Of a stretch of 53,066 nt of DNA, positions 1 through 53,066 are shown piece after piece. Both the position numbers and the translations under genes were made by a program. Source of the DNA: Sulfuricurvum sp. (GTDB taxonomy: Bacteria > Campylobacterota > Campylobacteria > Campylobacterales > Sulfurimonadaceae); the NCBI RefSeq assembly GCF_030691015.1, contig NZ_JAUYFF010000018.1, positions 1-53,066 of the forward strand, given 5' to 3'. The notes below the pieces were generated by a model that was not told where the DNA came from, did not search any database, and worked only from the letters and a program-made list of their open reading frames with translations. Each line of letters opens with the position of its first letter. Position 1 is the stretch's first letter.

Positions 1-1
1 G

Positions 2-298
2 GGTCAAGTAGACCAAGTAACCCAACAAGTTGCCGCCAACTCCGAAGAAGCGGCCGCAGCAGCAGAAGAGCTTAACGCACAAGCGACATCGATGATGGAA
101 ACCGTTCGTATCCTTGCCAAAATGGTAGGAATGGAGAGTGATGCACCCGCAGCACATTCGCTAAAAAAGATGAACCTTCATCATATCGAGATGAAATCAT
201 CGGCACCGCGTAAAGCCTCTCCCGCACCACAAAACAGAGTTGCACCCAAAGCAGATGATGTGTTTCCGCTCAGCGAAAACGATCTGAAAGAGTTCTAA
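2..298 (+). CDS. Methyl-accepting chemotaxis protein, C-terminal fragment (5' end outside window)
   Basis: The reading frame is open from base 2 and encodes the end of a chemoreceptor. The first residues (QVTQQVAANSEEAAAAAEEL, then NAQA) match the C-terminal methylation helix of MCP signalling domains. This is followed by a low-complexity, proline/alanine-rich linker and the C-terminal tail SENDLKEF. MCPs relay ligand state to CheA/CheW at the cell pole. The tail is acidic and ends in Phe but lacks the first aromatic residue of the classical NWETF CheR-binding pentapeptide. The ligand-binding and membrane parts lie outside the window. Family assignment is secure; the ligand cannot be judged. 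Confidence 0.88.
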   Translation, partial: GQVDQVTQQVAANSEEAAAAAEELNAQATSMMETVRILAKMVGMESDAPAAHSLKKMNLHHIEMKSSAPRKASPAPQNRVAPKADDVFPLSENDLKEF

Positions 299-312
299 AG
301 AGAGTGTAAACT

Positions 313-345
313 ATGCCTTTGAAAAGTTGCAATTTTTGAAGGCAT
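313..345 (+). terminator. Weak possible terminator after the MCP gene
   Basis: A hairpin can form between ATGCCTT (313-319) and AAGGCAT (339-345), with additional A/T pairing inside the loop. It lies 14 nt after the MCP stop. The 3' side is followed by only a short, interrupted T-run, so termination efficiency is doubtful. Confidence 0.3.
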
Positions 346-349
346 TTGA

Positions 350-395
350 TTGTTAATAGTGAATTAACAAATATTTACCCAACACCGACTACAAT
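350..395 (+). promoter_or_regulatory. Perfect inverted repeat and -10 box upstream of ccsBA
   Basis: A perfect 8-bp inverted repeat, TTGTTAAT - AGTGA - ATTAACAA, occupies 350-370. A -10-like TACAAT lies at 390-395, which would put the transcription start near 402 and the centre of the repeat near -42. That is the usual position of a class II Crp/Fnr-type activator site. The half-sites resemble TTAAT-type Crp/Fnr sites but the spacer is 5 rather than 4, so the assignment to that family is only suggestive. Confidence 0.4.
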
Positions 396-422
396 ACCGA
401 ATATTTTTCACATAGGTATTCC

Positions 423-3400
423 ATGAACAAAGTTCTCTCCTTTCTAGGCTCCATGAAAACCATGGCGGCTCTTATGCTCGTATTTGCCGTCACGATCGGC
501 TATGCTACGTTTATTGAAAACGATTACGGCTCAATGACTGCTAAAGCAGACATATATAATGCGAGATGGTTTGAAATTCTTCTTGCATTGCTGGCGATTA
601 ACCTCACTCTCAATATCATTAATTTTAAAATGGCGCGTAAAGGTAAATGGCTTGTATTTATTTTTCATGCCGCTTTTTTAATTATTCTTGTCGGTGCAGC
701 AGTAACCCGCTATATGGGATATGAGGGTGTTATGCATATCCGTGAGGGGGAAAGCAGTGATGTGATTCTCAGTGCGGAACCTTATGTCACTTTCAAAGTC
801 ACAAAAGGTGACAAAACGTATGACTTTAAAGAGAACCTTTTTCTCTCAAAACGTACCTCGAACTCCTTTGAACGAACATTAGAAGCGAATGGGGAACAAA
901 TCCATGTGAACCTTGATAGCTATATGGGAGATGCTCGCTATGAAGCTGTTGCCGATCCTAAGGGTGAACCGCTTTTTAATTTGATGGTGACCGGAGCGCA
1001 GGGAGCACAGCAAGTTTCTCTAAAAAAAGGGGAATTCATCGAGGCAAATGATATGGTTATCGATTTTGATTCAAACAAAACTTTTGATAAACCGGTTATC
1101 GCTCTGAGTGTTGAAGGAGAAAAAGCCTACTTAAGTGCTCCTTCTGCTTTGACAACCCTTAGTATGGATACACAAAAAAGCAGTGCTTTGAGTGCAGGTA
1201 AACACGAAATGACGTTACGTACACTCTTTCAAACGCCGCAAAGCGGGTTTGTATTGCGTGAATTCCTTCCAAAAGCATCTATGCAACTGGTCTCAAAACC
1301 TGCAAAAGGTCCTATGATGCAAGGGCATGATGCATTAACCTTTACCATATCCAGCGGCGATAAAAAAGAGTCTGTTGTTGTCCTCGGCTCCGTAGGAGAG
1401 GCCGATGATGCTAAAAAAATAGCACTAGGTGATACTCAAATCGAGATAGCTTACGGTTCAATTGAGCGTAAACTCCCTTTTGCCGTGGCTTTGCGTGATT
1501 TTGAGCTAGAGCGTTATCCCGGTTCAATGTCTCCGGCATCGTATGCGAGTGAAGTGAGTGTCATAGACACCGTAAATCAGGAAAAGTTTGATTTCCGTAT
1601 TTATATGAATCATATCCTTGATTATCAAGGGTTCCGTTTTTTCCAATCGTCATTTGATCAAGATGAATTGGGCACCGTCCTCTCTGTTAACCGTGACCCG
1701 GGGACTCTTATCACGTATATCGGTTATTTGCTCCTCGCAATCGGAATGTTCGGCGTATTGATCGTCAAAAACGGTCGTTTCAATGCATTAGGGGAAAAGC
1801 TCAAGGCATTAGACGGCAAGAAAGTAGCAGCCTCTCTGGCCGTTCTCCTCATGACGTTGGGGACGACCGACTCTATTGCGGCAGATGCTGAGAATCCGGT
1901 CATTAAAACGGCAAAAGGGTTTGATAAAACCCATGCCGATAAATTCGGTCATCTCATCGTCCAAGATTCCAGCGGTCGCATGAAGCCCCTTGATACCCTT
2001 TCCCATGAGATTTTGGCAAAACTGAACCGACACGATACCTTTATGGGGCTAACCTCGAACCAAGTTATTTTAGGGATGATGCTCCGTCCTGATGCATGGC
2101 GTGAGATCGCGATGATTCGTACAGGAGACAAAGAGGTTAATAAACTGATCGGTCTTCCTGAGAGTGCTAAAACAGCGGCATTTTCACAGTTTTTTGAATT
2201 CCCCGATGAAATCGGCGGGTATAAACTGGCACAAATGGTTGATGAAGCTAATCGTAAAGCACCGGGAAAACGGGATAAATTTGACAAAGCACTTTTGCAG
2301 GTGGACGAGCGGGTCAATGTTGCCTATATGGTTTATACGGGTTCACTAGTCCGTATGTGGCCAAAACCGAATGATAAAAACCATAAATGGGATGCGACGA
2401 TTGAATCGCTGCAATCTCTCAGCCCGAAAGAGTCTGAAATGGTTCGTCTTCTAGCTATCGGCTATTTTGGCTCGATCGATGAAGCGATGAAAAGCGGCGA
2501 CTGGAAAAAGGCTGATGAAGCGTTAGCGCGTATCGATAAATATCAACGTTTTGTCGGAGCAAGCGTATACCCGAGCGATGCAAAAACAAAAGTAGAAATT
2601 CTCTACAACAAATTCAATATATTTGAGCAGTTGTGGCCTCTGTATTTCGTCGTCGGATTTACGTTGCTTATTTTATCTTTCATTAAAATTATTAAGCCCG
2701 CTATTCGTGCGGAGTGGTTGAGCAAAGTTTCATTTGGTCTTTTAGTTCTTTTCTTTGTCGCACATACGGCAGGACTTGCAATGCGTTGGTATATCTCAGG
2801 ACACGCACCATGGTCAAACGGATATGAATCGATGATCTACATCGGATGGGCAAGTGTATTGGCAGGGTTTATCTTCTCACGCCGCTCAGTAATGACGATG
2901 GCGGCTACGGCGATTATGACGGGGTTGATCCTTTTTGTCGCCCATCTAAACTGGATGGACCCGCAGGTGACTAACCTCGTTCCTGTACTTCAATCGTACT
3001 GGTTGACGATCCACGTTGCGATGATTACGGCGAGTTATGGATTTTTAGGTCTTGGTGCGTTGCTCGGACTGATTACACTAATCCTCTTTATCCTAAAAAA
3101 TCCGACAAACTCTGATCGTCTAAATCTTGCGATCAAAGAGCTTAATGCGATCAATGAGATGAGCCTGATTATCGGTTTGGTACTTCTCACCGTCGGAAAC
3201 TTCCTCGGAGGTGTCTGGGCAAATGAGAGCTGGGGACGCTATTGGGGATGGGACCCGAAAGAGACATGGGCATTAGTAACGATCCTTGTCTATGCAGTCG
3301 TTATTCACTTACGTATGATAAAAGGTGCCTACAGCGACTATATCTTTAGTGTTGTATCGCTCTTGGCATTTACGTCGGTACTGATGACTTATTTCGGAGT

Positions 3401-3533
3401 GAACTATTATCTCGCAGGACTTCATTCGTACGCAAAAGGAGACCCTGTTCCGGTTCCTGATTTCGTTCCATGGACCTATGCCGTGATCGCCTTCGTGATT
3501 GCGATGGCATACTCGAAGCGGGCGACTCGATAA
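423..3533 (+). CDS. ccsBA: Fused cytochrome c synthase CcsBA (system II)
   Basis: This 1036-residue inner-membrane protein covalently attaches heme to CXXCH motifs of apocytochromes c in the periplasm. The N-terminal ~440 residues are a ResB/CcsB unit: three membrane segments near residues 10-30, 48-66 and 74-92, a large periplasmic domain, and a fourth segment near 421-440. The C-terminal half is CcsA, with a periplasmic region and then multiple membrane helices carrying the tryptophan-rich heme-handling motif (WGRYWGWDPKE, about residues 937-947). Conserved flanking histidines are at about 781, 794 (SGHAPW) and 1001 (LHSY). The fusion is typical of Helicobacter, Wolinella and Campylobacter relatives. 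A client is encoded in this window: the CXXCH chemoreceptor at 42603-44189. The ATG at 423 directly precedes the first hydrophobic segment. Confidence 0.95.
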   Translation: MNKVLSFLGSMKTMAALMLVFAVTIGYATFIENDYGSMTAKADIYNARWFEILLALLAINLTLNIINFKMARKGKWLVFIFHAAFLIILVGAAVTRYMGYEGVMHIREGESSDVILSAEPYVTFKVTKGDKTYDFKENLFLSKRTSNSFERTLEANGEQIHVNLDSYMGDARYEAVADPKGEPLFNLMVTGAQGAQQVSLKKGEFIEANDMVIDFDSNKTFDKPVIALSVEGEKAYLSAPSALTTLSMDTQKSSALSAGKHEMTLRTLFQTPQSGFVLREFLPKASMQLVSKPAKGPMMQGHDALTFTISSGDKKESVVVLGSVGEADDAKKIALGDTQIEIAYGSIERKLPFAVALRDFELERYPGSMSPASYASEVSVIDTVNQEKFDFRIYMNHILDYQGFRFFQSSFDQDELGTVLSVNRDPGTLITYIGYLLLAIGMFGVLIVKNGRFNALGEKLKALDGKKVAASLAVLLMTLGTTDSIAADAENPVIKTAKGFDKTHADKFGHLIVQDSSGRMKPLDTLSHEILAKLNRHDTFMGLTSNQVILGMMLRPDAWREIAMIRTGDKEVNKLIGLPESAKTAAFSQFFEFPDEIGGYKLAQMVDEANRKAPGKRDKFDKALLQVDERVNVAYMVYTGSLVRMWPKPNDKNHKWDATIESLQSLSPKESEMVRLLAIGYFGSIDEAMKSGDWKKADEALARIDKYQRFVGASVYPSDAKTKVEILYNKFNIFEQLWPLYFVVGFTLLILSFIKIIKPAIRAEWLSKVSFGLLVLFFVAHTAGLAMRWYISGHAPWSNGYESMIYIGWASVLAGFIFSRRSVMTMAATAIMTGLILFVAHLNWMDPQVTNLVPVLQSYWLTIHVAMITASYGFLGLGALLGLITLILFILKNPTNSDRLNLAIKELNAINEMSLIIGLVLLTVGNFLGGVWANESWGRYWGWDPKETWALVTILVYAVVIHLRMIKGAYSDYIFSVVSLLAFTSVLMTYFGVNYYLAGLHSYAKGDPVPVPDFVPWTYAVIAFVIAMAYSKRATR

Positions 3534-3536
3534 ATT

Positions 3537-4643
3537 ATGAACACCGCGTTAAGAGAACTCTTTTACGCGTATAAATATCTCCCCGTAGGGGTGATAATTT
3601 TTAAAGATGAAAAGCTCTTTTTCGTCAATGACCATCTCAGGAACGTATTACTTTTAGCATCTCTTCCCAGTGATCACATTATTGAAATTATTAGCAATAT
3701 ATTGGGATTGGAGAAGCTTTCACACCATTCACTTCACGAGTTTCTTCTGCATAACAATTGTTTTTTGCATCGAAGCAGCATTATACAAATAGAGCATAAA
3801 TCCGTTGATAATATTGATCTTTTTATTTTAATCAAGATATCCAATCAAACGATTGAGACGATAGATTCTACTCTGCCTCTTAGATCACTTCAGCATGTAA
3901 ACACGCCCGTTGCAACACCGCATATTATCAATGAAGAGTGGAGATTGCTTATCAACGTTTTAGGGGAGCAATTTGAAAAAAGAAAATTTACCTCTATCGT
4001 ACTGTATAAAGAGATCCCTATAAAAGCCGATTGCAGGATCGTGAACATAAAAGAGGGGATGATCGAATTAAGCATTGCAAAAAGACAGCTTATTGCGACA
4101 GACATCGGACAAGAATGGTTATTGGGTGATAAAGAAGATAAGATGATTTCGGGCAAGGTTGAGAGCTATGATTTGCAGCGCGGGAAAATATGGTTGAGTA
4201 ATCTTACCCTTGTTTCTAAAGGATTTCATTTACGAAACGACATTCGCTACACTATAGAAGAAAACGGCTATTTTATCACTTCAATCAGAAAAGAAAAGAA
4301 ATCCCTGCAATTACACGATTTATCGGAAAAAGGATTATCTGTACGAACCGATGATTCGACGGTATTGTTGGCATTATCAGCACTGATTGGTAAGACATTA
4401 AATGCCGAAGTGAGTATTGATACTCTGCATTTGCAAATCAAAGCAATCCCGCTTCATATTGAGACTACGGATATTCCGGGAATGATGAAAGCGTCCTTCA
4501 AAATTGCCTATGATGCGCATAACGAAGCTCTATTGCATCATTGGACAATCAATGCACAGATCAACCTTATAAAAAAAGTCCAAAACTTTGTTCAAATGAT
4601 TTCTGCCCAAAACACCGATATCCAAGAGCAGTCGGTTATTTAA
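3537..4643 (+). CDS. PAS-like / PilZ-domain protein, probable c-di-GMP effector
   Basis: The gene encodes a 368-residue cytoplasmic protein starting 3 nt after the ccsBA stop, so it is probably co-transcribed with it. Residues ~10-110 look like a PAS-type fold ([19 protein letters not shown]). Residues ~150-225 resemble the beta-rich domain that precedes PilZ in YcgR-like proteins. The PilZ signature is visible as RNDIR (RxxxR, 233-237) and DLSEKG (DxSxxG, 261-266), the two c-di-GMP-contacting motifs. I infer a c-di-GMP receptor whose target is unknown; several c-di-GMP enzymes are encoded in the same window. Its 3' end overlaps dnaJ convergently by 8 bp. The PilZ call is fairly sure and the PAS call tentative. 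Confidence 0.7.
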
Positions 4644-5745
4644 ACCATCCCTTGACTTTTTCAAATGTCGATTCAAACATCGATTCATGCGGTTTTGATT
4701 CGATACCGAAACTCTCTTGGAGTTTTTGCAATAGCTCTTCTTGTGCAGAATTGAGACGGTTAGGGTAGGTGAGGTGGATTTGGGCGATCAAATCCCCTTT
4801 GCCTCGTCCGTGAACATCGGCAACCCCTTCGTTTCGGAAACGATATTGTTGTCCGTCTTTAGTACCCGTTTCAAGCTCTAACGTCAGCTCACCGCCCAGT
4901 GAGGGGATCGAAATATCTTCCCCGAGAACCGCTTGGGTGAAAAATACGGGAACTTCGAGATAGATATCATTGCCGTTTCGGATAAAGTGGCTGTCTTCTT
5001 CCACCTCAAACGTCACATACATATCGCCTCGTACGCCGCTTTTGCCTGTATTTCCGCGTCCTGAAACACGCAGGCGGTTACCGGTGTCGATCCCTGCAGG
5101 AATTTTGACAGTGACACTCTCTTTTTCCTCGGTGTAACTTTTCCCTTTGCAATCGCCACACTTTTCACTCGCCATCGTCCCCTCACCGTGACATGCAGGA
5201 CAGGTTTGGGAGAAGGTCATAAACCCTTGACGGACATACACTTGTCCTTTGCCGCCGCACTGGCTACAGCTGGTCACTTTGCCCTCTTTGGCACCGGTTC
5301 CTTTACAGGTTTTACATGAGCTTTTCGTCGTAAACTTGACCTCTTTTTCGCATCCGAAAACCGCCTCTTTGAAGCTGACGCGCATCTCGACACCCATATC
5401 GAGAGGGAATTTATCTGCTGCCGCGCGAGATTGTTTACGTCCCCCTCCGGCAAAACCGTTAAACATCTCTTCGAATATACTTCCGAGATCATCAAATCCG
5501 CCGCCGCTACTTCGACGACTACCGCCCCCTTGAAGGCCCTCTTTGCCGTAGCGATCATAGATGCTGCGTTGTTGATCGTCGCTGAGCACTTGGTACGCTT
5601 CATTGCAGAGTTTGAACTTATGTTCTGCCGTGTCATCGTTTGGATTACGGTCAGGATGGTAGAGTTTTGCCATTTTACGATACGCTTTTTTAATCTCGTC
5701 TCCGTTGGCATTTTTGGTGATCTCTAGAATCTCATAGTAGCTCAT
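4636..5745 (-). CDS. dnaJ: Chaperone DnaJ (Hsp40)
   Basis: DnaJ is the co-chaperone that delivers clients to DnaK and stimulates its ATPase. The 369-residue product has the J domain with the HPD motif (YHPDRN), a Gly/Phe-rich linker ([18 protein letters not shown]), and the zinc-finger region with four CxxCxGxG-type repeats. It ends with the C-terminal client-binding beta domains. The repeats are [24 protein letters not shown] and CGDCKGKS; the last lacks its final Gly. I chose the ATG at 5745 (MSYYEILEI) because the family starts there; an upstream in-frame ATG would add nine residues not typical of DnaJ. The gene is divergent from recR. Confidence 0.96.
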
Positions 5746-5868
5746 TTCTTCCACGCAATAACTCCAAAACATATTTTTTTGGAATTATACCATATTGAAA
5801 AGAGTGTTAGCAAAGTTTAGTCTTAAAGACTCAACTATATTTGGAACAACCTTTGCTACAATACGTAC

Positions 5869-6438
5869 ATGAAACGTTCCTTAGAGAAATTTAACCGCCT
5901 TGTCGATGCCCTCCAACAACTCCCCACCGTCGGGCAAAAATCGGCTACCCGTTTAGCCTATCATATGGTCATGCACGACAGTTTTGGTGCCCTCAAACTT
6001 GCCCATGCGATCGAAAATGCGATTACCTCTCTTAAAAAATGCCGCTCGTGCGGAGGATTGAGTGAAGATGAGCTTTGCTCGATCTGCAGTGACGAACGAC
6101 GTAACCATGAGATTCTCTGTGTCGTTGAAAATGCCAAAGATATTTTGACGTTTGAAGAGAACGGCCTGTTTGACGGTCGCTATTTTGTCCTTGAATCCCT
6201 CGAAGAGCTTGATCTTTCCCATTTGCGCGGAGTGGTCAAAAGCGGTATCAAAGAGGTTATATTTGCCCTAACCCCCTCCATCGCCAATCAGGGGGTAATG
6301 CTCTATATCGAGGATAAACTTTATGACTGTGACGTCCGTTTTAGCCGTATCGCACAGGGAGTTCCGACTGGGGTGAGTTTGGAGAATGTCGATATCCTCT
6401 CACTAACCAAAGCGATGGAAGATCGCGTTAGCATTTAA
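5869..6438 (+). CDS. recR: Recombination mediator RecR
   Basis: RecR acts with RecF/RecO to load RecA onto gapped single-stranded DNA. The 189-residue product is close to the family norm (~190-200). It shows an N-terminal helix-hairpin-helix (LPTVGQKSATRLAYH), a four-cysteine zinc finger (CRSC - CSIC, about residues 58-73), and a Toprim domain beginning ILCVVENAKD and ending with the GVSLENVD region. No clear Shine-Dalgarno precedes the ATG. A TACAAT lies only 6 nt upstream of it, so a leaderless message is possible. The stop is one base from the stop of convergent hrpB, with no terminator between. Confidence 0.95.
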   Translation: MKRSLEKFNRLVDALQQLPTVGQKSATRLAYHMVMHDSFGALKLAHAIENAITSLKKCRSCGGLSEDELCSICSDERRNHEILCVVENAKDILTFEENGLFDGRYFVLESLEELDLSHLRGVVKSGIKEVIFALTPSIANQGVMLYIEDKLYDCDVRFSRIAQGVPTGVSLENVDILSLTKAMEDRVSI

Positions 6439-6439
6439 A

Positions 6440-8941
6440 CTACATATATTTTTTTGTCCTACTCGTCGCCTCGGCATTACGCGGATCATCAGGCCAGTAA
6501 TGTTTGGGATATCTCCCTTTCAGCTCTTTTTTGACATCGTTATAGGAGCCGTTCCAGAAACCGATGAGATCACGCGTTACTTGGATCGGACGGCGTGCAG
6601 GGGAGAGGAGATGGATCAAAAGCGGTATTTTTCCCTCAAATACGCTCGGATGGCTCCCAAGACCGAAAACCTCCTGTATCCGCACCGCTAAAATAACCGC
6701 TTCAGGGTTTGAGTAATCCAATGCTACGATAGTGCCGCTTGGAGCACTAAAGTGTGTCGGGAGGAGGGCGTTTAATCGTTGTGTCTCTTCCCAACTAAGC
6801 TGTGAGGAGAGGATGGCGTAGAGATCAAGACTCTCACATTCACGGAGCGAGCTTTGGGTACTCAGATGGGGCAAAAGCCATGTTTCCAACGAGGATAGGA
6901 GTGCCTCATCAGCGAAATCGCCGAACGAATTCTCATTAGAGTGATAGTGCAGGGTTTGAAGACGATGACGCAGTGCAACCGATGATGCAGACCAAGGGAG
7001 GGCATCAACCCCTTTTGAACGTATCCCCTCCAAGAGTGTCTGTTTCACCTCCATCGCGTCGGGATGCGCTAGCGGTCGAGCTTCGATGAGTATAGCCCCG
7101 ATGCGGGTGATCTCTCTCGCTTCAACCCGCTCTGACTCAGCGTTCCACGTTATCGTCGCTTCCGTAGTAAAGAGTTCAGGGAGATACCGTTCCAACACAT
7201 CGATACAAAGCGGAGCGCATTTGTAAATCTGCCCCGTTGTTGACTCTCCGCCGCTTTGGGTGACGATGAGCCACTCCTCGCCGATCAAATCATCTTCTTG
7301 AGCTAATCTGACCTCTTTGCCGTTGCTGAGGAGATATTTATCCCCTTTGGGAGTACGGAGACGGGCGATTCGATCGGGATAAGCGAGGGTGAGCAAAAGG
7401 GCGATCATCTCTGAGGGGAAATCCGCTGACAAACGCAATGATGATGTGAGCCGTTTTGCGATATCTCTGGCCGTTGCGAGGATAAACTGTCCGTTCTCAG
7501 CCATCACATGGGGAAGCACTTTGCCGTTAAACGCATCACACAATCGCCAAAACCGCTCCCGCATATCGGATGTCCGCTCACTGCTTCGGGCGAAGAGATC
7601 ACGTTCATTGAGCAAAGCGGCCAATACAATAGCTTCACTCTCATATCCCAATGTTCGCCCGATGAGTATCATATGCGCCAAGCGGGGGTGAATCCCTAAC
7701 CCCATCATGGCTTTGCCGTGAACTGTAATCGAGCCTTTGGCATCCATAGCACCCATCATTTGCAAAAGTGACACACCGTGTTCCAGCGCTTTGGCGGGGG
7801 GAGGGGTGATCCATGAGAGCTCGGTATCACCCCATAAACCCAGTTCCAATGCCAAAGGGGTGAGATCGCACAGACGAATCTCCGGCTCTTTATGAGAGGG
7901 TAGCATCTGATGGCTCGTCGCACTCCATAGGCGGTAACATTTCCCCGCACTTAAGCGGCCTGCACGACCTGCACGCTGATCGGCAGAGGCACGGGATATT
8001 CTCTGCGTTACGAGCCGCTCCATTCCGCTGCGAGGGTCGAATGTGAGCACTTTTTCCAACCCCGAATCGACAACGATTCTGATCCCCTCGATGGTGAGAC
8101 TCGTTTCGGCGATGTTGGTAGCGAGGACGATTTTGCGCATTAGCGACGGTGCGATAGCACGCTCCTGAGCCTCTTTGGAGAGCTCGCCATAGAGTGGAGA
8201 AATATCGATCTCCATTCCCCTGCAATACTCTTTGAGCATCCCCTCAAGGGCTTTGATTTCACGAGTACCGGGTAAAAAAACGAGGATACTCCCCTCATCA
8301 GAATGAATAATGGTTTGGATCAAATCCATCAGTGCTGCGGCAATCTTTTTCGGCTCAATTGTTGGCGAATTGGGTGGCAGATGCTCTATCATAATCGGGT
8401 AACTGCGCCCTTCGCTGGTGATCAGGGGAGGGTGTTTGAGCAATGTCTGCAATGCGTCGGTGTCCAGCGTTGCCGACATCACCATAATCTTCAAATCCTC
8501 ACGCAAAAATTCCTGAGATTGCAGAGCAAAGGCGAGGGAGAGATCACTATGGAGGTGCCGTTCATGGAACTCATCGAAGATGATAAGGGCGACATTCTCT
8601 AACGAAGGGTCACTTTGGAGCATACGAGTCAAAATCCCTTCGGTGACGACGAGGATTTTTGTGTCGCTACTTAGTTTTTTTTCGGCTCGAATTTGATACC
8701 CGATCCGCATTCCCACTTTATCATCCAGCAGGTGTGCCATACGTGCGGCGGCACTCCTTGCGGCGATACGTCGCGGTTCCAGCATAATGATCTGTTTCCC
8801 CTCCAACCACGGCTCATCCAATAGCGCAAGGGGAACCGATGTCGTCTTTCCCGCTCCCGGAGGGGCTTGGAGGATAAGGCGGTTTGAGGTTAATAGTGCG
8901 GAGCGGATATCGCCGATAACGTCGTATATGGGAAGATTCAT
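6440..8941 (-). CDS. hrpB: ATP-dependent helicase HrpB (DEAH-type)
   Basis: The 833-residue product is a DEAH/RHA-family helicase of the HrpB group. Visible motifs include Walker A (APPGAGKTTSVPLALL, near residues 25-40), motif II DEFH in IFDEFHERHLHSDL, motif III SAT, helicase motif V (ATNIAETSLTIEG) and motif VI (QRAGRAGR). The winged-helix/ratchet region follows, and the C-terminus carries the HrpB-specific SPARRPIQVTRDL and YPKHYWPDDP elements. Length is close to E. coli HrpB (~809). The physiological substrate of this family is not well established. It begins divergently from the HD-GYP gene at 9061. Confidence 0.93.
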   Translation of the reverse strand: MNLPIYDVIGDIRSALLTSNRLILQAPPGAGKTTSVPLALLDEPWLEGKQIIMLEPRRIAARSAAARMAHLLDDKVGMRIGYQIRAEKKLSSDTKILVVTEGILTRMLQSDPSLENVALIIFDEFHERHLHSDLSLAFALQSQEFLREDLKIMVMSATLDTDALQTLLKHPPLITSEGRSYPIMIEHLPPNSPTIEPKKIAAALMDLIQTIIHSDEGSILVFLPGTREIKALEGMLKEYCRGMEIDISPLYGELSKEAQERAIAPSLMRKIVLATNIAETSLTIEGIRIVVDSGLEKVLTFDPRSGMERLVTQRISRASADQRAGRAGRLSAGKCYRLWSATSHQMLPSHKEPEIRLCDLTPLALELGLWGDTELSWITPPPAKALEHGVSLLQMMGAMDAKGSITVHGKAMMGLGIHPRLAHMILIGRTLGYESEAIVLAALLNERDLFARSSERTSDMRERFWRLCDAFNGKVLPHVMAENGQFILATARDIAKRLTSSLRLSADFPSEMIALLLTLAYPDRIARLRTPKGDKYLLSNGKEVRLAQEDDLIGEEWLIVTQSGGESTTGQIYKCAPLCIDVLERYLPELFTTEATITWNAESERVEAREITRIGAILIEARPLAHPDAMEVKQTLLEGIRSKGVDALPWSASSVALRHRLQTLHYHSNENSFGDFADEALLSSLETWLLPHLSTQSSLRECESLDLYAILSSQLSWEETQRLNALLPTHFSAPSGTIVALDYSNPEAVILAVRIQEVFGLGSHPSVFEGKIPLLIHLLSPARRPIQVTRDLIGFWNGSYNDVKKELKGRYPKHYWPDDPRNAEATSRTKKYM

Positions 8942-9060
8942 AAGGAAAATAATAGCTAATTCCTTCTCCGAAACCCCTTATGTAGTAGACGCGTGAATTG
9001 TTAGAAAATACAATCACATTATTAGAACATGAAAAGGTAGAATACAACAACAGGAAACTT

Positions 9061-10008
9061 ATGGCTAAAATTAAACGTTATAAATCGATTGATAAACGGG
9101 TTATTACCGAAGGTGAAAAGATTGATTTCACCATTTATCTTCGTAATCAGACCAAAACAGAAATGACACTCTTTTTGCAAAGCGACACGGTTGTTGATTC
9201 GAACAACAGAAGCCGTTTACGAGAAGTAGAACGCCTCTATATTGAGGATGAAGACTCTCTGCGTTATGAAGCATACGTCCAAAAGCACATCCAATCCATT
9301 GCACGCGCCGAAGATATTCCAATGGATAGCAAAGCACTTATCATATACGAACGGGCAACCTCTGTTATTAATGACATGTTTCATAATCCTGAGTCACTAG
9401 AAACGATTCAGAATACAAAGCCGCTTGTTAATACCATTGTTGAAGTAATCTTACGTGATAGCGGTGCGATTGAGTCTCTCTTGAAAATAACGGCTCACGA
9501 TTATTATACCCATACCCACTCACTCAATGTCAGTATTTATGCCCTTAGTCTCGGAAATTTTTTAGGGATCAATGAAAAAGAGTTAGAACAACTTGGTATG
9601 TCTGCGATATTGCACGATATCGGGAAGAGTCAAGTTGATTACGACATTATCAATAAAAACGGGACATTGAGTGAACAAGAATTTGAGACGATGAAAGGTC
9701 ATCCGTGTTTAGGGTATGAAATCGTATTAAAATTAGGGATCAACGATCCGAAAATATTATCCGGCATTCGTCATCATCACGAAAAAGTCAACGGCAAGGG
9801 ATACCCCGATAAGATCAAAGGCGATGAGATATCACTATTCGCACGAATCATCGCCGTATGCGATGTATTTGACGCATTAACGACCAAGAGATCGTATAAA
9901 AGCCCTATGAGCACATTCGAGGCGATCAAACTGATGAAAGAAACAATGCGAGAACATTTGGATATGAAAATTGTCGATTCATTAATCCGAATGCTTCAAA
10001 AAAGATAG
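9061..10008 (+). CDS. HD-GYP domain protein, probable c-di-GMP phosphodiesterase
   Basis: The 315-residue product has a ~135-residue N-terminal region without a recognised fold and a C-terminal HD-GYP domain. All signature elements are present: HDIGK, the HHEKVNGKGYP block, and the ARIIAVCDVFDALTT helix. It should therefore hydrolyse c-di-GMP, possibly to GMP. I selected the ATG at 9061, which follows a good AGGA ribosome-binding site. An upstream in-frame TTG at 8998 would add 21 residues without such a site. The lack of a membrane segment or receiver suggests a cytoplasmic enzyme with an unknown input. Confidence 0.85.
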   Translation: MAKIKRYKSIDKRVITEGEKIDFTIYLRNQTKTEMTLFLQSDTVVDSNNRSRLREVERLYIEDEDSLRYEAYVQKHIQSIARAEDIPMDSKALIIYERATSVINDMFHNPESLETIQNTKPLVNTIVEVILRDSGAIESLLKITAHDYYTHTHSLNVSIYALSLGNFLGINEKELEQLGMSAILHDIGKSQVDYDIINKNGTLSEQEFETMKGHPCLGYEIVLKLGINDPKILSGIRHHHEKVNGKGYPDKIKGDEISLFARIIAVCDVFDALTTKRSYKSPMSTFEAIKLMKETMREHLDMKIVDSLIRMLQKR

Positions 10009-10058
10009 ACTGCCTCTACTCTAGAACGTGACACTCCTACAAATCAGCTATCGATAGT

Positions 10059-10064
10059 TATAAT
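10059..10064 (+). promoter_or_regulatory. Probable -10 element for ybgC
   Basis: A TATAAT hexamer lies 37 nt upstream of the ybgC ATG in an AT-rich stretch, and AGGGA at 10091-10095 supplies the ribosome-binding site. No good -35 is seen, which is usual in Campylobacterota. Confidence 0.45.
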
Positions 10065-10100
10065 TTAATAATTTTACATTCATAATTTATAGGGACTTTT

Positions 10101-10472
10101 ATGACCATACGCGTGTACTATGAGGATACCGATGTCGGCGGTGTCGTCTACCACTCAAATTATCTGAACTTTTGCGAACGGGCGCGGAGTCAACTTTTCT
10201 TTGATGCAGGGCGTTCACCGATTTTAGATGGGGGACATTTTGTGGCAAAACATATCGAAGCCGATTATCTTAAAAGTGCAAAATTCGCTGATATTTTAGA
10301 AGTAAAAACAACACTGATAGAGCTTAAAAATGCTTCATTTACATTATTACAGGAAGTATTCAGAGCTAATGAAAAACTTTTTTCGATGAGGATTGTATTG
10401 GTTTACATTGATTTTACAGGAAAAATGGGGAAAATCCCCGACTCAGAGAAAGTATTTCTAGCAGCGCTATAA
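10101..10472 (+). CDS. ybgC: Hotdog-fold acyl-CoA thioesterase YbgC
   Basis: The 123-residue product is a single hotdog domain of the YbgC/4-hydroxybenzoyl-CoA thioesterase family, which hydrolyses acyl-CoA thioesters. The diagnostic N-terminal block YEDTDVGGVVYHSNYL contains the catalytic Asp and is followed by the family's FCERAR element. YbgC is often linked to the Tol-Pal system, but no tol genes are adjacent here. The gene ends in a 6-bp convergent overlap with the ankyrin gene. Confidence 0.9.
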   Translation: MTIRVYYEDTDVGGVVYHSNYLNFCERARSQLFFDAGRSPILDGGHFVAKHIEADYLKSAKFADILEVKTTLIELKNASFTLLQEVFRANEKLFSMRIVLVYIDFTGKMGKIPDSEKVFLAAL

Positions 10473-10922
10473 AAGAGGCTTGAGTTTCGGAGCGGCTTTA
10501 GAAATTGCATCAGCAATTTTCTGATTCCCCTGCATCATAGCGATATCAAAAGGGGTCATTCCGTCTTTGCTCACGGTCTGTCCTGATGCACCGTTTTCGA
10601 TCAAGTACAATGCAATCGGTGTAAAACCTTTCCAAGCAGCAAGATGCAATGCGGTGGCACCTCCTGAATCTTGTGCGTTCACATTTGCTCCCTTAAGAAT
10701 CAAATATTTCACCGCTTCAGTATTTCCAACCCAGCACGCATACATCAAAATAGTTTTGTTATTATCCTCGCGAGCACTATTGGCATCATTAAGTGTTTGA
10801 ACGCGTGATTGAAACGCAACCATGTCGTTTCGATCGAGTAATCCGACTAAATCAAGTATATTTGCCGCTTGAAGCGAAATAGCAAATAGAAATGAAAGGA
10901 AGAAAAAACGATATCGCATCAT
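10467..10922 (-). CDS. Exported ankyrin-repeat protein
   Basis: The 151-residue product has an N-terminal signal peptide (hydrophobic FFFLSFLFAISLQA, residues ~6-20) and then about three ankyrin repeats, including KTILMYACWVGNTEAVKYLI and ATALHLAAWKGFTPIALYLI. It is probably periplasmic and mediates a protein-protein contact. The ATG overlaps the stop of the ferritin-like gene (TAATG), suggesting translational coupling. Small periplasmic ankyrin proteins next to oxidative-stress genes are known (for example AnkB beside catalase), so a link with the ferritin-like neighbour is plausible but inferred. Confidence 0.82.
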   Translation of the reverse strand: MMRYRFFFLSFLFAISLQAANILDLVGLLDRNDMVAFQSRVQTLNDANSAREDNNKTILMYACWVGNTEAVKYLILKGANVNAQDSGGATALHLAAWKGFTPIALYLIENGASGQTVSKDGMTPFDIAMMQGNQKIADAISKAAPKLKPLL

Positions 10923-11428
10923 TATTTCTTGAATTGCTCAATAAACTCTTCGATATCGTCAAATAGAGCCTGAAGATCCTCTTCGTGCTCAACTTCATCC
11001 GCCAAAATCTGTGAAACGAGGTCATAGGTAATGATATCTTTTTCACGAGTTATATCAAGAATATTGGAATAGACTCCGATAGCACACTGCTCACCCTTAA
11101 TTGCTTGTTCAAGGACTTTACGTACGTCAGGCTCAGTTGGAGCGTCATAGCCACAGTTAGAATTAGTAAGCCATTGGGCTGGATGAAGTGCAGGCGTACC
11201 GCCTAGTTGAATAATACGATCGCATACCATAGTCGCATGGCGAAGTTCATCCGCAGCATGCTGTGTCAGCTCAACAATAGCGGCATCTTTCATCAATCCT
11301 TTTACGACTTTTGCCTCAATAAAGTATTGATAATAGGCAAGCCATTCATCACAGTAAGCTTTATTCAGAAGTTCATACACGGTTTGTGCTTCAATTCCTC
11401 GCAGAAGCGAAATCCCTCTTTTCCCCAT
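10922..11428 (-). CDS. Ferritin-like (bacterioferritin/Dps-type) di-iron protein
   Basis: The 168-residue product is a four-helix ferritin-like protein. Candidate metal ligands are visible as DEWLAYYQY in helix A, ADELRH (ExxH) in helix B, EQCAIGVY in helix C and ADEVEHEEDL (ExxH) in helix D. Such proteins store iron or consume peroxide. Cysteines at DRIIQ-proximal MVC and EQC positions recall archaeal-type Dps-like proteins, but I cannot decide between bacterioferritin and Dps-like. A strong GGAGAA ribosome-binding site precedes the ATG. It is co-directional with the Crp/Fnr gene upstream. Confidence 0.8.
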   Translation of the reverse strand: MGKRGISLLRGIEAQTVYELLNKAYCDEWLAYYQYFIEAKVVKGLMKDAAIVELTQHAADELRHATMVCDRIIQLGGTPALHPAQWLTNSNCGYDAPTEPDVRKVLEQAIKGEQCAIGVYSNILDITREKDIITYDLVSQILADEVEHEEDLQALFDDIEEFIEQFKK

Positions 11429-11441
11429 TCTATTCTCCTTG

Positions 11442-11466
11442 ATGATAGTTAATCCAACTCTATCAT
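11442..11466. promoter_or_regulatory. Inverted repeat upstream of the ferritin-like gene
   Basis: A perfect 7-bp inverted repeat, ATGATAG - 11 nt - CTATCAT, lies between the Crp/Fnr gene and the ferritin-like gene, just upstream of the latter's ribosome-binding site. AT-rich GATA/TATC-type repeats resemble Fur/PerR operators, which would suit a ferritin, but the match is loose. Confidence 0.3.
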
Positions 11467-11485
11467 TGCTTCTCTTAAAGGAAAA

Positions 11486-12160
11486 TTATTCTCCACAGTA
11501 TCGGCTAAGTTCTTCAGGAAGCAAAAGGATTATCCCATCTGATTTTGACATAGTAATAATCCCCTCAGATTTCAACTTCTTAATCATTCGGGAGAGAGTT
11601 TCTGGCGTTATACCGATCATACGTGCTATCTCAATCCCTTTTAGACGCGTAAACATATGGTGATCTTCACGTATTATACGTGCGACTTTTGCCATAGCGT
11701 TAGGTGCACTATGACGTTGTAGCGAACGCTCCAATGCTGAAATCTTTTGAGTTAATGAGGAGATAAGAGCAATACTCAATGAGGGATCATTTTGCAAGAG
11801 ATTTAAAAATGGATCACGCGAAATCTTGAGAATAACTGCCGAGTGCAAAACTTCACATGACGCAGGGTAGGGTATCTGTTTTAGGGTTGCTACTTCAGCT
11901 ATCAGAGAAGGGGCACGGAAACGATGAATCAGCATCGTCTCGGCAGAAGCAGTCGATTTAAAAATAGAGACTTCCCCATCAATGAGAAAATGAAAATAGT
12001 CGCTCTGATCGCCTTCATAGAAAACAATTTCATTTTCATTGTAGTGACGAATAATTCCAATTTCCTCTATTTGTTTTCGCTGATTAGGTGTTAAATGGCT
12101 AAATATCCCGACTTTATCGAGAGATGTAGAACTACCGTGCAGTGAGGGATTCAAAGCCAT
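11486..12160 (-). CDS. Crp/Fnr-family transcriptional regulator
   Basis: The 224-residue product has an N-terminal cyclic-nucleotide-binding-type beta-barrel (NENEIVFYEGDQSDYFHFLIDGEV), a dimerisation helix and a C-terminal helix-turn-helix (IARMIGITPETLSRMIKKL). The recognition helix contains E-x-x-S-R as in FNR, which predicts TTGAT-like half-sites. Only two cysteines are present, neither placed as in FNR, so it is not a [4Fe-4S] oxygen sensor. The ATG at 12160 is preceded by AAAGAG; a GTG at 12172 would add four residues. The start lies inside the upstream gene's 3' end, so the two are probably co-transcribed. Confidence 0.88.
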   Translation of the reverse strand: MALNPSLHGSSTSLDKVGIFSHLTPNQRKQIEEIGIIRHYNENEIVFYEGDQSDYFHFLIDGEVSIFKSTASAETMLIHRFRAPSLIAEVATLKQIPYPASCEVLHSAVILKISRDPFLNLLQNDPSLSIALISSLTQKISALERSLQRHSAPNAMAKVARIIREDHHMFTRLKGIEIARMIGITPETLSRMIKKLKSEGIITMSKSDGIILLLPEELSRYCGE

Positions 12161-13199
12161 ACTCTTTCGCACGTACTAATTCTACCGGGTAAATTACCTG
12201 AGAGTTAATGAGACGCATTGTATATTCTCTGCTCGTATTATCTAATCTTGAGACAAGATAATCGATACCGACACTGGTTGCGTATTGGATCCAATCAACT
12301 GTAATATCATTGTGCATGAGCGCGTTAGACTCGTATATCCTAGAGGGAAATTCTATGAGAGAATTGGCAAGAATCATATTTTTGCGGTCAGCATATTGGG
12401 TCAAGGTAAGAAGTGTAGGATCGAGATTGATTTGCGTCGAGAGAATATTGCGTTCCTTAACACCTGTAAAGGTCATGTGTGCGGTTAAAAGAGCGCTCTT
12501 AACGACGGGAATATGGAGGATAACGCTCGATTTATTAAATTTGGCAGGTTTGGCAAGATGGGAAATAATATTTTCCCCTTTGGTATCTACCGCATACGAA
12601 GCGACTTTTTTCTTTTCACTTTTATGGGCTAAAAAGACCTCTTCTGTATCTCCATTCAACTGTGTTCCAACATTAGAAGTGTCATAAAATATAGCAATAG
12701 AGTCACTCATATAAGGGAGAAGGGCTTCAATCTGAGCTACATAGTCTATCCCGCCGAAGGTGAAATTTTCACCGGCTGAGGGTATGTCTCGTTTGTGCAT
12801 TGTTGGGATAAACACAGGGATTTTTGTCTCCATCTCAACCAAATTCCTAGCGCCTGAAGCCGTAAGAGGGGCAAGTATAGCATCCATATCGTCGTGACGT
12901 ACTTTTTCTAGCACTTCTGCAAGTGCAACAGAGGATTCATCCACCATATCGTAGCGTTGAATCACAAAATTAGTATTTCGGAGGCTCAAGAGGGTTGCCA
13001 GCGAGACATTATAAAGCGTTTGAGAATATTTACCGATCACATTAGGTGAGGAGATCATAGCTATTTTTATTTGCTCATTGGCTTCTATCAGAGTTTCCGG
13101 CTGATTTACACTATCAGAAGATTTTTGAATAATGAGTGTTCTTCCCTCAGCAAAAAAGCTTAATAATAAGAGAATAAAAACGACTCGTATACTTTTCAT
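12132..13199 (-). CDS. Periplasmic binding-protein-like (type I fold) exported protein
   Basis: The 355-residue product starts with a signal peptide (VVFILLLLSFFAEG). The mature part reads like a type I periplasmic binding fold (IKIAMISSPNVIGKYSQTLYNV, later MDAILAPLTASGARNLVEM), as in ABC amino-acid receptors and the LpoA/YraM group of penicillin-binding-protein activators. No transporter genes are adjacent, so transport is unproven and an LpoA-like structural or sensory role is equally possible. Its ATG overlaps the glycosylase stop by 4 bp (ATGA). Confidence 0.6.
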   Translation of the reverse strand: MKSIRVVFILLLLSFFAEGRTLIIQKSSDSVNQPETLIEANEQIKIAMISSPNVIGKYSQTLYNVSLATLLSLRNTNFVIQRYDMVDESSVALAEVLEKVRHDDMDAILAPLTASGARNLVEMETKIPVFIPTMHKRDIPSAGENFTFGGIDYVAQIEALLPYMSDSIAIFYDTSNVGTQLNGDTEEVFLAHKSEKKKVASYAVDTKGENIISHLAKPAKFNKSSVILHIPVVKSALLTAHMTFTGVKERNILSTQINLDPTLLTLTQYADRKNMILANSLIEFPSRIYESNALMHNDITVDWIQYATSVGIDYLVSRLDNTSREYTMRLINSQVIYPVELVRAKEYGFESLTAR

Positions 13200-13867
13200 G
13201 ATAACTGAGCCTTGATACTCTGCAAATCACGCATCGCCTCTTTTTTTAGAGAAGGATTTCGGACAAGATAAAGGGGATGATACATAGGAATCAACAAAGC
13301 TTCTCCAAAAGTGATGATCTCTCCACGCACACGTTCAAAATCTCCGTTATCACCGCTAAGGATTTGATACGCATCCGACCCAAGCGTCACAATAATACGC
13401 GGTTTAATTAAATCAAGCTGTTTGGATAAAAAGGGGGAACAACTGCTACATTCACTGGGAGAAGGATTTTGAAAACCAAACGGCTTGCATTTGACAGCAT
13501 GGGTCAAATAGACATCTTCCGTTTTCATTTGAAGTACTTTCTCAATCATATCGCGAAGCATCGCACCCGATCTTCCGACATAATATTCTGATCCTTCATC
13601 CTCCGCAGCAGAAACATACGCATCAATAAACAACAATTGCGCTCGCGGATTACCATACCCGATCATGCTCTGAGATCGAGATTTACTCAAATCACATAAA
13701 TAACATTGCGAAATACTTTCTCCTAATACACTAAGGGTATCAGGCAATGAATTCGAATGGGTTTGGATGTTCGGCGTAATGGGATCAACATAGGTATATC
13801 CCAATGATTTTAAACGGTACAGATTTTCGAGCAGTGCGAGATTTTGAAAAGAGTCCACGGGTTTCAC
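13196..13867 (-). CDS. Uracil-DNA glycosylase, family 4 (iron-sulfur type)
   Basis: The 223-residue product removes uracil from DNA in base-excision repair. It carries the family-4 cysteine pattern for a 4Fe-4S cluster (CYLC near residue 55, VKC near 125, and the ECSSC segment). The YYVGRSGAML block, the THAVKC block and the C-terminal HPLYLVRNP motif are also present. The usual GEAPG part of the first motif reads IDAYV, so the catalytic loop is atypical. The start is GTG at 13867 with only a weak ribosome-binding site. It is the first gene of the minus-strand run ending with the ankyrin gene. Confidence 0.85.
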   Translation of the reverse strand: MKPVDSFQNLALLENLYRLKSLGYTYVDPITPNIQTHSNSLPDTLSVLGESISQCYLCDLSKSRSQSMIGYGNPRAQLLFIDAYVSAAEDEGSEYYVGRSGAMLRDMIEKVLQMKTEDVYLTHAVKCKPFGFQNPSPSECSSCSPFLSKQLDLIKPRIIVTLGSDAYQILSGDNGDFERVRGEIITFGEALLIPMYHPLYLVRNPSLKKEAMRDLQSIKAQLS

Positions 13868-13936
13868 TTCTATGAATTTGAAGGAGTATAAAGAAGAAGC
13901 GGTTAAAAGGAGATAAAGTGACTTTTTAGCGATTTC

Positions 13937-14344
13937 TTACCGATAGAGAATATCTTCCGTTTCGATTCGGACAAAGGAGTTTTTTCGAGTTTCAACAAGA
14001 ATCTGCTTTAACCGACTCAAGACGGCTGTAGGTGACTTAGACGTATCAAATGTATCCAGAGCCATACACGTATGCTCATTGCTATGTCCATCCAGATTAT
14101 GAATAAGATTTTGCGAAGCTTTATAGGCGTTTTCCTGTGAAGTAAATGCAAAAACAATAAAATAGTGATGCTCATCAAGATGGATCAAATGATCAGAAAG
14201 CCTGACGAATAAAGAGAGTTCTTCTACACTTAACGGCTCTTCATGATAGAGAAGCGCAAATGTCGCATCGACTTGAAATCTCTCATACGTATAGTACGTT
14301 TTTTTGATGAGTACATTGACCCGATTTAAGATATTTTTGTCCAT
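13937..14344 (-). CDS. Hypothetical cytoplasmic protein
   Basis: This 135-residue product has no recognised family signature, signal peptide or membrane segment. The alternation of strands and helices around HHYFIVFAFTSQENAYKASQNLI is reminiscent of the second half of a GGDEF-like (cyclase) fold, but no catalytic motif is present; this is a weak impression only. The C-terminal part (PTAVLSRLKQILVE) is helical. It lies 69 nt downstream of no gene on its own strand and reads towards the glycosylase, so it may belong to the same transcript. Confidence 0.6.
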   Translation of the reverse strand: MDKNILNRVNVLIKKTYYTYERFQVDATFALLYHEEPLSVEELSLFVRLSDHLIHLDEHHYFIVFAFTSQENAYKASQNLIHNLDGHSNEHTCMALDTFDTSKSPTAVLSRLKQILVETRKNSFVRIETEDILYR

Positions 14345-14445
14345 GGTTCACTTATCTTGAAATAATTTAACAATAGTACCTTAAATCAGTCGATTTATGG
14401 CGTATTATTCTAAACTTTAACCGTTTTAATGCAAATTACGTTCTA

Positions 14446-15063
14446 TTACTCTGTATCGCAGATTGAAGCTATCTGCTCTATTAAGGACCCGTTACACTTA
14501 TAATAGTTTGTTATTCCGTTTGAGACCAATTGCAATCTTTCATCCATCTCCTCCGGATACTCACCATGCCTACAGCCGGAATGATGGTCACACCAATATA
14601 TGTCTTCTGGAACGTACGTAACCGTAATGTTTTCATTCAAGACACATTCCGCTTTTGTCCCGTTCAATTTTTTGATATTTTCCGATAAAACCAAATTGGG
14701 GCAAGTTTTGATTAGTATTTTAAAAATTGAATTATTCCCCTGTTTATTTATGGCTTTCAAGTTATTGATAGATATCTCGGCTAATGATTGGAGACTTTTT
14801 TCCCGTTTCTCTCTTTTAAATCCGGGCATACTTTGGATATCAGAAAATTCTGTATACGTGGAGCCGGTTGCATTCGTTAATTTTATGTGAGTTGATTCGA
14901 TTATGCCCCTCCCTTTACGCTCTGTTTTGGTGATATCCACCGATTTTGCTGAACCGATATGAGTGTATACGCACTGAATATCATTATTAGGGCATTTTAC
15001 GTGATCTTGCGCTATTGCATTGAGTACTAATAAAGAAGATAGAGTTATCAAGTACTTTGTCAT
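14446..15063 (-). CDS. Hypothetical exported cysteine-containing protein
   Basis: The 205-residue product begins with a signal peptide (YLITLSSLLVLNAIAQ, cleavage near residue 19). The mature part contains at least eight cysteines (VKC, IQC, TC, EC, WC, GC, KC, IC), which suggests periplasmic disulfides. The histidine-rich CDHHSGCRHGEY segment could bind a metal. No family is recognised. AAGGA precedes the ATG. The codons and the AT-rich flanks differ slightly from the neighbouring housekeeping genes, so acquisition is possible but unproven. Confidence 0.6.
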   Translation of the reverse strand: MTKYLITLSSLLVLNAIAQDHVKCPNNDIQCVYTHIGSAKSVDITKTERKGRGIIESTHIKLTNATGSTYTEFSDIQSMPGFKREKREKSLQSLAEISINNLKAINKQGNNSIFKILIKTCPNLVLSENIKKLNGTKAECVLNENITVTYVPEDIYWCDHHSGCRHGEYPEEMDERLQLVSNGITNYYKCNGSLIEQIASICDTE

Positions 15064-15189
15064 TTTCTATCCTTATTTCTCTGTTCTCATATAAGTCAGT
15101 ATCTTATTTTATTCTTTAAATCTAACTTATTGATAAGAAGAAAAATAGGGAATGATTAATGGAGAGTGGGGAGAATTTTAAAAAGGAGG

Positions 15190-15211
15190 GAAGCCCTCTT
15201 TGAAGGGCTTC
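15190..15211 (-). terminator. Rho-independent terminator of the superoxide reductase gene
   Basis: A perfect 8-bp stem (GAAGCCCT / AGGGCTTC, 6-nt loop) lies 22 nt after the superoxide reductase stop. On the minus strand it is followed after five bases by a T-run. Confidence 0.7.
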
Positions 15212-15233
15212 AAAAGTATATTGCGCAAAACGC

Positions 15234-15653
15234 TTACGAACAGTGTCCACCACCGCAGCATTGTGAAGCTTCTTCAACTTCAACTTCTACCGGAGTTGAT
15301 TCCCAAATGCCGTGTTTTGTACAGTAACCGTGAGCAACAAGGGTCAACTTTTTACCCATTGGAACGATGTTAAATGTAACTTCTGCATGATTTTTTTCAT
15401 TTCCGAGTGTCCCAGGTACAAAATCAGCACGTGCAAGCAATGTTTCTCCATTATAAAGAGCAATGTTTGCAATAAAGTGATCGAAATCATCCGGATGAGA
15501 ATATTCATTTCCCATTTTTACCGTAACGGCAAATTTTTCACCTTTTTTTGCATTTGCATTACAGTGGATAAACGGAGAGTGACGATCAATATAGTCTTTT
15601 TTCGCTTCGCGATCTACAGTGCTGATATCGACGTAACGGTTGATTGATGGCAT
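15234..15653 (-). CDS. Superoxide reductase (class II, neelaredoxin-like)
   Basis: The 139-residue product reduces superoxide to peroxide at a mononuclear Fe(His4Cys) centre. All five ligands can be placed: RHSP (first His), SHPDDFDHF (two His), and CTKHGIW (Cys and His). The usual EKHVP loop reads DRHSP, so the conserved Lys is replaced by Arg. No N-terminal desulforedoxin domain is present, hence class II. The protein ends in an unusual Cys/His/Gly tail, CCGGGHCS. AAGGA precedes the ATG, and a -10-like TACAAT (complement of 15688-15693) lies ~35 nt upstream. It is a single-gene transcript with its own terminator. Confidence 0.88.
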   Translation of the reverse strand: MPSINRYVDISTVDREAKKDYIDRHSPFIHCNANAKKGEKFAVTVKMGNEYSHPDDFDHFIANIALYNGETLLARADFVPGTLGNEKNHAEVTFNIVPMGKKLTLVAHGYCTKHGIWESTPVEVEVEEASQCCGGGHCS

Positions 15654-15822
15654 GGTAATTCCTTATTGTTTTTAAATGAATGGAAACATTGTACACATCA
15701 AAACTTTTAACTAGACCTAAATCGGATACTTTATCTCTTAATTAATTTTTTCCAAAGCAACAGCGATTTTTAACCATCTAAGCGATAAAATCGGGCTTTA
15801 AAAATGATTGATGGATAAATAT

Positions 15823-17859
15823 ATGTTAAAACCTCTTTTGATTGAAATCGGTGTCGAAGAACTCCCGGCTGTTCCTCTCCTTAAAGAACTAAGTGAAATT
15901 GAGAAAAAATGGGTATCCGTTTTAGAAAAAAATGCCCTGCTGGGTGAGTTTGAGTTCTATTACACGCCGCGACGGCTTGTACTGTGGCACCGCGAATTTA
16001 AAACACGTCAAGACGATCGTATCGAAGAGTTCTTCGGAGCACCCGTCGAAATGGCGATAAAAGACGGAGCACCAACACCTGCAGCACTTGGCTTTGCAAA
16101 AAAATGCGGTGTGGAATTCGATCAGCTCTCACGTGCCGAAAAGGGGGGCAAAGAGGTTCTTTATTTCAGTAAAACCATTGCGGGACGTGATAGCAGTGAG
16201 ATTTTGGGTGAAATGATCGATCAATGGATCAAAAGCCTCAACTTCGGAAAATCGATGCGCTGGGGTTCAAGCCATGAGAGCTTTATCCGTCCAATACGAT
16301 GGGTCAACGTTAGCTTGGGTGAAGAGCTTGTCGATATCGAACTCTTCGGTGTCCGCTCATCCTCTGAGACGTACGTCCATCGTATCAGCCATTTCGAAAC
16401 CAAAAAAGTAAACTCTATCCATCACTATTTTGATCTTCTCAAAGAGGGCTCTGTCGATCTTTACCCACAAAGCCGACGAGAATCGATTTTGGCAAACTTC
16501 GCGAAACTCGAATCTGAACATGGAATTAAAATTGAAATCGATGATGATTTACTCGATGAAGTCGTCGCCATTACCGAGCACCCGACACCTCTTTTGGGAA
16601 GTTTTGATGAGAGTTTCCTCGAACTTCCACCGGAAGTCATTATCACCTCGATGAAAGAACATCAACGCTACTTCCCTGTCTTCAAAGAGGGGAAACTGAT
16701 CAATGCATTCGTCGTGGTTTCCAACGCACTAACCGATGATTTCAGCCATGTTATCGAGGGAAATCAGCGGGTTCTCCGTCCGCGCCTCTCCGATGCACTC
16801 TTTTTCTACCGTAACGATCTCAAAAAAGGGTTGAGCACCGCAGGATTGGAAAAAGTCGTATTTATGAACGGTTTGGGGACGTTGGCGGAGAAAATCAAAC
16901 GTGAAAAAGTGGTCGCTTCGACCATCGCGAATCTCATATATGATAATATTAATCCATCTGATTTGGATCGTGCAATGGAGTTGGCAAAAGCCGACTTGAT
17001 GTCTGAGATGGTCTATGAATTTACCGAACTACAGGGACTTATGGGGTATTACTACGCGTTAGCTCTCGGTGAATCCGCCGAAGTTGCACTTGCCATCAAA
17101 GAGCAGTATCTCCCTAGCGGTGAAGAGAGTGCATTGCCGAGTACGATGCTCAGTGCTATCGTTGCTATGTCGATGAAAATCGATACTTTGATCGGTATGT
17201 TCAGCATCGGTGAGATTCCAACAGGTTCACGCGATCCGTTCGCCCTTCGCCGTGCCGTAAACGGGATTATCAAAATTGCAGTAGAGCACCAAATCCCCCT
17301 GAACTTCTCAACCTTGATCGATCAACTCTCAAACCTCTATCCACAGGGAAAAGAGTTTAAAAAGAATATTGAGACGTTTATCATCGAACGTCTCGCTGGT
17401 GCGTATGTTGGGGTTAATCCTTCTATCATTCAATCGGTCGTTACTAAAGAGGCTCATGTAGAGCTAGATGTTCTCGACATCGACCGCAAAATTCGCGCCG
17501 TTACGACTATTGCGGCATCCGATTCGTTTATCGAAGCGTTCTCCACTTTTAAACGGGTCAGCAACATCCTCAAAGACGAAGTGATGGATAAAGGGTTCAG
17601 CGTTAACGAAGCGTTGTTTGAAAACGATGCAGAACGCCATCTACACTCTGCCGCGACCTCTGCGATCTCCGCGAGCTACGAAACACTAGAAGAGCGTTTG
17701 GATGCTTTGTTCGCTCTCAAAGCTCCATTGGACAACTTCTTCGACAATGTTATGGTTAATGCCGAAGATTTAGCTGTCCGTGCCAACCGCAAAGCGTTGG
17801 TCGGGATGATCTACGCCGAGATTTACTCAATTGCCGACATCAAAAACATCACCTTATGA
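15823..17859 (+). CDS. glyS: Glycyl-tRNA synthetase beta subunit
   Basis: This is the beta subunit of the bacterial alpha2beta2 glycyl-tRNA synthetase, which charges tRNA-Gly. The 678-residue product begins with the family hallmark LLIEIGVEELP and contains the B-subunit/HD-like region (ITSMKEHQRYFPV) and the GSRDPFALRRA motif near residue 470. It ends in an anticodon-binding DALR-like region (FFDNVMVN). I start at ATG 15823, as in homologues; ATG 15811 is an alternative. The alpha subunit gene is not in this window. The 3' end overlaps the next gene by 29 bp. Confidence 0.95.
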   Translation: MLKPLLIEIGVEELPAVPLLKELSEIEKKWVSVLEKNALLGEFEFYYTPRRLVLWHREFKTRQDDRIEEFFGAPVEMAIKDGAPTPAALGFAKKCGVEFDQLSRAEKGGKEVLYFSKTIAGRDSSEILGEMIDQWIKSLNFGKSMRWGSSHESFIRPIRWVNVSLGEELVDIELFGVRSSSETYVHRISHFETKKVNSIHHYFDLLKEGSVDLYPQSRRESILANFAKLESEHGIKIEIDDDLLDEVVAITEHPTPLLGSFDESFLELPPEVIITSMKEHQRYFPVFKEGKLINAFVVVSNALTDDFSHVIEGNQRVLRPRLSDALFFYRNDLKKGLSTAGLEKVVFMNGLGTLAEKIKREKVVASTIANLIYDNINPSDLDRAMELAKADLMSEMVYEFTELQGLMGYYYALALGESAEVALAIKEQYLPSGEESALPSTMLSAIVAMSMKIDTLIGMFSIGEIPTGSRDPFALRRAVNGIIKIAVEHQIPLNFSTLIDQLSNLYPQGKEFKKNIETFIIERLAGAYVGVNPSIIQSVVTKEAHVELDVLDIDRKIRAVTTIAASDSFIEAFSTFKRVSNILKDEVMDKGFSVNEALFENDAERHLHSAATSAISASYETLEERLDALFALKAPLDNFFDNVMVNAEDLAVRANRKALVGMIYAEIYSIADIKNITL

Positions 17860-18982
17860 TGTCATCATCATCGGTGCAGGGGTAAACGGCTGCTGTAGCG
17901 CGTATACTCTTCATAAAGCCGGTTTGCGTGTTGCCCTGATAGATCAAGCTGGTATCGCTTCAGGCGGTAGCGGTGCGGCAGGAGCATTTATATCGCCCAA
18001 AATCTCCAAAGCGGGTACGCTCAAAGAGATCATGAGTGAAGCACACGCCGAAGCACTCGAATTCTACACAACCAATTTTCCGAATTTTACCCTTGTCAAA
18101 CCGCTCCTTCACATTGCAAATACTCCGGAAGAGGGTGAAAAAGTTGAATCCTTCAAGCATGAGACTCATCTAAAACACTCGAATATTCCCCATAAGATAC
18201 AAATACTCCTGAGTGATGAAGCGTTAAACTCACCTTCTATTTATTTTGACATGGGTGCCGTTGTCGATGCACAGGGGGTATGCAATGCCATGACAGAAGA
18301 GATCGATTTTTATCCGATCAAGGTAGAAAAGCTAATTCATAATGACGATTTGTGGCAAGTGGGCGAACTGAGAGCCAAACACATCGTCCTTTCCATCGGT
18401 GCCTATCCGAAGCTTCTCCCCATTGAGTATGTCGGTTTACGGGGTATTTGGGGGCATCGGATCGATATTGAAACTGCTACTCATATCCCCTGTATTCTCC
18501 ACCACCATGTCTCGATCTCTCCAACAACGAAAGAGGGGACCGTCGCTATAGGAGCAACCCATAACGTCCATTACTCCCCGTTTTCAGGGGAGCCGTATGA
18601 TGTAGAGGAGGGGAGAAAAGCGCTCCTCGATAAAGCCTCCAAAACACTAAAATTAAATAATATTAACATACTAAAAGACTATACAGGTCTTCGATCAGGG
18701 TCAAACGACTATCTCCCGATGTTAGGCAGTTTGGTCGATGCGAACACAACGCTCGCACTTCATCCGCATTTACGCCATGGAAAAGCACTCGATCCGCAAG
18801 AGTATATTTATTATCCGCAACTTACAATGATTAATGGCTCAGGGGGGTATGGGTTTGTCCTCGCACCGTATTTGGCGAGAAAACTCAAAGAGTATCTAGT
18901 AGATAATCAACCGATTGGTCCTATTCTTTCGCCGTCACGTTTTTTTCCTAGATGGGCAAAAAGTAAAAAAAATCAATCGTAA
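17831..18982 (+). CDS. FAD-dependent oxidoreductase, MnmC C-terminal-domain-like
   Basis: The 383-residue product is a DAO/DadA-superfamily FAD enzyme. It has the dinucleotide motif IIGAGVNGCCSAYTL at the N-terminus, the GGSGAAGAFISPKIS loop, the GLRSGSNDYLPMLG block near residue 290, and the C-terminal GSGGYGFVLAPYLA flavin motif. The loop and the DYLPMLG block are closest to the oxidase domain of MnmC, which acts on the wobble uridine of certain tRNAs. It would be a stand-alone MnmC2; a generic amino-acid oxidase is the alternative. The only plausible start is TTG at 17831, inside glyS, implying translational coupling to that tRNA-charging gene. Confidence 0.68.
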   Translation: MPTSKTSPYDVIIIGAGVNGCCSAYTLHKAGLRVALIDQAGIASGGSGAAGAFISPKISKAGTLKEIMSEAHAEALEFYTTNFPNFTLVKPLLHIANTPEEGEKVESFKHETHLKHSNIPHKIQILLSDEALNSPSIYFDMGAVVDAQGVCNAMTEEIDFYPIKVEKLIHNDDLWQVGELRAKHIVLSIGAYPKLLPIEYVGLRGIWGHRIDIETATHIPCILHHHVSISPTTKEGTVAIGATHNVHYSPFSGEPYDVEEGRKALLDKASKTLKLNNINILKDYTGLRSGSNDYLPMLGSLVDANTTLALHPHLRHGKALDPQEYIYYPQLTMINGSGGYGFVLAPYLARKLKEYLVDNQPIGPILSPSRFFPRWAKSKKNQS

Positions 18983-19437
18983 ACGACAACTCCATAATTA
19001 TCATCAATACGGTAAAAACGGGAATCGGATGTAATGATCAGTTCATCCAACCGTGCCAAATGGACATAGCTTTTTTTACCGATTTTAATCCCGTTTTCGA
19101 GAAAAAACCGTTTGAGGTTGACGAATTTAATATCGTTGACGAATTTGTATTCGAACTGGTTGTACAGCCTCATTTTTTTGTATCCGAAAATATGACTGTC
19201 TATCCCCAGTTGGGTCGCGGCGTATTGGGTCGGAAGATAACCGGATAGGTCGGTAAGATCTTCTTCAATATGGGAATATTTTGAGGGGAGGGTCTGTTTT
19301 TCCAGAAATACATAGCGGTTAAGCTTAATATGTCGGGTATCGTTCCAATACTGATATGCCGGCGAAGAGATATCAAGTTTTGTGTATACCTCTTTCCAAA
19401 GCCAGTGTTTGTCCAGTGTTGTATAGAGGGTAGACAT
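18973..19437 (-). CDS. Hypothetical protein
   Basis: The 154-residue product has no family I recognise. A helical segment (LPTQYAATQLGIDSHIFGYKK) is compatible with a DNA-binding helix-turn-helix, and the C-terminal part is beta-rich (ITSDSRFYRIDDNYGVVVYD). It has no signal peptide. It begins 2 nt after the NlpC/P60 gene stop and overlaps the FAD oxidoreductase gene convergently by 10 bp, so it is probably the second gene of the NlpC transcript. Confidence 0.6.
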   Translation of the reverse strand: MSTLYTTLDKHWLWKEVYTKLDISSPAYQYWNDTRHIKLNRYVFLEKQTLPSKYSHIEEDLTDLSGYLPTQYAATQLGIDSHIFGYKKMRLYNQFEYKFVNDIKFVNLKRFFLENGIKIGKKSYVHLARLDELIITSDSRFYRIDDNYGVVVYD

Positions 19438-19439
19438 CG

Positions 19440-20237
19440 TTACTCGTCGTGATCGGGGTCGTTAAATGCCAATCGTCTAGCGTACATAAAACGATCTCGG
19501 TAATACGCTTTTTCGATTGAATCGTATTGTACTTTTTTAGCGGCAGAAGAGGCGTGGATGATTTTTCCGTCACCTGCATAAATAGCGACATGGGACGGAT
19601 CTGATTTATAAGTGCGATAAAAGAGCAAATCGCCTACTTGTAAATCATTCGGATTGACACTTTCACCCAACAATGCCTGTTCCGATGCACTTCGCGGGAG
19701 TGATACGCCAAACGGTCGGTACACTTGCTGAGTAAACCCGGAGCAATCGGTACGCCCTCCATCCTTATCTCCAAAACCATACGGAGTTCCAAGAAAATCT
19801 TTCGCACGTGAAAGAACTTTTTCTTTAACATTTTTAAAATTTTTGATAATTTTTTGCGGTACGTTTTTAGGGATTTCAGCTACCTTAACGTCCTCCGGAC
19901 AAAGTGCTGCAGAAGTGATCGGTGCAGGCTTAGTAACCACTAAAAATGGTTTCGTATCTTCTCCGATCGTATCGGTATCGACTTTGGTGTTTTTAAGAAC
20001 AGTCGTTTCTATTGCAGCTGTCGCTTTAACTGTAGGTTCTGGAGAAGGAGTCGGTTTGGAAACCAATATAGCAGAGATATTTTTCGTAAAGGAGATATCT
20101 TCATGATTAAGAGAATCGTTTGTTTTTTTTAATTCTCGTTCGTATTCTAAAAAAAGGGATGGTTCACGCCTCTTAGTATCAGCTAGAGCCGCTGTTGTGA
20201 GTAAAATCAGTGATAACACTGTGCGCCTTATCAGCAT
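19440..20237 (-). CDS. NlpC/P60-family cell-wall peptidase
   Basis: The 265-residue product has a signal peptide (LSLILLTTAALA) and a ~110-residue low-complexity Thr/Lys/Pro linker. A C-terminal NlpC/P60 domain follows, with the catalytic Cys in TDCSGF, the His in SHVAIYAG and a third polar residue in IIHASS. Such enzymes cleave peptide stems of peptidoglycan in the periplasm. It has a strong GAGGAGG ribosome-binding site and its own promoter, divergent from hemH. Confidence 0.9.
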   Translation of the reverse strand: MLIRRTVLSLILLTTAALADTKRREPSLFLEYERELKKTNDSLNHEDISFTKNISAILVSKPTPSPEPTVKATAAIETTVLKNTKVDTDTIGEDTKPFLVVTKPAPITSAALCPEDVKVAEIPKNVPQKIIKNFKNVKEKVLSRAKDFLGTPYGFGDKDGGRTDCSGFTQQVYRPFGVSLPRSASEQALLGESVNPNDLQVGDLLFYRTYKSDPSHVAIYAGDGKIIHASSAAKKVQYDSIEKAYYRDRFMYARRLAFNDPDHDE

Positions 20238-20267
20238 TAACCCTCCTCATTTTTCTGCGTTATAGTC

Positions 20268-20273
20268 ATTATA
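20268..20273 (-). promoter_or_regulatory. -10 element for the NlpC/P60 gene
   Basis: TATAAT on the minus strand lies 30 nt upstream of the NlpC/P60 ATG, with a GAGGAGG ribosome-binding site between. Confidence 0.5.
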
Positions 20274-20296
20274 GATTAAAAAGCTTTAGTTTTTTT

Positions 20297-20302
20297 TATA
20301 AT
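20297..20302 (+). promoter_or_regulatory. -10 element for hemH
   Basis: A TATAAT directly preceded by a run of Ts lies 64 nt upstream of the hemH ATG. A T-tract upstream of the -10 is the usual sigma-70 layout in Campylobacterota. It is divergent from the NlpC/P60 promoter, 24 nt away. Confidence 0.5.
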
Positions 20303-20366
20303 CCGCTAATTTAACGGAGCGTTATGGTACACTTTCCTCAAAAACGAATGGATAACAAGCATAAAA

Positions 20367-21314
20367 ATGAAAGAAGCAATCGTATTATTAAACATGGGTG
20401 GTCCCAACAATTTAGGTGAAGTTGAGATGTTTTTGCACAACATGTTCAACGATCCCTATATTATACGTACAAAAAGTTCTCTTTTACGTCGGTTTATTGC
20501 CGGCTTGATTACCTTGACACGCGCCGAAAAATCTCAGGACATATATCGGCAAATCGGTGGAAAATCTCCATTGGTTGGACATACGATTGCATTGGTTGAA
20601 GCATTACAAAAGAGTATCGGAAATAATACCGTCGTAGATTTCGTTATGCGATACACTCCACCAATGGCAGATGAAGTGTGTAAACGGCTAAAAGAGCAGG
20701 GGATAGAAAAAGTCTACCTTATCCCCTTGTATCCACAATATTCTTCTACCACTACCCAATCGTCACTGGATGATTTTGAATCAACCGCTCAGAGAATCGG
20801 CTGGGATGTCATAACCGTAGAAATTAAACATTTTTTTGCCCGTGAAACCTACAATCTATGTTTATTAGAGCGTATTAAAGAAACTTTGGATGAGGATAAT
20901 GCGGAGTCGTTCGATATTATCTTCTCTGCGCACGGGCTACCTCAAAAAATTGTTGACCAAGGTGATCCGTATCAACGACAGGTAGTTGCCCACGTTGAGC
21001 TCATCAAAACGTTAATGCAAGAAAAAGGGTTCAATTTTAACGGTATACATTTGGCCTATCAATCCAAAGTAGGACCGATGAAATGGCTCGAACCTTCATT
21101 GGAAACGGCTTTACGTGAACTCCAAAACAAACGGGTCATTATTGTTCCCATCGCTTTTACCATTGATAATTCTGAAACCGATTTCGAGCTCTCTATTGAA
21201 TACGCGGAAGTAGCTCATACCCTTGGTTATGAATCGTACCGTGTTTGCCGTTGCCCGAATGAGCATCCGCTCTTTGTCCGAACCCTTACAGAACTCTATG
21301 AAAAAATGAAATAG
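20367..21314 (+). CDS. hemH: Ferrochelatase
   Basis: HemH inserts Fe2+ into protoporphyrin IX, the last step of heme b synthesis. The 315-residue product shows the N-terminal NMGGPN motif, the catalytic His in IFSAHGLP (about residue 193), the YQSKVGPMKWLEP block and the C-terminal IAFTIDNSETDFEL element. It supplies heme for proteins such as the cytochromes matured by CcsBA. The HAD phosphatase gene begins immediately after its stop, so they form an operon. Confidence 0.96.
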   Translation: MKEAIVLLNMGGPNNLGEVEMFLHNMFNDPYIIRTKSSLLRRFIAGLITLTRAEKSQDIYRQIGGKSPLVGHTIALVEALQKSIGNNTVVDFVMRYTPPMADEVCKRLKEQGIEKVYLIPLYPQYSSTTTQSSLDDFESTAQRIGWDVITVEIKHFFARETYNLCLLERIKETLDEDNAESFDIIFSAHGLPQKIVDQGDPYQRQVVAHVELIKTLMQEKGFNFNGIHLAYQSKVGPMKWLEPSLETALRELQNKRVIIVPIAFTIDNSETDFELSIEYAEVAHTLGYESYRVCRCPNEHPLFVRTLTELYEKMK

Positions 21315-21959
21315 ATGCGTCACATTGCACTTTTTGATATGGACGGCACCCTGATCGATTCCGGTCTTGATATTACCCTCTCAATCAATTATGTGCGCGC
21401 ATCTTGCTACAATCTTGATCCGCTTAGTGTCCAGTGCGTTGTTGATACTATTAATGCACCCGTGCGTAATTTATCTGAGATTTTTTACGGAAAAGAACAC
21501 TATGAAGAACGTGCACGGGAACTTTTTGAAGCCCATTATTTTGAACAGTGCATTCAAAATGTCACCCCTTATCATGGGATTCATGATCTTTTGAATGTCC
21601 TCAAAAAGAATAACGTGATTATGGGCGTTGCCACCAATGCACCGAGTATTTTTGCAAAGAGAATGCTTAAGCATTTGGAGTTGGACTCTTTTTTTCAGCT
21701 TATTGTCGGTGCGGATGATGTTGATGCTCCTAAACCACATCCGCAAATGCTCCACCGCCACCTCGATCATTATAATTATCATATCGGTACGGATTATGCT
21801 TTGATGATCGGAGATAACTCAAAAGATATGGAAGCGGCTAAACGAGCCGGAATCGCAGGAGTATTTGCTGGATGGGGATTTAGCTCGAAAGGGGAAGGGG
21901 ATTATTTTGCCTCCTCTCCTCAAGCCTTATTGGATATTATCTATACAAACAGAAGGTAG
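21315..21959 (+). CDS. HAD-superfamily phosphatase, phosphoglycolate phosphatase-like
   Basis: The 214-residue product has all HAD motifs: FDMDGTLIDSG at the N-terminus (nucleophilic Asp), GVATNAP (motif II), a PKPHP lysine (motif III) and MIGDNSKDMEAAKRAG (motif IV). The cap domain is of the alpha-helical Gph type. The substrate could be phosphoglycolate or another small phosphomonoester; sequence alone does not decide. The ATG directly abuts the hemH stop. Confidence 0.85.
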   Translation: MRHIALFDMDGTLIDSGLDITLSINYVRASCYNLDPLSVQCVVDTINAPVRNLSEIFYGKEHYEERARELFEAHYFEQCIQNVTPYHGIHDLLNVLKKNNVIMGVATNAPSIFAKRMLKHLELDSFFQLIVGADDVDAPKPHPQMLHRHLDHYNYHIGTDYALMIGDNSKDMEAAKRAGIAGVFAGWGFSSKGEGDYFASSPQALLDIIYTNRR

Positions 21960-21962
21960 ATT

Positions 21963-23198
21963 ATGATCAGCATCGATTTATTACTCATTATGATTGCAAT
22001 GTCACTCTTATTTTTACGGCATACGGTCGTGTACAAAGATCCCAGTAAAATCAATTACACCCCTGTCGTCTTTGCGTTAGGATTCATCGGTGCTCTGTTA
22101 CATTTCATCCTAAGCCTTACTATTGATATGAGTATCATTAAAGAGTCTCTTTTATCTTTGAGTGTCGGAGTTCTCCTCTCCAGTATTATGAGTGTAATGA
22201 ATCAAACGGTTACGGTAATTAATACCCATGCCGATCGTTTTCGTCTGAATGAGATAGGGGATGAGATTACCACTCTATCCGCTTCCGTTGCAACGCTGAG
22301 CGATCGTCTTGAACTCATCACGCAAATGGAAGGTTCCACTCACGATCAAATACGGCATGTTTTTAAAGAAGAGTTTGATGCACTGAGTATTATTCAAACC
22401 AATCAAAAGCTTTTTATCTCTAAAATTGAATCCCTTTTGGCGCAACAACAAAATGCTATGGGGAAATTCGAAGAGTTTACCCTCTCAGAACTCCCGAGTT
22501 TGGATAACGTGGTTCACCGCCATATTGATTTACTTCGCGTCGCGGAACAAGACCACTTTAATCAGCTCAAAAATGTTGTCAGACAAAATAGTGACGATCA
22601 AAAAGAGGTACATACGCAGGTGCAAGAGCTTCGTGATCTCGTAATCCAAATGTCTCATCACCAAAATCCGGATCATACCGTAACCGTATTGCAAAAAGAG
22701 TTGGATCGTATTGTCCATGATTTTTCCCATCATCTTCAAATGCTGGGGGCTAAAAGCGAATCGATTGTCACCTCGTTACTGGAAAATGATTCCTTACTGC
22801 GCGGCTCTCGTGAACAAAGTGAACTGATTATGCAGCAAATGGTTCTCTCTTCCAAACAAATGCGTGAAATGACCTCTCACTCCAAAGAGCTCTCCGACTC
22901 GTTGGTACCCCTCTCTCGTCTTTTTTCCTCGGCTGAAACGCTCCATAAAGAGTTTGTTTTGGCTAAAGGGAAACTCAGTGAGTTAATTGTTACCCTTGAA
23001 TCCTATGAGCGTCAAGAATACCGCGCTATTCGTCAAAACTTGGAAGAGGTTGCGGCTGAAGCAACCGCTCAGATGAAATTGTTCGTTCAAACCCTACAGA
23101 CAAAAGAGTCTCATCCCCTAATAGAGGCGAAAAGTGTCCAAGAGTTAGCAAGTAAAGTGAAGCTTCACAAGAGCTATTTGGGAGAAAACCAAGAATAA
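21963..23198 (+). CDS. Membrane-anchored coiled-coil protein, function unknown
   Basis: The 411-residue product has three N-terminal membrane segments (about residues 4-19, 33-52 and 58-80). A ~330-residue cytoplasmic, glutamate/glutamine-rich, probably coiled-coil region follows (for example ELRDLVIQMSHH, LSDSLVPLSRLFSSAETLH). No catalytic motif is visible. The architecture recalls membrane-tethered coiled-coil organisers and RmuC-like or MotA-associated proteins, but I do not recognise the family. It follows the HAD gene by 3 nt. Confidence 0.7.
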   Translation: MISIDLLLIMIAMSLLFLRHTVVYKDPSKINYTPVVFALGFIGALLHFILSLTIDMSIIKESLLSLSVGVLLSSIMSVMNQTVTVINTHADRFRLNEIGDEITTLSASVATLSDRLELITQMEGSTHDQIRHVFKEEFDALSIIQTNQKLFISKIESLLAQQQNAMGKFEEFTLSELPSLDNVVHRHIDLLRVAEQDHFNQLKNVVRQNSDDQKEVHTQVQELRDLVIQMSHHQNPDHTVTVLQKELDRIVHDFSHHLQMLGAKSESIVTSLLENDSLLRGSREQSELIMQQMVLSSKQMREMTSHSKELSDSLVPLSRLFSSAETLHKEFVLAKGKLSELIVTLESYERQEYRAIRQNLEEVAAEATAQMKLFVQTLQTKESHPLIEAKSVQELASKVKLHKSYLGENQE

Positions 23199-23204
23199 AG
23201 ACCA

Positions 23205-23210
23205 TATAAT
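23205..23210 (+). promoter_or_regulatory. Possible -10 element for the DUF695/RraB-like gene
   Basis: TATAAT lies 25 nt upstream of the ATG at 23236, with AAGG as ribosome-binding site. No -35 is evident. Confidence 0.35.
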
Positions 23211-23235
23211 GACAAAAAAATAAGGTTTTTAGTCA

Positions 23236-23964
23236 ATGATAGAATTTTACGAACTCCTCGATGATGAAAATGTACCGTATCGCTGTGATATAGAGCTCGA
23301 TCTCATCGAAGAAGCCCCCCAAGAGGAACGTCCTTGGCTCCTATGGCTTTTTGTCAAAGCCGACAGTGTTACAGAAGCCTTAGAAACGTTTAGCAGTGAT
23401 TTAATCGCAACGCTTCATACTTCGTTGAATGCCCTATTTGCGGGGAGAGTTATGAAAGAGGGGTGGGCTGAATTTTATTTCTATGCTCCGCAATCCAAAC
23501 GGTTCGAAAACATCAGCTCTGAGGTCATGAGTCGCCATGGGGGATACGTCTATGAACGCGGTTCCTCCAAGGATACGAAATGGGAGATGTACAGCGACAA
23601 TCTCTATCCTGATGCCTATGGACTTTTGAGTATTCAAAACCGTCATACCATTGCCGCTCTTGTCGAAGCAAGAGATGATCTCTCACTCCCCAGAGAAGTC
23701 GAACATTATCTTTTTTTCCAAACCAAAAGTTCTATGGAACGCGCAATTGCACAACTTGCTTCTCACGGCTACACGGTCAAAGACTACGCTACCGATGATG
23801 AGAGCGATTACGCCTATGGGGTGGTTCTTCTTAAAATAGAAGCCATCACCCCCGATTTGGTTGAAGAAACAACGACATCGTTGTATGAATCGGCAATCCA
23901 GGAACACGGACTCTACGAGGGTTGGAGTACGGTACTTGCAGGAGAAGACAATGGCGCTCAATAA
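23236..23964 (+). CDS. DUF695 / RraB-like two-domain protein
   Basis: The 242-residue product appears to have two domains. The N-terminal ~135 residues, with WLLWLFVKAD and GWAEFYFYAPQ, look like DUF695. The C-terminal ~100 residues resemble RraB, the RNase E inhibitor (EVEHYLFFQTKSSMERAIAQL, then GYTVKDYA, ending in EHGLYEGWSTVLA). It is cytoplasmic. Campylobacterota generally lack RNase E, so an RNase E-inhibitor function should not be assumed. Its stop overlaps dgkA by 14 bp. Confidence 0.68.
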   Translation: MIEFYELLDDENVPYRCDIELDLIEEAPQEERPWLLWLFVKADSVTEALETFSSDLIATLHTSLNALFAGRVMKEGWAEFYFYAPQSKRFENISSEVMSRHGGYVYERGSSKDTKWEMYSDNLYPDAYGLLSIQNRHTIAALVEARDDLSLPREVEHYLFFQTKSSMERAIAQLASHGYTVKDYATDDESDYAYGVVLLKIEAITPDLVEETTTSLYESAIQEHGLYEGWSTVLAGEDNGAQ

Positions 23965-24319
23965 GCCTCATTACACACTTTTTAAAAATACCCGCTATGC
24001 ATTGAATGGCCTCGTGGAAGTAACAAAAAATGAAAAATCGTTTCGTCTTCAAATCGTTTTATTTGTTGTAGGTATCATTGTCTCTTGCTCTTTGCCAATT
24101 GATTTTGTCTCTAAAGCGATACTTATCGTTGCACTGTTTATCCCTCTCATCGCTGAGATCATTAACAGTGCGATTGAGCGAACGGTTGACTTGGTAACAT
24201 TTGATCACCATGAGCTTGCAAAGAGGGCAAAAGATGCCGGTGCGGCATTGGTATTCCTCTCTTTGGGTATGCTGGCTGTTATCTGGAGTGTAACCCTTTA
24301 TGCGGCATTTTATCTGTAA
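23951..24319 (+). CDS. dgkA: Diacylglycerol kinase DgkA
   Basis: DgkA is a small inner-membrane kinase that recycles diacylglycerol to phosphatidate. The 122-residue product has the N-terminal amphipathic segment (NEKSFRLQ), three membrane helices, and the active-site blocks AEIINSAIERTVDL and AKDAGAALVFL. I chose the ATG at 23951 because it matches the family N-terminus (LFKNTRYALNGL) and follows GGAGAAG. A longer reading frame from 23861 would lie mostly inside the previous gene. Confidence 0.95.
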   Translation: MALNKPHYTLFKNTRYALNGLVEVTKNEKSFRLQIVLFVVGIIVSCSLPIDFVSKAILIVALFIPLIAEIINSAIERTVDLVTFDHHELAKRAKDAGAALVFLSLGMLAVIWSVTLYAAFYL

Positions 24320-24342
24320 CGTTTTTGTAAGAGACTTTAACC

Positions 24343-24348
24343 TATAAT
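24343..24348 (+). promoter_or_regulatory. -10 element for the carboxyspermidine dehydrogenase gene
   Basis: TATAAT lies 30 nt upstream of the GTG start, in a T-rich context; GGGGA before the start is the ribosome-binding site. Confidence 0.4.
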
Positions 24349-24378
24349 TTTCATAATTTTTAAATCAGGGGATATGCC

Positions 24379-25563
24379 GTGGCAACAGCACTTATTATCG
24401 GCGCCGGTGGAGTAGGGCGCGTTGTGGCACATAAATGTGTCATGAACAACCAAATTTTTGATCGTATCATTTTAGCGAGTCGCAGTATTTGGCGTTGTGA
24501 AGAGATTAAAAGTGAACTTCCTGAAGGTGCAATCGAAATCACGACCGTGGATGCAGATAATACCGATGAAGTGATCGCATTAATCCAAAAATATACACCT
24601 GATATTTTGATCAATGTTGCTCTTCCTTACCAAGACCTAACGATCATGGATGCATGTATCGCAACGAAAACCCCTTATCTCGATACGGCTAACTATGAGC
24701 ATCCTGATGAAGCGAAGTTCGAATACAAACTCCAATGGGAGCGTGATGCCGCGTTTAAAGAAGCAGGTATCATGGGATTACTCGGAAGCGGATTCGATCC
24801 GGGTGCAACGAATGTATTCTGTGCGTATGCTCAAAAACACTATTTTGATGAGATCCATACGATCGATATTCTCGACTGTAATGCAGGTGATCACGGTTAT
24901 CCTTTCGCGACCAACTTCAACCCTGAGATAAACCTTCGTGAAGTGAGTGCAAAAGGGCGCTATTGGGAAAACGGTGAGTGGATAGAAACCGCACCGATGG
25001 AGATTATGCAAGTGTGGGATTACCCTGAAGTAGGGCCAAAAGACAGTTACCTTCTTTACCACGAAGAGATGGAATCGTTAGTAAAACATATCAAAGGGCT
25101 CAAACGTATTCGCTTTTTTATGACGTTCGGTCAAAGCTACCTTACCCACATGAAATGTCTCGAAAACGTCGGAATGCTTGGAATTGAGCCGATTGAGCAT
25201 CAAGGGATGAAAATCGTTCCGATGGAGTTTTTGAAAACACTCCTCCCTGATCCGGCATCACTCGGTCCGAGAACCAAAGGGAAAACGAATATCGGTATCG
25301 TTGCTGAAGGGCTCAAAGACGGTAAAAAACGCCGCATCTATATTTATCAGGTAAAAGATCACGAAGCGTGCTACGCCGAAGTAAAATCCCAAGGTGTATC
25401 GTACACCACAGGTGTCCCGGCCGTTATCGGTGCCAAACTCATGGTTGAGGGTAAATGGAGTGGAAAAGGGGTGTTCAACATGGAACAACTCGATCCTGAT
25501 TTCTTCATGGATGAGATGAATACTCAAGGTCTTCCTTGGAATATCATAGAGATGGAGTGCTAA
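24379..25563 (+). CDS. Saccharopine dehydrogenase-like carboxyspermidine/carboxynorspermidine dehydrogenase
   Basis: The 394-residue product has an N-terminal Rossmann motif (LIIGAGGVGRVVAHKC) and the Lys9/saccharopine reductase fold, including LLGSGFDPGATNVFC and the acidic C-terminus. In Campylobacter jejuni the homologous protein reduces the Schiff base of putrescine and aspartate semialdehyde in the alternative spermidine pathway; the same role is inferred here. The partner decarboxylase is not in this window. The start is GTG at 24379 after GGGGA; an overlapping ATG five bases upstream is out of frame. Confidence 0.85.
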   Translation: MATALIIGAGGVGRVVAHKCVMNNQIFDRIILASRSIWRCEEIKSELPEGAIEITTVDADNTDEVIALIQKYTPDILINVALPYQDLTIMDACIATKTPYLDTANYEHPDEAKFEYKLQWERDAAFKEAGIMGLLGSGFDPGATNVFCAYAQKHYFDEIHTIDILDCNAGDHGYPFATNFNPEINLREVSAKGRYWENGEWIETAPMEIMQVWDYPEVGPKDSYLLYHEEMESLVKHIKGLKRIRFFMTFGQSYLTHMKCLENVGMLGIEPIEHQGMKIVPMEFLKTLLPDPASLGPRTKGKTNIGIVAEGLKDGKKRRIYIYQVKDHEACYAEVKSQGVSYTTGVPAVIGAKLMVEGKWSGKGVFNMEQLDPDFFMDEMNTQGLPWNIIEMEC

Positions 25564-25606
25564 TCAAAGCGCTTCTTTTCAGCAACCTTTTACGTAAAGG
25601 GCAATC

Positions 25607-26632
25607 GTGAATCTCAACCCCAATCAGCAAATGGCTTTTGATGAAATGGGGATGGCCGAAAAAGTTGCAATATTGATGATGCAGCTGGGTGAAGATACCA
25701 CTGCTACTATCTTTTCTCGGATGAATGTCGAGGCAATTACCGAAGTTTCAAAATACATAGCCTCTAACCGTTCTGTAGAAAAAAATATCGGTGCAGCCAT
25801 CCTTGAAGAGTTTTATGCGATCATCCAATCCAATCAATACCTCAATACCGGAGGTCTTGATTACGCCCGTGAAATCCTCTACAAAGCACTAGGGCCTGAA
25901 GAAGCGAAAAAGGTATTGGAACGTCTGAGCAAAACGATGCAGGGTGCCCAGAACTTTTCGTACTTGTCTAAAATCAAACCGCAGCAGCTCGCCGACTTTA
26001 TTATGAATGAGCACCCGCAGACCGTTGCGTTAATCTTAGCGCACATGGACCCTTCCTCTGCTGCAGAGACCCTCTATATCTTCCCGGATGATTTGCGGGC
26101 CGAAGTAGCAATGCGTATGGCGAAATTGGGCGATATCACTCCGGCGATTATCAAGCGGGTCAGTGCCGTTCTTGAATCCAAACTCGAATCTCTCGCCAGC
26201 TATAAAGTGGAAGTGGGCGGACCGCGGGCGGTGGCCGATGTCTTCAACCGTTTGGGAGCGAAAGCCTCCAAAGCGACCCTCACGCAAATCGAACAGCTCG
26301 ATCAGGAACTTGCGGCATCGATCAAAGAGATGATGTTTACGTTCGAAGATATCGTCGATCTTGACGGTAATAGTATCCGTGAAATCCTCAAAGCAGTCGA
26401 TAAAAACGATCTTATGCTGGCACTTAAAAATGCGGCGGAAGAGCTTAAAGAGAAATTTTACGCCAATATGTCTCAACGTGCCAAAGATGCTTTTGTCGAA
26501 GAGCTCCAATTCTTGGGTGCCGTTAAGATGAAAGAGGTAGAGGGTGCTCAGCGTAAAATCGTTGATGCGGTTCAGGCATTGGCAGAGCAGGGTATCTTGC
26601 AGCTCGGCGAATCCGAAGAGATGCTCGAATAA
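25607..26632 (+). CDS. fliG: Flagellar motor switch protein FliG
   Basis: FliG is the rotor protein that contacts the stator and, with FliM/FliN, switches rotation when CheY-P binds. The 341-residue product has the three FliG domains: the N-terminal MS-ring-binding helices, the middle domain with the NEHPQT motif (about residue 128), and the C-terminal torque helix (TFEDIVDLDGNSI, NMSQRAKD). It starts with GTG at 25607 after AAAGGG. It stands apart from other flagellar genes but borders the chemotaxis island; its stop is 3 nt from the convergent paralogue gene. Confidence 0.96.
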   Translation: MNLNPNQQMAFDEMGMAEKVAILMMQLGEDTTATIFSRMNVEAITEVSKYIASNRSVEKNIGAAILEEFYAIIQSNQYLNTGGLDYAREILYKALGPEEAKKVLERLSKTMQGAQNFSYLSKIKPQQLADFIMNEHPQTVALILAHMDPSSAAETLYIFPDDLRAEVAMRMAKLGDITPAIIKRVSAVLESKLESLASYKVEVGGPRAVADVFNRLGAKASKATLTQIEQLDQELAASIKEMMFTFEDIVDLDGNSIREILKAVDKNDLMLALKNAAEELKEKFYANMSQRAKDAFVEELQFLGAVKMKEVEGAQRKIVDAVQALAEQGILQLGESEEMLE

Positions 26633-26635
26633 CCC

Positions 26636-27199
26636 TTAAATATCTAATTGGCTTATCTCTTCCAAAAAACGGATAAACATTTGATATTGTTTTTTCTTTT
26701 GCGTTGTAGTGGCCTCTATCGTTTTATTGCGGTAATGTTCTATCAAAAAGTTTTGAAAGCGATCAAATTCAGATGGACTCAGACGGTGCGCAGAATTGAT
26801 CTTTTCGATAATATGATGGAGTTTTCTTTTAATAGTCCCAGAAAGTTCATTATCCATATTGCTAATAAGAGCATCACACTCAAATATTCCTTGAGCATTG
26901 AGAGAATTTTTTGGTTCGTCTGATGCTTGAGTAGTGAGTGATTTAATGGTATGGGCCGAATTTTGGTAAAGATACCGGTATTCTGACACTAACTTATATT
27001 GATGTATCAGGCTGTCCGCAGCAGCATCCATGCTAAGATAGTACATCGGAAGCTTATTCGGGATATAGATAATCGTCTTACCGTTTGGAGATTGTGACCA
27101 CGAAGTTATCTTTGCCCCTTTTAATCGTACTTTGGCAATGATCTCATCGAGTAAATTTTCGTATATTATTTCGGGTGGATTGTCTGTAGAGTATGTCAT
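26636..27199 (-). CDS. Unrecognised ~188-residue family, copy 1
   Basis: I do not recognise this 187-residue cytoplasmic protein. It is a clear paralogue of the product of 44258-44827. The conserved parts are LKGAKI with W-x-QSPNG a few residues later, a YLS-x-x-A-A segment, a QY-x-L-x-S-x-YR-LYQ helix, and the C-terminal KKKQ[12 protein letters not shown]. The N-terminal half looks alpha/beta and the C-terminal half is helical. The 5' flanks of both copies also match (TTCAGTGAT just before the start), consistent with gene duplication. It is preceded by a degenerate copy of the repeat-box promoter at 27260-27293. It may be an adaptor or output component of the adjacent signalling island; that is inference from context. 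Confidence 0.7.
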   Translation of the reverse strand: MTYSTDNPPEIIYENLLDEIIAKVRLKGAKITSWSQSPNGKTIIYIPNKLPMYYLSMDAAADSLIHQYKLVSEYRYLYQNSAHTIKSLTTQASDEPKNSLNAQGIFECDALISNMDNELSGTIKRKLHHIIEKINSAHRLSPSEFDRFQNFLIEHYRNKTIEATTTQKKKQYQMFIRFLEEISQLDI

Positions 27200-27259
27200 A
27201 TAGTATCACTGAATCTAAAGAATCTGCGGTAAAAAAATTACCGATATATTAAGTAGGGA

Positions 27260-27293
27260 ATGTTAGCGTTTTATTCTTACAAATTCGTAACAA
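27260..27293 (-). promoter_or_regulatory. Direct-repeat box promoter F (degenerate)
   Basis: On the minus strand: TTGTTACG - AAT - TTGTAAGA (27293 to 27275), 9 nt, then TAACAT (27265-27260). Twelve of fifteen fixed positions agree with the consensus TTGCNACA-N3-TTGCAACA of boxes A-E, and both the 11-bp period and the 9-nt distance are kept. It would drive the copy 1 paralogue gene with a ~54-nt leader. Confidence 0.5.
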
Positions 27294-27373
27294 AAAAAGA
27301 TCTCATCTACTATCCAAGACTCTATAAAGAAGAATTTGAAAAAACTGCTATATATCTACAATTTTGGCTATTC

Positions 27374-28495
27374 TTAATGAATAAACGTGAGATTACTTAG
27401 ATCATTTCTGGGAAGTTTAATTTGAAATTCCGAACCATTCTCAAATGAGTGAAGGGTGAGTGATCCTCCAAACTCTTTTTCAATAGTGAGCTGAGCAAAA
27501 TGCAAGCCGATTCCAAATCCTACCCCTTTGTCTTTAGTTGAAAATTTAGGCTCAAATATCTTTTTACGGATCTCTTCGGGAATTCCTCCCGCTTCATCTC
27601 GAATAGAAAATAGATAGGTGTCTTTATCGATGAGCGCTCGAAATGTAATCGTTTTTTTCCCATCCATATGATTTCCGTTATAAGCATCACAGGCATTGTT
27701 AATGAGGTTTATGAGTACTTCTTCAATATCTGTTTTAAACCCGTAAATTTGTATCTCATCATCAAGAATATCAATAACCAAGTCAATCTCTTCTTTTTGA
27801 AATTGTTCATTGAAAAATAGTTTGATAGAATCGGTAAGTTCATGAACGGTGAAAAGTTGTTTTATCCGTTCGTCTTTCCCCATATTAAGGATACTTTTAA
27901 GAATATCAGACATTCTAGAAATCTGCTGTGAGATAAATTCGCTGCTTTTGAGGACTTCAGATGATTTGACAGTTTTATCGATATTGGCCAATACCATCAT
28001 ATTGATAGCCTCCATACTGATAAGGTTGATAGGCTGTCGCCACTGGTGTGCAATGATCTGAAGAGTATCTAACACACTTTTTTGGTACGAAGAACGGGTA
28101 ATAGCAGTATTATAATGATTGGTTCGGGCAATAGAGGAAAAAAAACGCTCTAATTGTTTCCACTCCACTGTATTCGTATTTCTAAGCAATTCGCGCTCTA
28201 AGCAAACTGTTTGTGCTTCTAACGAGAGGATATGTGCCAGTTTAGGCTGAAAGCTATCCGTGCAAAGGCAGATTCCCATATTTCCGACAAGCGCGTTGTG
28301 TGCCAAAACAATATCGCACAGCGAATTCGACAAAGCAGAGACGTCAACTATAATCCCTACAACATATTCATTAACCAGAAGCGGAGAATTTAGAGGAATG
28401 GGGATGACTTCAAACGATTTTATAAAAAATTCGGGAAGCGCTAATTGACGTGTGTCTTCGAAAAAATGGAGAATTATAGGGCGTTGTTTTGTCAT
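27374..28495 (-). CDS. Sensor histidine kinase
   Basis: The 373-residue product is a cytoplasmic histidine kinase with no membrane segment. Residues 1-~140 form an unrecognised N-terminal sensor region. The H-box is IIAHQWRQPIN (about residue 148), and the catalytic domain shows the N-box NLINNACDA, G1 RDEAGGIP, F-box FEPKFST and G2 GFGIGLH. It is the last gene of the transcription unit beginning at 34967; one base separates it from the upstream REC-GGDEF-EAL stop. The input is unknown. Confidence 0.87.
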   Translation of the reverse strand: MTKQRPIILHFFEDTRQLALPEFFIKSFEVIPIPLNSPLLVNEYVVGIIVDVSALSNSLCDIVLAHNALVGNMGICLCTDSFQPKLAHILSLEAQTVCLERELLRNTNTVEWKQLERFFSSIARTNHYNTAITRSSYQKSVLDTLQIIAHQWRQPINLISMEAINMMVLANIDKTVKSSEVLKSSEFISQQISRMSDILKSILNMGKDERIKQLFTVHELTDSIKLFFNEQFQKEEIDLVIDILDDEIQIYGFKTDIEEVLINLINNACDAYNGNHMDGKKTITFRALIDKDTYLFSIRDEAGGIPEEIRKKIFEPKFSTKDKGVGFGIGLHFAQLTIEKEFGGSLTLHSFENGSEFQIKLPRNDLSNLTFIH

Positions 28496-28496
28496 A

Positions 28497-30149
28497 TTAT
28501 TTCACTTCATACGGTGCTGCAACGGCATAGCCTTGCAGATAATCGATATCAATTGATCTGAGTAGTTCAATATCACTCGCTGTAGAGAGATGGGTGGCAA
28601 TCGCTTTTGCACCCACGAGATGAATTATATCCACTAATTTTTGAACAATCTGGATAGCTCTTGGTTCGGTATGAAGCTGTATTATCAGATCAGGATGAAT
28701 TTTAATATAATCCGGTTTTAACTCAAAAAGGTAGGCAAGGTTAAAATCACCCGAACCAAAACGGTTTAAGATGATTTTATAGCCATGAGCTTTGAGCTTT
28801 TTTATAAGAGGGAACATTGAGTTAGATACACTCTCTTTTGCACGTCCGACAAGTTCAAATGCAACTCTCGAAGGCTCCAATCGATAACGTTCCGTCCAAA
28901 ACTGAATATAGGAGAGGAGTGCGTCATCGTTGAGATCTTCATCTGCCAGACAAACGGTCAATATGGCATTTTTAGGCGTTATAGTAGCATTAAGGCTGAG
29001 AGTGTTCCGAATCATCGAACGGGTGATCATCGTCATTTGGTGTGTATTGATAGCAACATTTAAAAAGGTTTCCGGCCCGTATATTTTCTCTTCTTGACGT
29101 ATTCTAACAAAGCTGTTAAAAATTTCGATATCGCCGCTCGATGCATTTACAATCGGCTGAACATATGGGACAATGTTTTCCTCTTCAAGGGCATGAAAAA
29201 TCATCTTTAACACTTCTCGACCGTGTACAATAGTCTGATCACGCTCCTCATCGCTTTGGATAAACACCATCACACCGGCCGTATCAGGATGAATAATATT
29301 TTCAAGTGCCAAGCGTGAATTGGCCAATAAGTTTTCGGTTCCGTATGCGATTCCGATAGAGAGTGTTGAGTTGAGAATTATCCCTTTTTCTGATGTGTGA
29401 AAATAGCGTGCAATCGATACCATATCGTTGGCTAGAACATTGGCAAATTGTAGATTTTGATTTTTTAGAACAAGACAAAATTCATCACGGCTACAACGAT
29501 AGAATGTACCTTCTGAATTAATTTTGAGACTCTCCAACAGCGCTCCCAACTCACTGACATATTCGTCTGCATACTCTTCTCCCACAAGATCATAGATATT
29601 GGAGAGATAATTAACCCTTATACGCAGCAAAGCAACCGGTTCAGAAAGAGGCGATTTAAAAAATCCTTCCAGTTCAGGGAGTAATTTCCATCGAGTAACG
29701 GGATCGGTATGCCGTATCTTTACAACACTAGCCGAGGTATCTAGGAGAATTTTTTCAAGATATTGAAAAAATTTCGGCATTGAAAGAGGTTTTAAAAGAT
29801 ATCCCTGTACTTCCAATGAAATCGCTTCAGCCATGAAATCGGCATCATCATGGGCGGAAAGGATAAGGATCGGCTGCGATTTTGAAAGAGAACGAATCTC
29901 TTTTATGACACCAAGCCCCCCTTTTTTAGGCAGTTCAAGATCGGTAATGACAAGGGTAAACGACTCGTTAGATTCCAGCTTGTTTCGGTAGGTTTTTACC
30001 CCTTCGTCTCCGTCCGTCGCAATGATGCACTCTTTAAAAAACATTTGGACAATTCGTTTGAGCGATTCTGCTAATTCAGGATCATCATCGATAATAAGCA
30101 CTGACCGACTGGCACTGTCGATTTGAAGCCGCTGAATGATATTAGACAA
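28497..30149 (-). CDS. REC-GGDEF-EAL protein with degenerate output domains
   Basis: The 550-residue product has an intact N-terminal receiver (phospho-acceptor Asp in VITDLELP, Lys in LLKP), then a GGDEF and an EAL domain. The GGDEF motif reads SRDEF and its metal/nucleotide motif is lost. In the EAL domain the EAL triad reads NSF, DDFG reads NRFG, and KID reads KIH. I therefore predict no cyclase or phosphodiesterase activity, leaving a role as phospho-dependent binding partner or c-di-GMP sensor. The start is TTG at 30149 after GGGGAG, overlapping the upstream regulator gene by 8 bp. Confidence 0.83.
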   Translation of the reverse strand: MSNIIQRLQIDSASRSVLIIDDDPELAESLKRIVQMFFKECIIATDGDEGVKTYRNKLESNESFTLVITDLELPKKGGLGVIKEIRSLSKSQPILILSAHDDADFMAEAISLEVQGYLLKPLSMPKFFQYLEKILLDTSASVVKIRHTDPVTRWKLLPELEGFFKSPLSEPVALLRIRVNYLSNIYDLVGEEYADEYVSELGALLESLKINSEGTFYRCSRDEFCLVLKNQNLQFANVLANDMVSIARYFHTSEKGIILNSTLSIGIAYGTENLLANSRLALENIIHPDTAGVMVFIQSDEERDQTIVHGREVLKMIFHALEEENIVPYVQPIVNASSGDIEIFNSFVRIRQEEKIYGPETFLNVAINTHQMTMITRSMIRNTLSLNATITPKNAILTVCLADEDLNDDALLSYIQFWTERYRLEPSRVAFELVGRAKESVSNSMFPLIKKLKAHGYKIILNRFGSGDFNLAYLFELKPDYIKIHPDLIIQLHTEPRAIQIVQKLVDIIHLVGAKAIATHLSTASDIELLRSIDIDYLQGYAVAAPYEVK

Positions 30150-30822
30150 AATCTCCCCTTTTCATAATATAACCGAATCCACGAATGTTTTGAATCAAAT
30201 CCTCTTTGAGTTTTGCTCGGACACGATTGACCAATGAACGGATTGTCGAAGACTCGGTATCTTCTCCATCCCAGATAAAAGATCGGATACTTTCATCGGT
30301 CATTATTTGCCCAAGGTTACTGACAAATAAAATAATAAGTGAATATTCCCGTTTGGTAAATTGCTGTACTTTACCGTCATGATAGAGGAGATAGTTTTCT
30401 TTATTAAAGGTATAGTGATTGCTCAAATGGATAATCGGATCATTGACTTGCTCGATTTTCGGTTTTGCCTGTACGGTCAAATGGTGTATCCTGATATCGA
30501 GTTCTTTCAGATTAAACGGTTTTTTGAGATAATCGCTGCACCCAAAGGAGAAGGCATCCGATATATAGTCGACATCATGATAGGCACTAATGATGATTTT
30601 AGGAGTATCGGGATATTTTTCTGCAATAACTTTGAGGCATTCTAGCCCTCCGATGAGAGGAGTATTAATATCCAAAATATAAAAATCGTGCGCTTGAGAT
30701 TCTATGACTTCTAAAACCTCTTGTCCGTTATCGTAGTGATCGACGAGATGGCCACGAGAAAGGAGGTAAGTCCGAATGGATCGTGCCAGCATAAATTCGT
30801 CTTCTAATAACAGTATTTTCAC
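30142..30822 (-). CDS. OmpR/PhoB-family DNA-binding response regulator
   Basis: The 226-residue product has a receiver (acidic ED near residue 7, acceptor Asp in YILDINTP, Lys in YLKKPF) and a C-terminal winged helix of the OmpR/PhoB type (FTKREYSLIILF, then TIRSLVNRVRAKL, ending IRGFGYIM). It is the only DNA-binding response regulator in the island and is thus the leading candidate to bind the six direct-repeat boxes found here; family members bind tandem direct repeats. It is co-translated with its neighbours (4-bp overlap upstream, 8-bp overlap downstream). The cognate kinase is probably the REC-kinase next to it. Confidence 0.92.
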   Translation of the reverse strand: MKILLLEDEFMLARSIRTYLLSRGHLVDHYDNGQEVLEVIESQAHDFYILDINTPLIGGLECLKVIAEKYPDTPKIIISAYHDVDYISDAFSFGCSDYLKKPFNLKELDIRIHHLTVQAKPKIEQVNDPIIHLSNHYTFNKENYLLYHDGKVQQFTKREYSLIILFVSNLGQIMTDESIRSFIWDGEDTESSTIRSLVNRVRAKLKEDLIQNIRGFGYIMKRGDFV

Positions 30823-32006
30823 GTAGTAACTCCACTGTGCTTTGGTAGCGCCATTGTAGGCGAATTATGTTGCAAGAGTGTCGCATTTTCAAAAATATAA
30901 CGAAATGAGGTTCCGTGTTTGGCGGTAGATGAGATTTCAATCGCAACATTTTCCTCTTCACAGATTTGGGCGACAATACTTAGCCCCAGACCGTATCCCC
31001 CTTTATGATCGGATTCGCGGTGAAAACGTTGAAATATTTTCTGTTTATCTTTGATTAAAGGGCCATGATTGCGGATTTCAAAAAAGAGGTCTCCTTTTCG
31101 AGACCCTACCGTGACATTAATTTCTCCCGGGCGGTAGGAATACTTGATAGCATTAGACAGTGTATTGTCTATAAGTCTGGAAAGCTTTAATTCATTAAAA
31201 TTTATCCAAGGAAGGTTCGGCTGACCGACCCGCACCGAAAGGGTAAGTTCATTAACTTCAGCGATGCACGTAAAATATCGTACACGTTCATGAATAAATT
31301 CGACCACATCAATTGCGCTCATTTGTTCACTTACGCGATCGCGTTTCATCAGATAGGTCATATCTTCGTAGCTGTTTTGGATAATTCTTGATCCCGCTTC
31401 AATAGAGTTTAGAAATTCATTATCGATTCCATTCATCCGTAGCAGATCGATGTTGGTAATTATAACGGCAAGCGGTGTGTGGATTTCGTGGATCGCATTT
31501 TTTAAAAATTGATCCTGTTCTTCTAGGAGTTTAAGGGCATACTCTTTTGAATCTTTGAGTAATTGCTGGCTTTTTTTAAGCTCCAGATCATATTCTATTT
31601 TTTGCAATACATTAATAATGGCGTCAAAGAGTTCATCATGACTGATCGGTTTCAGAATAAATCGATCTACTCCGCATCGGATCGATTCAACAAATACCGA
31701 TCGATCTTCGGTACCCGAAATAGCAATCACTTTTTGATCCGGATCAATTTTTTTAATCTGAGCGGTTAAGTCAATACCACTCTCATGCGCAAGATTGATA
31801 TCCGTTAATATTAATATGATTTTATTATCGTTTTTTGCTGCATGATAGAGGGTTAGAGCCGCAGAAATAGTTTCAGCACGTTCGATATTTTTAAAAAATT
31901 TGGAGAGGATTTGGGCAAGTTTTTCACCTATTCGTTCATCATCTTCTACAATAAGGAGTGTTTTTTCATCTGCCAAATCTTTTAATAGTGCCAAGGAACT
32001 TTGCAT
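30819..32006 (-). CDS. Hybrid histidine kinase with N-terminal receiver
   Basis: The 395-residue product has a receiver domain first (acceptor Asp in ILTDINLA, Lys in ILKPIS), a coiled-coil linker, then a kinase core with H-box AIHEIHTPLAVI (about residue 188), NTLSNAIKYSY N-box, and GLGLSI G2 motif. The H-box (HEIHTP) is of the HisKA type, unlike the HQWRQP type of the other kinases in the island. It is cytoplasmic. It sits directly upstream of the OmpR-type regulator (ATGA overlap) and is therefore its likely partner. Confidence 0.9.
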   Translation of the reverse strand: MQSSLALLKDLADEKTLLIVEDDERIGEKLAQILSKFFKNIERAETISAALTLYHAAKNDNKIILILTDINLAHESGIDLTAQIKKIDPDQKVIAISGTEDRSVFVESIRCGVDRFILKPISHDELFDAIINVLQKIEYDLELKKSQQLLKDSKEYALKLLEEQDQFLKNAIHEIHTPLAVIITNIDLLRMNGIDNEFLNSIEAGSRIIQNSYEDMTYLMKRDRVSEQMSAIDVVEFIHERVRYFTCIAEVNELTLSVRVGQPNLPWINFNELKLSRLIDNTLSNAIKYSYRPGEINVTVGSRKGDLFFEIRNHGPLIKDKQKIFQRFHRESDHKGGYGLGLSIVAQICEEENVAIEISSTAKHGTSFRYIFENATLLQHNSPTMALPKHSGVTT

Positions 32007-32053
32007 AGTCTCTTTCTCTTTTATAGTAAAATGAGGAATCTTAGTATACCACT

Positions 32054-33784
32054 TTAGGTTACGTATTGAATGGAGTGGTTCATTGCTATATTATAAGGGA
32101 TCGCCTGACCGTATAAGAAGCCCTGAGATTCATCAATACCCATGGCATTTACTTTTGCGCTTATAGACTCTTTACTGACAAATTCAGCAATCGTCTTTAT
32201 CCCCATTTTTCTTGCAAAATCAGAGAGCATCTCAACGATAACCTGTGAAATCAAGGTATCTTCAATGCCGAGAATAAGGGATCCATCGATTTTTATATAA
32301 TCGATATTGAGCTTAGCAAGGTGCTCAAAGTTAGAATATCCTGATCCGAAATCATCGATTGCTACTTTGCATCCATAATGTTTAATTTCAGAAAAAAAGT
32401 GTTGCACCGCTTCATAAGAACCTATCCCCTCAGATTCAAGAAGTTCAAATATCAAACGCTCAGGCTGGGGAAACAGGGCTATCTGCTCAATCAAAAATTC
32501 GCGAGTAGGGCGGTCTCTAATATCATCGATTGAGAGATTCATACTGACGGAACATTCCGAATGAGAAAAGCTTTCGAGAGTTTTTCGTATGATCATTTTC
32601 GTGATAGAGTTATACATTTTGGTCTCTTTGGCAATCGGTAAAAAAAGTCCCGGAGAGATTACTTCACCATCGGGTAAAATAAGTCGTGCCAATGCCTCGT
32701 ATTTAATGATTTTTTTCGTTTTATTATCGATAATCGGCTGGAAATAGGGGACAAAACGGTCTTCTTGAAGGGCTCGTTTGATCATGTCTTGATACTGTAA
32801 TTTCGTGGAGCGCTCCTGTACCGATCGCGTATCATTACTATAAATAATGATAGTTCCCTCTTTTTCCGCTTGACGCAGAGCAATGTCGGCATGCGAAAGC
32901 GGGGCGTCATCGCCGTGATCGACAATACCCGCTCCCATCTCCAAATACATCATCTGTCCATTGATTTGTATCTCCGTAGCTTCAAATTTATGGATAATTC
33001 GATGTATGTAATGATAGAGTTCTTTCGCATCCAACGGAGAGAGAACGGCAAAGTGGGCACCGCTGACACGATATATGGCATGAAAAGGCATAGCTTCCTC
33101 TTCAATAAATCTCGAGAGCAGCTCTGCTGTTTGCTTTAGGATGCTGTTTCCTACCGAATAGCCGTAAAAATCATTTACATTTTTAAAATTGTTTATTTTT
33201 AGCAATGAAAGGGAGTTATTACGGTGTTCTAGAAGATCATTCTCAAGCATAGCAAAAGAAAAAAGGCCGCTTATCCGATCGATAGTATACGTCAGTAATG
33301 CTTCACGACTTTTTTCGATAACAAGCTCTTCGAGATGCTCTTTGTAGGTTAGATTTTCTTTTTCCATCGATATTTTTGCAACGATTTTATAAAGGACATC
33401 GATCGTTTGAACCCTCTCGATCGGTTTAAAAAGATAGCCGTCTATTCCCAATTCTACGGAGCGGTGAAGGATGTCGCTCTCTTTATGTGCCGATACAAGT
33501 AAGGTTGCTTGGGTGGGATAGCGTTCTTTTATTTTTTCGATCATTTCCAAACCGTTCAGCAGCGGCATTTGATAATCGGTAATGACAAGATCATAACGAT
33601 TCGCCAATGCGGCCTTAAGACCATCTTCACCATTGGGTTCACTGTCAATCTCTTCAAAAAAACGGCTCAGGAAAGTGATATATTCTCGTCGAATAAACGG
33701 ATCGTCTTCCACATACAGTACACGAATTCCTTTAGCGGCATCTTGCAGTAATCGATAGTGTTCGTTTGAGTGGTTAGAATACAT
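32054..33784 (-). CDS. REC-GGDEF-EAL protein, probable c-di-GMP phosphodiesterase
   Basis: The 576-residue product has a receiver (Asp in VITDYQMP, Lys in LFKPIE), a degenerate GGDEF domain (SGAHF instead of GGDEF) and a complete EAL domain. The EAL residues present include YEALARL, the Asn in VSMNLS, the Glu in IFELLES, DDFGSGYS, DYIKIDG, IAEFV and QGFLYG. It should hydrolyse c-di-GMP, with the GGDEF remnant possibly acting as a GTP-sensing or structural module. It overlaps the upstream kinase gene by 11 bp. Confidence 0.9.
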   Translation of the reverse strand: MYSNHSNEHYRLLQDAAKGIRVLYVEDDPFIRREYITFLSRFFEEIDSEPNGEDGLKAALANRYDLVITDYQMPLLNGLEMIEKIKERYPTQATLLVSAHKESDILHRSVELGIDGYLFKPIERVQTIDVLYKIVAKISMEKENLTYKEHLEELVIEKSREALLTYTIDRISGLFSFAMLENDLLEHRNNSLSLLKINNFKNVNDFYGYSVGNSILKQTAELLSRFIEEEAMPFHAIYRVSGAHFAVLSPLDAKELYHYIHRIIHKFEATEIQINGQMMYLEMGAGIVDHGDDAPLSHADIALRQAEKEGTIIIYSNDTRSVQERSTKLQYQDMIKRALQEDRFVPYFQPIIDNKTKKIIKYEALARLILPDGEVISPGLFLPIAKETKMYNSITKMIIRKTLESFSHSECSVSMNLSIDDIRDRPTREFLIEQIALFPQPERLIFELLESEGIGSYEAVQHFFSEIKHYGCKVAIDDFGSGYSNFEHLAKLNIDYIKIDGSLILGIEDTLISQVIVEMLSDFARKMGIKTIAEFVSKESISAKVNAMGIDESQGFLYGQAIPYNIAMNHSIQYVT

Positions 33785-34967
33785 AGGTTATATCCTTAGT
33801 ATAGTTTGTTGGTATAGAGAGGGTAAAAACACTCCCCTCCGCATCGTTACAGACTTGTATGGAACCGTTTAAATGTTTTTCAATAATAATAGCCGACATG
33901 TACAAACCGAGCCCAGTCCCGTTTTTCTCTACTTTAGTCGAAAAATAGGGGTCAAATACCTTATCAATGATCTCTTCCGAAATCCCTCCGGCATTATCTC
34001 GAATGGAAAATACGATATTCTCTTCATTGTACACTGAATTGAATTGAATAAAAGGTTCGGGAATAAGGCGTTCTTCAAAAGCATCTTTAGAGTTGGTTAA
34101 TATATTCAAAAAGACCTGCATCAATTCATTTTTATAGGTAACAAAAGCGGCATCAACATCTCCCGTAAACGTTAGATTGATTCCAAAGTTTTTGTAATTT
34201 TTCCCCAACATTGTCAATAAATCATTTGACATCTCACGCAGAGAAACGCTCTGCGGCAATTTGTTCGGTCGAAAGAAGTTGCGAAAGTCGTCAATAGTGG
34301 TTGAGAGGTAATGAATCTGTTTATCAATCACATTTAAATCGTCTAAGAGATGTTGCTTGTTTATCTCATCAAATTCCAGTGTCAGAATCGTATTGTTGGT
34401 AATCATTCCGATAACGGTTATAGGCTGGCGCCATTGATGCGCGATCATACCGATCATTTCTCCCATAATCGCCATTCTTGATTGGGTAATCATCATCTTT
34501 TCAGTTATTTCATGCTTATTTTTTGCTTCAACAACTTGATTTTCGAGAGCAGTATTAAGTTCATGCAAGCGCTCAGTACTCCGACAAGCATCAATGGCAT
34601 TTGTCAGTTTCGTTTTAAACCCAGCAAACATCCGACCATAACCATCCGTTCCATCGCTGTTTTCAAATGCAAACAAAAAATGCTCGTTTCCGATCGGAAT
34701 ATCGAGAATATATCCGAGAGACGCTACTGCAACAATAGAATATTCCTCAATTGCAGTGCATAAAGTGACAGGAGTATCAAAATCCTTTTCGACAGTAACG
34801 ATTTTTTTTCGAGTAGGTACAGAGGTAAGATAATTGCCTCCTAAAGCTCCGGTATGATGTACAAATGTGGTGATAACATCGCTCAACATATTTTCAAGAA
34901 CAAGAGAGTTGCCTATGGCATTCATACAAACATAGGCAAGGGTTTGCTGTTCAGAGTAATCTTTCAT
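33774..34967 (-). CDS. Sensor histidine kinase, GAF-like input
   Basis: The 397-residue product lacks membrane segments. Residues ~1-140 resemble a GAF-type sensor, followed by a helical linker, H-box MIAHQWRQPITVIG (about residue 187), an N-box ILTNSKDA, G1 RDNAGGIS, F-box FDPYFST and G2 GTGLGLYMS. It is the first gene of a six-gene unit (kinase, REC-GGDEF-EAL, hybrid kinase, OmpR regulator, REC-GGDEF-EAL, kinase) that follows repeat box A. The -10 of that box lies only 6 nt upstream of the ATG, so the message may be leaderless. Confidence 0.87.
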   Translation of the reverse strand: MKDYSEQQTLAYVCMNAIGNSLVLENMLSDVITTFVHHTGALGGNYLTSVPTRKKIVTVEKDFDTPVTLCTAIEEYSIVAVASLGYILDIPIGNEHFLFAFENSDGTDGYGRMFAGFKTKLTNAIDACRSTERLHELNTALENQVVEAKNKHEITEKMMITQSRMAIMGEMIGMIAHQWRQPITVIGMITNNTILTLEFDEINKQHLLDDLNVIDKQIHYLSTTIDDFRNFFRPNKLPQSVSLREMSNDLLTMLGKNYKNFGINLTFTGDVDAAFVTYKNELMQVFLNILTNSKDAFEERLIPEPFIQFNSVYNEENIVFSIRDNAGGISEEIIDKVFDPYFSTKVEKNGTGLGLYMSAIIIEKHLNGSIQVCNDAEGSVFTLSIPTNYTKDITYVF

Positions 34968-34973
34968 ACCAAA

Positions 34974-35007
34974 AGTATAGCTCTCCTGTGTTGCAAGTAT
35001 GTGGCAA
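34974..35007 (-). promoter_or_regulatory. Direct-repeat box promoter A
   Basis: On the minus strand: TTGCCACA - TAC - TTGCAACA (35007 to 34989), 9 nt, then TATACT (34979-34974). No canonical -35 hexamer stands 17 nt before the -10; the second repeat overlaps that position, as in Pho-box promoters. It precedes the kinase gene at 34967 and lies 7 nt after the stop of the WD40-like gene. Confidence 0.65.
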
Positions 35008-35014
35008 AAAAATA

Positions 35015-37108
35015 TTACGAAGCTACCCCATAGTGTTTGAGAAGTTTTTCAAACTCGTCATCTTTGCCAAACTCTTTTAGGTAATAAGCGGCAATACTCT
35101 GCGCTACGGCAAGCGATTTTGCAGCGAGGAGGAGTCCGAGTTTATTGAATGTTGCTTGACGTATACATTCTCTGATTTTCGGTTTAAAAATAGGTATCCC
35201 CGCATACGGGAGTAATATCTGCTGTACCTGTTTTATCTCTCCGTTAGCAACCGATTGCATAGCATTTGAGAGTACTTCATCAAATGTTTCATCGTATGCG
35301 ACAAACTCAGCCATCGATTCAAGTATGGGATAGGCTACAACAAGTTCGTATGCGGTTTGAATAGCGTTATTTTGGATCGCTTCTAATAGTTTTTGCCGCA
35401 GTTGAATCTCTTTTGCCAGTTCCATCAGCTGCTCTTTATAGGGAAGAAAAACAGCGACTTGTTTTATCCCGGAAAACGCATCGTCGTATTTTCCCTCTTC
35501 AATGAGCTTTTTTATTTTGCCAATAGAGGCTTCGGCAAGGGAGCATATTTTTTTATAGACCTCTTCGGATGTTAAAAAATCATATTTAGCCGTTAATGTG
35601 AAGTACTCTCTGAATTGTTTTTCTTTGATGAGAGCGTCCGCTTTGAGGTAGAGCTCATAGTTTTTTTGCAATGAGTGTATCATCTCTTTTTTTGCGGGTA
35701 CCACACAAAAGGGTTTAAGAATTTCCTGTGCTTTTGGGGCATTGCGTAGCGGGTCGGCAGCAATCAACTTTTTTGCTTCTGCAAAGCTTTTTGTAAAGTA
35801 AAGTTCCAGTTTACGTGCACTATCGGTTTTTTCAAGATACGGAGCTCTATCCAGCATTCCGAATGCTTCCTGAAACTCTTTTTTCTGAACTAAAATAGCA
35901 AATTTTTCAAAATCTTTTTGCTTCTGAAGTAAAAATTCAAACTCTTTTTTATGTTCGTCATCCGATAAAAACGGAGTAGCAAATTCCAATGCAGAAGCAG
36001 CGTTTCCTGTGGAAAACTGATTGATAATTTCTTTAAGCATCTCTTCCCATGCTTCTTGAAACATTTCAGACATCGGATGTATAGCCAAAAATAGGTTGTT
36101 GTCCAAACATCTTTTGGCAGTTTTAAAATTTTTGACGCTAAGCGCTTGTGAGAAATCATCAATAAAGGCATGCATATCGATCATATAGACCCATCCGCTC
36201 TCAAAGCCTATAAAAAGATACGTATCCTCTACGTGCAATGAACTGATCCCTTTTTGATCAAGTTTAAAGGAGGAAAACATTGTATTATCGGAGAGCTTGA
36301 CCACATAAATCGTTCCGTTTCGTCCTCCGACTATGGCAAAACGTCCGCTGGAATCGACGGCACAGCAACTTGGCCAAGAAGGGAAGAGGGCTTTTTTAGA
36401 AGTTTCATCCGTTTTCAAATGGTATACATAAGAGTTTCCTTCACGACCGATTGCGTACAATGATTTAGAGTCATTATAGAAGAAAGAGTGTTCGATTGCA
36501 TCCTCTGCAAACGTGTTTAAACGCTCTTTTTGATGGCGGATGTTTAAAACGTTCAATGACTTGTCATAGGCGGAGTAGGCTAAGTTTCCTCCCTTTTTAT
36601 CGACGGTGATATGAGAAATATAATCGGGCTTTGGTTTAAGTGACATGATAATCTTGCCGGTTTGTGTGCTGTACATGTAGACTTTCCCATCGGTCCCTCC
36701 GGTAAGAAGGTATTGACCCTTTGCCCCGCAAAAGGTCATAACCTCTGCTCTCTGATCATGTCCGCGCAGTCCTATAACCGCTTCTGCATTGTTTTCCATC
36801 GGGTCTGGAAATGCACCTTCCACCTCACTTTCCGTATCAGCTATAGACGGGAGTTTCACACAAATAGCACAGTCATTATTGATTTTTGCACTGTATGCTA
36901 CATGGCCGTTTTGACTGAAAGAAGACCCTTTTTGAAATCGATGTAAAGGAGTTGCTTCTTGGATCAATGATACTTCGGATCGATTCCACTTCGTTCTGCA
37001 GACAGTATGTAGGTTTCCGTCGGTATCGCTAAAATAAATCGTCTTCTCATCGGAGTGGATGGCGATTACACTGGCGTTAACATGAAAAGATTGGATGATT
37101 TTAATCAT
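35015..37108 (-). CDS. WD40-like beta-propeller protein with helical C-terminus
   Basis: This 697-residue cytoplasmic protein has no signal peptide or membrane helix. Residues ~1-340 carry repeated WD40/quinoprotein-like blades (AIHSDEKTIYFSDTDGNLHT, LTGGTDGKVYMYSTQTGKI, AIVGGRNGTIYVVKLSD, LFIGFESGWVYMID). Residues ~350-697 are almost entirely helical, with TPR-like units (FEKFAILVQKKEFQEAFGML; DALIKEKQFREYFTL). It is a scaffold-type protein and the last gene of the unit starting at 40593. Intracellular beta-propellers are unusual inside two-component operons, and its ligand is unknown. Confidence 0.75.
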   Translation of the reverse strand: MIKIIQSFHVNASVIAIHSDEKTIYFSDTDGNLHTVCRTKWNRSEVSLIQEATPLHRFQKGSSFSQNGHVAYSAKINNDCAICVKLPSIADTESEVEGAFPDPMENNAEAVIGLRGHDQRAEVMTFCGAKGQYLLTGGTDGKVYMYSTQTGKIIMSLKPKPDYISHITVDKKGGNLAYSAYDKSLNVLNIRHQKERLNTFAEDAIEHSFFYNDSKSLYAIGREGNSYVYHLKTDETSKKALFPSWPSCCAVDSSGRFAIVGGRNGTIYVVKLSDNTMFSSFKLDQKGISSLHVEDTYLFIGFESGWVYMIDMHAFIDDFSQALSVKNFKTAKRCLDNNLFLAIHPMSEMFQEAWEEMLKEIINQFSTGNAASALEFATPFLSDDEHKKEFEFLLQKQKDFEKFAILVQKKEFQEAFGMLDRAPYLEKTDSARKLELYFTKSFAEAKKLIAADPLRNAPKAQEILKPFCVVPAKKEMIHSLQKNYELYLKADALIKEKQFREYFTLTAKYDFLTSEEVYKKICSLAEASIGKIKKLIEEGKYDDAFSGIKQVAVFLPYKEQLMELAKEIQLRQKLLEAIQNNAIQTAYELVVAYPILESMAEFVAYDETFDEVLSNAMQSVANGEIKQVQQILLPYAGIPIFKPKIRECIRQATFNKLGLLLAAKSLAVAQSIAAYYLKEFGKDDEFEKLLKHYGVAS

Positions 37109-37118
37109 GATGTGCCGC

Positions 37119-37925
37119 TCAATTGAGAAGTTCTATCAAACAAAGCACATAAAAACGGGTATTGTCATCCGAGAGTATCCGCTTGATTTTTGCCGAATAA
37201 AGGACTCCTTCAATGTCAAAATAGAGTTCGTCTCCCATAAGCAAAAATTCTTCTTTCCAATCACAAAAATGGGGATCGCTTTTTACGGGAGCATCATCAT
37301 TCAGGAGATCTTTAAAGTTGAGCTCTTTATTGATCAGTTTTGTATAATAAGGGGTACCTGCAAAGATAGAGAATATTTCACTATTGCCGACAATCACATG
37401 ATCGTGTTGATCAAGGATCAAGGAGGGGAGGGGGATGTTTTTGATAAGAGATTCAAGAGATTTATTGAAAGCGTGCTGTATCAGTTCCAGCTGATCAAGC
37501 TTTTCCCTCTCTTTCTGCTGAGATTCCTGCTCGATTTTAAGGGCTAAATCGTATAAAATATTGTCCAGCTTATCAAAAATAATCGGCTTAATAATAAAGT
37601 TCTCGATTCCGATTTCAATGGCACGTAACATATATTTTGCTTCGGAATGGGCTGTAATCATAATGCATTTTTGTGTTGGGTTATGCGCTTTAATTTTTTC
37701 AAGCATATCAAGACCTTGCATAATTGGCATCGTCTGATCTGAGATAACGATGTCAATCGGACGGAGCGAATTCAGATAAAAATCAAGTCCTTCTTGACCG
37801 TTTGAAGCGAGGGAAACATGTCCAACCGTATCGCTGAGCATATCGGAAACCATTTCACGAATGAGCCTCTCGTCATCAACGAATAGAACATGTAGTTTTT
37901 TTGCTAGCGTGATATGATTTTCCAT
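37119..37925 (-). CDS. Response regulator with C-terminal PAS domain
   Basis: The 268-residue product has a receiver domain (FVDDERL; acceptor Asp in VISDQTMP; Lys in IIKPII), a ~25-residue coiled-coil linker (EQESQQKEREKL) and a C-terminal PAS domain (SLILDQHDHVIVGNSEIF). No catalytic or DNA-binding output is present, so it may act by protein-protein contact or as a phosphate carrier. It is 2 nt from the upstream REC-kinase gene and 10 nt from the WD40-like gene. Confidence 0.83.
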   Translation of the reverse strand: MENHITLAKKLHVLFVDDERLIREMVSDMLSDTVGHVSLASNGQEGLDFYLNSLRPIDIVISDQTMPIMQGLDMLEKIKAHNPTQKCIMITAHSEAKYMLRAIEIGIENFIIKPIIFDKLDNILYDLALKIEQESQQKEREKLDQLELIQHAFNKSLESLIKNIPLPSLILDQHDHVIVGNSEIFSIFAGTPYYTKLINKELNFKDLLNDDAPVKSDPHFCDWKEEFLLMGDELYFDIEGVLYSAKIKRILSDDNTRFYVLCLIELLN

Positions 37926-37927
37926 TT

Positions 37928-39214
37928 TTAGCCTTTGTTGTTAATGTGTGCAGGGATAAATATTGTAAATACCGCTCCTTCAGCGTCATTATGAGCCGTA
38001 ATGCTCCCGCCAAGGTGCTCTTCGACAATCCGTTTAGACATATACAAACCGATTCCCGTCCCTTGCGATTTGTGTTTGGTCGTAAAATAGGGTTCGAAAA
38101 TTTTGTCGATATATTGAAGATCGATCCCGCCCCCATTGTCGTAAATACGGATGAGTGCTTGAGTTTTATCATCCGAACAAGCTACCTCTAAACGGATAAC
38201 TCCGTTTAAGATAGCATTGGAAACAATTGCATCTTTAGCGTTATTGACAAGGTTGAGCAGTACTTGCTTGAGGTCTTCGGGAAATCCGTAAAGCTCTATA
38301 TCCGATTGCACGGATGTCTTCAATGTGATGTTGGCAAGATTAAAACTCGGTTCTACGAGTGTAATCGCATTTTCAATAATACTGTAGAGGGTATAGTGTA
38401 CTTTTTCTTTATTAGGCTCAAAGTGTCCTCGGAAGTCATCAATCGTCTGAGACATGTGGGTGATGGTGTCCATAGCTTGGTTGAGCGCATGTTCCATGGC
38501 TTTGTTATCAAGCGTCCCGTTACTGTGCTGACGGTAAACTTTTTGAAATAACATGGAAATAATATTGAGCGGTTGTCGCCACTGATGGGCAATATTGCCG
38601 ATCATTTCACCCATTGCAGCAAGTTTGGCCTGTTGAAAAAGGAGGGAATCTTTTTGCCTGTTTTTTTCAATTTCTTCTTCAATCTTCACTTCCAAATCGT
38701 TATTGAGTCTTTGAATGGTTTTCGTAGAGGTATAACTGATTGAGAGGGAATAGACCAGCTGATAGATCTCTTCACTGTTGAAGGGTTTACGAATGTAATA
38801 GGTATTGCTCTTCAGCGCATCCAATATCTCTTTATTCGTCCGATCCGAATAGGCGGTTGCAATAATTATATGGACATCGGGATCGATTTGTTTGAGGCGA
38901 AGCGATGTCTCGAGTCCGTCGATGCCGTTTGGCATCCGCATATCGACGATACAGACGGGAATACTCAACCCCTCTTCATAGTGTCGGCGAAAAATTTCTA
39001 CACCGTCCAACCCGTTGTTGGACTGAAAAAGGTTAAAATTCATCGTCCTGTCGGTAGGATCAATCGCACTGCACTGAATATCATGCAACTGCTCAAGCTT
39101 TAAAATTGCATCTTCAAGGCTCGTTTTTTTATACGGTGCCAATATGGCGGCATACGCTTCGAGGATAGTAGTATCATCATCAATGGTAAGAACGTTATGA
39201 ACAGCCTCACTCAT
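37928..39214 (-). CDS. Hybrid histidine kinase with N-terminal receiver
   Basis: The 428-residue product starts with a receiver that has an insertion of ~30 residues between its first strand and the acceptor Asp (CIVDMRMP; Lys in IRKPF). A coiled coil and a kinase core follow, with H-box GNIAHQWRQPLN (about residue 212), N-box LVNNAKDA, G1 YDNGGGID, F-box FEPYFTT and G2 GTGIGLYMS. It is cytoplasmic. The ATG overlaps the stop of the preceding kinase gene (ATGA), pointing to a phosphorelay with that kinase and the downstream REC-PAS protein. Confidence 0.9.
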   Translation of the reverse strand: MSEAVHNVLTIDDDTTILEAYAAILAPYKKTSLEDAILKLEQLHDIQCSAIDPTDRTMNFNLFQSNNGLDGVEIFRRHYEEGLSIPVCIVDMRMPNGIDGLETSLRLKQIDPDVHIIIATAYSDRTNKEILDALKSNTYYIRKPFNSEEIYQLVYSLSISYTSTKTIQRLNNDLEVKIEEEIEKNRQKDSLLFQQAKLAAMGEMIGNIAHQWRQPLNIISMLFQKVYRQHSNGTLDNKAMEHALNQAMDTITHMSQTIDDFRGHFEPNKEKVHYTLYSIIENAITLVEPSFNLANITLKTSVQSDIELYGFPEDLKQVLLNLVNNAKDAIVSNAILNGVIRLEVACSDDKTQALIRIYDNGGGIDLQYIDKIFEPYFTTKHKSQGTGIGLYMSKRIVEEHLGGSITAHNDAEGAVFTIFIPAHINNKG

Positions 39215-40593
39215 GATTTATATCCTGGGGCAAGTGTAATCGTGAAGAGAGTCCCTTTTCCAATTCCTTCAGATTTGCAGGTAATCGTATGTCCGTTTCC
39301 GGTTAGAAAATTGGCAAAAGAGTGCAGCCCAAGTCCGTGCCCGTCTTTTTTGGTCGTAAAGCCCTGTAAAAATACATTCTTAGTTGTCTCTTCATCCATT
39401 CCGATACCGTTGTCATAGACTTCTATTACAATATTTTCATCCATCATAATGGTATCGTTGTTCATCATGTCAAGTTCGAAGAAGCTCCCCTCGATAGGGA
39501 CGCTTCTCGCCGAAATTTTTATAATTTTCGGAAAAAGTTTATGGCTTTTGTCTGCTGTGAGAATCGCATGGATTGAATTTTTAAGGACATTAAGCATTCC
39601 GTTAAAAAGATGTATTCTATTAATTTGAAAACTAAGGCTTGGATGTATATCCACCATAAGTGCAATATCGTTTTTAAAGAGTTGCGGTTCGATGACACTG
39701 CGTATTTCGGTAATAAGATCGATAAATTTGACCAACTCATCCATATTGTTTTTGGTATTTTTGTAGAGTTCTTGTTGATAGGCTATGGTGGTAGCGATAT
39801 TACTGATCGCTTTTTGTAGATTTTTCATATCGCTGTCTAAAACATTCTTAATAGTATCGGTCATAGAGGATTCGATAATATTCAGACTCATTTCGATTTT
39901 CTTGAAATTTTTGAGATACTCTTCTAAAACACTCTCTTTGACGAACTGTTTATTCCCCTGAAGCTGCTCTTTGATATGATCAAAATATTTGAAAAAGAAT
40001 TGCATCGGTTCGAGATTCTTAATAATACGCTCGGAGAGATGCTGCGCACCCGTGACGATATTTCCAATGTTGTGGATGTATTCGCTGGTCACATCAAAAA
40101 TACCCTGTTTATAGGCAAGTTCCTTGGATATACTGATCTCATTTTTATGCAGTTCAACGACATTGGTTATGTCTGTCAATGATAGGATATAGCTGGATTG
40201 ATGTTCACCCGATCCGCTTTCTTTGTTATCAATAACGGTGGATATGATTGTAAAATAAAGGAGTTTTCCGTCAATCAATATTTCAACTTTTGGAAGCATC
40301 CTCTCATCTTTAAATGTTAGAAATTCAAACCAAGAATCAGTTGAACACGAACCGTACGTATTGGTAATGGGAAGAACTTGAATTTTACGCGGAAAAGCAG
40401 GCTCCATCACCGAATCAAATATTTGGTGGAAATAGTTATTAGCCTGAAGAAGTTCACCCTTATGGTTTACAAGCAAGATTGCAGTATGTGCTGTAGCATC
40501 AAAAAGACTTTTGTTAATTTGATCTAAATCTTGTTGAAGCTGTTGAATATCAGTTTCGTATTGAAGGGTAAGAGGGGAGTGCGAAGTCTGCAT
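39211..40593 (-). CDS. PAS-containing histidine kinase with atypical H-box
   Basis: The 460-residue product has an N-terminal PAS domain (AILLVNHKGELLQANNYFHQ) and a helical histidine region whose likely phospho-acceptor is in SEYIHNIGNIVTGA. This is an HN-x-GN type H-box rather than HQWRQP. The ATPase domain has GIGMDEETTKNVF and HGLGLHSF. It is cytoplasmic. The ATG at 40593 follows AAGGA; a TTG one codon upstream is less likely. First gene of the four-gene unit under box B. Confidence 0.85.
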   Translation of the reverse strand: MQTSHSPLTLQYETDIQQLQQDLDQINKSLFDATAHTAILLVNHKGELLQANNYFHQIFDSVMEPAFPRKIQVLPITNTYGSCSTDSWFEFLTFKDERMLPKVEILIDGKLLYFTIISTVIDNKESGSGEHQSSYILSLTDITNVVELHKNEISISKELAYKQGIFDVTSEYIHNIGNIVTGAQHLSERIIKNLEPMQFFFKYFDHIKEQLQGNKQFVKESVLEEYLKNFKKIEMSLNIIESSMTDTIKNVLDSDMKNLQKAISNIATTIAYQQELYKNTKNNMDELVKFIDLITEIRSVIEPQLFKNDIALMVDIHPSLSFQINRIHLFNGMLNVLKNSIHAILTADKSHKLFPKIIKISARSVPIEGSFFELDMMNNDTIMMDENIVIEVYDNGIGMDEETTKNVFLQGFTTKKDGHGLGLHSFANFLTGNGHTITCKSEGIGKGTLFTITLAPGYKS

Positions 40594-40627
40594 CAAAATC
40601 CTTGGTATGTAAAAAGGTTATTGAATG

Positions 40628-40661
40628 ATTATGACGCCTTAGTGTTGCAAATATGTTGCAT
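40628..40661 (-). promoter_or_regulatory. Direct-repeat box promoter B
   Basis: On the minus strand: ATGCAACA - TAT - TTGCAACA (40661 to 40643), 9 nt, then CATAAT (40633-40628). Expected start near 40621, giving a ~28-nt leader with AAGGA before the kinase ATG at 40593. Confidence 0.65.
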
Positions 40662-40672
40662 TTAATGGAATG

Positions 40673-40692
40673 ACGGGAAAGATTATTCCCGT
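40673..40692 (-). terminator. Possible terminator at the end of the CZB chemoreceptor gene
   Basis: A perfect 7-bp stem (ACGGGAA / TTCCCGT) overlaps the stop codon of the chemoreceptor gene. The downstream T content is low, so it may only attenuate read-through into the next unit. Confidence 0.35.
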
Positions 40693-42113
40693 TTTGAAGC
40701 TTCTTTTAACATAGTGTCCATGATGATGAAAAGTTTACCGGATGCCGTTTCGACTTGTTGAAATCGATCCACTATTAGGTCTTTAGATTCACTTAGACCC
40801 GTAGTTTTAATTATCTCTGCCACTGCCAGAACATTGTCATGGACTTGTTTATGCGGTTCTTGAATCAGCTTGTACGATGGGAAGGCGCTAAAACTCTTTT
40901 TGCCGTCTCCTTGTTCATACCATTTTCCGAATCGGCAATTGGTATGATCGACAAATGCCCCATCCAATTTACGTGCGTAGACAGCATCGTACGCCCGTCC
41001 TTTGAAGAGTATATGATCTATTTTCGCTAGAGTAATAAATGCGGTGAGCTCAATATTATGGACGACATTCGCCGTTTCCAGTGCATTTGTATTGAAAGAA
41101 TGGATCGTTTCGGTAAAGTTTTGAATCATGCCGTTGGATTTGAACGCAATCTCATTCATTGCCTCTGAGCTGGATTGAATCTGGTGCGTATCTTGCTGTA
41201 GGGTCTGTATCGCTATAGAAATATCACCGGTCGCTTTTTGGGTTTTTTCTGCGAGTTTTCGAACTTCATCCGCGACAACAGCAAATCCACGCCCGTGTTC
41301 TCCCGCACGTGCGGCTTCGATGGCGGCATTCAGCGCAAGCAAGTTTGTCTGATCCGCGATATCTTTAATTAAATTAACAACCGAGTTAATATCGTTCGCT
41401 CTCGTCCCCAACGCATTGATAGCACCGTTAGAATCCTGTACCAGAGCGGTAAGTTCATTTAGATTGGTCGTAACGGTATCGAGTTCTTTTACCGTGATAG
41501 TTGATTGATCCGCTGTACTTTGAGAAATAGTTGAAATATGAGAAAGGCTCTCAATTGATGTCATAAGATCACGCTGAATGACATCAAGACCTCCGGTAGA
41601 ACGACTGATCTCAGCCAGTTTTCCGTCCAAATCGAAGAGTTTAAGTGACTCATGGCTTTGCTCCATCTTTTTAACGCTCAGGTTGATATTTTCAGCTGAA
41701 CGTTTGAAGGATCCTTTGAGCCCTGAACTTTGCACGGTGCGATAATAGTGATCTTTACTCAACGCATCGATAACGGCATAGGTATCACGCATATAGACTT
41801 CCAACTGATCTATCATATTATTGGTATTCCAGCATAATGCCTTAAGCTCTCCATATTCATTAATATTAGTTATTCGAGACTCCATGTGGCCTTCTTCGAT
41901 TTCATTCATCACCTCCGCAACTTTATGGATTGTGGATTGAACTTTACGAATATTGATAAAAATTGCCCACGCAATCGCAAAATTTATAACATTCAACAAT
42001 CGAATCCAGTCAAAGCCTATGGTAATGATTTCGACCACTAACGCTATTAAAAATACAACGATAGAGATAAGATTAAGATACTGTAATTTAGTGAGAGAGG
42101 ATGAATTCATCAT
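40683..42113 (-). CDS. CetA-like chemoreceptor with C-terminal CZB zinc-binding domain
   Basis: The 476-residue product has two closely spaced N-terminal membrane helices and no periplasmic ligand domain. A HAMP region and the MCP signalling hairpin follow ([35 protein letters not shown]). The C-terminal CZB domain carries H in HILFKGR, C in TNCRFGKWY, and H residues in PHKQVHDN as zinc ligands. The lack of a ligand domain and the adjacent PAS gene (26-bp overlap) match the split CetA/CetB energy-taxis system of Campylobacter jejuni. CZB domains respond to zinc or hypochlorous acid in other receptors, so this one may combine redox and zinc/oxidant input. Confidence 0.87.
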
Positions 42114-42576
42114 AGGTGACCTTCATTTGATCTAATGCGGCAATTAATATTTTTTCGCCTGCAGCAATTCCGCCGATTTTTTCGGCACTGAGCATGGAAC
42201 GATAAAGCGGTTGAATAATAGAGAGCGCTTCTTTTTTGGGCTTACGGCGTACCGAGTGGTATCCGATAATATTCCCTTGTGCATCAAAGCTGGGAGTTAC
42301 ATGGGCATATACCCAGTAATAGTCATTATTTTTTGTCTTATTGATGACATAGGCAAAGACCTCTTCTCTCGATTGAATTCGCGTCCATAGCAATTTAAAA
42401 ACACTTGCGGGCATATCACTATGACGCAAGATGTTATGAGGGGCGTAGAGCAATTCGTCTTCAGTGTACCCTGACATACTGATAAACAGTTCATTACCGT
42501 AGGTAATCTTCCCTTTAATATCCGTTTTTGAGACGATAAATGTGTCATCGCTAAACGTCAATTCATTTCCTGCCAT
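42088..42576 (-). CDS. CetB/Aer-like PAS protein
   Basis: The 162-residue protein is an Aer-type PAS domain ([22 protein letters not shown], then [18 protein letters not shown]) followed by a short helical tail. In Aer and CetB this PAS domain binds FAD and reports electron-transport state; the same is inferred here. It has no membrane segment and presumably docks on the CetA-like receptor encoded next to it. A good AAGGAG ribosome-binding site precedes the ATG. Confidence 0.86.
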
Positions 42577-42602
42577 ACTATTCTCCTTTCATTTGTTTAT
42601 TT

Positions 42603-44189
42603 TTAGCTTTTAAATTCATTAATACGAGATTGAAGCGATTTTGCCACTTGCAGTAATTTATCCGAGTCGCTCTCGATCATTTCGACACTTTTTTGGTTTG
42701 ATTGCGAAACATGATTAATATTTGATATCCGTTCAATGATCCATTCGATGTGGCTTACCACTTCAACTGAATCATTGTATGAATGCTGTGCAACAAGAAC
42801 GGATCGCTCCATTTCAGAAGAAGTTACCGAAATTTTTTCTTCTACTTCATCGGAAATAAGCGTTAATTGATTCATATTTCGGGCATTGTTGATCATCTTA
42901 TCGCTTACATCATTGATCGACTGTACGATTGTATTAACATTAATTTCTATCTCCGTTAAGCTTCGCTGCGTCCGCTCCGCCAACTTACGTACTTCATCAG
43001 CGACAACGGCAAATCCTCGTCCATGCTCACCTGCACGTGCCGCTTCGATTGCAGCATTGAGCGCGAGTAGATTGGTTTGATCAGCGATCTCTTTGATTAC
43101 TTCCAAAACATTTTTGACCTGATCGGCATCTTGACGCAAGCCAACCAGCTGGGAAGACATTTCCTGTTCCGTCTCAATGTACCCCTCAACCTCCACAACC
43201 AATTTACTGAGTACATTTTTAGCCGTAATCAATTCATTATTTGCCGTCGTAACATTTTTTTGTGTTTGCTCGGATATCAAAATACTTTTCGACAATATCT
43301 CTTTAATGGAGATACTTTTATCGGTAGCTTCTTTGACAATAGAACGCTCTTGATCTACCCCTTTAGAGATACTATGTGTTGCTTCGGTGATCGTAGATGC
43401 AATCATAGAATTCTGAGCACCCAATATTTTTACTTGATTGACGGTATCTTGAACCATAGCAACAAAATGATTGACTTCAACGGCCGCTTCTGAAAATTCA
43501 TCTTTTTTGGTTACTTCGAGTCGTTTGGTTAAGTCTTTATCACCGTTGACTAATTCATTGATACGTTTTTTGAGTTCTTCAAGCGGATGCAAGATTTCTT
43601 TTCCGAAAAAGATAGAAAGGATGACGACAAAAGCAACAATCGTAATACTTAAAGTAATCAACAAAATAAATTTTGTATTATCAATTTCTGCATCATTTTT
43701 CTCCAAAGAAACGACCAGATCCATAACTCCCAAGACTTCACCGATTTGAATATTAGTGTGGCACGATAAACATCTCTCTTGTGCGATCAATGGTTGTAAA
43801 AGGCGTATAGAATGCCCTTCGTCTCTGTTTTCAATGACTTGAGGCTTTTTGCTTTTAAAAATTTCCTGAATCATCGGATCATCACTGAATTGTTCATTTA
43901 ACCCAAACAGTTCAATTACCTGCTGAGATTTTTGAACTTCGATTTTAGAAACACCGTCGATCTCCTGTGCATGGGTAATGGCTTCGTTTACGACTTTTGG
44001 ATCACCGGCGAGCATACTTAGTGAAAGAGTTTGAAAGATAGAATCGCTTAGCATCATTAATGAGCGTTTGGCTGTTTCGTTAGAAAAGGTATTCAACGAT
44101 GTCGATATATACGAATATATTGCCCCCATCCCAATAAAACTAAAAAAAATAATTGTAAAAATTATTTTTGATTTGACGGTCGTTAGCAT
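42603..44189 (-). CDS. Chemoreceptor with periplasmic c-type heme motif
   Basis: The 528-residue product has a membrane helix at ~6-30, a ~140-residue periplasmic sensor, a second helix near 172-195, a HAMP domain, and the MCP signalling domain ([15 protein letters not shown]). The periplasmic domain contains CLSCH at 140-144, a heme c attachment site, within a Tll0287/DUF3365-like region. It is likely a redox- or gas-sensing receptor matured by a CcsBA-type synthase. I start at ATG 44189 after AGAAGG. A TTG extension to 44252 would run into repeat box C and add an implausible N-terminus. First gene under box C, followed by the PAS and CZB receptor genes. Confidence 0.9.
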
Positions 44190-44218
44190 GATTAGCCTTC
44201 TTTTAAATAAGTGAGAGA

Positions 44219-44252
44219 ATGATAAATGTTTACTGTTGCAATAGTGTCGCAA
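44219..44252 (-). promoter_or_regulatory. Direct-repeat box promoter C
   Basis: On the minus strand: TTGCGACA - CTA - TTGCAACA (44252 to 44234), 9 nt, then TATCAT (44224-44219). Expected start near 44212, with AGAAGG in a ~23-nt leader before the heme receptor ATG at 44189. The box begins 5 nt after the stop of the upstream paralogue gene. Confidence 0.65.
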
Positions 44253-44257
44253 AACGC

Positions 44258-44827
44258 TTATTCAACATCGGAGTGACTTATCTCTTCAAGAAAACGGATA
44301 AACATTTGAAGCTGTTTTTTCTTTTTTGTGGAGCGGGCTTCGATAACTTTGTCACGAAAATGATCTAACAAGACATTTTGAAAAAGATAAAACTCAGAGG
44401 GGCTCATCCGCTCAGAAGCGTTGATTTTTTCTAATGCTGCATAAAGTTTTCTTCTTGTGGATGCCGTAAGTTCGTTATCCATATTCGCAAACACCGATTC
44501 ACATTCATAGATTGCTTTGGATGTAATGGAGACTTTATGTTCTTGTTCCGTTGTTTCTACGGCTAATAGCTTGAATTTTTGTGTCGTACTTTGGTACAGG
44601 TGCCGGTATTGGGAAATTAAATTATATTGGTGGATAATACTATCGATAGCCGCGTGCTGACTTAAATAAAAAATCGGAAGTTTTCCATAAATTTCAATGA
44701 CGGTTCTACCATTGGGAGATTGATACCACGTCAAAATTTTTGCCCCTTTGAGTCGTGCTTTGAGTATTATCTCTTCGAGTAAATGTTCGGAGGAATTATT
44801 CGTGGATACTGACAATATTGAGCACAT
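44258..44827 (-). CDS. Unrecognised ~188-residue family, copy 2
   Basis: This 189-residue cytoplasmic protein is the paralogue of the product of 26636-27199 and shares its whole length, including LKGAKI, W-x-QSPNG, the YLS motif, the R-LYQ helix, and the C-terminal KKKQ[12 protein letters not shown]. No known domain is recognised. The start ATG lies inside the 30-codon ORF at 44796-44888, in another frame, with no obvious ribosome-binding site, so its translation may depend on that ORF. It sits between the chemotaxis operon and the chemoreceptor genes, under box D. Confidence 0.7.
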
Positions 44828-44888
44828 AGGTCATCACTGAAAGTAAAAAAACAAATGCAGCAAATACAACTACAAAAAGGCTGAGCAT
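44796..44888 (-). CDS. Small 30-residue membrane ORF overlapping the copy 2 paralogue start
   Basis: Reading from ATG 44888 gives 30 residues with an almost uninterrupted hydrophobic core ([20 protein letters not shown]), typical of a single membrane span, and then a TAA stop. It is the first ORF after the predicted start of box D (near 44915), and AAGG lies 9 nt upstream. It overlaps the 5' end of the copy 2 gene by 32 bp in another frame, so it could be a translational leader or a genuine small membrane protein. No homologue is recognised. Confidence 0.45.
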   Translation of the reverse strand: MLSLFVVVFAAFVFLLSVMTYVLNIVSIHE

Positions 44889-44921
44889 CAAATAAAACCT
44901 TTTAATTCAAATAGATAAAGA

Positions 44922-44955
44922 ATCATAAGGTTTTAGTGTTGCAAGTTTGTCGCAA
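44922..44955 (-). promoter_or_regulatory. Direct-repeat box promoter D
   Basis: On the minus strand: TTGCGACA - AAC - TTGCAACA (44955 to 44937), 9 nt, then TATGAT (44927-44922). It starts one base after the stop of the receiver-protein gene at the end of the chemotaxis operon, and would drive the 30-codon ORF and copy 2 of the unknown family. Confidence 0.65.
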
Positions 44956-44956
44956 T

Positions 44957-46366
44957 TTAAAAATCGAAAATATCGTCCATGTCGATTGATTCGTTCGGGG
45001 AATCATTAACACATAACATGCTACCCACCATTTGGGCATTGCTGATAATCGTATCATCCATAAAATTGACGCTTGGCGCACCGTCATAAAAGATCATTTG
45101 CAGCCAATTTGTCAAATCCAATCCGAATGTTTTACAAAAGAGCCCCAAAGAAGAAGATTTATCGATAAAAGTTTGCACATTGTTATTAATGGTCGAGGAC
45201 AATTCACCTAATGATCTCGCAATTGGATAGCTTTCTGAATAGATAGATGCAGATTTTCCGATCCTATCGAGATAATAAGCGATCTCTTCAACTTCATCGT
45301 ATCGGATATCTCCGCTTCCTACCATCAGTAAAAGGGTATTTAGTCGGGAAAGATTTTCTTTGATATCTTCTAAATCTTCTTCATCCATATAGTAAAAGAT
45401 TTGATTTTCAACGACAGGCTCCACATAGGTTTCTGCGACGACTTGCGATTGAATCTCACTCTTTGCTGTCTCTGTCATGATAATCGTCTCGGTGCTCTTT
45501 TTTGGATCAGACGGAATTTCAACTTTACACAGATCGACTTTTTCACGAGGGGTGAGTATCGTAACTTTATAGTGGTCAAATATATAGGTATTGAGCTCAG
45601 GGATTTTGTTTAGAATCGTCCTGATCCGATCAGGGTTGATTTGACTTAAGCCTTCAATCGTAAAGTAGATATTTTTGTCAGACTCTTCAATCCATATATG
45701 CGGTGTCACGTTGATATTAAGCGCTTGTATTGAGATATCATAAATCGCACGTACAGTATCGGATAGCCGCGTAGAAGCTTGATGCGTATTAAGGATGCTT
45801 TTTCCGACATTGCATCGTCGACATGCATCGGTAAGGGTTCTCGTTTCTTGAGTCTCTAGGAGATAAAACTCCCAAAACTCAGCTAAAACGTCATACTCTT
45901 TGATGAAATAGGAGATGGTTCGCCCATACGTTGCATCACCGTAAAGATTATGACCTTCATGGATAGAAAGATGCAATCGGCGTGATTGTATCAGTGCGGT
46001 ATAGTTGTCTAACCGTGAATAAAAAAGATCAGGATCAATCGGTTTTCGAATATAATCTTCAGCTCCGCTGCGTAAGATTCGGCTCCGTATTTCAGGGTCT
46101 TTCGTATCAGAGACGACAATAATCATCGCTTTGGAATTTTTTTCACGAATCAGTTCGGTTGCTTTCGCACTCTCCATCTCAGAAATTTCAACATCGATGA
46201 AGACCATGTCGTAATTCTCGTGATCGGACATCATAACCGCTTCATTTCCGTTATCGGTTTCATAAATCACAAACTTTTTCCGTGTATCATGGGCATACTC
46301 TTCCAACATGGTACGAAGATATATTCGGCTCTCTTTATTCTTATCAACTATGAGTATTTTTTTCAT
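44957..46366 (-). CDS. Receiver protein of unknown output at the end of the chemotaxis operon
   Basis: The 469-residue product has an N-terminal receiver (ILIVDKN; acceptor Asp in VFIDVEIS; Lys in IRKPID). Residues ~125-300 are unrecognised, with CRRCN at ~185, followed by a Thr/Glu-rich linker, a helical C-terminal part and the acidic tail SIDMDDIFDF. No kinase, esterase, cyclase or DNA-binding motif is visible. I use ATG 46366 (AGGG upstream) rather than GTG 46372. It is 35 nt downstream of cheB. Since CheY-binding peptides often look like its tail, it might compete for or buffer phosphoryl groups; this is speculative. Confidence 0.72.
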   Translation of the reverse strand: MKKILIVDKNKESRIYLRTMLEEYAHDTRKKFVIYETDNGNEAVMMSDHENYDMVFIDVEISEMESAKATELIREKNSKAMIIVVSDTKDPEIRSRILRSGAEDYIRKPIDPDLFYSRLDNYTALIQSRRLHLSIHEGHNLYGDATYGRTISYFIKEYDVLAEFWEFYLLETQETRTLTDACRRCNVGKSILNTHQASTRLSDTVRAIYDISIQALNINVTPHIWIEESDKNIYFTIEGLSQINPDRIRTILNKIPELNTYIFDHYKVTILTPREKVDLCKVEIPSDPKKSTETIIMTETAKSEIQSQVVAETYVEPVVENQIFYYMDEEDLEDIKENLSRLNTLLLMVGSGDIRYDEVEEIAYYLDRIGKSASIYSESYPIARSLGELSSTINNNVQTFIDKSSSLGLFCKTFGLDLTNWLQMIFYDGAPSVNFMDDTIISNAQMVGSMLCVNDSPNESIDMDDIFDF

Positions 46367-46407
46367 ATACACCCTATCTTAAAATTCTGTTCTTAGCGTG
46401 TTGTGTA

Positions 46408-47451
46408 TTAAAAAGTCTGAATACGCTGAGGGATATCACCCAAATGTACTACTTCGCGAACGGCTTGTGATTCGATAGCTTTGAGCGGCATTCCGAAAAC
46501 AACGCAATCTTTTTCACTTTGCGCTATTGTCAATGCACCCGAGTCATACATCTCTTTCATGCCGATAGAACCGTCATCTCCCATCCCTGTTAGCATGATC
46601 CCCATGGCTTTTGAGCCGACGGCATTGTTGACGCTGCGGAAAAGAATATCGACACTCGGTTTGTGGCGGCTGATACGGGGGCCGTCGAGAAGCTTAATAA
46701 AATATTTGCCTTGACGGTTTTCCAAAAGCATATGACGGTTTCCCGGAGCGATATAAACCGATGACTCATTTACCATATCACCCTCTTGTGCCTCTTTAAT
46801 GCTCAAAGCAGAGAGTCGATTGAGCCGCTCCGCAAAACTTCCCGAAAATCCGAACGGAATGTGCAGCGTGATCAATATCGGCGGAAGAGGAGGGGATATC
46901 TGAGAAAATATCCTCATCAGGGTCTCAACGCCTCCCGTAGATGCTCCGATCGCAATGACTTTGGATGCATGAATAAGTGCCGGTTTTTTTACGAGTAGCG
47001 CATCAGGATGGATTTTTTCTGTTTCGATTTCAATAGGCTCTTTTTTGGCTCTGTTTTTCGTTTTATAGCGATCAATTAAAAACGTTAAACGCATCAGCGT
47101 ATCTTCGATTCGCGCAAAAAATGATTCATCCTTTTCGCCAATCCCTTTTTTCGCGATAAAGCCGACGGCACCGTCATCGAAAACATCATGATGGCGTGAC
47201 ACATCCGTAGAAATGACGATTGCGGGCATCGGATGAAGCCGCATTAAATTGCGTAAAAAAGTGACTCCGTCCATTTTGGGCATATTGATATCAATAGTGA
47301 CCAAATCAGGCTCATGCTGTTTAATCAGATCACGAGCTTCAAAAGCGTCCGATGCGGTTGCAATCACTTTAAAATCTTCAAGACGCGAAATCATGTCTGA
47401 GAGGATACGCTGCATCAAAGGAGAGTCGTCAATAACAATAACCGTATACAT
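46408..47451 (-). CDS. cheB: Protein-glutamate methylesterase/deamidase CheB
   Basis: CheB removes methyl groups from chemoreceptors and so resets sensitivity. The 347-residue product has the N-terminal receiver (VIDDSPLM; acceptor Asp in VTIDINMP; Lys in FIAKKG) and the C-terminal methylesterase with the catalytic Ser in GASTGG, His in LHIPFGF and Asp in GMGDDGSIG. Having the receiver, it differs from Campylobacter jejuni CheB, which lacks one. It starts 9 nt after the cheD stop. Confidence 0.96.
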   Translation of the reverse strand: MYTVIVIDDSPLMQRILSDMISRLEDFKVIATASDAFEARDLIKQHEPDLVTIDINMPKMDGVTFLRNLMRLHPMPAIVISTDVSRHHDVFDDGAVGFIAKKGIGEKDESFFARIEDTLMRLTFLIDRYKTKNRAKKEPIEIETEKIHPDALLVKKPALIHASKVIAIGASTGGVETLMRIFSQISPPLPPILITLHIPFGFSGSFAERLNRLSALSIKEAQEGDMVNESSVYIAPGNRHMLLENRQGKYFIKLLDGPRISRHKPSVDILFRSVNNAVGSKAMGIMLTGMGDDGSIGMKEMYDSGALTIAQSEKDCVVFGMPLKAIESQAVREVVHLGDIPQRIQTF

Positions 47452-47460
47452 CTGATACTC

Positions 47461-48084
47461 CTAAAACAAGGTAACGGCGTTGTCGAGCGGAACCGTTTCG
47501 GTTTTGTTGATAATTTTTGCCAATTCGCGATCGGCATTCGCCAGCCGCTCATCCATCGAACGATTTATGATTGTTTTAGAGACGGTATTAAAAGCACTAT
47601 CGAGCATAACGACCCGCCCGTTTGTTCCCAAAACATTCTCCGCTACCACCCGAATTCCCTCGGAGCGGCAAAAACTTCGGGCAAATATCACGTTACGCTC
47701 CCCGATATTGTCGCTGAAATTGTGCAGGACGTTGGCTCCTCCGGCAATTTTTGCATTAATATTTTCTTTACGGGATCCAAGTTTGTACATTTCATTCAGC
47801 ATTGATTCCATCGCATAAAGACCGAACCGACATGACGTTCCCTGTGTACAGGAGGAGGGCAAAAGGAAGTGGTTCATCCCTTTGATCTGCAAAACGCTGT
47901 CATACAGCATTACCGCGACACACGATCCCAACAGGGTCGTAATAGGGAGATTATCACTATCGTAGGTTATAGCAAACTCACCGCCGATGATTCCGAGAGT
48001 CTCTTTGTTTTGTATGTATTTGATCGCATCAGGGTGGGATAATTTAACGATTTTAGAATCTACCGTCCCTTTGATAATTTTCAT
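47461..48084 (-). CDS. cheD: Chemoreceptor glutamine deamidase CheD
   Basis: CheD deamidates receptor glutamines and can bind CheY-P-related phosphatases in other bacteria. The 207-residue product has the catalytic Cys in LLGSCVAV and the His in GMNHFLLP, followed by the family's NINAKIAGGANVL block. The ATG at 48084 overlaps the cheR stop by 4 bp; an upstream in-frame start would add 13 residues inside cheR. Confidence 0.93.
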   Translation of the reverse strand: MKIIKGTVDSKIVKLSHPDAIKYIQNKETLGIIGGEFAITYDSDNLPITTLLGSCVAVMLYDSVLQIKGMNHFLLPSSCTQGTSCRFGLYAMESMLNEMYKLGSRKENINAKIAGGANVLHNFSDNIGERNVIFARSFCRSEGIRVVAENVLGTNGRVVMLDSAFNTVSKTIINRSMDERLANADRELAKIINKTETVPLDNAVTLF

Positions 48085-48917
48085 AAGTACTCTTTTGTTT
48101 TTACAAATATATTTTGTCCGCACCGCTCTACATAAGGAGCCAGTTCCAATGGACTTTCTGAATGTCCAAGATAAAGTGTTCCACCCAATTTAAGGGTTCT
48201 AAAAAGTTTTTTCAAAATAGCGTTTTGATCGTCTTGATTAAAATAGATAAGTACATTTCGACAAAAAACAACATCAAATTCTTCAGACTTAAACGGATAG
48301 CTCACTGACATTAAATTCATCTGATCAAACCGAACTTTACGCATAAGATGATCTTTGACTTTAATCAGATAATCATCCTCTTTTGTTGGATGCGCTCTGC
48401 GTTTAAAATACTCGGCCGGCTTTATCCATGAAGGAAAATCATCCGCATTTTTATTCCACTCATAGATACCGCTAGAGGCATGTTTTAAGACATCCAGGTC
48501 AATATCGGTCGCAAGGAGGGAATAATTTGACAATGCCGTTTTATATTCGCGGTTTGCCTCTTCTATCGTCATCAAAATCGAGTAGGGTTCTTCGCCCGTC
48601 GAAGCGGCGGAACAATAGATTTTAAGAGACTGATTCGATTCGATCGCCTGTTTAACGACCCGCTCTTTTAGATCATCAAAATGAAACGTTTCACGAAAAA
48701 AATTCGTTTTATTGGTGGTAAAAGTACTGACAAATATCTCAATATGGTGACCGTTTTCAACCAATGCTAAAATCGCATCGATATCCTCGGAGTTAAGAGA
48801 ACGCTTCAGTTTATCGAGACGATTGGAGATCATTACATCTTTATTGTCACCCAGCGTAATCCCGCTATGACGATACGCGAGATCACGCGCACGATCAAGC
48901 TGACGCGCTGAGTACAT
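48081..48917 (-). CDS. cheR: Chemoreceptor methyltransferase CheR
   Basis: CheR methylates glutamates of chemoreceptors using S-adenosylmethionine. The 278-residue product has the N-terminal helical domain (DLAYRHSGITL, then NKTNFFRE) and the SAM-binding fold (IYCSAASTGEEPYSI, and FDVVFCRNVLIYF). I start at ATG 48917, giving a normal-length protein; a longer frame to 48986 would add 23 residues within cheW. It overlaps cheW by 23 bp. The window's terminal chemoreceptor has a VWESF pentapeptide that CheR could use for docking. Confidence 0.94.
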   Translation of the reverse strand: MYSARQLDRARDLAYRHSGITLGDNKDVMISNRLDKLKRSLNSEDIDAILALVENGHHIEIFVSTFTTNKTNFFRETFHFDDLKERVVKQAIESNQSLKIYCSAASTGEEPYSILMTIEEANREYKTALSNYSLLATDIDLDVLKHASSGIYEWNKNADDFPSWIKPAEYFKRRAHPTKEDDYLIKVKDHLMRKVRFDQMNLMSVSYPFKSEEFDVVFCRNVLIYFNQDDQNAILKKLFRTLKLGGTLYLGHSESPLELAPYVERCGQNIFVKTKEYL

Positions 48918-49395
48918 GCATTGTCTCAGGAGATTGACGAGAAAGCTTCTGCATCTCTTCTTTATCCAAAATACGGTCAATATCAAGGATTACGATCATC
49001 TTGTCCTCTTTTTTAAACAGCCCTTTGAGATATTCAGGGGCGATTGACGTCCCCATATCGGGTGCCGGATAGAGGCGGTCGAGTTCAGCATTTTCCATAT
49101 CGGATACTTCATCGACGACTAGACCGATCATCCGTGCATCTTGGGTTTTAACGGCGATAATGATCGTACGATTCGTATAGATAGGATCATTATTGATGTT
49201 AAATCGCACCCGCAAATCGATGACGGGAGCCACTTCGCCGCGCAAATTAATCACCCCTTTAACCCAGCGTGACGCGTCGGGAATAGGGGTAACGGTAGGG
49301 TAGGTTAGGATCTCTCTCACTTTAGAGATTTGAATCCCGTAGGTTTCGTTTCCGAGTTTAAAAGTGAGGAGTTGATTGCTCTCTATGATTGACAT
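48895..49395 (-). CDS. cheW: Chemotaxis coupling protein CheW
   Basis: CheW links CheA to receptors in the polar array. The 166-residue single-domain product has the typical YGIQISKVREIL, the INLRGEVAPVIDLR block and the IGLVVDEVSDM segment. It is 9 nt downstream of cheA. Confidence 0.95.
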   Translation of the reverse strand: MSIIESNQLLTFKLGNETYGIQISKVREILTYPTVTPIPDASRWVKGVINLRGEVAPVIDLRVRFNINNDPIYTNRTIIIAVKTQDARMIGLVVDEVSDMENAELDRLYPAPDMGTSIAPEYLKGLFKKEDKMIVILDIDRILDKEEMQKLSRQSPETMHVLSASA

Positions 49396-49404
49396 AATGC
49401 TCTC

Positions 49405-51474
49405 CTAGTAGTTTTTATCTAATATATTCATCGTATCGATGATAAGACCGATGGTTCCGTCTCCGCGTACCGTCGCTCCGCCTATTCCGCGTGCATTACG
49501 GAAATTTCGATCGAGCGGCTTAATGACAAACTGCTGCTGATTCATAAATTCATCAACGAACAGAGCGATTTTTTGCGCCGCCGAGCGTACCACGATCAAC
49601 AATCCCTCAGAGAGTTTTTGATGCTCATATTCGACGTTAAAAATCGTATGAAGCCGTACAACAGGAATAAACTCATTGCGAAGCATCAACACTTCTGACT
49701 GCGTATCTCCGATCTGCTTGATCATCTCCTCTTCAGGTTTGATCGATTCGATGATGGCTGAAAGAGGCAAAATAAACTGCTCCGCTCCGACACGGATATT
49801 AAGCCCGTCCAAAATCGCGAGGGTCAGAGGAAGTGCAATCGTAAATGTACTTCCATATCCCTCTTCGGTATCGACTTTCACAATTCCGCCGAGTTTTTTG
49901 ATGTTAGACATAACCACATCCATCCCGACACCGCGTCCGGAAATATCAGTGACGGCATCAGCCGTACTAAGACCCGGAGCAAATATGAGCATTGCTTTCT
50001 CTTCCTCACTCATCGAATACGCTTGATGCTCATCTATAACGCCGTTTTCCAACGCTTTAGCGGTTACTTTGGCGAGATTGATTCCGCCGCCGTCATCTTG
50101 TATTTTAATAATCATTTGACCATTAGCCTGCTCCGCACTCATCATCAGAGTACCGGTTTCGGGTTTGCCCGCTTTACGTCGTCGCTCAGGAGATTCGATA
50201 CCGTGATCAAGGCCGTTTCGTACGATATGCATCAACGGATCGGTTAGCCCCTCAATCATTGCCTTATCGATCTCGACACTCTCTCCGAAGCTACGGAAAT
50301 CGATCTTTTTGTCGAGTTTTTTCGCCGTATCGCGGATCACTTTAGGAAACTTTGAAAAAACGGTCTCCATCGGAACCATTCGGACACTCATAACCGATTC
50401 TTGCAGCTCACGGATATGGCGATCGATCAGTTCGAGCCGCTCACCCAAATCAGATTTTGTTTTTTGGTCTTCCATCGTATAGATATACTGAGAAAGCATC
50501 GAATGAGCAATTACAAGCTCTCCGATATTATTCATCAACCCGTCAATCTTCGAGAGATCAACACGAATCGAATTGGAAGTCGTATCGGCTTTGAACTTTT
50601 TCGCTACCTTTGATTCATCTACCGCTGCTTCTGGAAGTGCTTCTTTAGATTTTGGCTCTGATCTCTTTTCCGGCAGAGAAACTTTTACTTTCTGTTGAGG
50701 CTCTATCTCCATAAAAAACCCGAAATGATCGTCATCCGATTCTTCTACATCTGCAGAAACGGTTGCCACAGGGCTTAGCGGTTCTTCTGTTTCATCGAAG
50801 AATCCGAACATCTCCTCTTTGGCCTCTTGCATCGTTATCTCTTCAAGATCATCGAAAAGTCCGAAAACATCTTCGAATGGAGGAAGTTCTCTTTGCGGAG
50901 CTTCATCATCGAAGAGTCCGAAATACTCTTCCATGCTCTCAGGCATCTCTTCTGCTTTGTCAGAGAATTCACCGGAAATGGGCCCAAACCCTTTATCATC
51001 ATCGATCGGCATGAGCAATCCGAAGTCATCTTTCTCCTCTTCGAGAAGGATTAACGCGGCAACCTCTTGGGTATCTTCACTAAAAGATTCAATTTTTTGG
51101 AGCAAAGACATTTTCGTTGTATGGAAAAAACTCTCTTCGAGTTCACCGGAGAGCTCCATCTCTAAAATCTGTTTGAGGGTATCGATCCCTTCAATCAAAA
51201 GCTCTGCCATACTCTCTTCAAATGCGAGTTCACCGTTACGCAATCTGTCCATGAAAAATTCAAGTTCATGGGCAAGTGCGGCGAACATAGCCAGTTCTAC
51301 CGAAGCCGAGTTCCCTTTGAGCGTATGAACGGAACGAAACAGAGAATTAACCGTTTCATTGTCCATATCACCCGATTCTTCCGCTTCGAGCAAAATGGTA
51401 TCGATGGTTTCAAATATGTCTTCCGCTTCTTCTAAAAACATTTGACGATATTTATTAATATCAAACACTGCCAT
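49405..51474 (-). CDS. cheA: Chemotaxis histidine kinase CheA with FG-motif linker
   Basis: The 689-residue kinase phosphorylates CheY and CheB. Order: P1 HPt domain with the phospho-His at 50 (SVHTLKGNSA), a ~180-residue acidic linker (140-300), the P3 dimerisation helices, the P4 ATPase (GLDHGIESPERR, GRGVGMDVV), and the P5 CheW-like domain. No C-terminal receiver is present, unlike the CheAY of Helicobacter and Campylobacter. In the linker, where P2 would normally bind CheY, five short motifs recur: an acidic residue near FG followed by two hydrophobic residues (FGLL 151, FGLF 185, FGLF 204, FGFF 223, FGFF 251), the middle three 19 residues apart. Good order in the operon: cheY precedes by 8 nt, cheW follows by 9 nt. 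Confidence 0.95.
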   Translation of the reverse strand: MAVFDINKYRQMFLEEAEDIFETIDTILLEAEESGDMDNETVNSLFRSVHTLKGNSASVELAMFAALAHELEFFMDRLRNGELAFEESMAELLIEGIDTLKQILEMELSGELEESFFHTTKMSLLQKIESFSEDTQEVAALILLEEEKDDFGLLMPIDDDKGFGPISGEFSDKAEEMPESMEEYFGLFDDEAPQRELPPFEDVFGLFDDLEEITMQEAKEEMFGFFDETEEPLSPVATVSADVEESDDDHFGFFMEIEPQQKVKVSLPEKRSEPKSKEALPEAAVDESKVAKKFKADTTSNSIRVDLSKIDGLMNNIGELVIAHSMLSQYIYTMEDQKTKSDLGERLELIDRHIRELQESVMSVRMVPMETVFSKFPKVIRDTAKKLDKKIDFRSFGESVEIDKAMIEGLTDPLMHIVRNGLDHGIESPERRRKAGKPETGTLMMSAEQANGQMIIKIQDDGGGINLAKVTAKALENGVIDEHQAYSMSEEEKAMLIFAPGLSTADAVTDISGRGVGMDVVMSNIKKLGGIVKVDTEEGYGSTFTIALPLTLAILDGLNIRVGAEQFILPLSAIIESIKPEEEMIKQIGDTQSEVLMLRNEFIPVVRLHTIFNVEYEHQKLSEGLLIVVRSAAQKIALFVDEFMNQQQFVIKPLDRNFRNARGIGGATVRGDGTIGLIIDTMNILDKNY

Positions 51475-51482
51475 AGGTATCC

Positions 51483-51851
51483 TTATCGACTTAGGACGAT
51501 TCCCACCGCCTTAAGAAGCTGTTCGGGTACGAACGGTTTAACGATCCAGCCTGTCGCTCCGACTGCTTTTCCTTTTGCTTTCATATCATCATTTTTCTCG
51601 GTCGTAAGAGTCAAAATCGGCGTTTTCGCATAGGTCGGAAGTTTGCGCAGCTCGATGATCAAATCAAATCCGTTCATATTCGGCATATTGATATCGGTAA
51701 CGATTAAATCAAAAACTGCAGATTTTGCTTTTTCCAAACCATCCACTCCGTCCACCGCTTCGGTAACATCAGGGTATCCACCTTCATTTAAAGCATATTT
51801 GACCATATCACGCAACATATTAGAATCATCTACAATTAGAATTTTTGGCAT
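51483..51851 (-). CDS. cheY: Chemotaxis response regulator CheY
   Basis: CheY-P binds the flagellar switch to change rotation. The 122-residue single receiver domain has DDSNMLRDM near the N-terminus, the acceptor Asp in VTDINMP (about 53), the Thr in TLTTEK and Lys in WIVKPF. I start at ATG 51851, which follows GGAGAG; an ATG four codons upstream is less likely. It lies between the cheZ-like gene and cheA. Confidence 0.95.
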   Translation of the reverse strand: MPKILIVDDSNMLRDMVKYALNEGGYPDVTEAVDGVDGLEKAKSAVFDLIVTDINMPNMNGFDLIIELRKLPTYAKTPILTLTTEKNDDMKAKGKAVGATGWIVKPFVPEQLLKAVGIVLSR

Positions 51852-51924
51852 TTTTCTCTCCATAAGTTAAATTTTTTTAGCCCTCTCAGGCGACACTAAA
51901 CCATGACCTCACATGAGGCAGATT

Positions 51925-52782
51925 TTAAAACAGAGTGAACTCATCTATTTCACTTTGATCCGGCTTGCATTTTTGCATAGCATCATCTTTGCCCTGTACA
52001 AAATCACGTTGATCTTGAATGGTGTAAAACGGTACGAGACGCTCTTTAAAGATAACCTCTTTATCATGAGGGATATTGCATCCTAGTTCAGCAGCATGTC
52101 GGATATCATCATCCATAATCTTTCCGATCCCGTCGATCATCTGGGTAATACGGTCTTCGCACTGAAGTACCATGATAAATCCGAACATCGCTTTAATCAC
52201 TTCATCGGTACGATCGAGAATCGATCGGGTCATATTCCACGACTCTTCCAAATCATTGAACTCTTTCGGAACAATCTGCTCTTTTAATGCCGTCAGTTTT
52301 TCATGTGCAAGAGTAGTATCTTTGTGTATGGCACGCATCTCTTCGACACGCTCTTCAAAAATCGTTTCGATCTCTTTGGTACTCTCGCGCATATTGAGCT
52401 TGATCCCCTCAAGATTCGCATAGTGCACCGACGTATCGACGCTAAAACGCTGGAGCGTATCGCGAAGGGCTCGCGTTTTCCCTTTTTGATCAATATGGGA
52501 TCGATATGCGTCGAGCATACTCGGTAAACGATGAAGCCGTTTACGGTCGATCCATGCGCTAAATGTACTCGGAACCAAATGGCGTTCATGATCGGGATTA
52601 TCGAGAGCAACAATAAAAAAGCTCTCATTTGGATTTACCAAGGCTCCCGCATATTCAACATGTTCCAGTCCACAGATCATGACATCACAATCTACCTCTT
52701 CGGCAGAAGCGACTCTATAGCCCGCATCTTCCAAAGAGGGAAAACCGGAGTCATCTTCCAGTAAATTCCATATTTTCTTCAT
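51925..52782 (-). CDS. CheZ-like CheY-P phosphatase with receiver-like N-terminus
   Basis: The 285-residue product is first in the chemotaxis operon. Its helical second half carries MVLQCEDRITQMIDG (about residues 204-218), matching the CheZ active-site helix: the acidic Asp 210 and the Gln 214 in the D-x3-Q arrangement that inserts into CheY-P. The C-terminus, SEIDEFTLF, resembles the CheZ CheY-binding tail (acidic, ending in an aromatic). Remote CheZ homologues occur in Helicobacter. Residues 1-95 read like a degenerate receiver without acceptor Asp. GAAGGA precedes the ATG. The CheZ assignment rests on motif and context and is not certain. Confidence 0.62.
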   Translation of the reverse strand: MKKIWNLLEDDSGFPSLEDAGYRVASAEEVDCDVMICGLEHVEYAGALVNPNESFFIVALDNPDHERHLVPSTFSAWIDRKRLHRLPSMLDAYRSHIDQKGKTRALRDTLQRFSVDTSVHYANLEGIKLNMRESTKEIETIFEERVEEMRAIHKDTTLAHEKLTALKEQIVPKEFNDLEESWNMTRSILDRTDEVIKAMFGFIMVLQCEDRITQMIDGIGKIMDDDIRHAAELGCNIPHDKEVIFKERLVPFYTIQDQRDFVQGKDDAMQKCKPDQSEIDEFTLF

Positions 52783-52855
52783 AACTATTCCTTCAATACT
52801 TTTCGAAACGTCATAACCGTAGATTAATTTTTCGGCATCTCTAATCTGTCTTAGC

Positions 52856-52889
52856 AGTATCCCATATTAGTGTTGCAAGTTTGTGGCAA
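52856..52889 (-). promoter_or_regulatory. Direct-repeat box promoter E (chemotaxis operon)
   Basis: On the minus strand: TTGCCACA - AAC - TTGCAACA (52889 to 52871), 9 nt, then GATACT (52861-52856). Predicted start near 52849, ~67 nt upstream of the cheZ-like ATG. It would drive the eight-gene che operon. Confidence 0.65.
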
Positions 52890-52924
52890 AACATAAAAAA
52901 GCGATTATTGCAGTGTAATATTTT

Positions 52925-52947
52925 AAAAGCCCGACTAAAGGGCTTTT
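52925..52947. terminator. Bidirectional terminator between the chemotaxis operon and the upstream MCP gene
   Basis: A perfect 8-bp stem (AAAAGCCC / GGGCTTTT) with a 7-nt loop; the flanking A/T runs allow function in both directions. It ends the MCP transcript that starts beyond the window. Confidence 0.8.
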
Positions 52948-52956
52948 ATTTTATGG

Positions 52957-53066
52957 CTAGAAGCTTTCCCAGACATCGTCATTGCTGCTCTTGGCCGATG
53001 GTTTCGGAGCAGGGGAGGCTGGTCGTGAGAGGGTTGCCGATGGTTTAACCATTGGGCGTGTAGTCG
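52957..53066 (-). CDS. Methyl-accepting chemotaxis protein, C-terminal fragment (start outside window)
   Basis: The last 36 codons encode a Pro/Ala/Ser/Lys-rich linker ending in SSNDDVWESF and a TAG stop. The final VWESF fits the x-W-x-x-F pentapeptide that tethers CheR/CheB in high-abundance receptors (NWETF in E. coli), and a flexible linker before it is also typical. With the adjacent che operon this indicates a chemoreceptor, but the signalling domain itself is outside the window. Confidence 0.65.
   Translation of the reverse strand, partial: TTRPMVKPSATLSRPASPAPKPSAKSSNDDVWESF

Follow-up and report, generated by a model that had tools for sequence, protein, structure and literature searches.

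The window analyzed here, a stretch of 53,066 nt of Sulfuricurvum DNA, carries an island of sensory and chemotaxis genes preceded by short direct repeats, which raises the question of whether these repeats are a promoter signature and, if so, which protein reads them. The first-pass annotation had listed six such sites, each 9 nt upstream of a −10-like hexamer with A at position 2 and T at position 6, and none elsewhere in the window. Five of the six hold. The pattern TTGCNACA-N3-TTGCAACA is present on the minus strand without mismatch at 34989-35007, 44234-44252, 44937-44955, and 52871-52889 and with one mismatch at 40643-40661, followed at 9 nt by TATACT, TATCAT, TATGAT, GATACT, and CATAAT, respectively, all with the A and T as described. 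The sixth site, 27275-27293, has four mismatches and a score like that of shuffled DNA. The claimed absence from the rest of the window was wrong because an additional minus-strand box with one mismatch and TACAAT at 9 nt, 30868-30886, had been overlooked; it is located inside the 3′ end of ORF 30819-32006, just upstream of ORF 30142-30822. All sites, with the −10 hexamer included, are as follows.

27260-27293, minus strand: degenerate copy without support as a box, score 3.8, four mismatches, no box in the G112 ortholog
30853-30886, minus strand: box ATGCGACA-CTC-TTGCAACA, N9, TACAAT; proposed autoregulatory promoter of the response regulator P0001 itself, score 32.5
34974-35007, minus strand: box TTGCCACA-TAC-TTGCAACA, N9, TATACT; heads the kinase/EAL cluster, the first ORF of which (33774-34967) has its ATG 6 nt past the −10 hexamer, score 36.4
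40628-40661, minus strand: box ATGCAACA-TAT-TTGCAACA, N9, CATAAT; heads the kinase/beta-propeller cluster (ORF 39211-40596), score 43.0
44219-44252, minus strand: box TTGCGACA-CTA-TTGCAACA, N9, TATCAT; heads the chemoreceptor trio with its ATG at 44189, score 31.8
44922-44955, minus strand: box TTGCGACA-AAC-TTGCAACA, N9, TATGAT; heads a micro-ORF and P0002 (44258-44827), score 39.5
52856-52889, minus strand: box TTGCCACA-AAC-TTGCAACA, N9, GATACT; heads the che operon, score 39.3

This genome and its two nearest relatives were left out of the training of the weight matrix behind these scores. In ten shuffles, the top-scoring position of each reached 0.1 to 7.6, compared to 31.8 to 43.0 for the six good sites and 3.8 for 27275-27293; at the place in G112 orthologous to the latter, a −10-like hexamer was kept but no box (score −10.8). 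With a score within the shuffle maxima and no box in this ortholog, the copy at 27275 was rejected as a real box. The checks suggested together with the original claim included a comparison with shuffled DNA and a scan of the genome and its relatives. The former gave 7 matches with up to three mismatches in the window versus 1.54 expected, a number reached by 1 of 100 shuffles. This excess is modest when taken alone, although the six good sites are far above the shuffle maxima, and the window statistic was therefore replaced by genome comparisons. Genome-wide, 10 matches with 0 to 1 mismatch were found, and all 10 have A2 and T6 of the −10 hexamer at 9 nt. The bare core was far more common over 23 genomes than the reversed pattern used as a control (138 versus 0 matches). 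The repeat is a real promoter signature.

The spacing to the −10 site is fixed. When the core was sought in 22 genomes without requiring a −10 hexamer, 133 repeats were found and 129 fetched; NANNNT followed exactly 9 nt downstream in 125 of these 129, but at other offsets between 0 and 29 nt in only 0 to 45. Four or more letters of TATAAT were present at 9 nt, likewise in 125 repeats. In two of the four exceptions, the match is the upstream pair within a three-repeat array, and the −10 site follows the downstream pair; three half-sites in tandem are present at G052:C36 and G076:C39. The sequence separating the half-sites from the −10 hexamer varies, while the hexamer is kept. The six bases 17 nt before it are core positions 5 to 10 (ACA-NAN) and not a −35 hexamer. 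The hexamer at this fixed place is a sigma70-type −10 of the TAnaAT form, which the available part of PMC3847290 gives for C. jejuni and H. pylori, together with C. jejuni sigma70 promoters that also have no −35 motif. The missing −35 hexamer therefore does not by itself decide between activation and repression.

The proposed reader of the box on the basis of Pfam domains, co-occurrence, and recognition helix is P0001 (30142-30822, minus strand), an OmpR-type response regulator with a receiver (PF00072, 76.5 bits) and a Trans_reg_C domain (PF00486, 48.4 bits), both above the cutoff. Its residues D8, E9, D51, S79, and K101, which we take to be the conserved phosphorylation residues, are invariant in 18 aligned sequences. 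So is STIRSLVNR in 18 aligned ortholog sequences, with two genomes represented twice, and the recognition-helix segment TIRSLVNR is identical in all 22 ortholog loci. P0001 remained below the cutoffs of the PhoB equivalog models TIGR02154 (64.7 bits, cutoff 296.2) and NF053854 (83.8 bits, cutoff 270).

Matches to the box plus −10 hexamer were counted in 121 genomes of the family and compared to the presence of P0001. P0001 or an ortholog (62 to 98% identity) occurs in 22 of them; this set scores 300 to 503 bits, and the next best relative 175 bits. The 22 genomes hold 240 matches, 3 to 25 each. Of the 99 genomes without P0001, 98 hold 0 to 2 matches and G066 holds 6, and the reversed pattern gave 19 matches in all 121 genomes. 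The association recurs inside genera: 13 genomes with P0001 (3 to 25 matches) versus 22 without (0 to 2) in the same genus as the window, 2 (4 and 11 matches) versus 6 (all 0) in g16, and 7 (3 to 16 matches) versus 27 (0 to 2) in g2. These genomes are related, so the counts are not independent. In G057, the matches range from 577 to 2,240 kb along a single contig that has the regulator at 1,636 kb, and the link between box and regulator is therefore not only shared DNA. In 16 of the 22 genomes, a box with up to one mismatch immediately precedes the regulator (17 copies); the exceptions are G046, G052, G070, G088, G089, and G099. In this position, G099 has a weaker box (score 21.7), and at the loci of G088, G070, and G052, good boxes are lacking over a distance of about 1.5 kb. 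A few G046 matches are probably due to chance and not P0001 sites, and one G070 match probably fits the box of a sister regulator instead. G066, for which three of five core matches were fetched (C4, C111, and C366; C69 and C202 were left out), and G012 contain good boxes without a P0001 ortholog; in both, separate regulators with a T[IL]R[SA]L[VI] helix are encoded within 2 kb of boxes. Any other gene sharing this distribution, possibly one of the neighboring kinases, would fit the co-occurrence as well as P0001 does.

In these sulfur-oxidizing bacteria, the box marks genes for sensing and chemotaxis, and the sequences make it very probable that a single regulator encoded among them reads it. 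The genes of the island, assigned by their domains where these were found, are listed below.

28497-30149, minus strand: receiver-GGDEF-EAL protein
30819-32006, minus strand: hybrid kinase with receiver, HisKA, and HATPase domains; the gene overlaps that of the regulator
32054-33784, minus strand: receiver-GGDEF-EAL protein
33774-34967, minus strand: histidine kinase of a family that is a recurrent first target, at least 18 sites in at least 13 genomes
35015-37108, minus strand: beta-propeller (WD40-like) protein
39211-40596, minus strand: histidine kinase-like protein (HATPase) of a family that is a recurrent first target, at least 7 sites in at least 7 genomes
40683-44189, minus strand: chemoreceptor (MCP and CZB), PAS protein, and chemoreceptor (HAMP and MCP, class 40H sensor)
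44258-44827, minus strand: P0002, 189 aa, boxed, no Pfam or NCBIfam match
46408-52782, minus strand: che operon of P0003, CheY-type receiver, CheA, CheW, CheR, CheD, and CheB

Recurrent boxed targets are chemoreceptors, PAS proteins, kinases, receivers, a beta-propeller protein, and the head gene of the che operon. A different beta-propeller family, encoded on contig C15 in this genome, is a recurrent first target at at least 12 sites in at least 12 genomes, and the arrangement of box, micro-ORF, and P0002 recurs at one locus in G104 and two in G076. Target families were drawn from the fetched stretches only, so that their counts are lower bounds; in these stretches, an ORF of at least 70 aa starts within 260 nt of 200 of the 214 sites, and 138 of 193 distinct downstream ORFs belong to 11 recurrent families. 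A P0003-type head gene is boxed in at least five genomes. P0003 has no Pfam or NCBIfam match, and its sequence matched no solved structure (best E value 0.99). A low-confidence model (pLDDT 65, pTM 0.40) suggests a receiver-like fold with long helices; it gave no Foldseek match at an E value of ≤0.001, and the matches listed in a second structure comparison were mostly receiver domains (residues 1 to 110, Z of at most 9.6), with a few long-helix proteins in addition and CheZ not among them. The regulon is wider than the island: nine further boxes are located elsewhere in the same genome, seven of them on two contigs that appear to belong to this island as well. When the contig ends were compared, the end of C15 and the start of C16 overlapped by 13 bases, while no overlap was found between the end of C16 and C10.

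Because of the co-occurrence in 121 genomes, the box immediately before the regulator gene in 16 of 22, and the fixed −10 spacing, the repeat probably (roughly 85%) serves as operator for a response regulator of the OmpR/PhoB type. This regulator is most likely P0001, which would activate sigma70-dependent transcription from the position of the −35 motif. The comparative evidence thus backs the earlier proposal of one OmpR-type activator coregulating the island and names ORF 30142-30822 as its candidate. With its two direct 8-mers spaced by one helical turn (11 bp), the box may place two adjacent regulator molecules on the same face of the DNA. Both 8-mers together occupy the place of the −35 motif, exactly 9 nt before the sigma70 −10 site, and the bound dimer is therefore proposed to recruit RNA polymerase. 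One or more of the island kinases would phosphorylate the regulator in response to a signal and so switch the regulon on; the hybrid kinase 30819-32006 is the candidate cognate kinase due to its adjacency. P0001 may also raise its own expression via the box at 30868. The output would be an accessory sensory apparatus of chemoreceptors, PAS proteins, kinases, and receiver and EAL proteins, including the che operon in this genome and some relatives.

P0001 may instead bind the box as a repressor, covering the promoter until a signal releases it. Repressors also bind in the −35 region, which the box overlaps, yet a repressor does not need a fixed register with the −10 site, kept at exactly 9 nt in 125 of 129 repeats, and the ACA-NAN core stands where a −35 hexamer would be expected. 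Spacing and missing −35 motif argue for activation and make repression improbable. A different reader encoded near the island is less likely still, such as the receiver protein at C15 116090-116680, whose C terminus we judged by eye, not by Pfam, to be ribbon-helix-helix-like. It adjoins a boxed cluster, and ribbon-helix-helix proteins can bind tandem repeats, but it occurs in 99 of the 121 genomes, the majority of which lack boxes, and was rejected on this distribution. It was also not found at cutoff in G069 and G085, which hold 16 and 7 matches, and a Pfam DNA-binding domain was found in P0001 alone among the scanned proteins of the island.

Sigma54 promoters carry GG at −24 and GC at −12, and the spacing of their TGGC...TTGC equals that of TTGC-N7-TTGC in the repeat, which could thus be a −24/−12 element of this sigma factor or one of the ECF type. 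The −24 GG is missing, since TTGC or ATGC stands in place of GGC at the six window sites; this count rests on these six sites because the search pattern preset the first-element letter in the 129-site set. Like half-sites 11 bp apart and the triple arrays at G052:C36 and G076:C39 fit an operator instead, box presence tracks P0001, and with a sigma70-type −10 hexamer with A2 and T6 at 9 nt in 125 of 129 repeats, an alternative sigma factor was rejected as highly improbable. Least credible of all are boxes as passengers of a mobile or repeated DNA segment without regulatory role. Many boxes do lie within one island in several genomes, but the −10 hexamer is kept while the bases before it vary, the G057 matches are dispersed, and ORFs start close to 200 of 214 sites.

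As an operator of P0001, the box would belong to a known kind of switch, whereas this regulon appears to be new. Pho boxes are tandem repeats of CTGTCAT half-sites with an 11-bp period that replace the −35 motif, and PhoB is understood to act as an activator overlapping it. The likeness to the Pho box noted before is right for the period and the replaced −35 motif, but it is one of geometry only: the half-sites differ, and P0001 fails the PhoB models. The OmpR-type HP1043/HsrA of H. pylori is an orphan response regulator from the same phylum; the accessible part of PMC5253667 describes its direct repeats as spaced by 11 bp and located mostly on the coding strand. This regulator is essential and has other targets, its half-site is TTTAAG and not TTGCAACA, and its second repeat is less conserved (PMC5253667), whereas both repeats are conserved here. 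RR2/PceP of Sulfurospirillum, according to excerpts of PMC7755780, is also an OmpR-family regulator of this phylum, bound at direct repeats overlapping the −35 motif, activation being assumed by its authors, but it differs in its CTATW-N17-CTATW motif and its organohalide respiration genes. Extra che classes (F7) beside F3, mainly with 40H receptors, have been reported for Sulfurospirillum, Sulfuricurvum, and Sulfurimonas (PMC9321776, in part); the island, with its che operon and 40H receptor, is comparable at the level of the genus, and the available text of that paper does not contain the word “promoter.” Among the literature matches listed, none described a regulon of this kind in Sulfuricurvum or Sulfurimonas, and those for the half-site letters were unrelated. 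Sequence alone has given a likely regulator for a sensory regulon of environmental Sulfuricurvum and Sulfurimonas, together with its likely operator and targets. If true, one two-component switch sets the expression of the accessory chemosensory system, including receptors and receiver-EAL proteins, and these bacteria may therefore build the apparatus only under certain conditions.

A sister regulator family, with a recognition helix that is mostly TIRAEV, often adjoins TGCTACG boxes of the same geometry. The odds are about even that Sulfuricurvum, Sulfurimonas, and their kin share one promoter grammar, in which a sigma70 −10 site is preceded at 9 nt by two 7-bp half-sites with an 11-bp period and the half-site is set by the OmpR-type recognition helix (T[IL]R[SA]L[VI] with TGCAACA, TIRAEV with TGCTACG), and that P0001 is the master switch of the entire accessory chemosensory and kinase apparatus. 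The TGCAACA and TGCTACG boxes with their two recognition helices provide a simple, testable case of specificity divergence in OmpR-type regulators.

The box, a tandem direct repeat with an 11-bp period (core TGCNACA-N4-TGCAACA) located 9 nt before a −10-like hexamer, was scored in the window with a weight matrix derived from 19 other genomes (166 distinct sites), with this genome, G104, and G112 excluded. Five of the sites named in the first-pass annotation, which had proposed one OmpR-type activator for the whole island, were upheld with zero or one mismatch, each with a −10-like hexamer at 9 nt. The accompanying remark that no box was seen elsewhere in the window was wrong: a further good site at 30868-30886 had been overlooked. 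It occupies an autoregulatory place next to the gene of P0001 (30142-30822, minus strand), the OmpR-type response regulator proposed as reader of the box. The six good window sites scored 31.8 to 43.0; the next-best place, a shifted frame of one of them, reached 5.6, and the maxima of ten first-order Markov shuffles were 0.1 to 7.6. The degenerate copy listed at 27275 had four mismatches and a score of 3.8, inside the shuffle range, and no box was present in G112 where this copy would stand at the orthologue of P0004, the gene downstream of 27275. Remoter relatives (32% to 35% identity to P0004) in G037, G094, G100, and G014 had no box within 200 nt. Strong boxes were found at P0002-type genes (P0002 is the boxed 189-aa protein, 44258-44827) in G104 and at two G076 loci.

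At 34961-34979, the ATG of the kinase is positioned 6 nt after the −10 hexamer, as in three relatives (G057, G104, and G112), and because of this short distance the kinase mRNA may be leaderless. Between the 44937 box and the P0002 gene, an ORF of about 30 codons (44790-44890) encodes what appears by eye to be a hydrophobic peptide; a short ORF resembling it is present in G104 (locus L162, 1130-1222).

The genome scan suggested by the first-pass annotation covered 2.33 Mb in 19 contigs, one of which (C10, 53,066 bases) is the window, and yielded 20 matches with up to two mismatches versus 6 for the reversed pattern. A at position 2 and T at position 6 of the −10 hexamer at 9 nt were present in all ten matches of the whole genome with zero or one mismatch and in 6 of the 10 with two mismatches.

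Matches with two mismatches (contig:position)
C4:523336, −10 present
C15:125494, −10 present
C16:400, −10 present
C16:2986, −10 present
C17:206867, −10 present
C15:122947, −10 present; opposite strand of a listed site
C4:22919, −10 absent
C4:170038, −10 absent
C12:86443, −10 absent
C17:206878, −10 absent

In the stretches scanned by weight matrix, boxes scoring at least 20 numbered six in the window (contig C10), five on C15, two on C16, and one each on C4 and C17. According to Pfam, the island (27.4-52.8 kb) contains the che operon together with genes for kinases, proteins of receiver-GGDEF-EAL type, a single OmpR-type regulator, chemoreceptors whose sensor domains are CZB or class 40H, a PAS protein, and a beta-propeller protein. 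The C15 and C16 boxes head genes for a beta-propeller and a POTRA-like protein, a receiver gene with a chemoreceptor gene behind it, two PAS-chemoreceptor pairs, and two more chemoreceptor-like genes. On C17, the −10 of the box coincides in part with the first ATG of an ORF for a chemoreceptor; the C4 box is followed by an ORF of 86 codons that was assigned to no kind. Since the right end of C15 and the left end of C16 both lie inside a chemoreceptor gene, with 13 bases in common, and the boxed genes of the C15, C16, and C10 families reside on a single contig each in G094 and G037, these three contigs probably form one island. Of the 26 chemoreceptor-domain matches in the genome, 8 (one a tail fragment) were on C10, C15, or C16 or in the C17 gene, and 18 elsewhere.

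Without requirement for a −10 site, the core had 138 matches in 22 genomes plus G066, 133 of them in the 22; the reversed core had none in the same genomes. Among the 129 of these 133 cores with at least 40 nt of downstream sequence, NANNNT was positioned at 9 nt in 125, with other offsets from 0 to 29 giving 0 to 45, and at least four of the six TATAAT letters were likewise at 9 nt in 125. Two of the four exceptions were the upstream pair of an array of three tandem half-sites in 11-bp steps (G052:C36:45983-46011 and G076:C39:14756-14784), the single −10 being at the downstream pair. The resulting promoter consensus is (T/A)TGCNACA-N-A-N-TTGCAACA-CTAA-N5-TATAAT, preceded by A/T-rich bases. 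The hexamer 17 nt before the −10 site reads ACA-NAN and is no −35 motif.

The 22 genomes are those with P0001. In a search of 121 family genomes, 22, including this one, scored 300 to 503 bits, and everything else at most 175 bits; G076 has two copies. Among named genomes, P0001 turned up in seven Sulfuricurvum records (98% to 80% identity), in a Campylobacterales record (72%), in a Sulfurimonas record (71%), and, at a remote level, in two more (26% and 23%), which makes Sulfuricurvum (phylum Campylobacterota) the most likely genus of the host. In an order-wide sample, P0001 was present at E 1e-60 in 11 of 348 genomes, every one in the host's family. Boxes with up to one mismatch and NANNNT at 9 nt numbered 240 in the 22 genomes with P0001 (3 to 25 each) and 42 in the 99 without it (six in G066, 0 to 2 in every other), with 19 for the reversed pattern across all 121. 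Statistical tests on these counts assume independent genomes, which members of one family are not, so the argument relies on the splits inside genera, which were kept: 13 genomes with versus 22 without in the own genus, 2 versus 6 in g16, and 7 versus 27 in g2. The head gene product of the che operon, P0003, was in nine of the 121 genomes, all of which have P0001.

A receiver protein encoded beside the C15 cluster (C15:116090-116680) was rejected as a rival regulator, as it occurs in 99 of the 121 genomes, boxes or not, with 70% to 100% identity. Its C-terminus is ribbon-helix-helix-like by our own reading.

Evaluation of the target genes used 214 sites, with zero core mismatches or up to one mismatch and a −10 site; these come from stretches around the matches listed and are not complete regulons. 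An ORF of at least 70 aa started within 260 nt at 200 of the 214 sites, with a median gap of 35 nt between −10 and ORF start, among the matches listed. Once duplicates and four G066 ORFs were dropped, 193 target ORFs were left, and 11 recurrent families, each named after one member, held 138 of them, again among the matches listed.

Recurrent families of target ORFs
PAS proteins, at least 26 in 16 genomes
Chemoreceptors, at least 20 in 13 genomes
Further chemoreceptors, at least 7 in 6 genomes
Kinase, at least 18 in 13 genomes
Second kinase, at least 7 in 7 genomes
Receiver protein, at least 14 in 11 genomes
P0001 itself, at least 17 in 16 genomes
P0003, at least 5 in 5 genomes
P0002-type, at least 4 in 3 genomes
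Beta-propeller, at least 12 in 12 genomes
POTRA-like, at least 8 in 8 genomes

Pfam domains in the 116 first ORFs under zero-mismatch cores with −10, among the matches listed, were receiver (20), MCP signal (19), PAS (18), HATPase (16), CZB (12), and Trans_reg_C (10).

The recognition-helix segment of P0001, STIRSLVNR, did not vary among 18 orthologue sequences in an alignment (with G104 and G112 each in twice), and TIRSLVNR was present in all 22 orthologue loci. In G066 (box sites examined in part only) and G012, both without P0001, good boxes were located no more than 2 kb from regulators that are likewise OmpR-type (L224, L225, and L226; 26% to 29% identity to P0001) with the P0001-like helices STLRALVKRFR, KTLRSLIFRIR, and STLRSLINRFR, of the form TLR[SA]L[VI]. 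The G012 box sits between the regulator and a divergent ORF resembling a surface protein; the boxes near these regulators precede such ORFs. A counter-example to the pairing of helix and box is L217 (RTLRSLIFRIR), the third regulator of this sort in G012, in whose locus no box was found. The nearest paralogue family of P0001 (11 loci, 38% to 43% identity, T[IM]RAE[VI] in ten) had no P0001-type box in its loci, the best score being 9.6. A related TGCTAC-based box was present in four of five inspected paralogue loci (L219, L220, L052, and L054). TGCTAC-N5-TGCTAC with −10 in the same place gave 65 matches in 47 of the 121 genomes, compared with 5 for the reversed pattern. At 33 of these matches, a listed paralogue encoded on the same strand ends 63 to 285 nt before the box. 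For instance, in this genome, 91 nt past L219 (G000:C17:61528-62295), a sister OmpR-type regulator with the helix ATIRAEVSRLKK, TGCTACG-N4-TGCTACG + N9 + CATAAT is followed by an ORF that we read as porin-like. These TGCTAC boxes beside paralogues are the strongest hint of a possible code between helix and half-site. The TGCTAC box also explains some one-mismatch matches to the P0001 box, in G078 (without P0001) and G070 (with P0001).

Two P0001 molecules would bind to the tandem repeats on one helix face and, taking the place of a −35 motif, may touch RNA polymerase with sigma70 and activate transcription. Phosphorylation of P0001 may come from an island kinase, the first choice by adjacency being the hybrid kinase ORF 30819-32006, which overlaps the P0001 gene. 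An activator in the −35 place is plausible because C. jejuni sigma70 promoters possess a −10 but no −35 motif (PMC3847290). This kind of switch is already known: 11-bp direct repeats have a footprinted precedent in H. pylori HP1043 (PMC5253667), and an OmpR-family regulator at −35 has one in Sulfurospirillum RR2 (PMC7755780). In the portions of the literature open to the search, with most subscription journals outside it, neither the box nor an OmpR-type-controlled chemotaxis regulon was described for Sulfuricurvum or Sulfurimonas.

P0003 (51925-52782) has a predicted receiver-like N-terminal fold and long helices bearing LQCEDRITQMIDG; its C-terminus is acidic/aromatic, and the protein may resemble CheZ. 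By eye, the frame upstream of the che operon (52890-53066) ends with ...DDVWESF and a C16 chemoreceptor (L022) with ...DDTIWENF, ends that presumably resemble CheR/CheB-tethering receptor tails.
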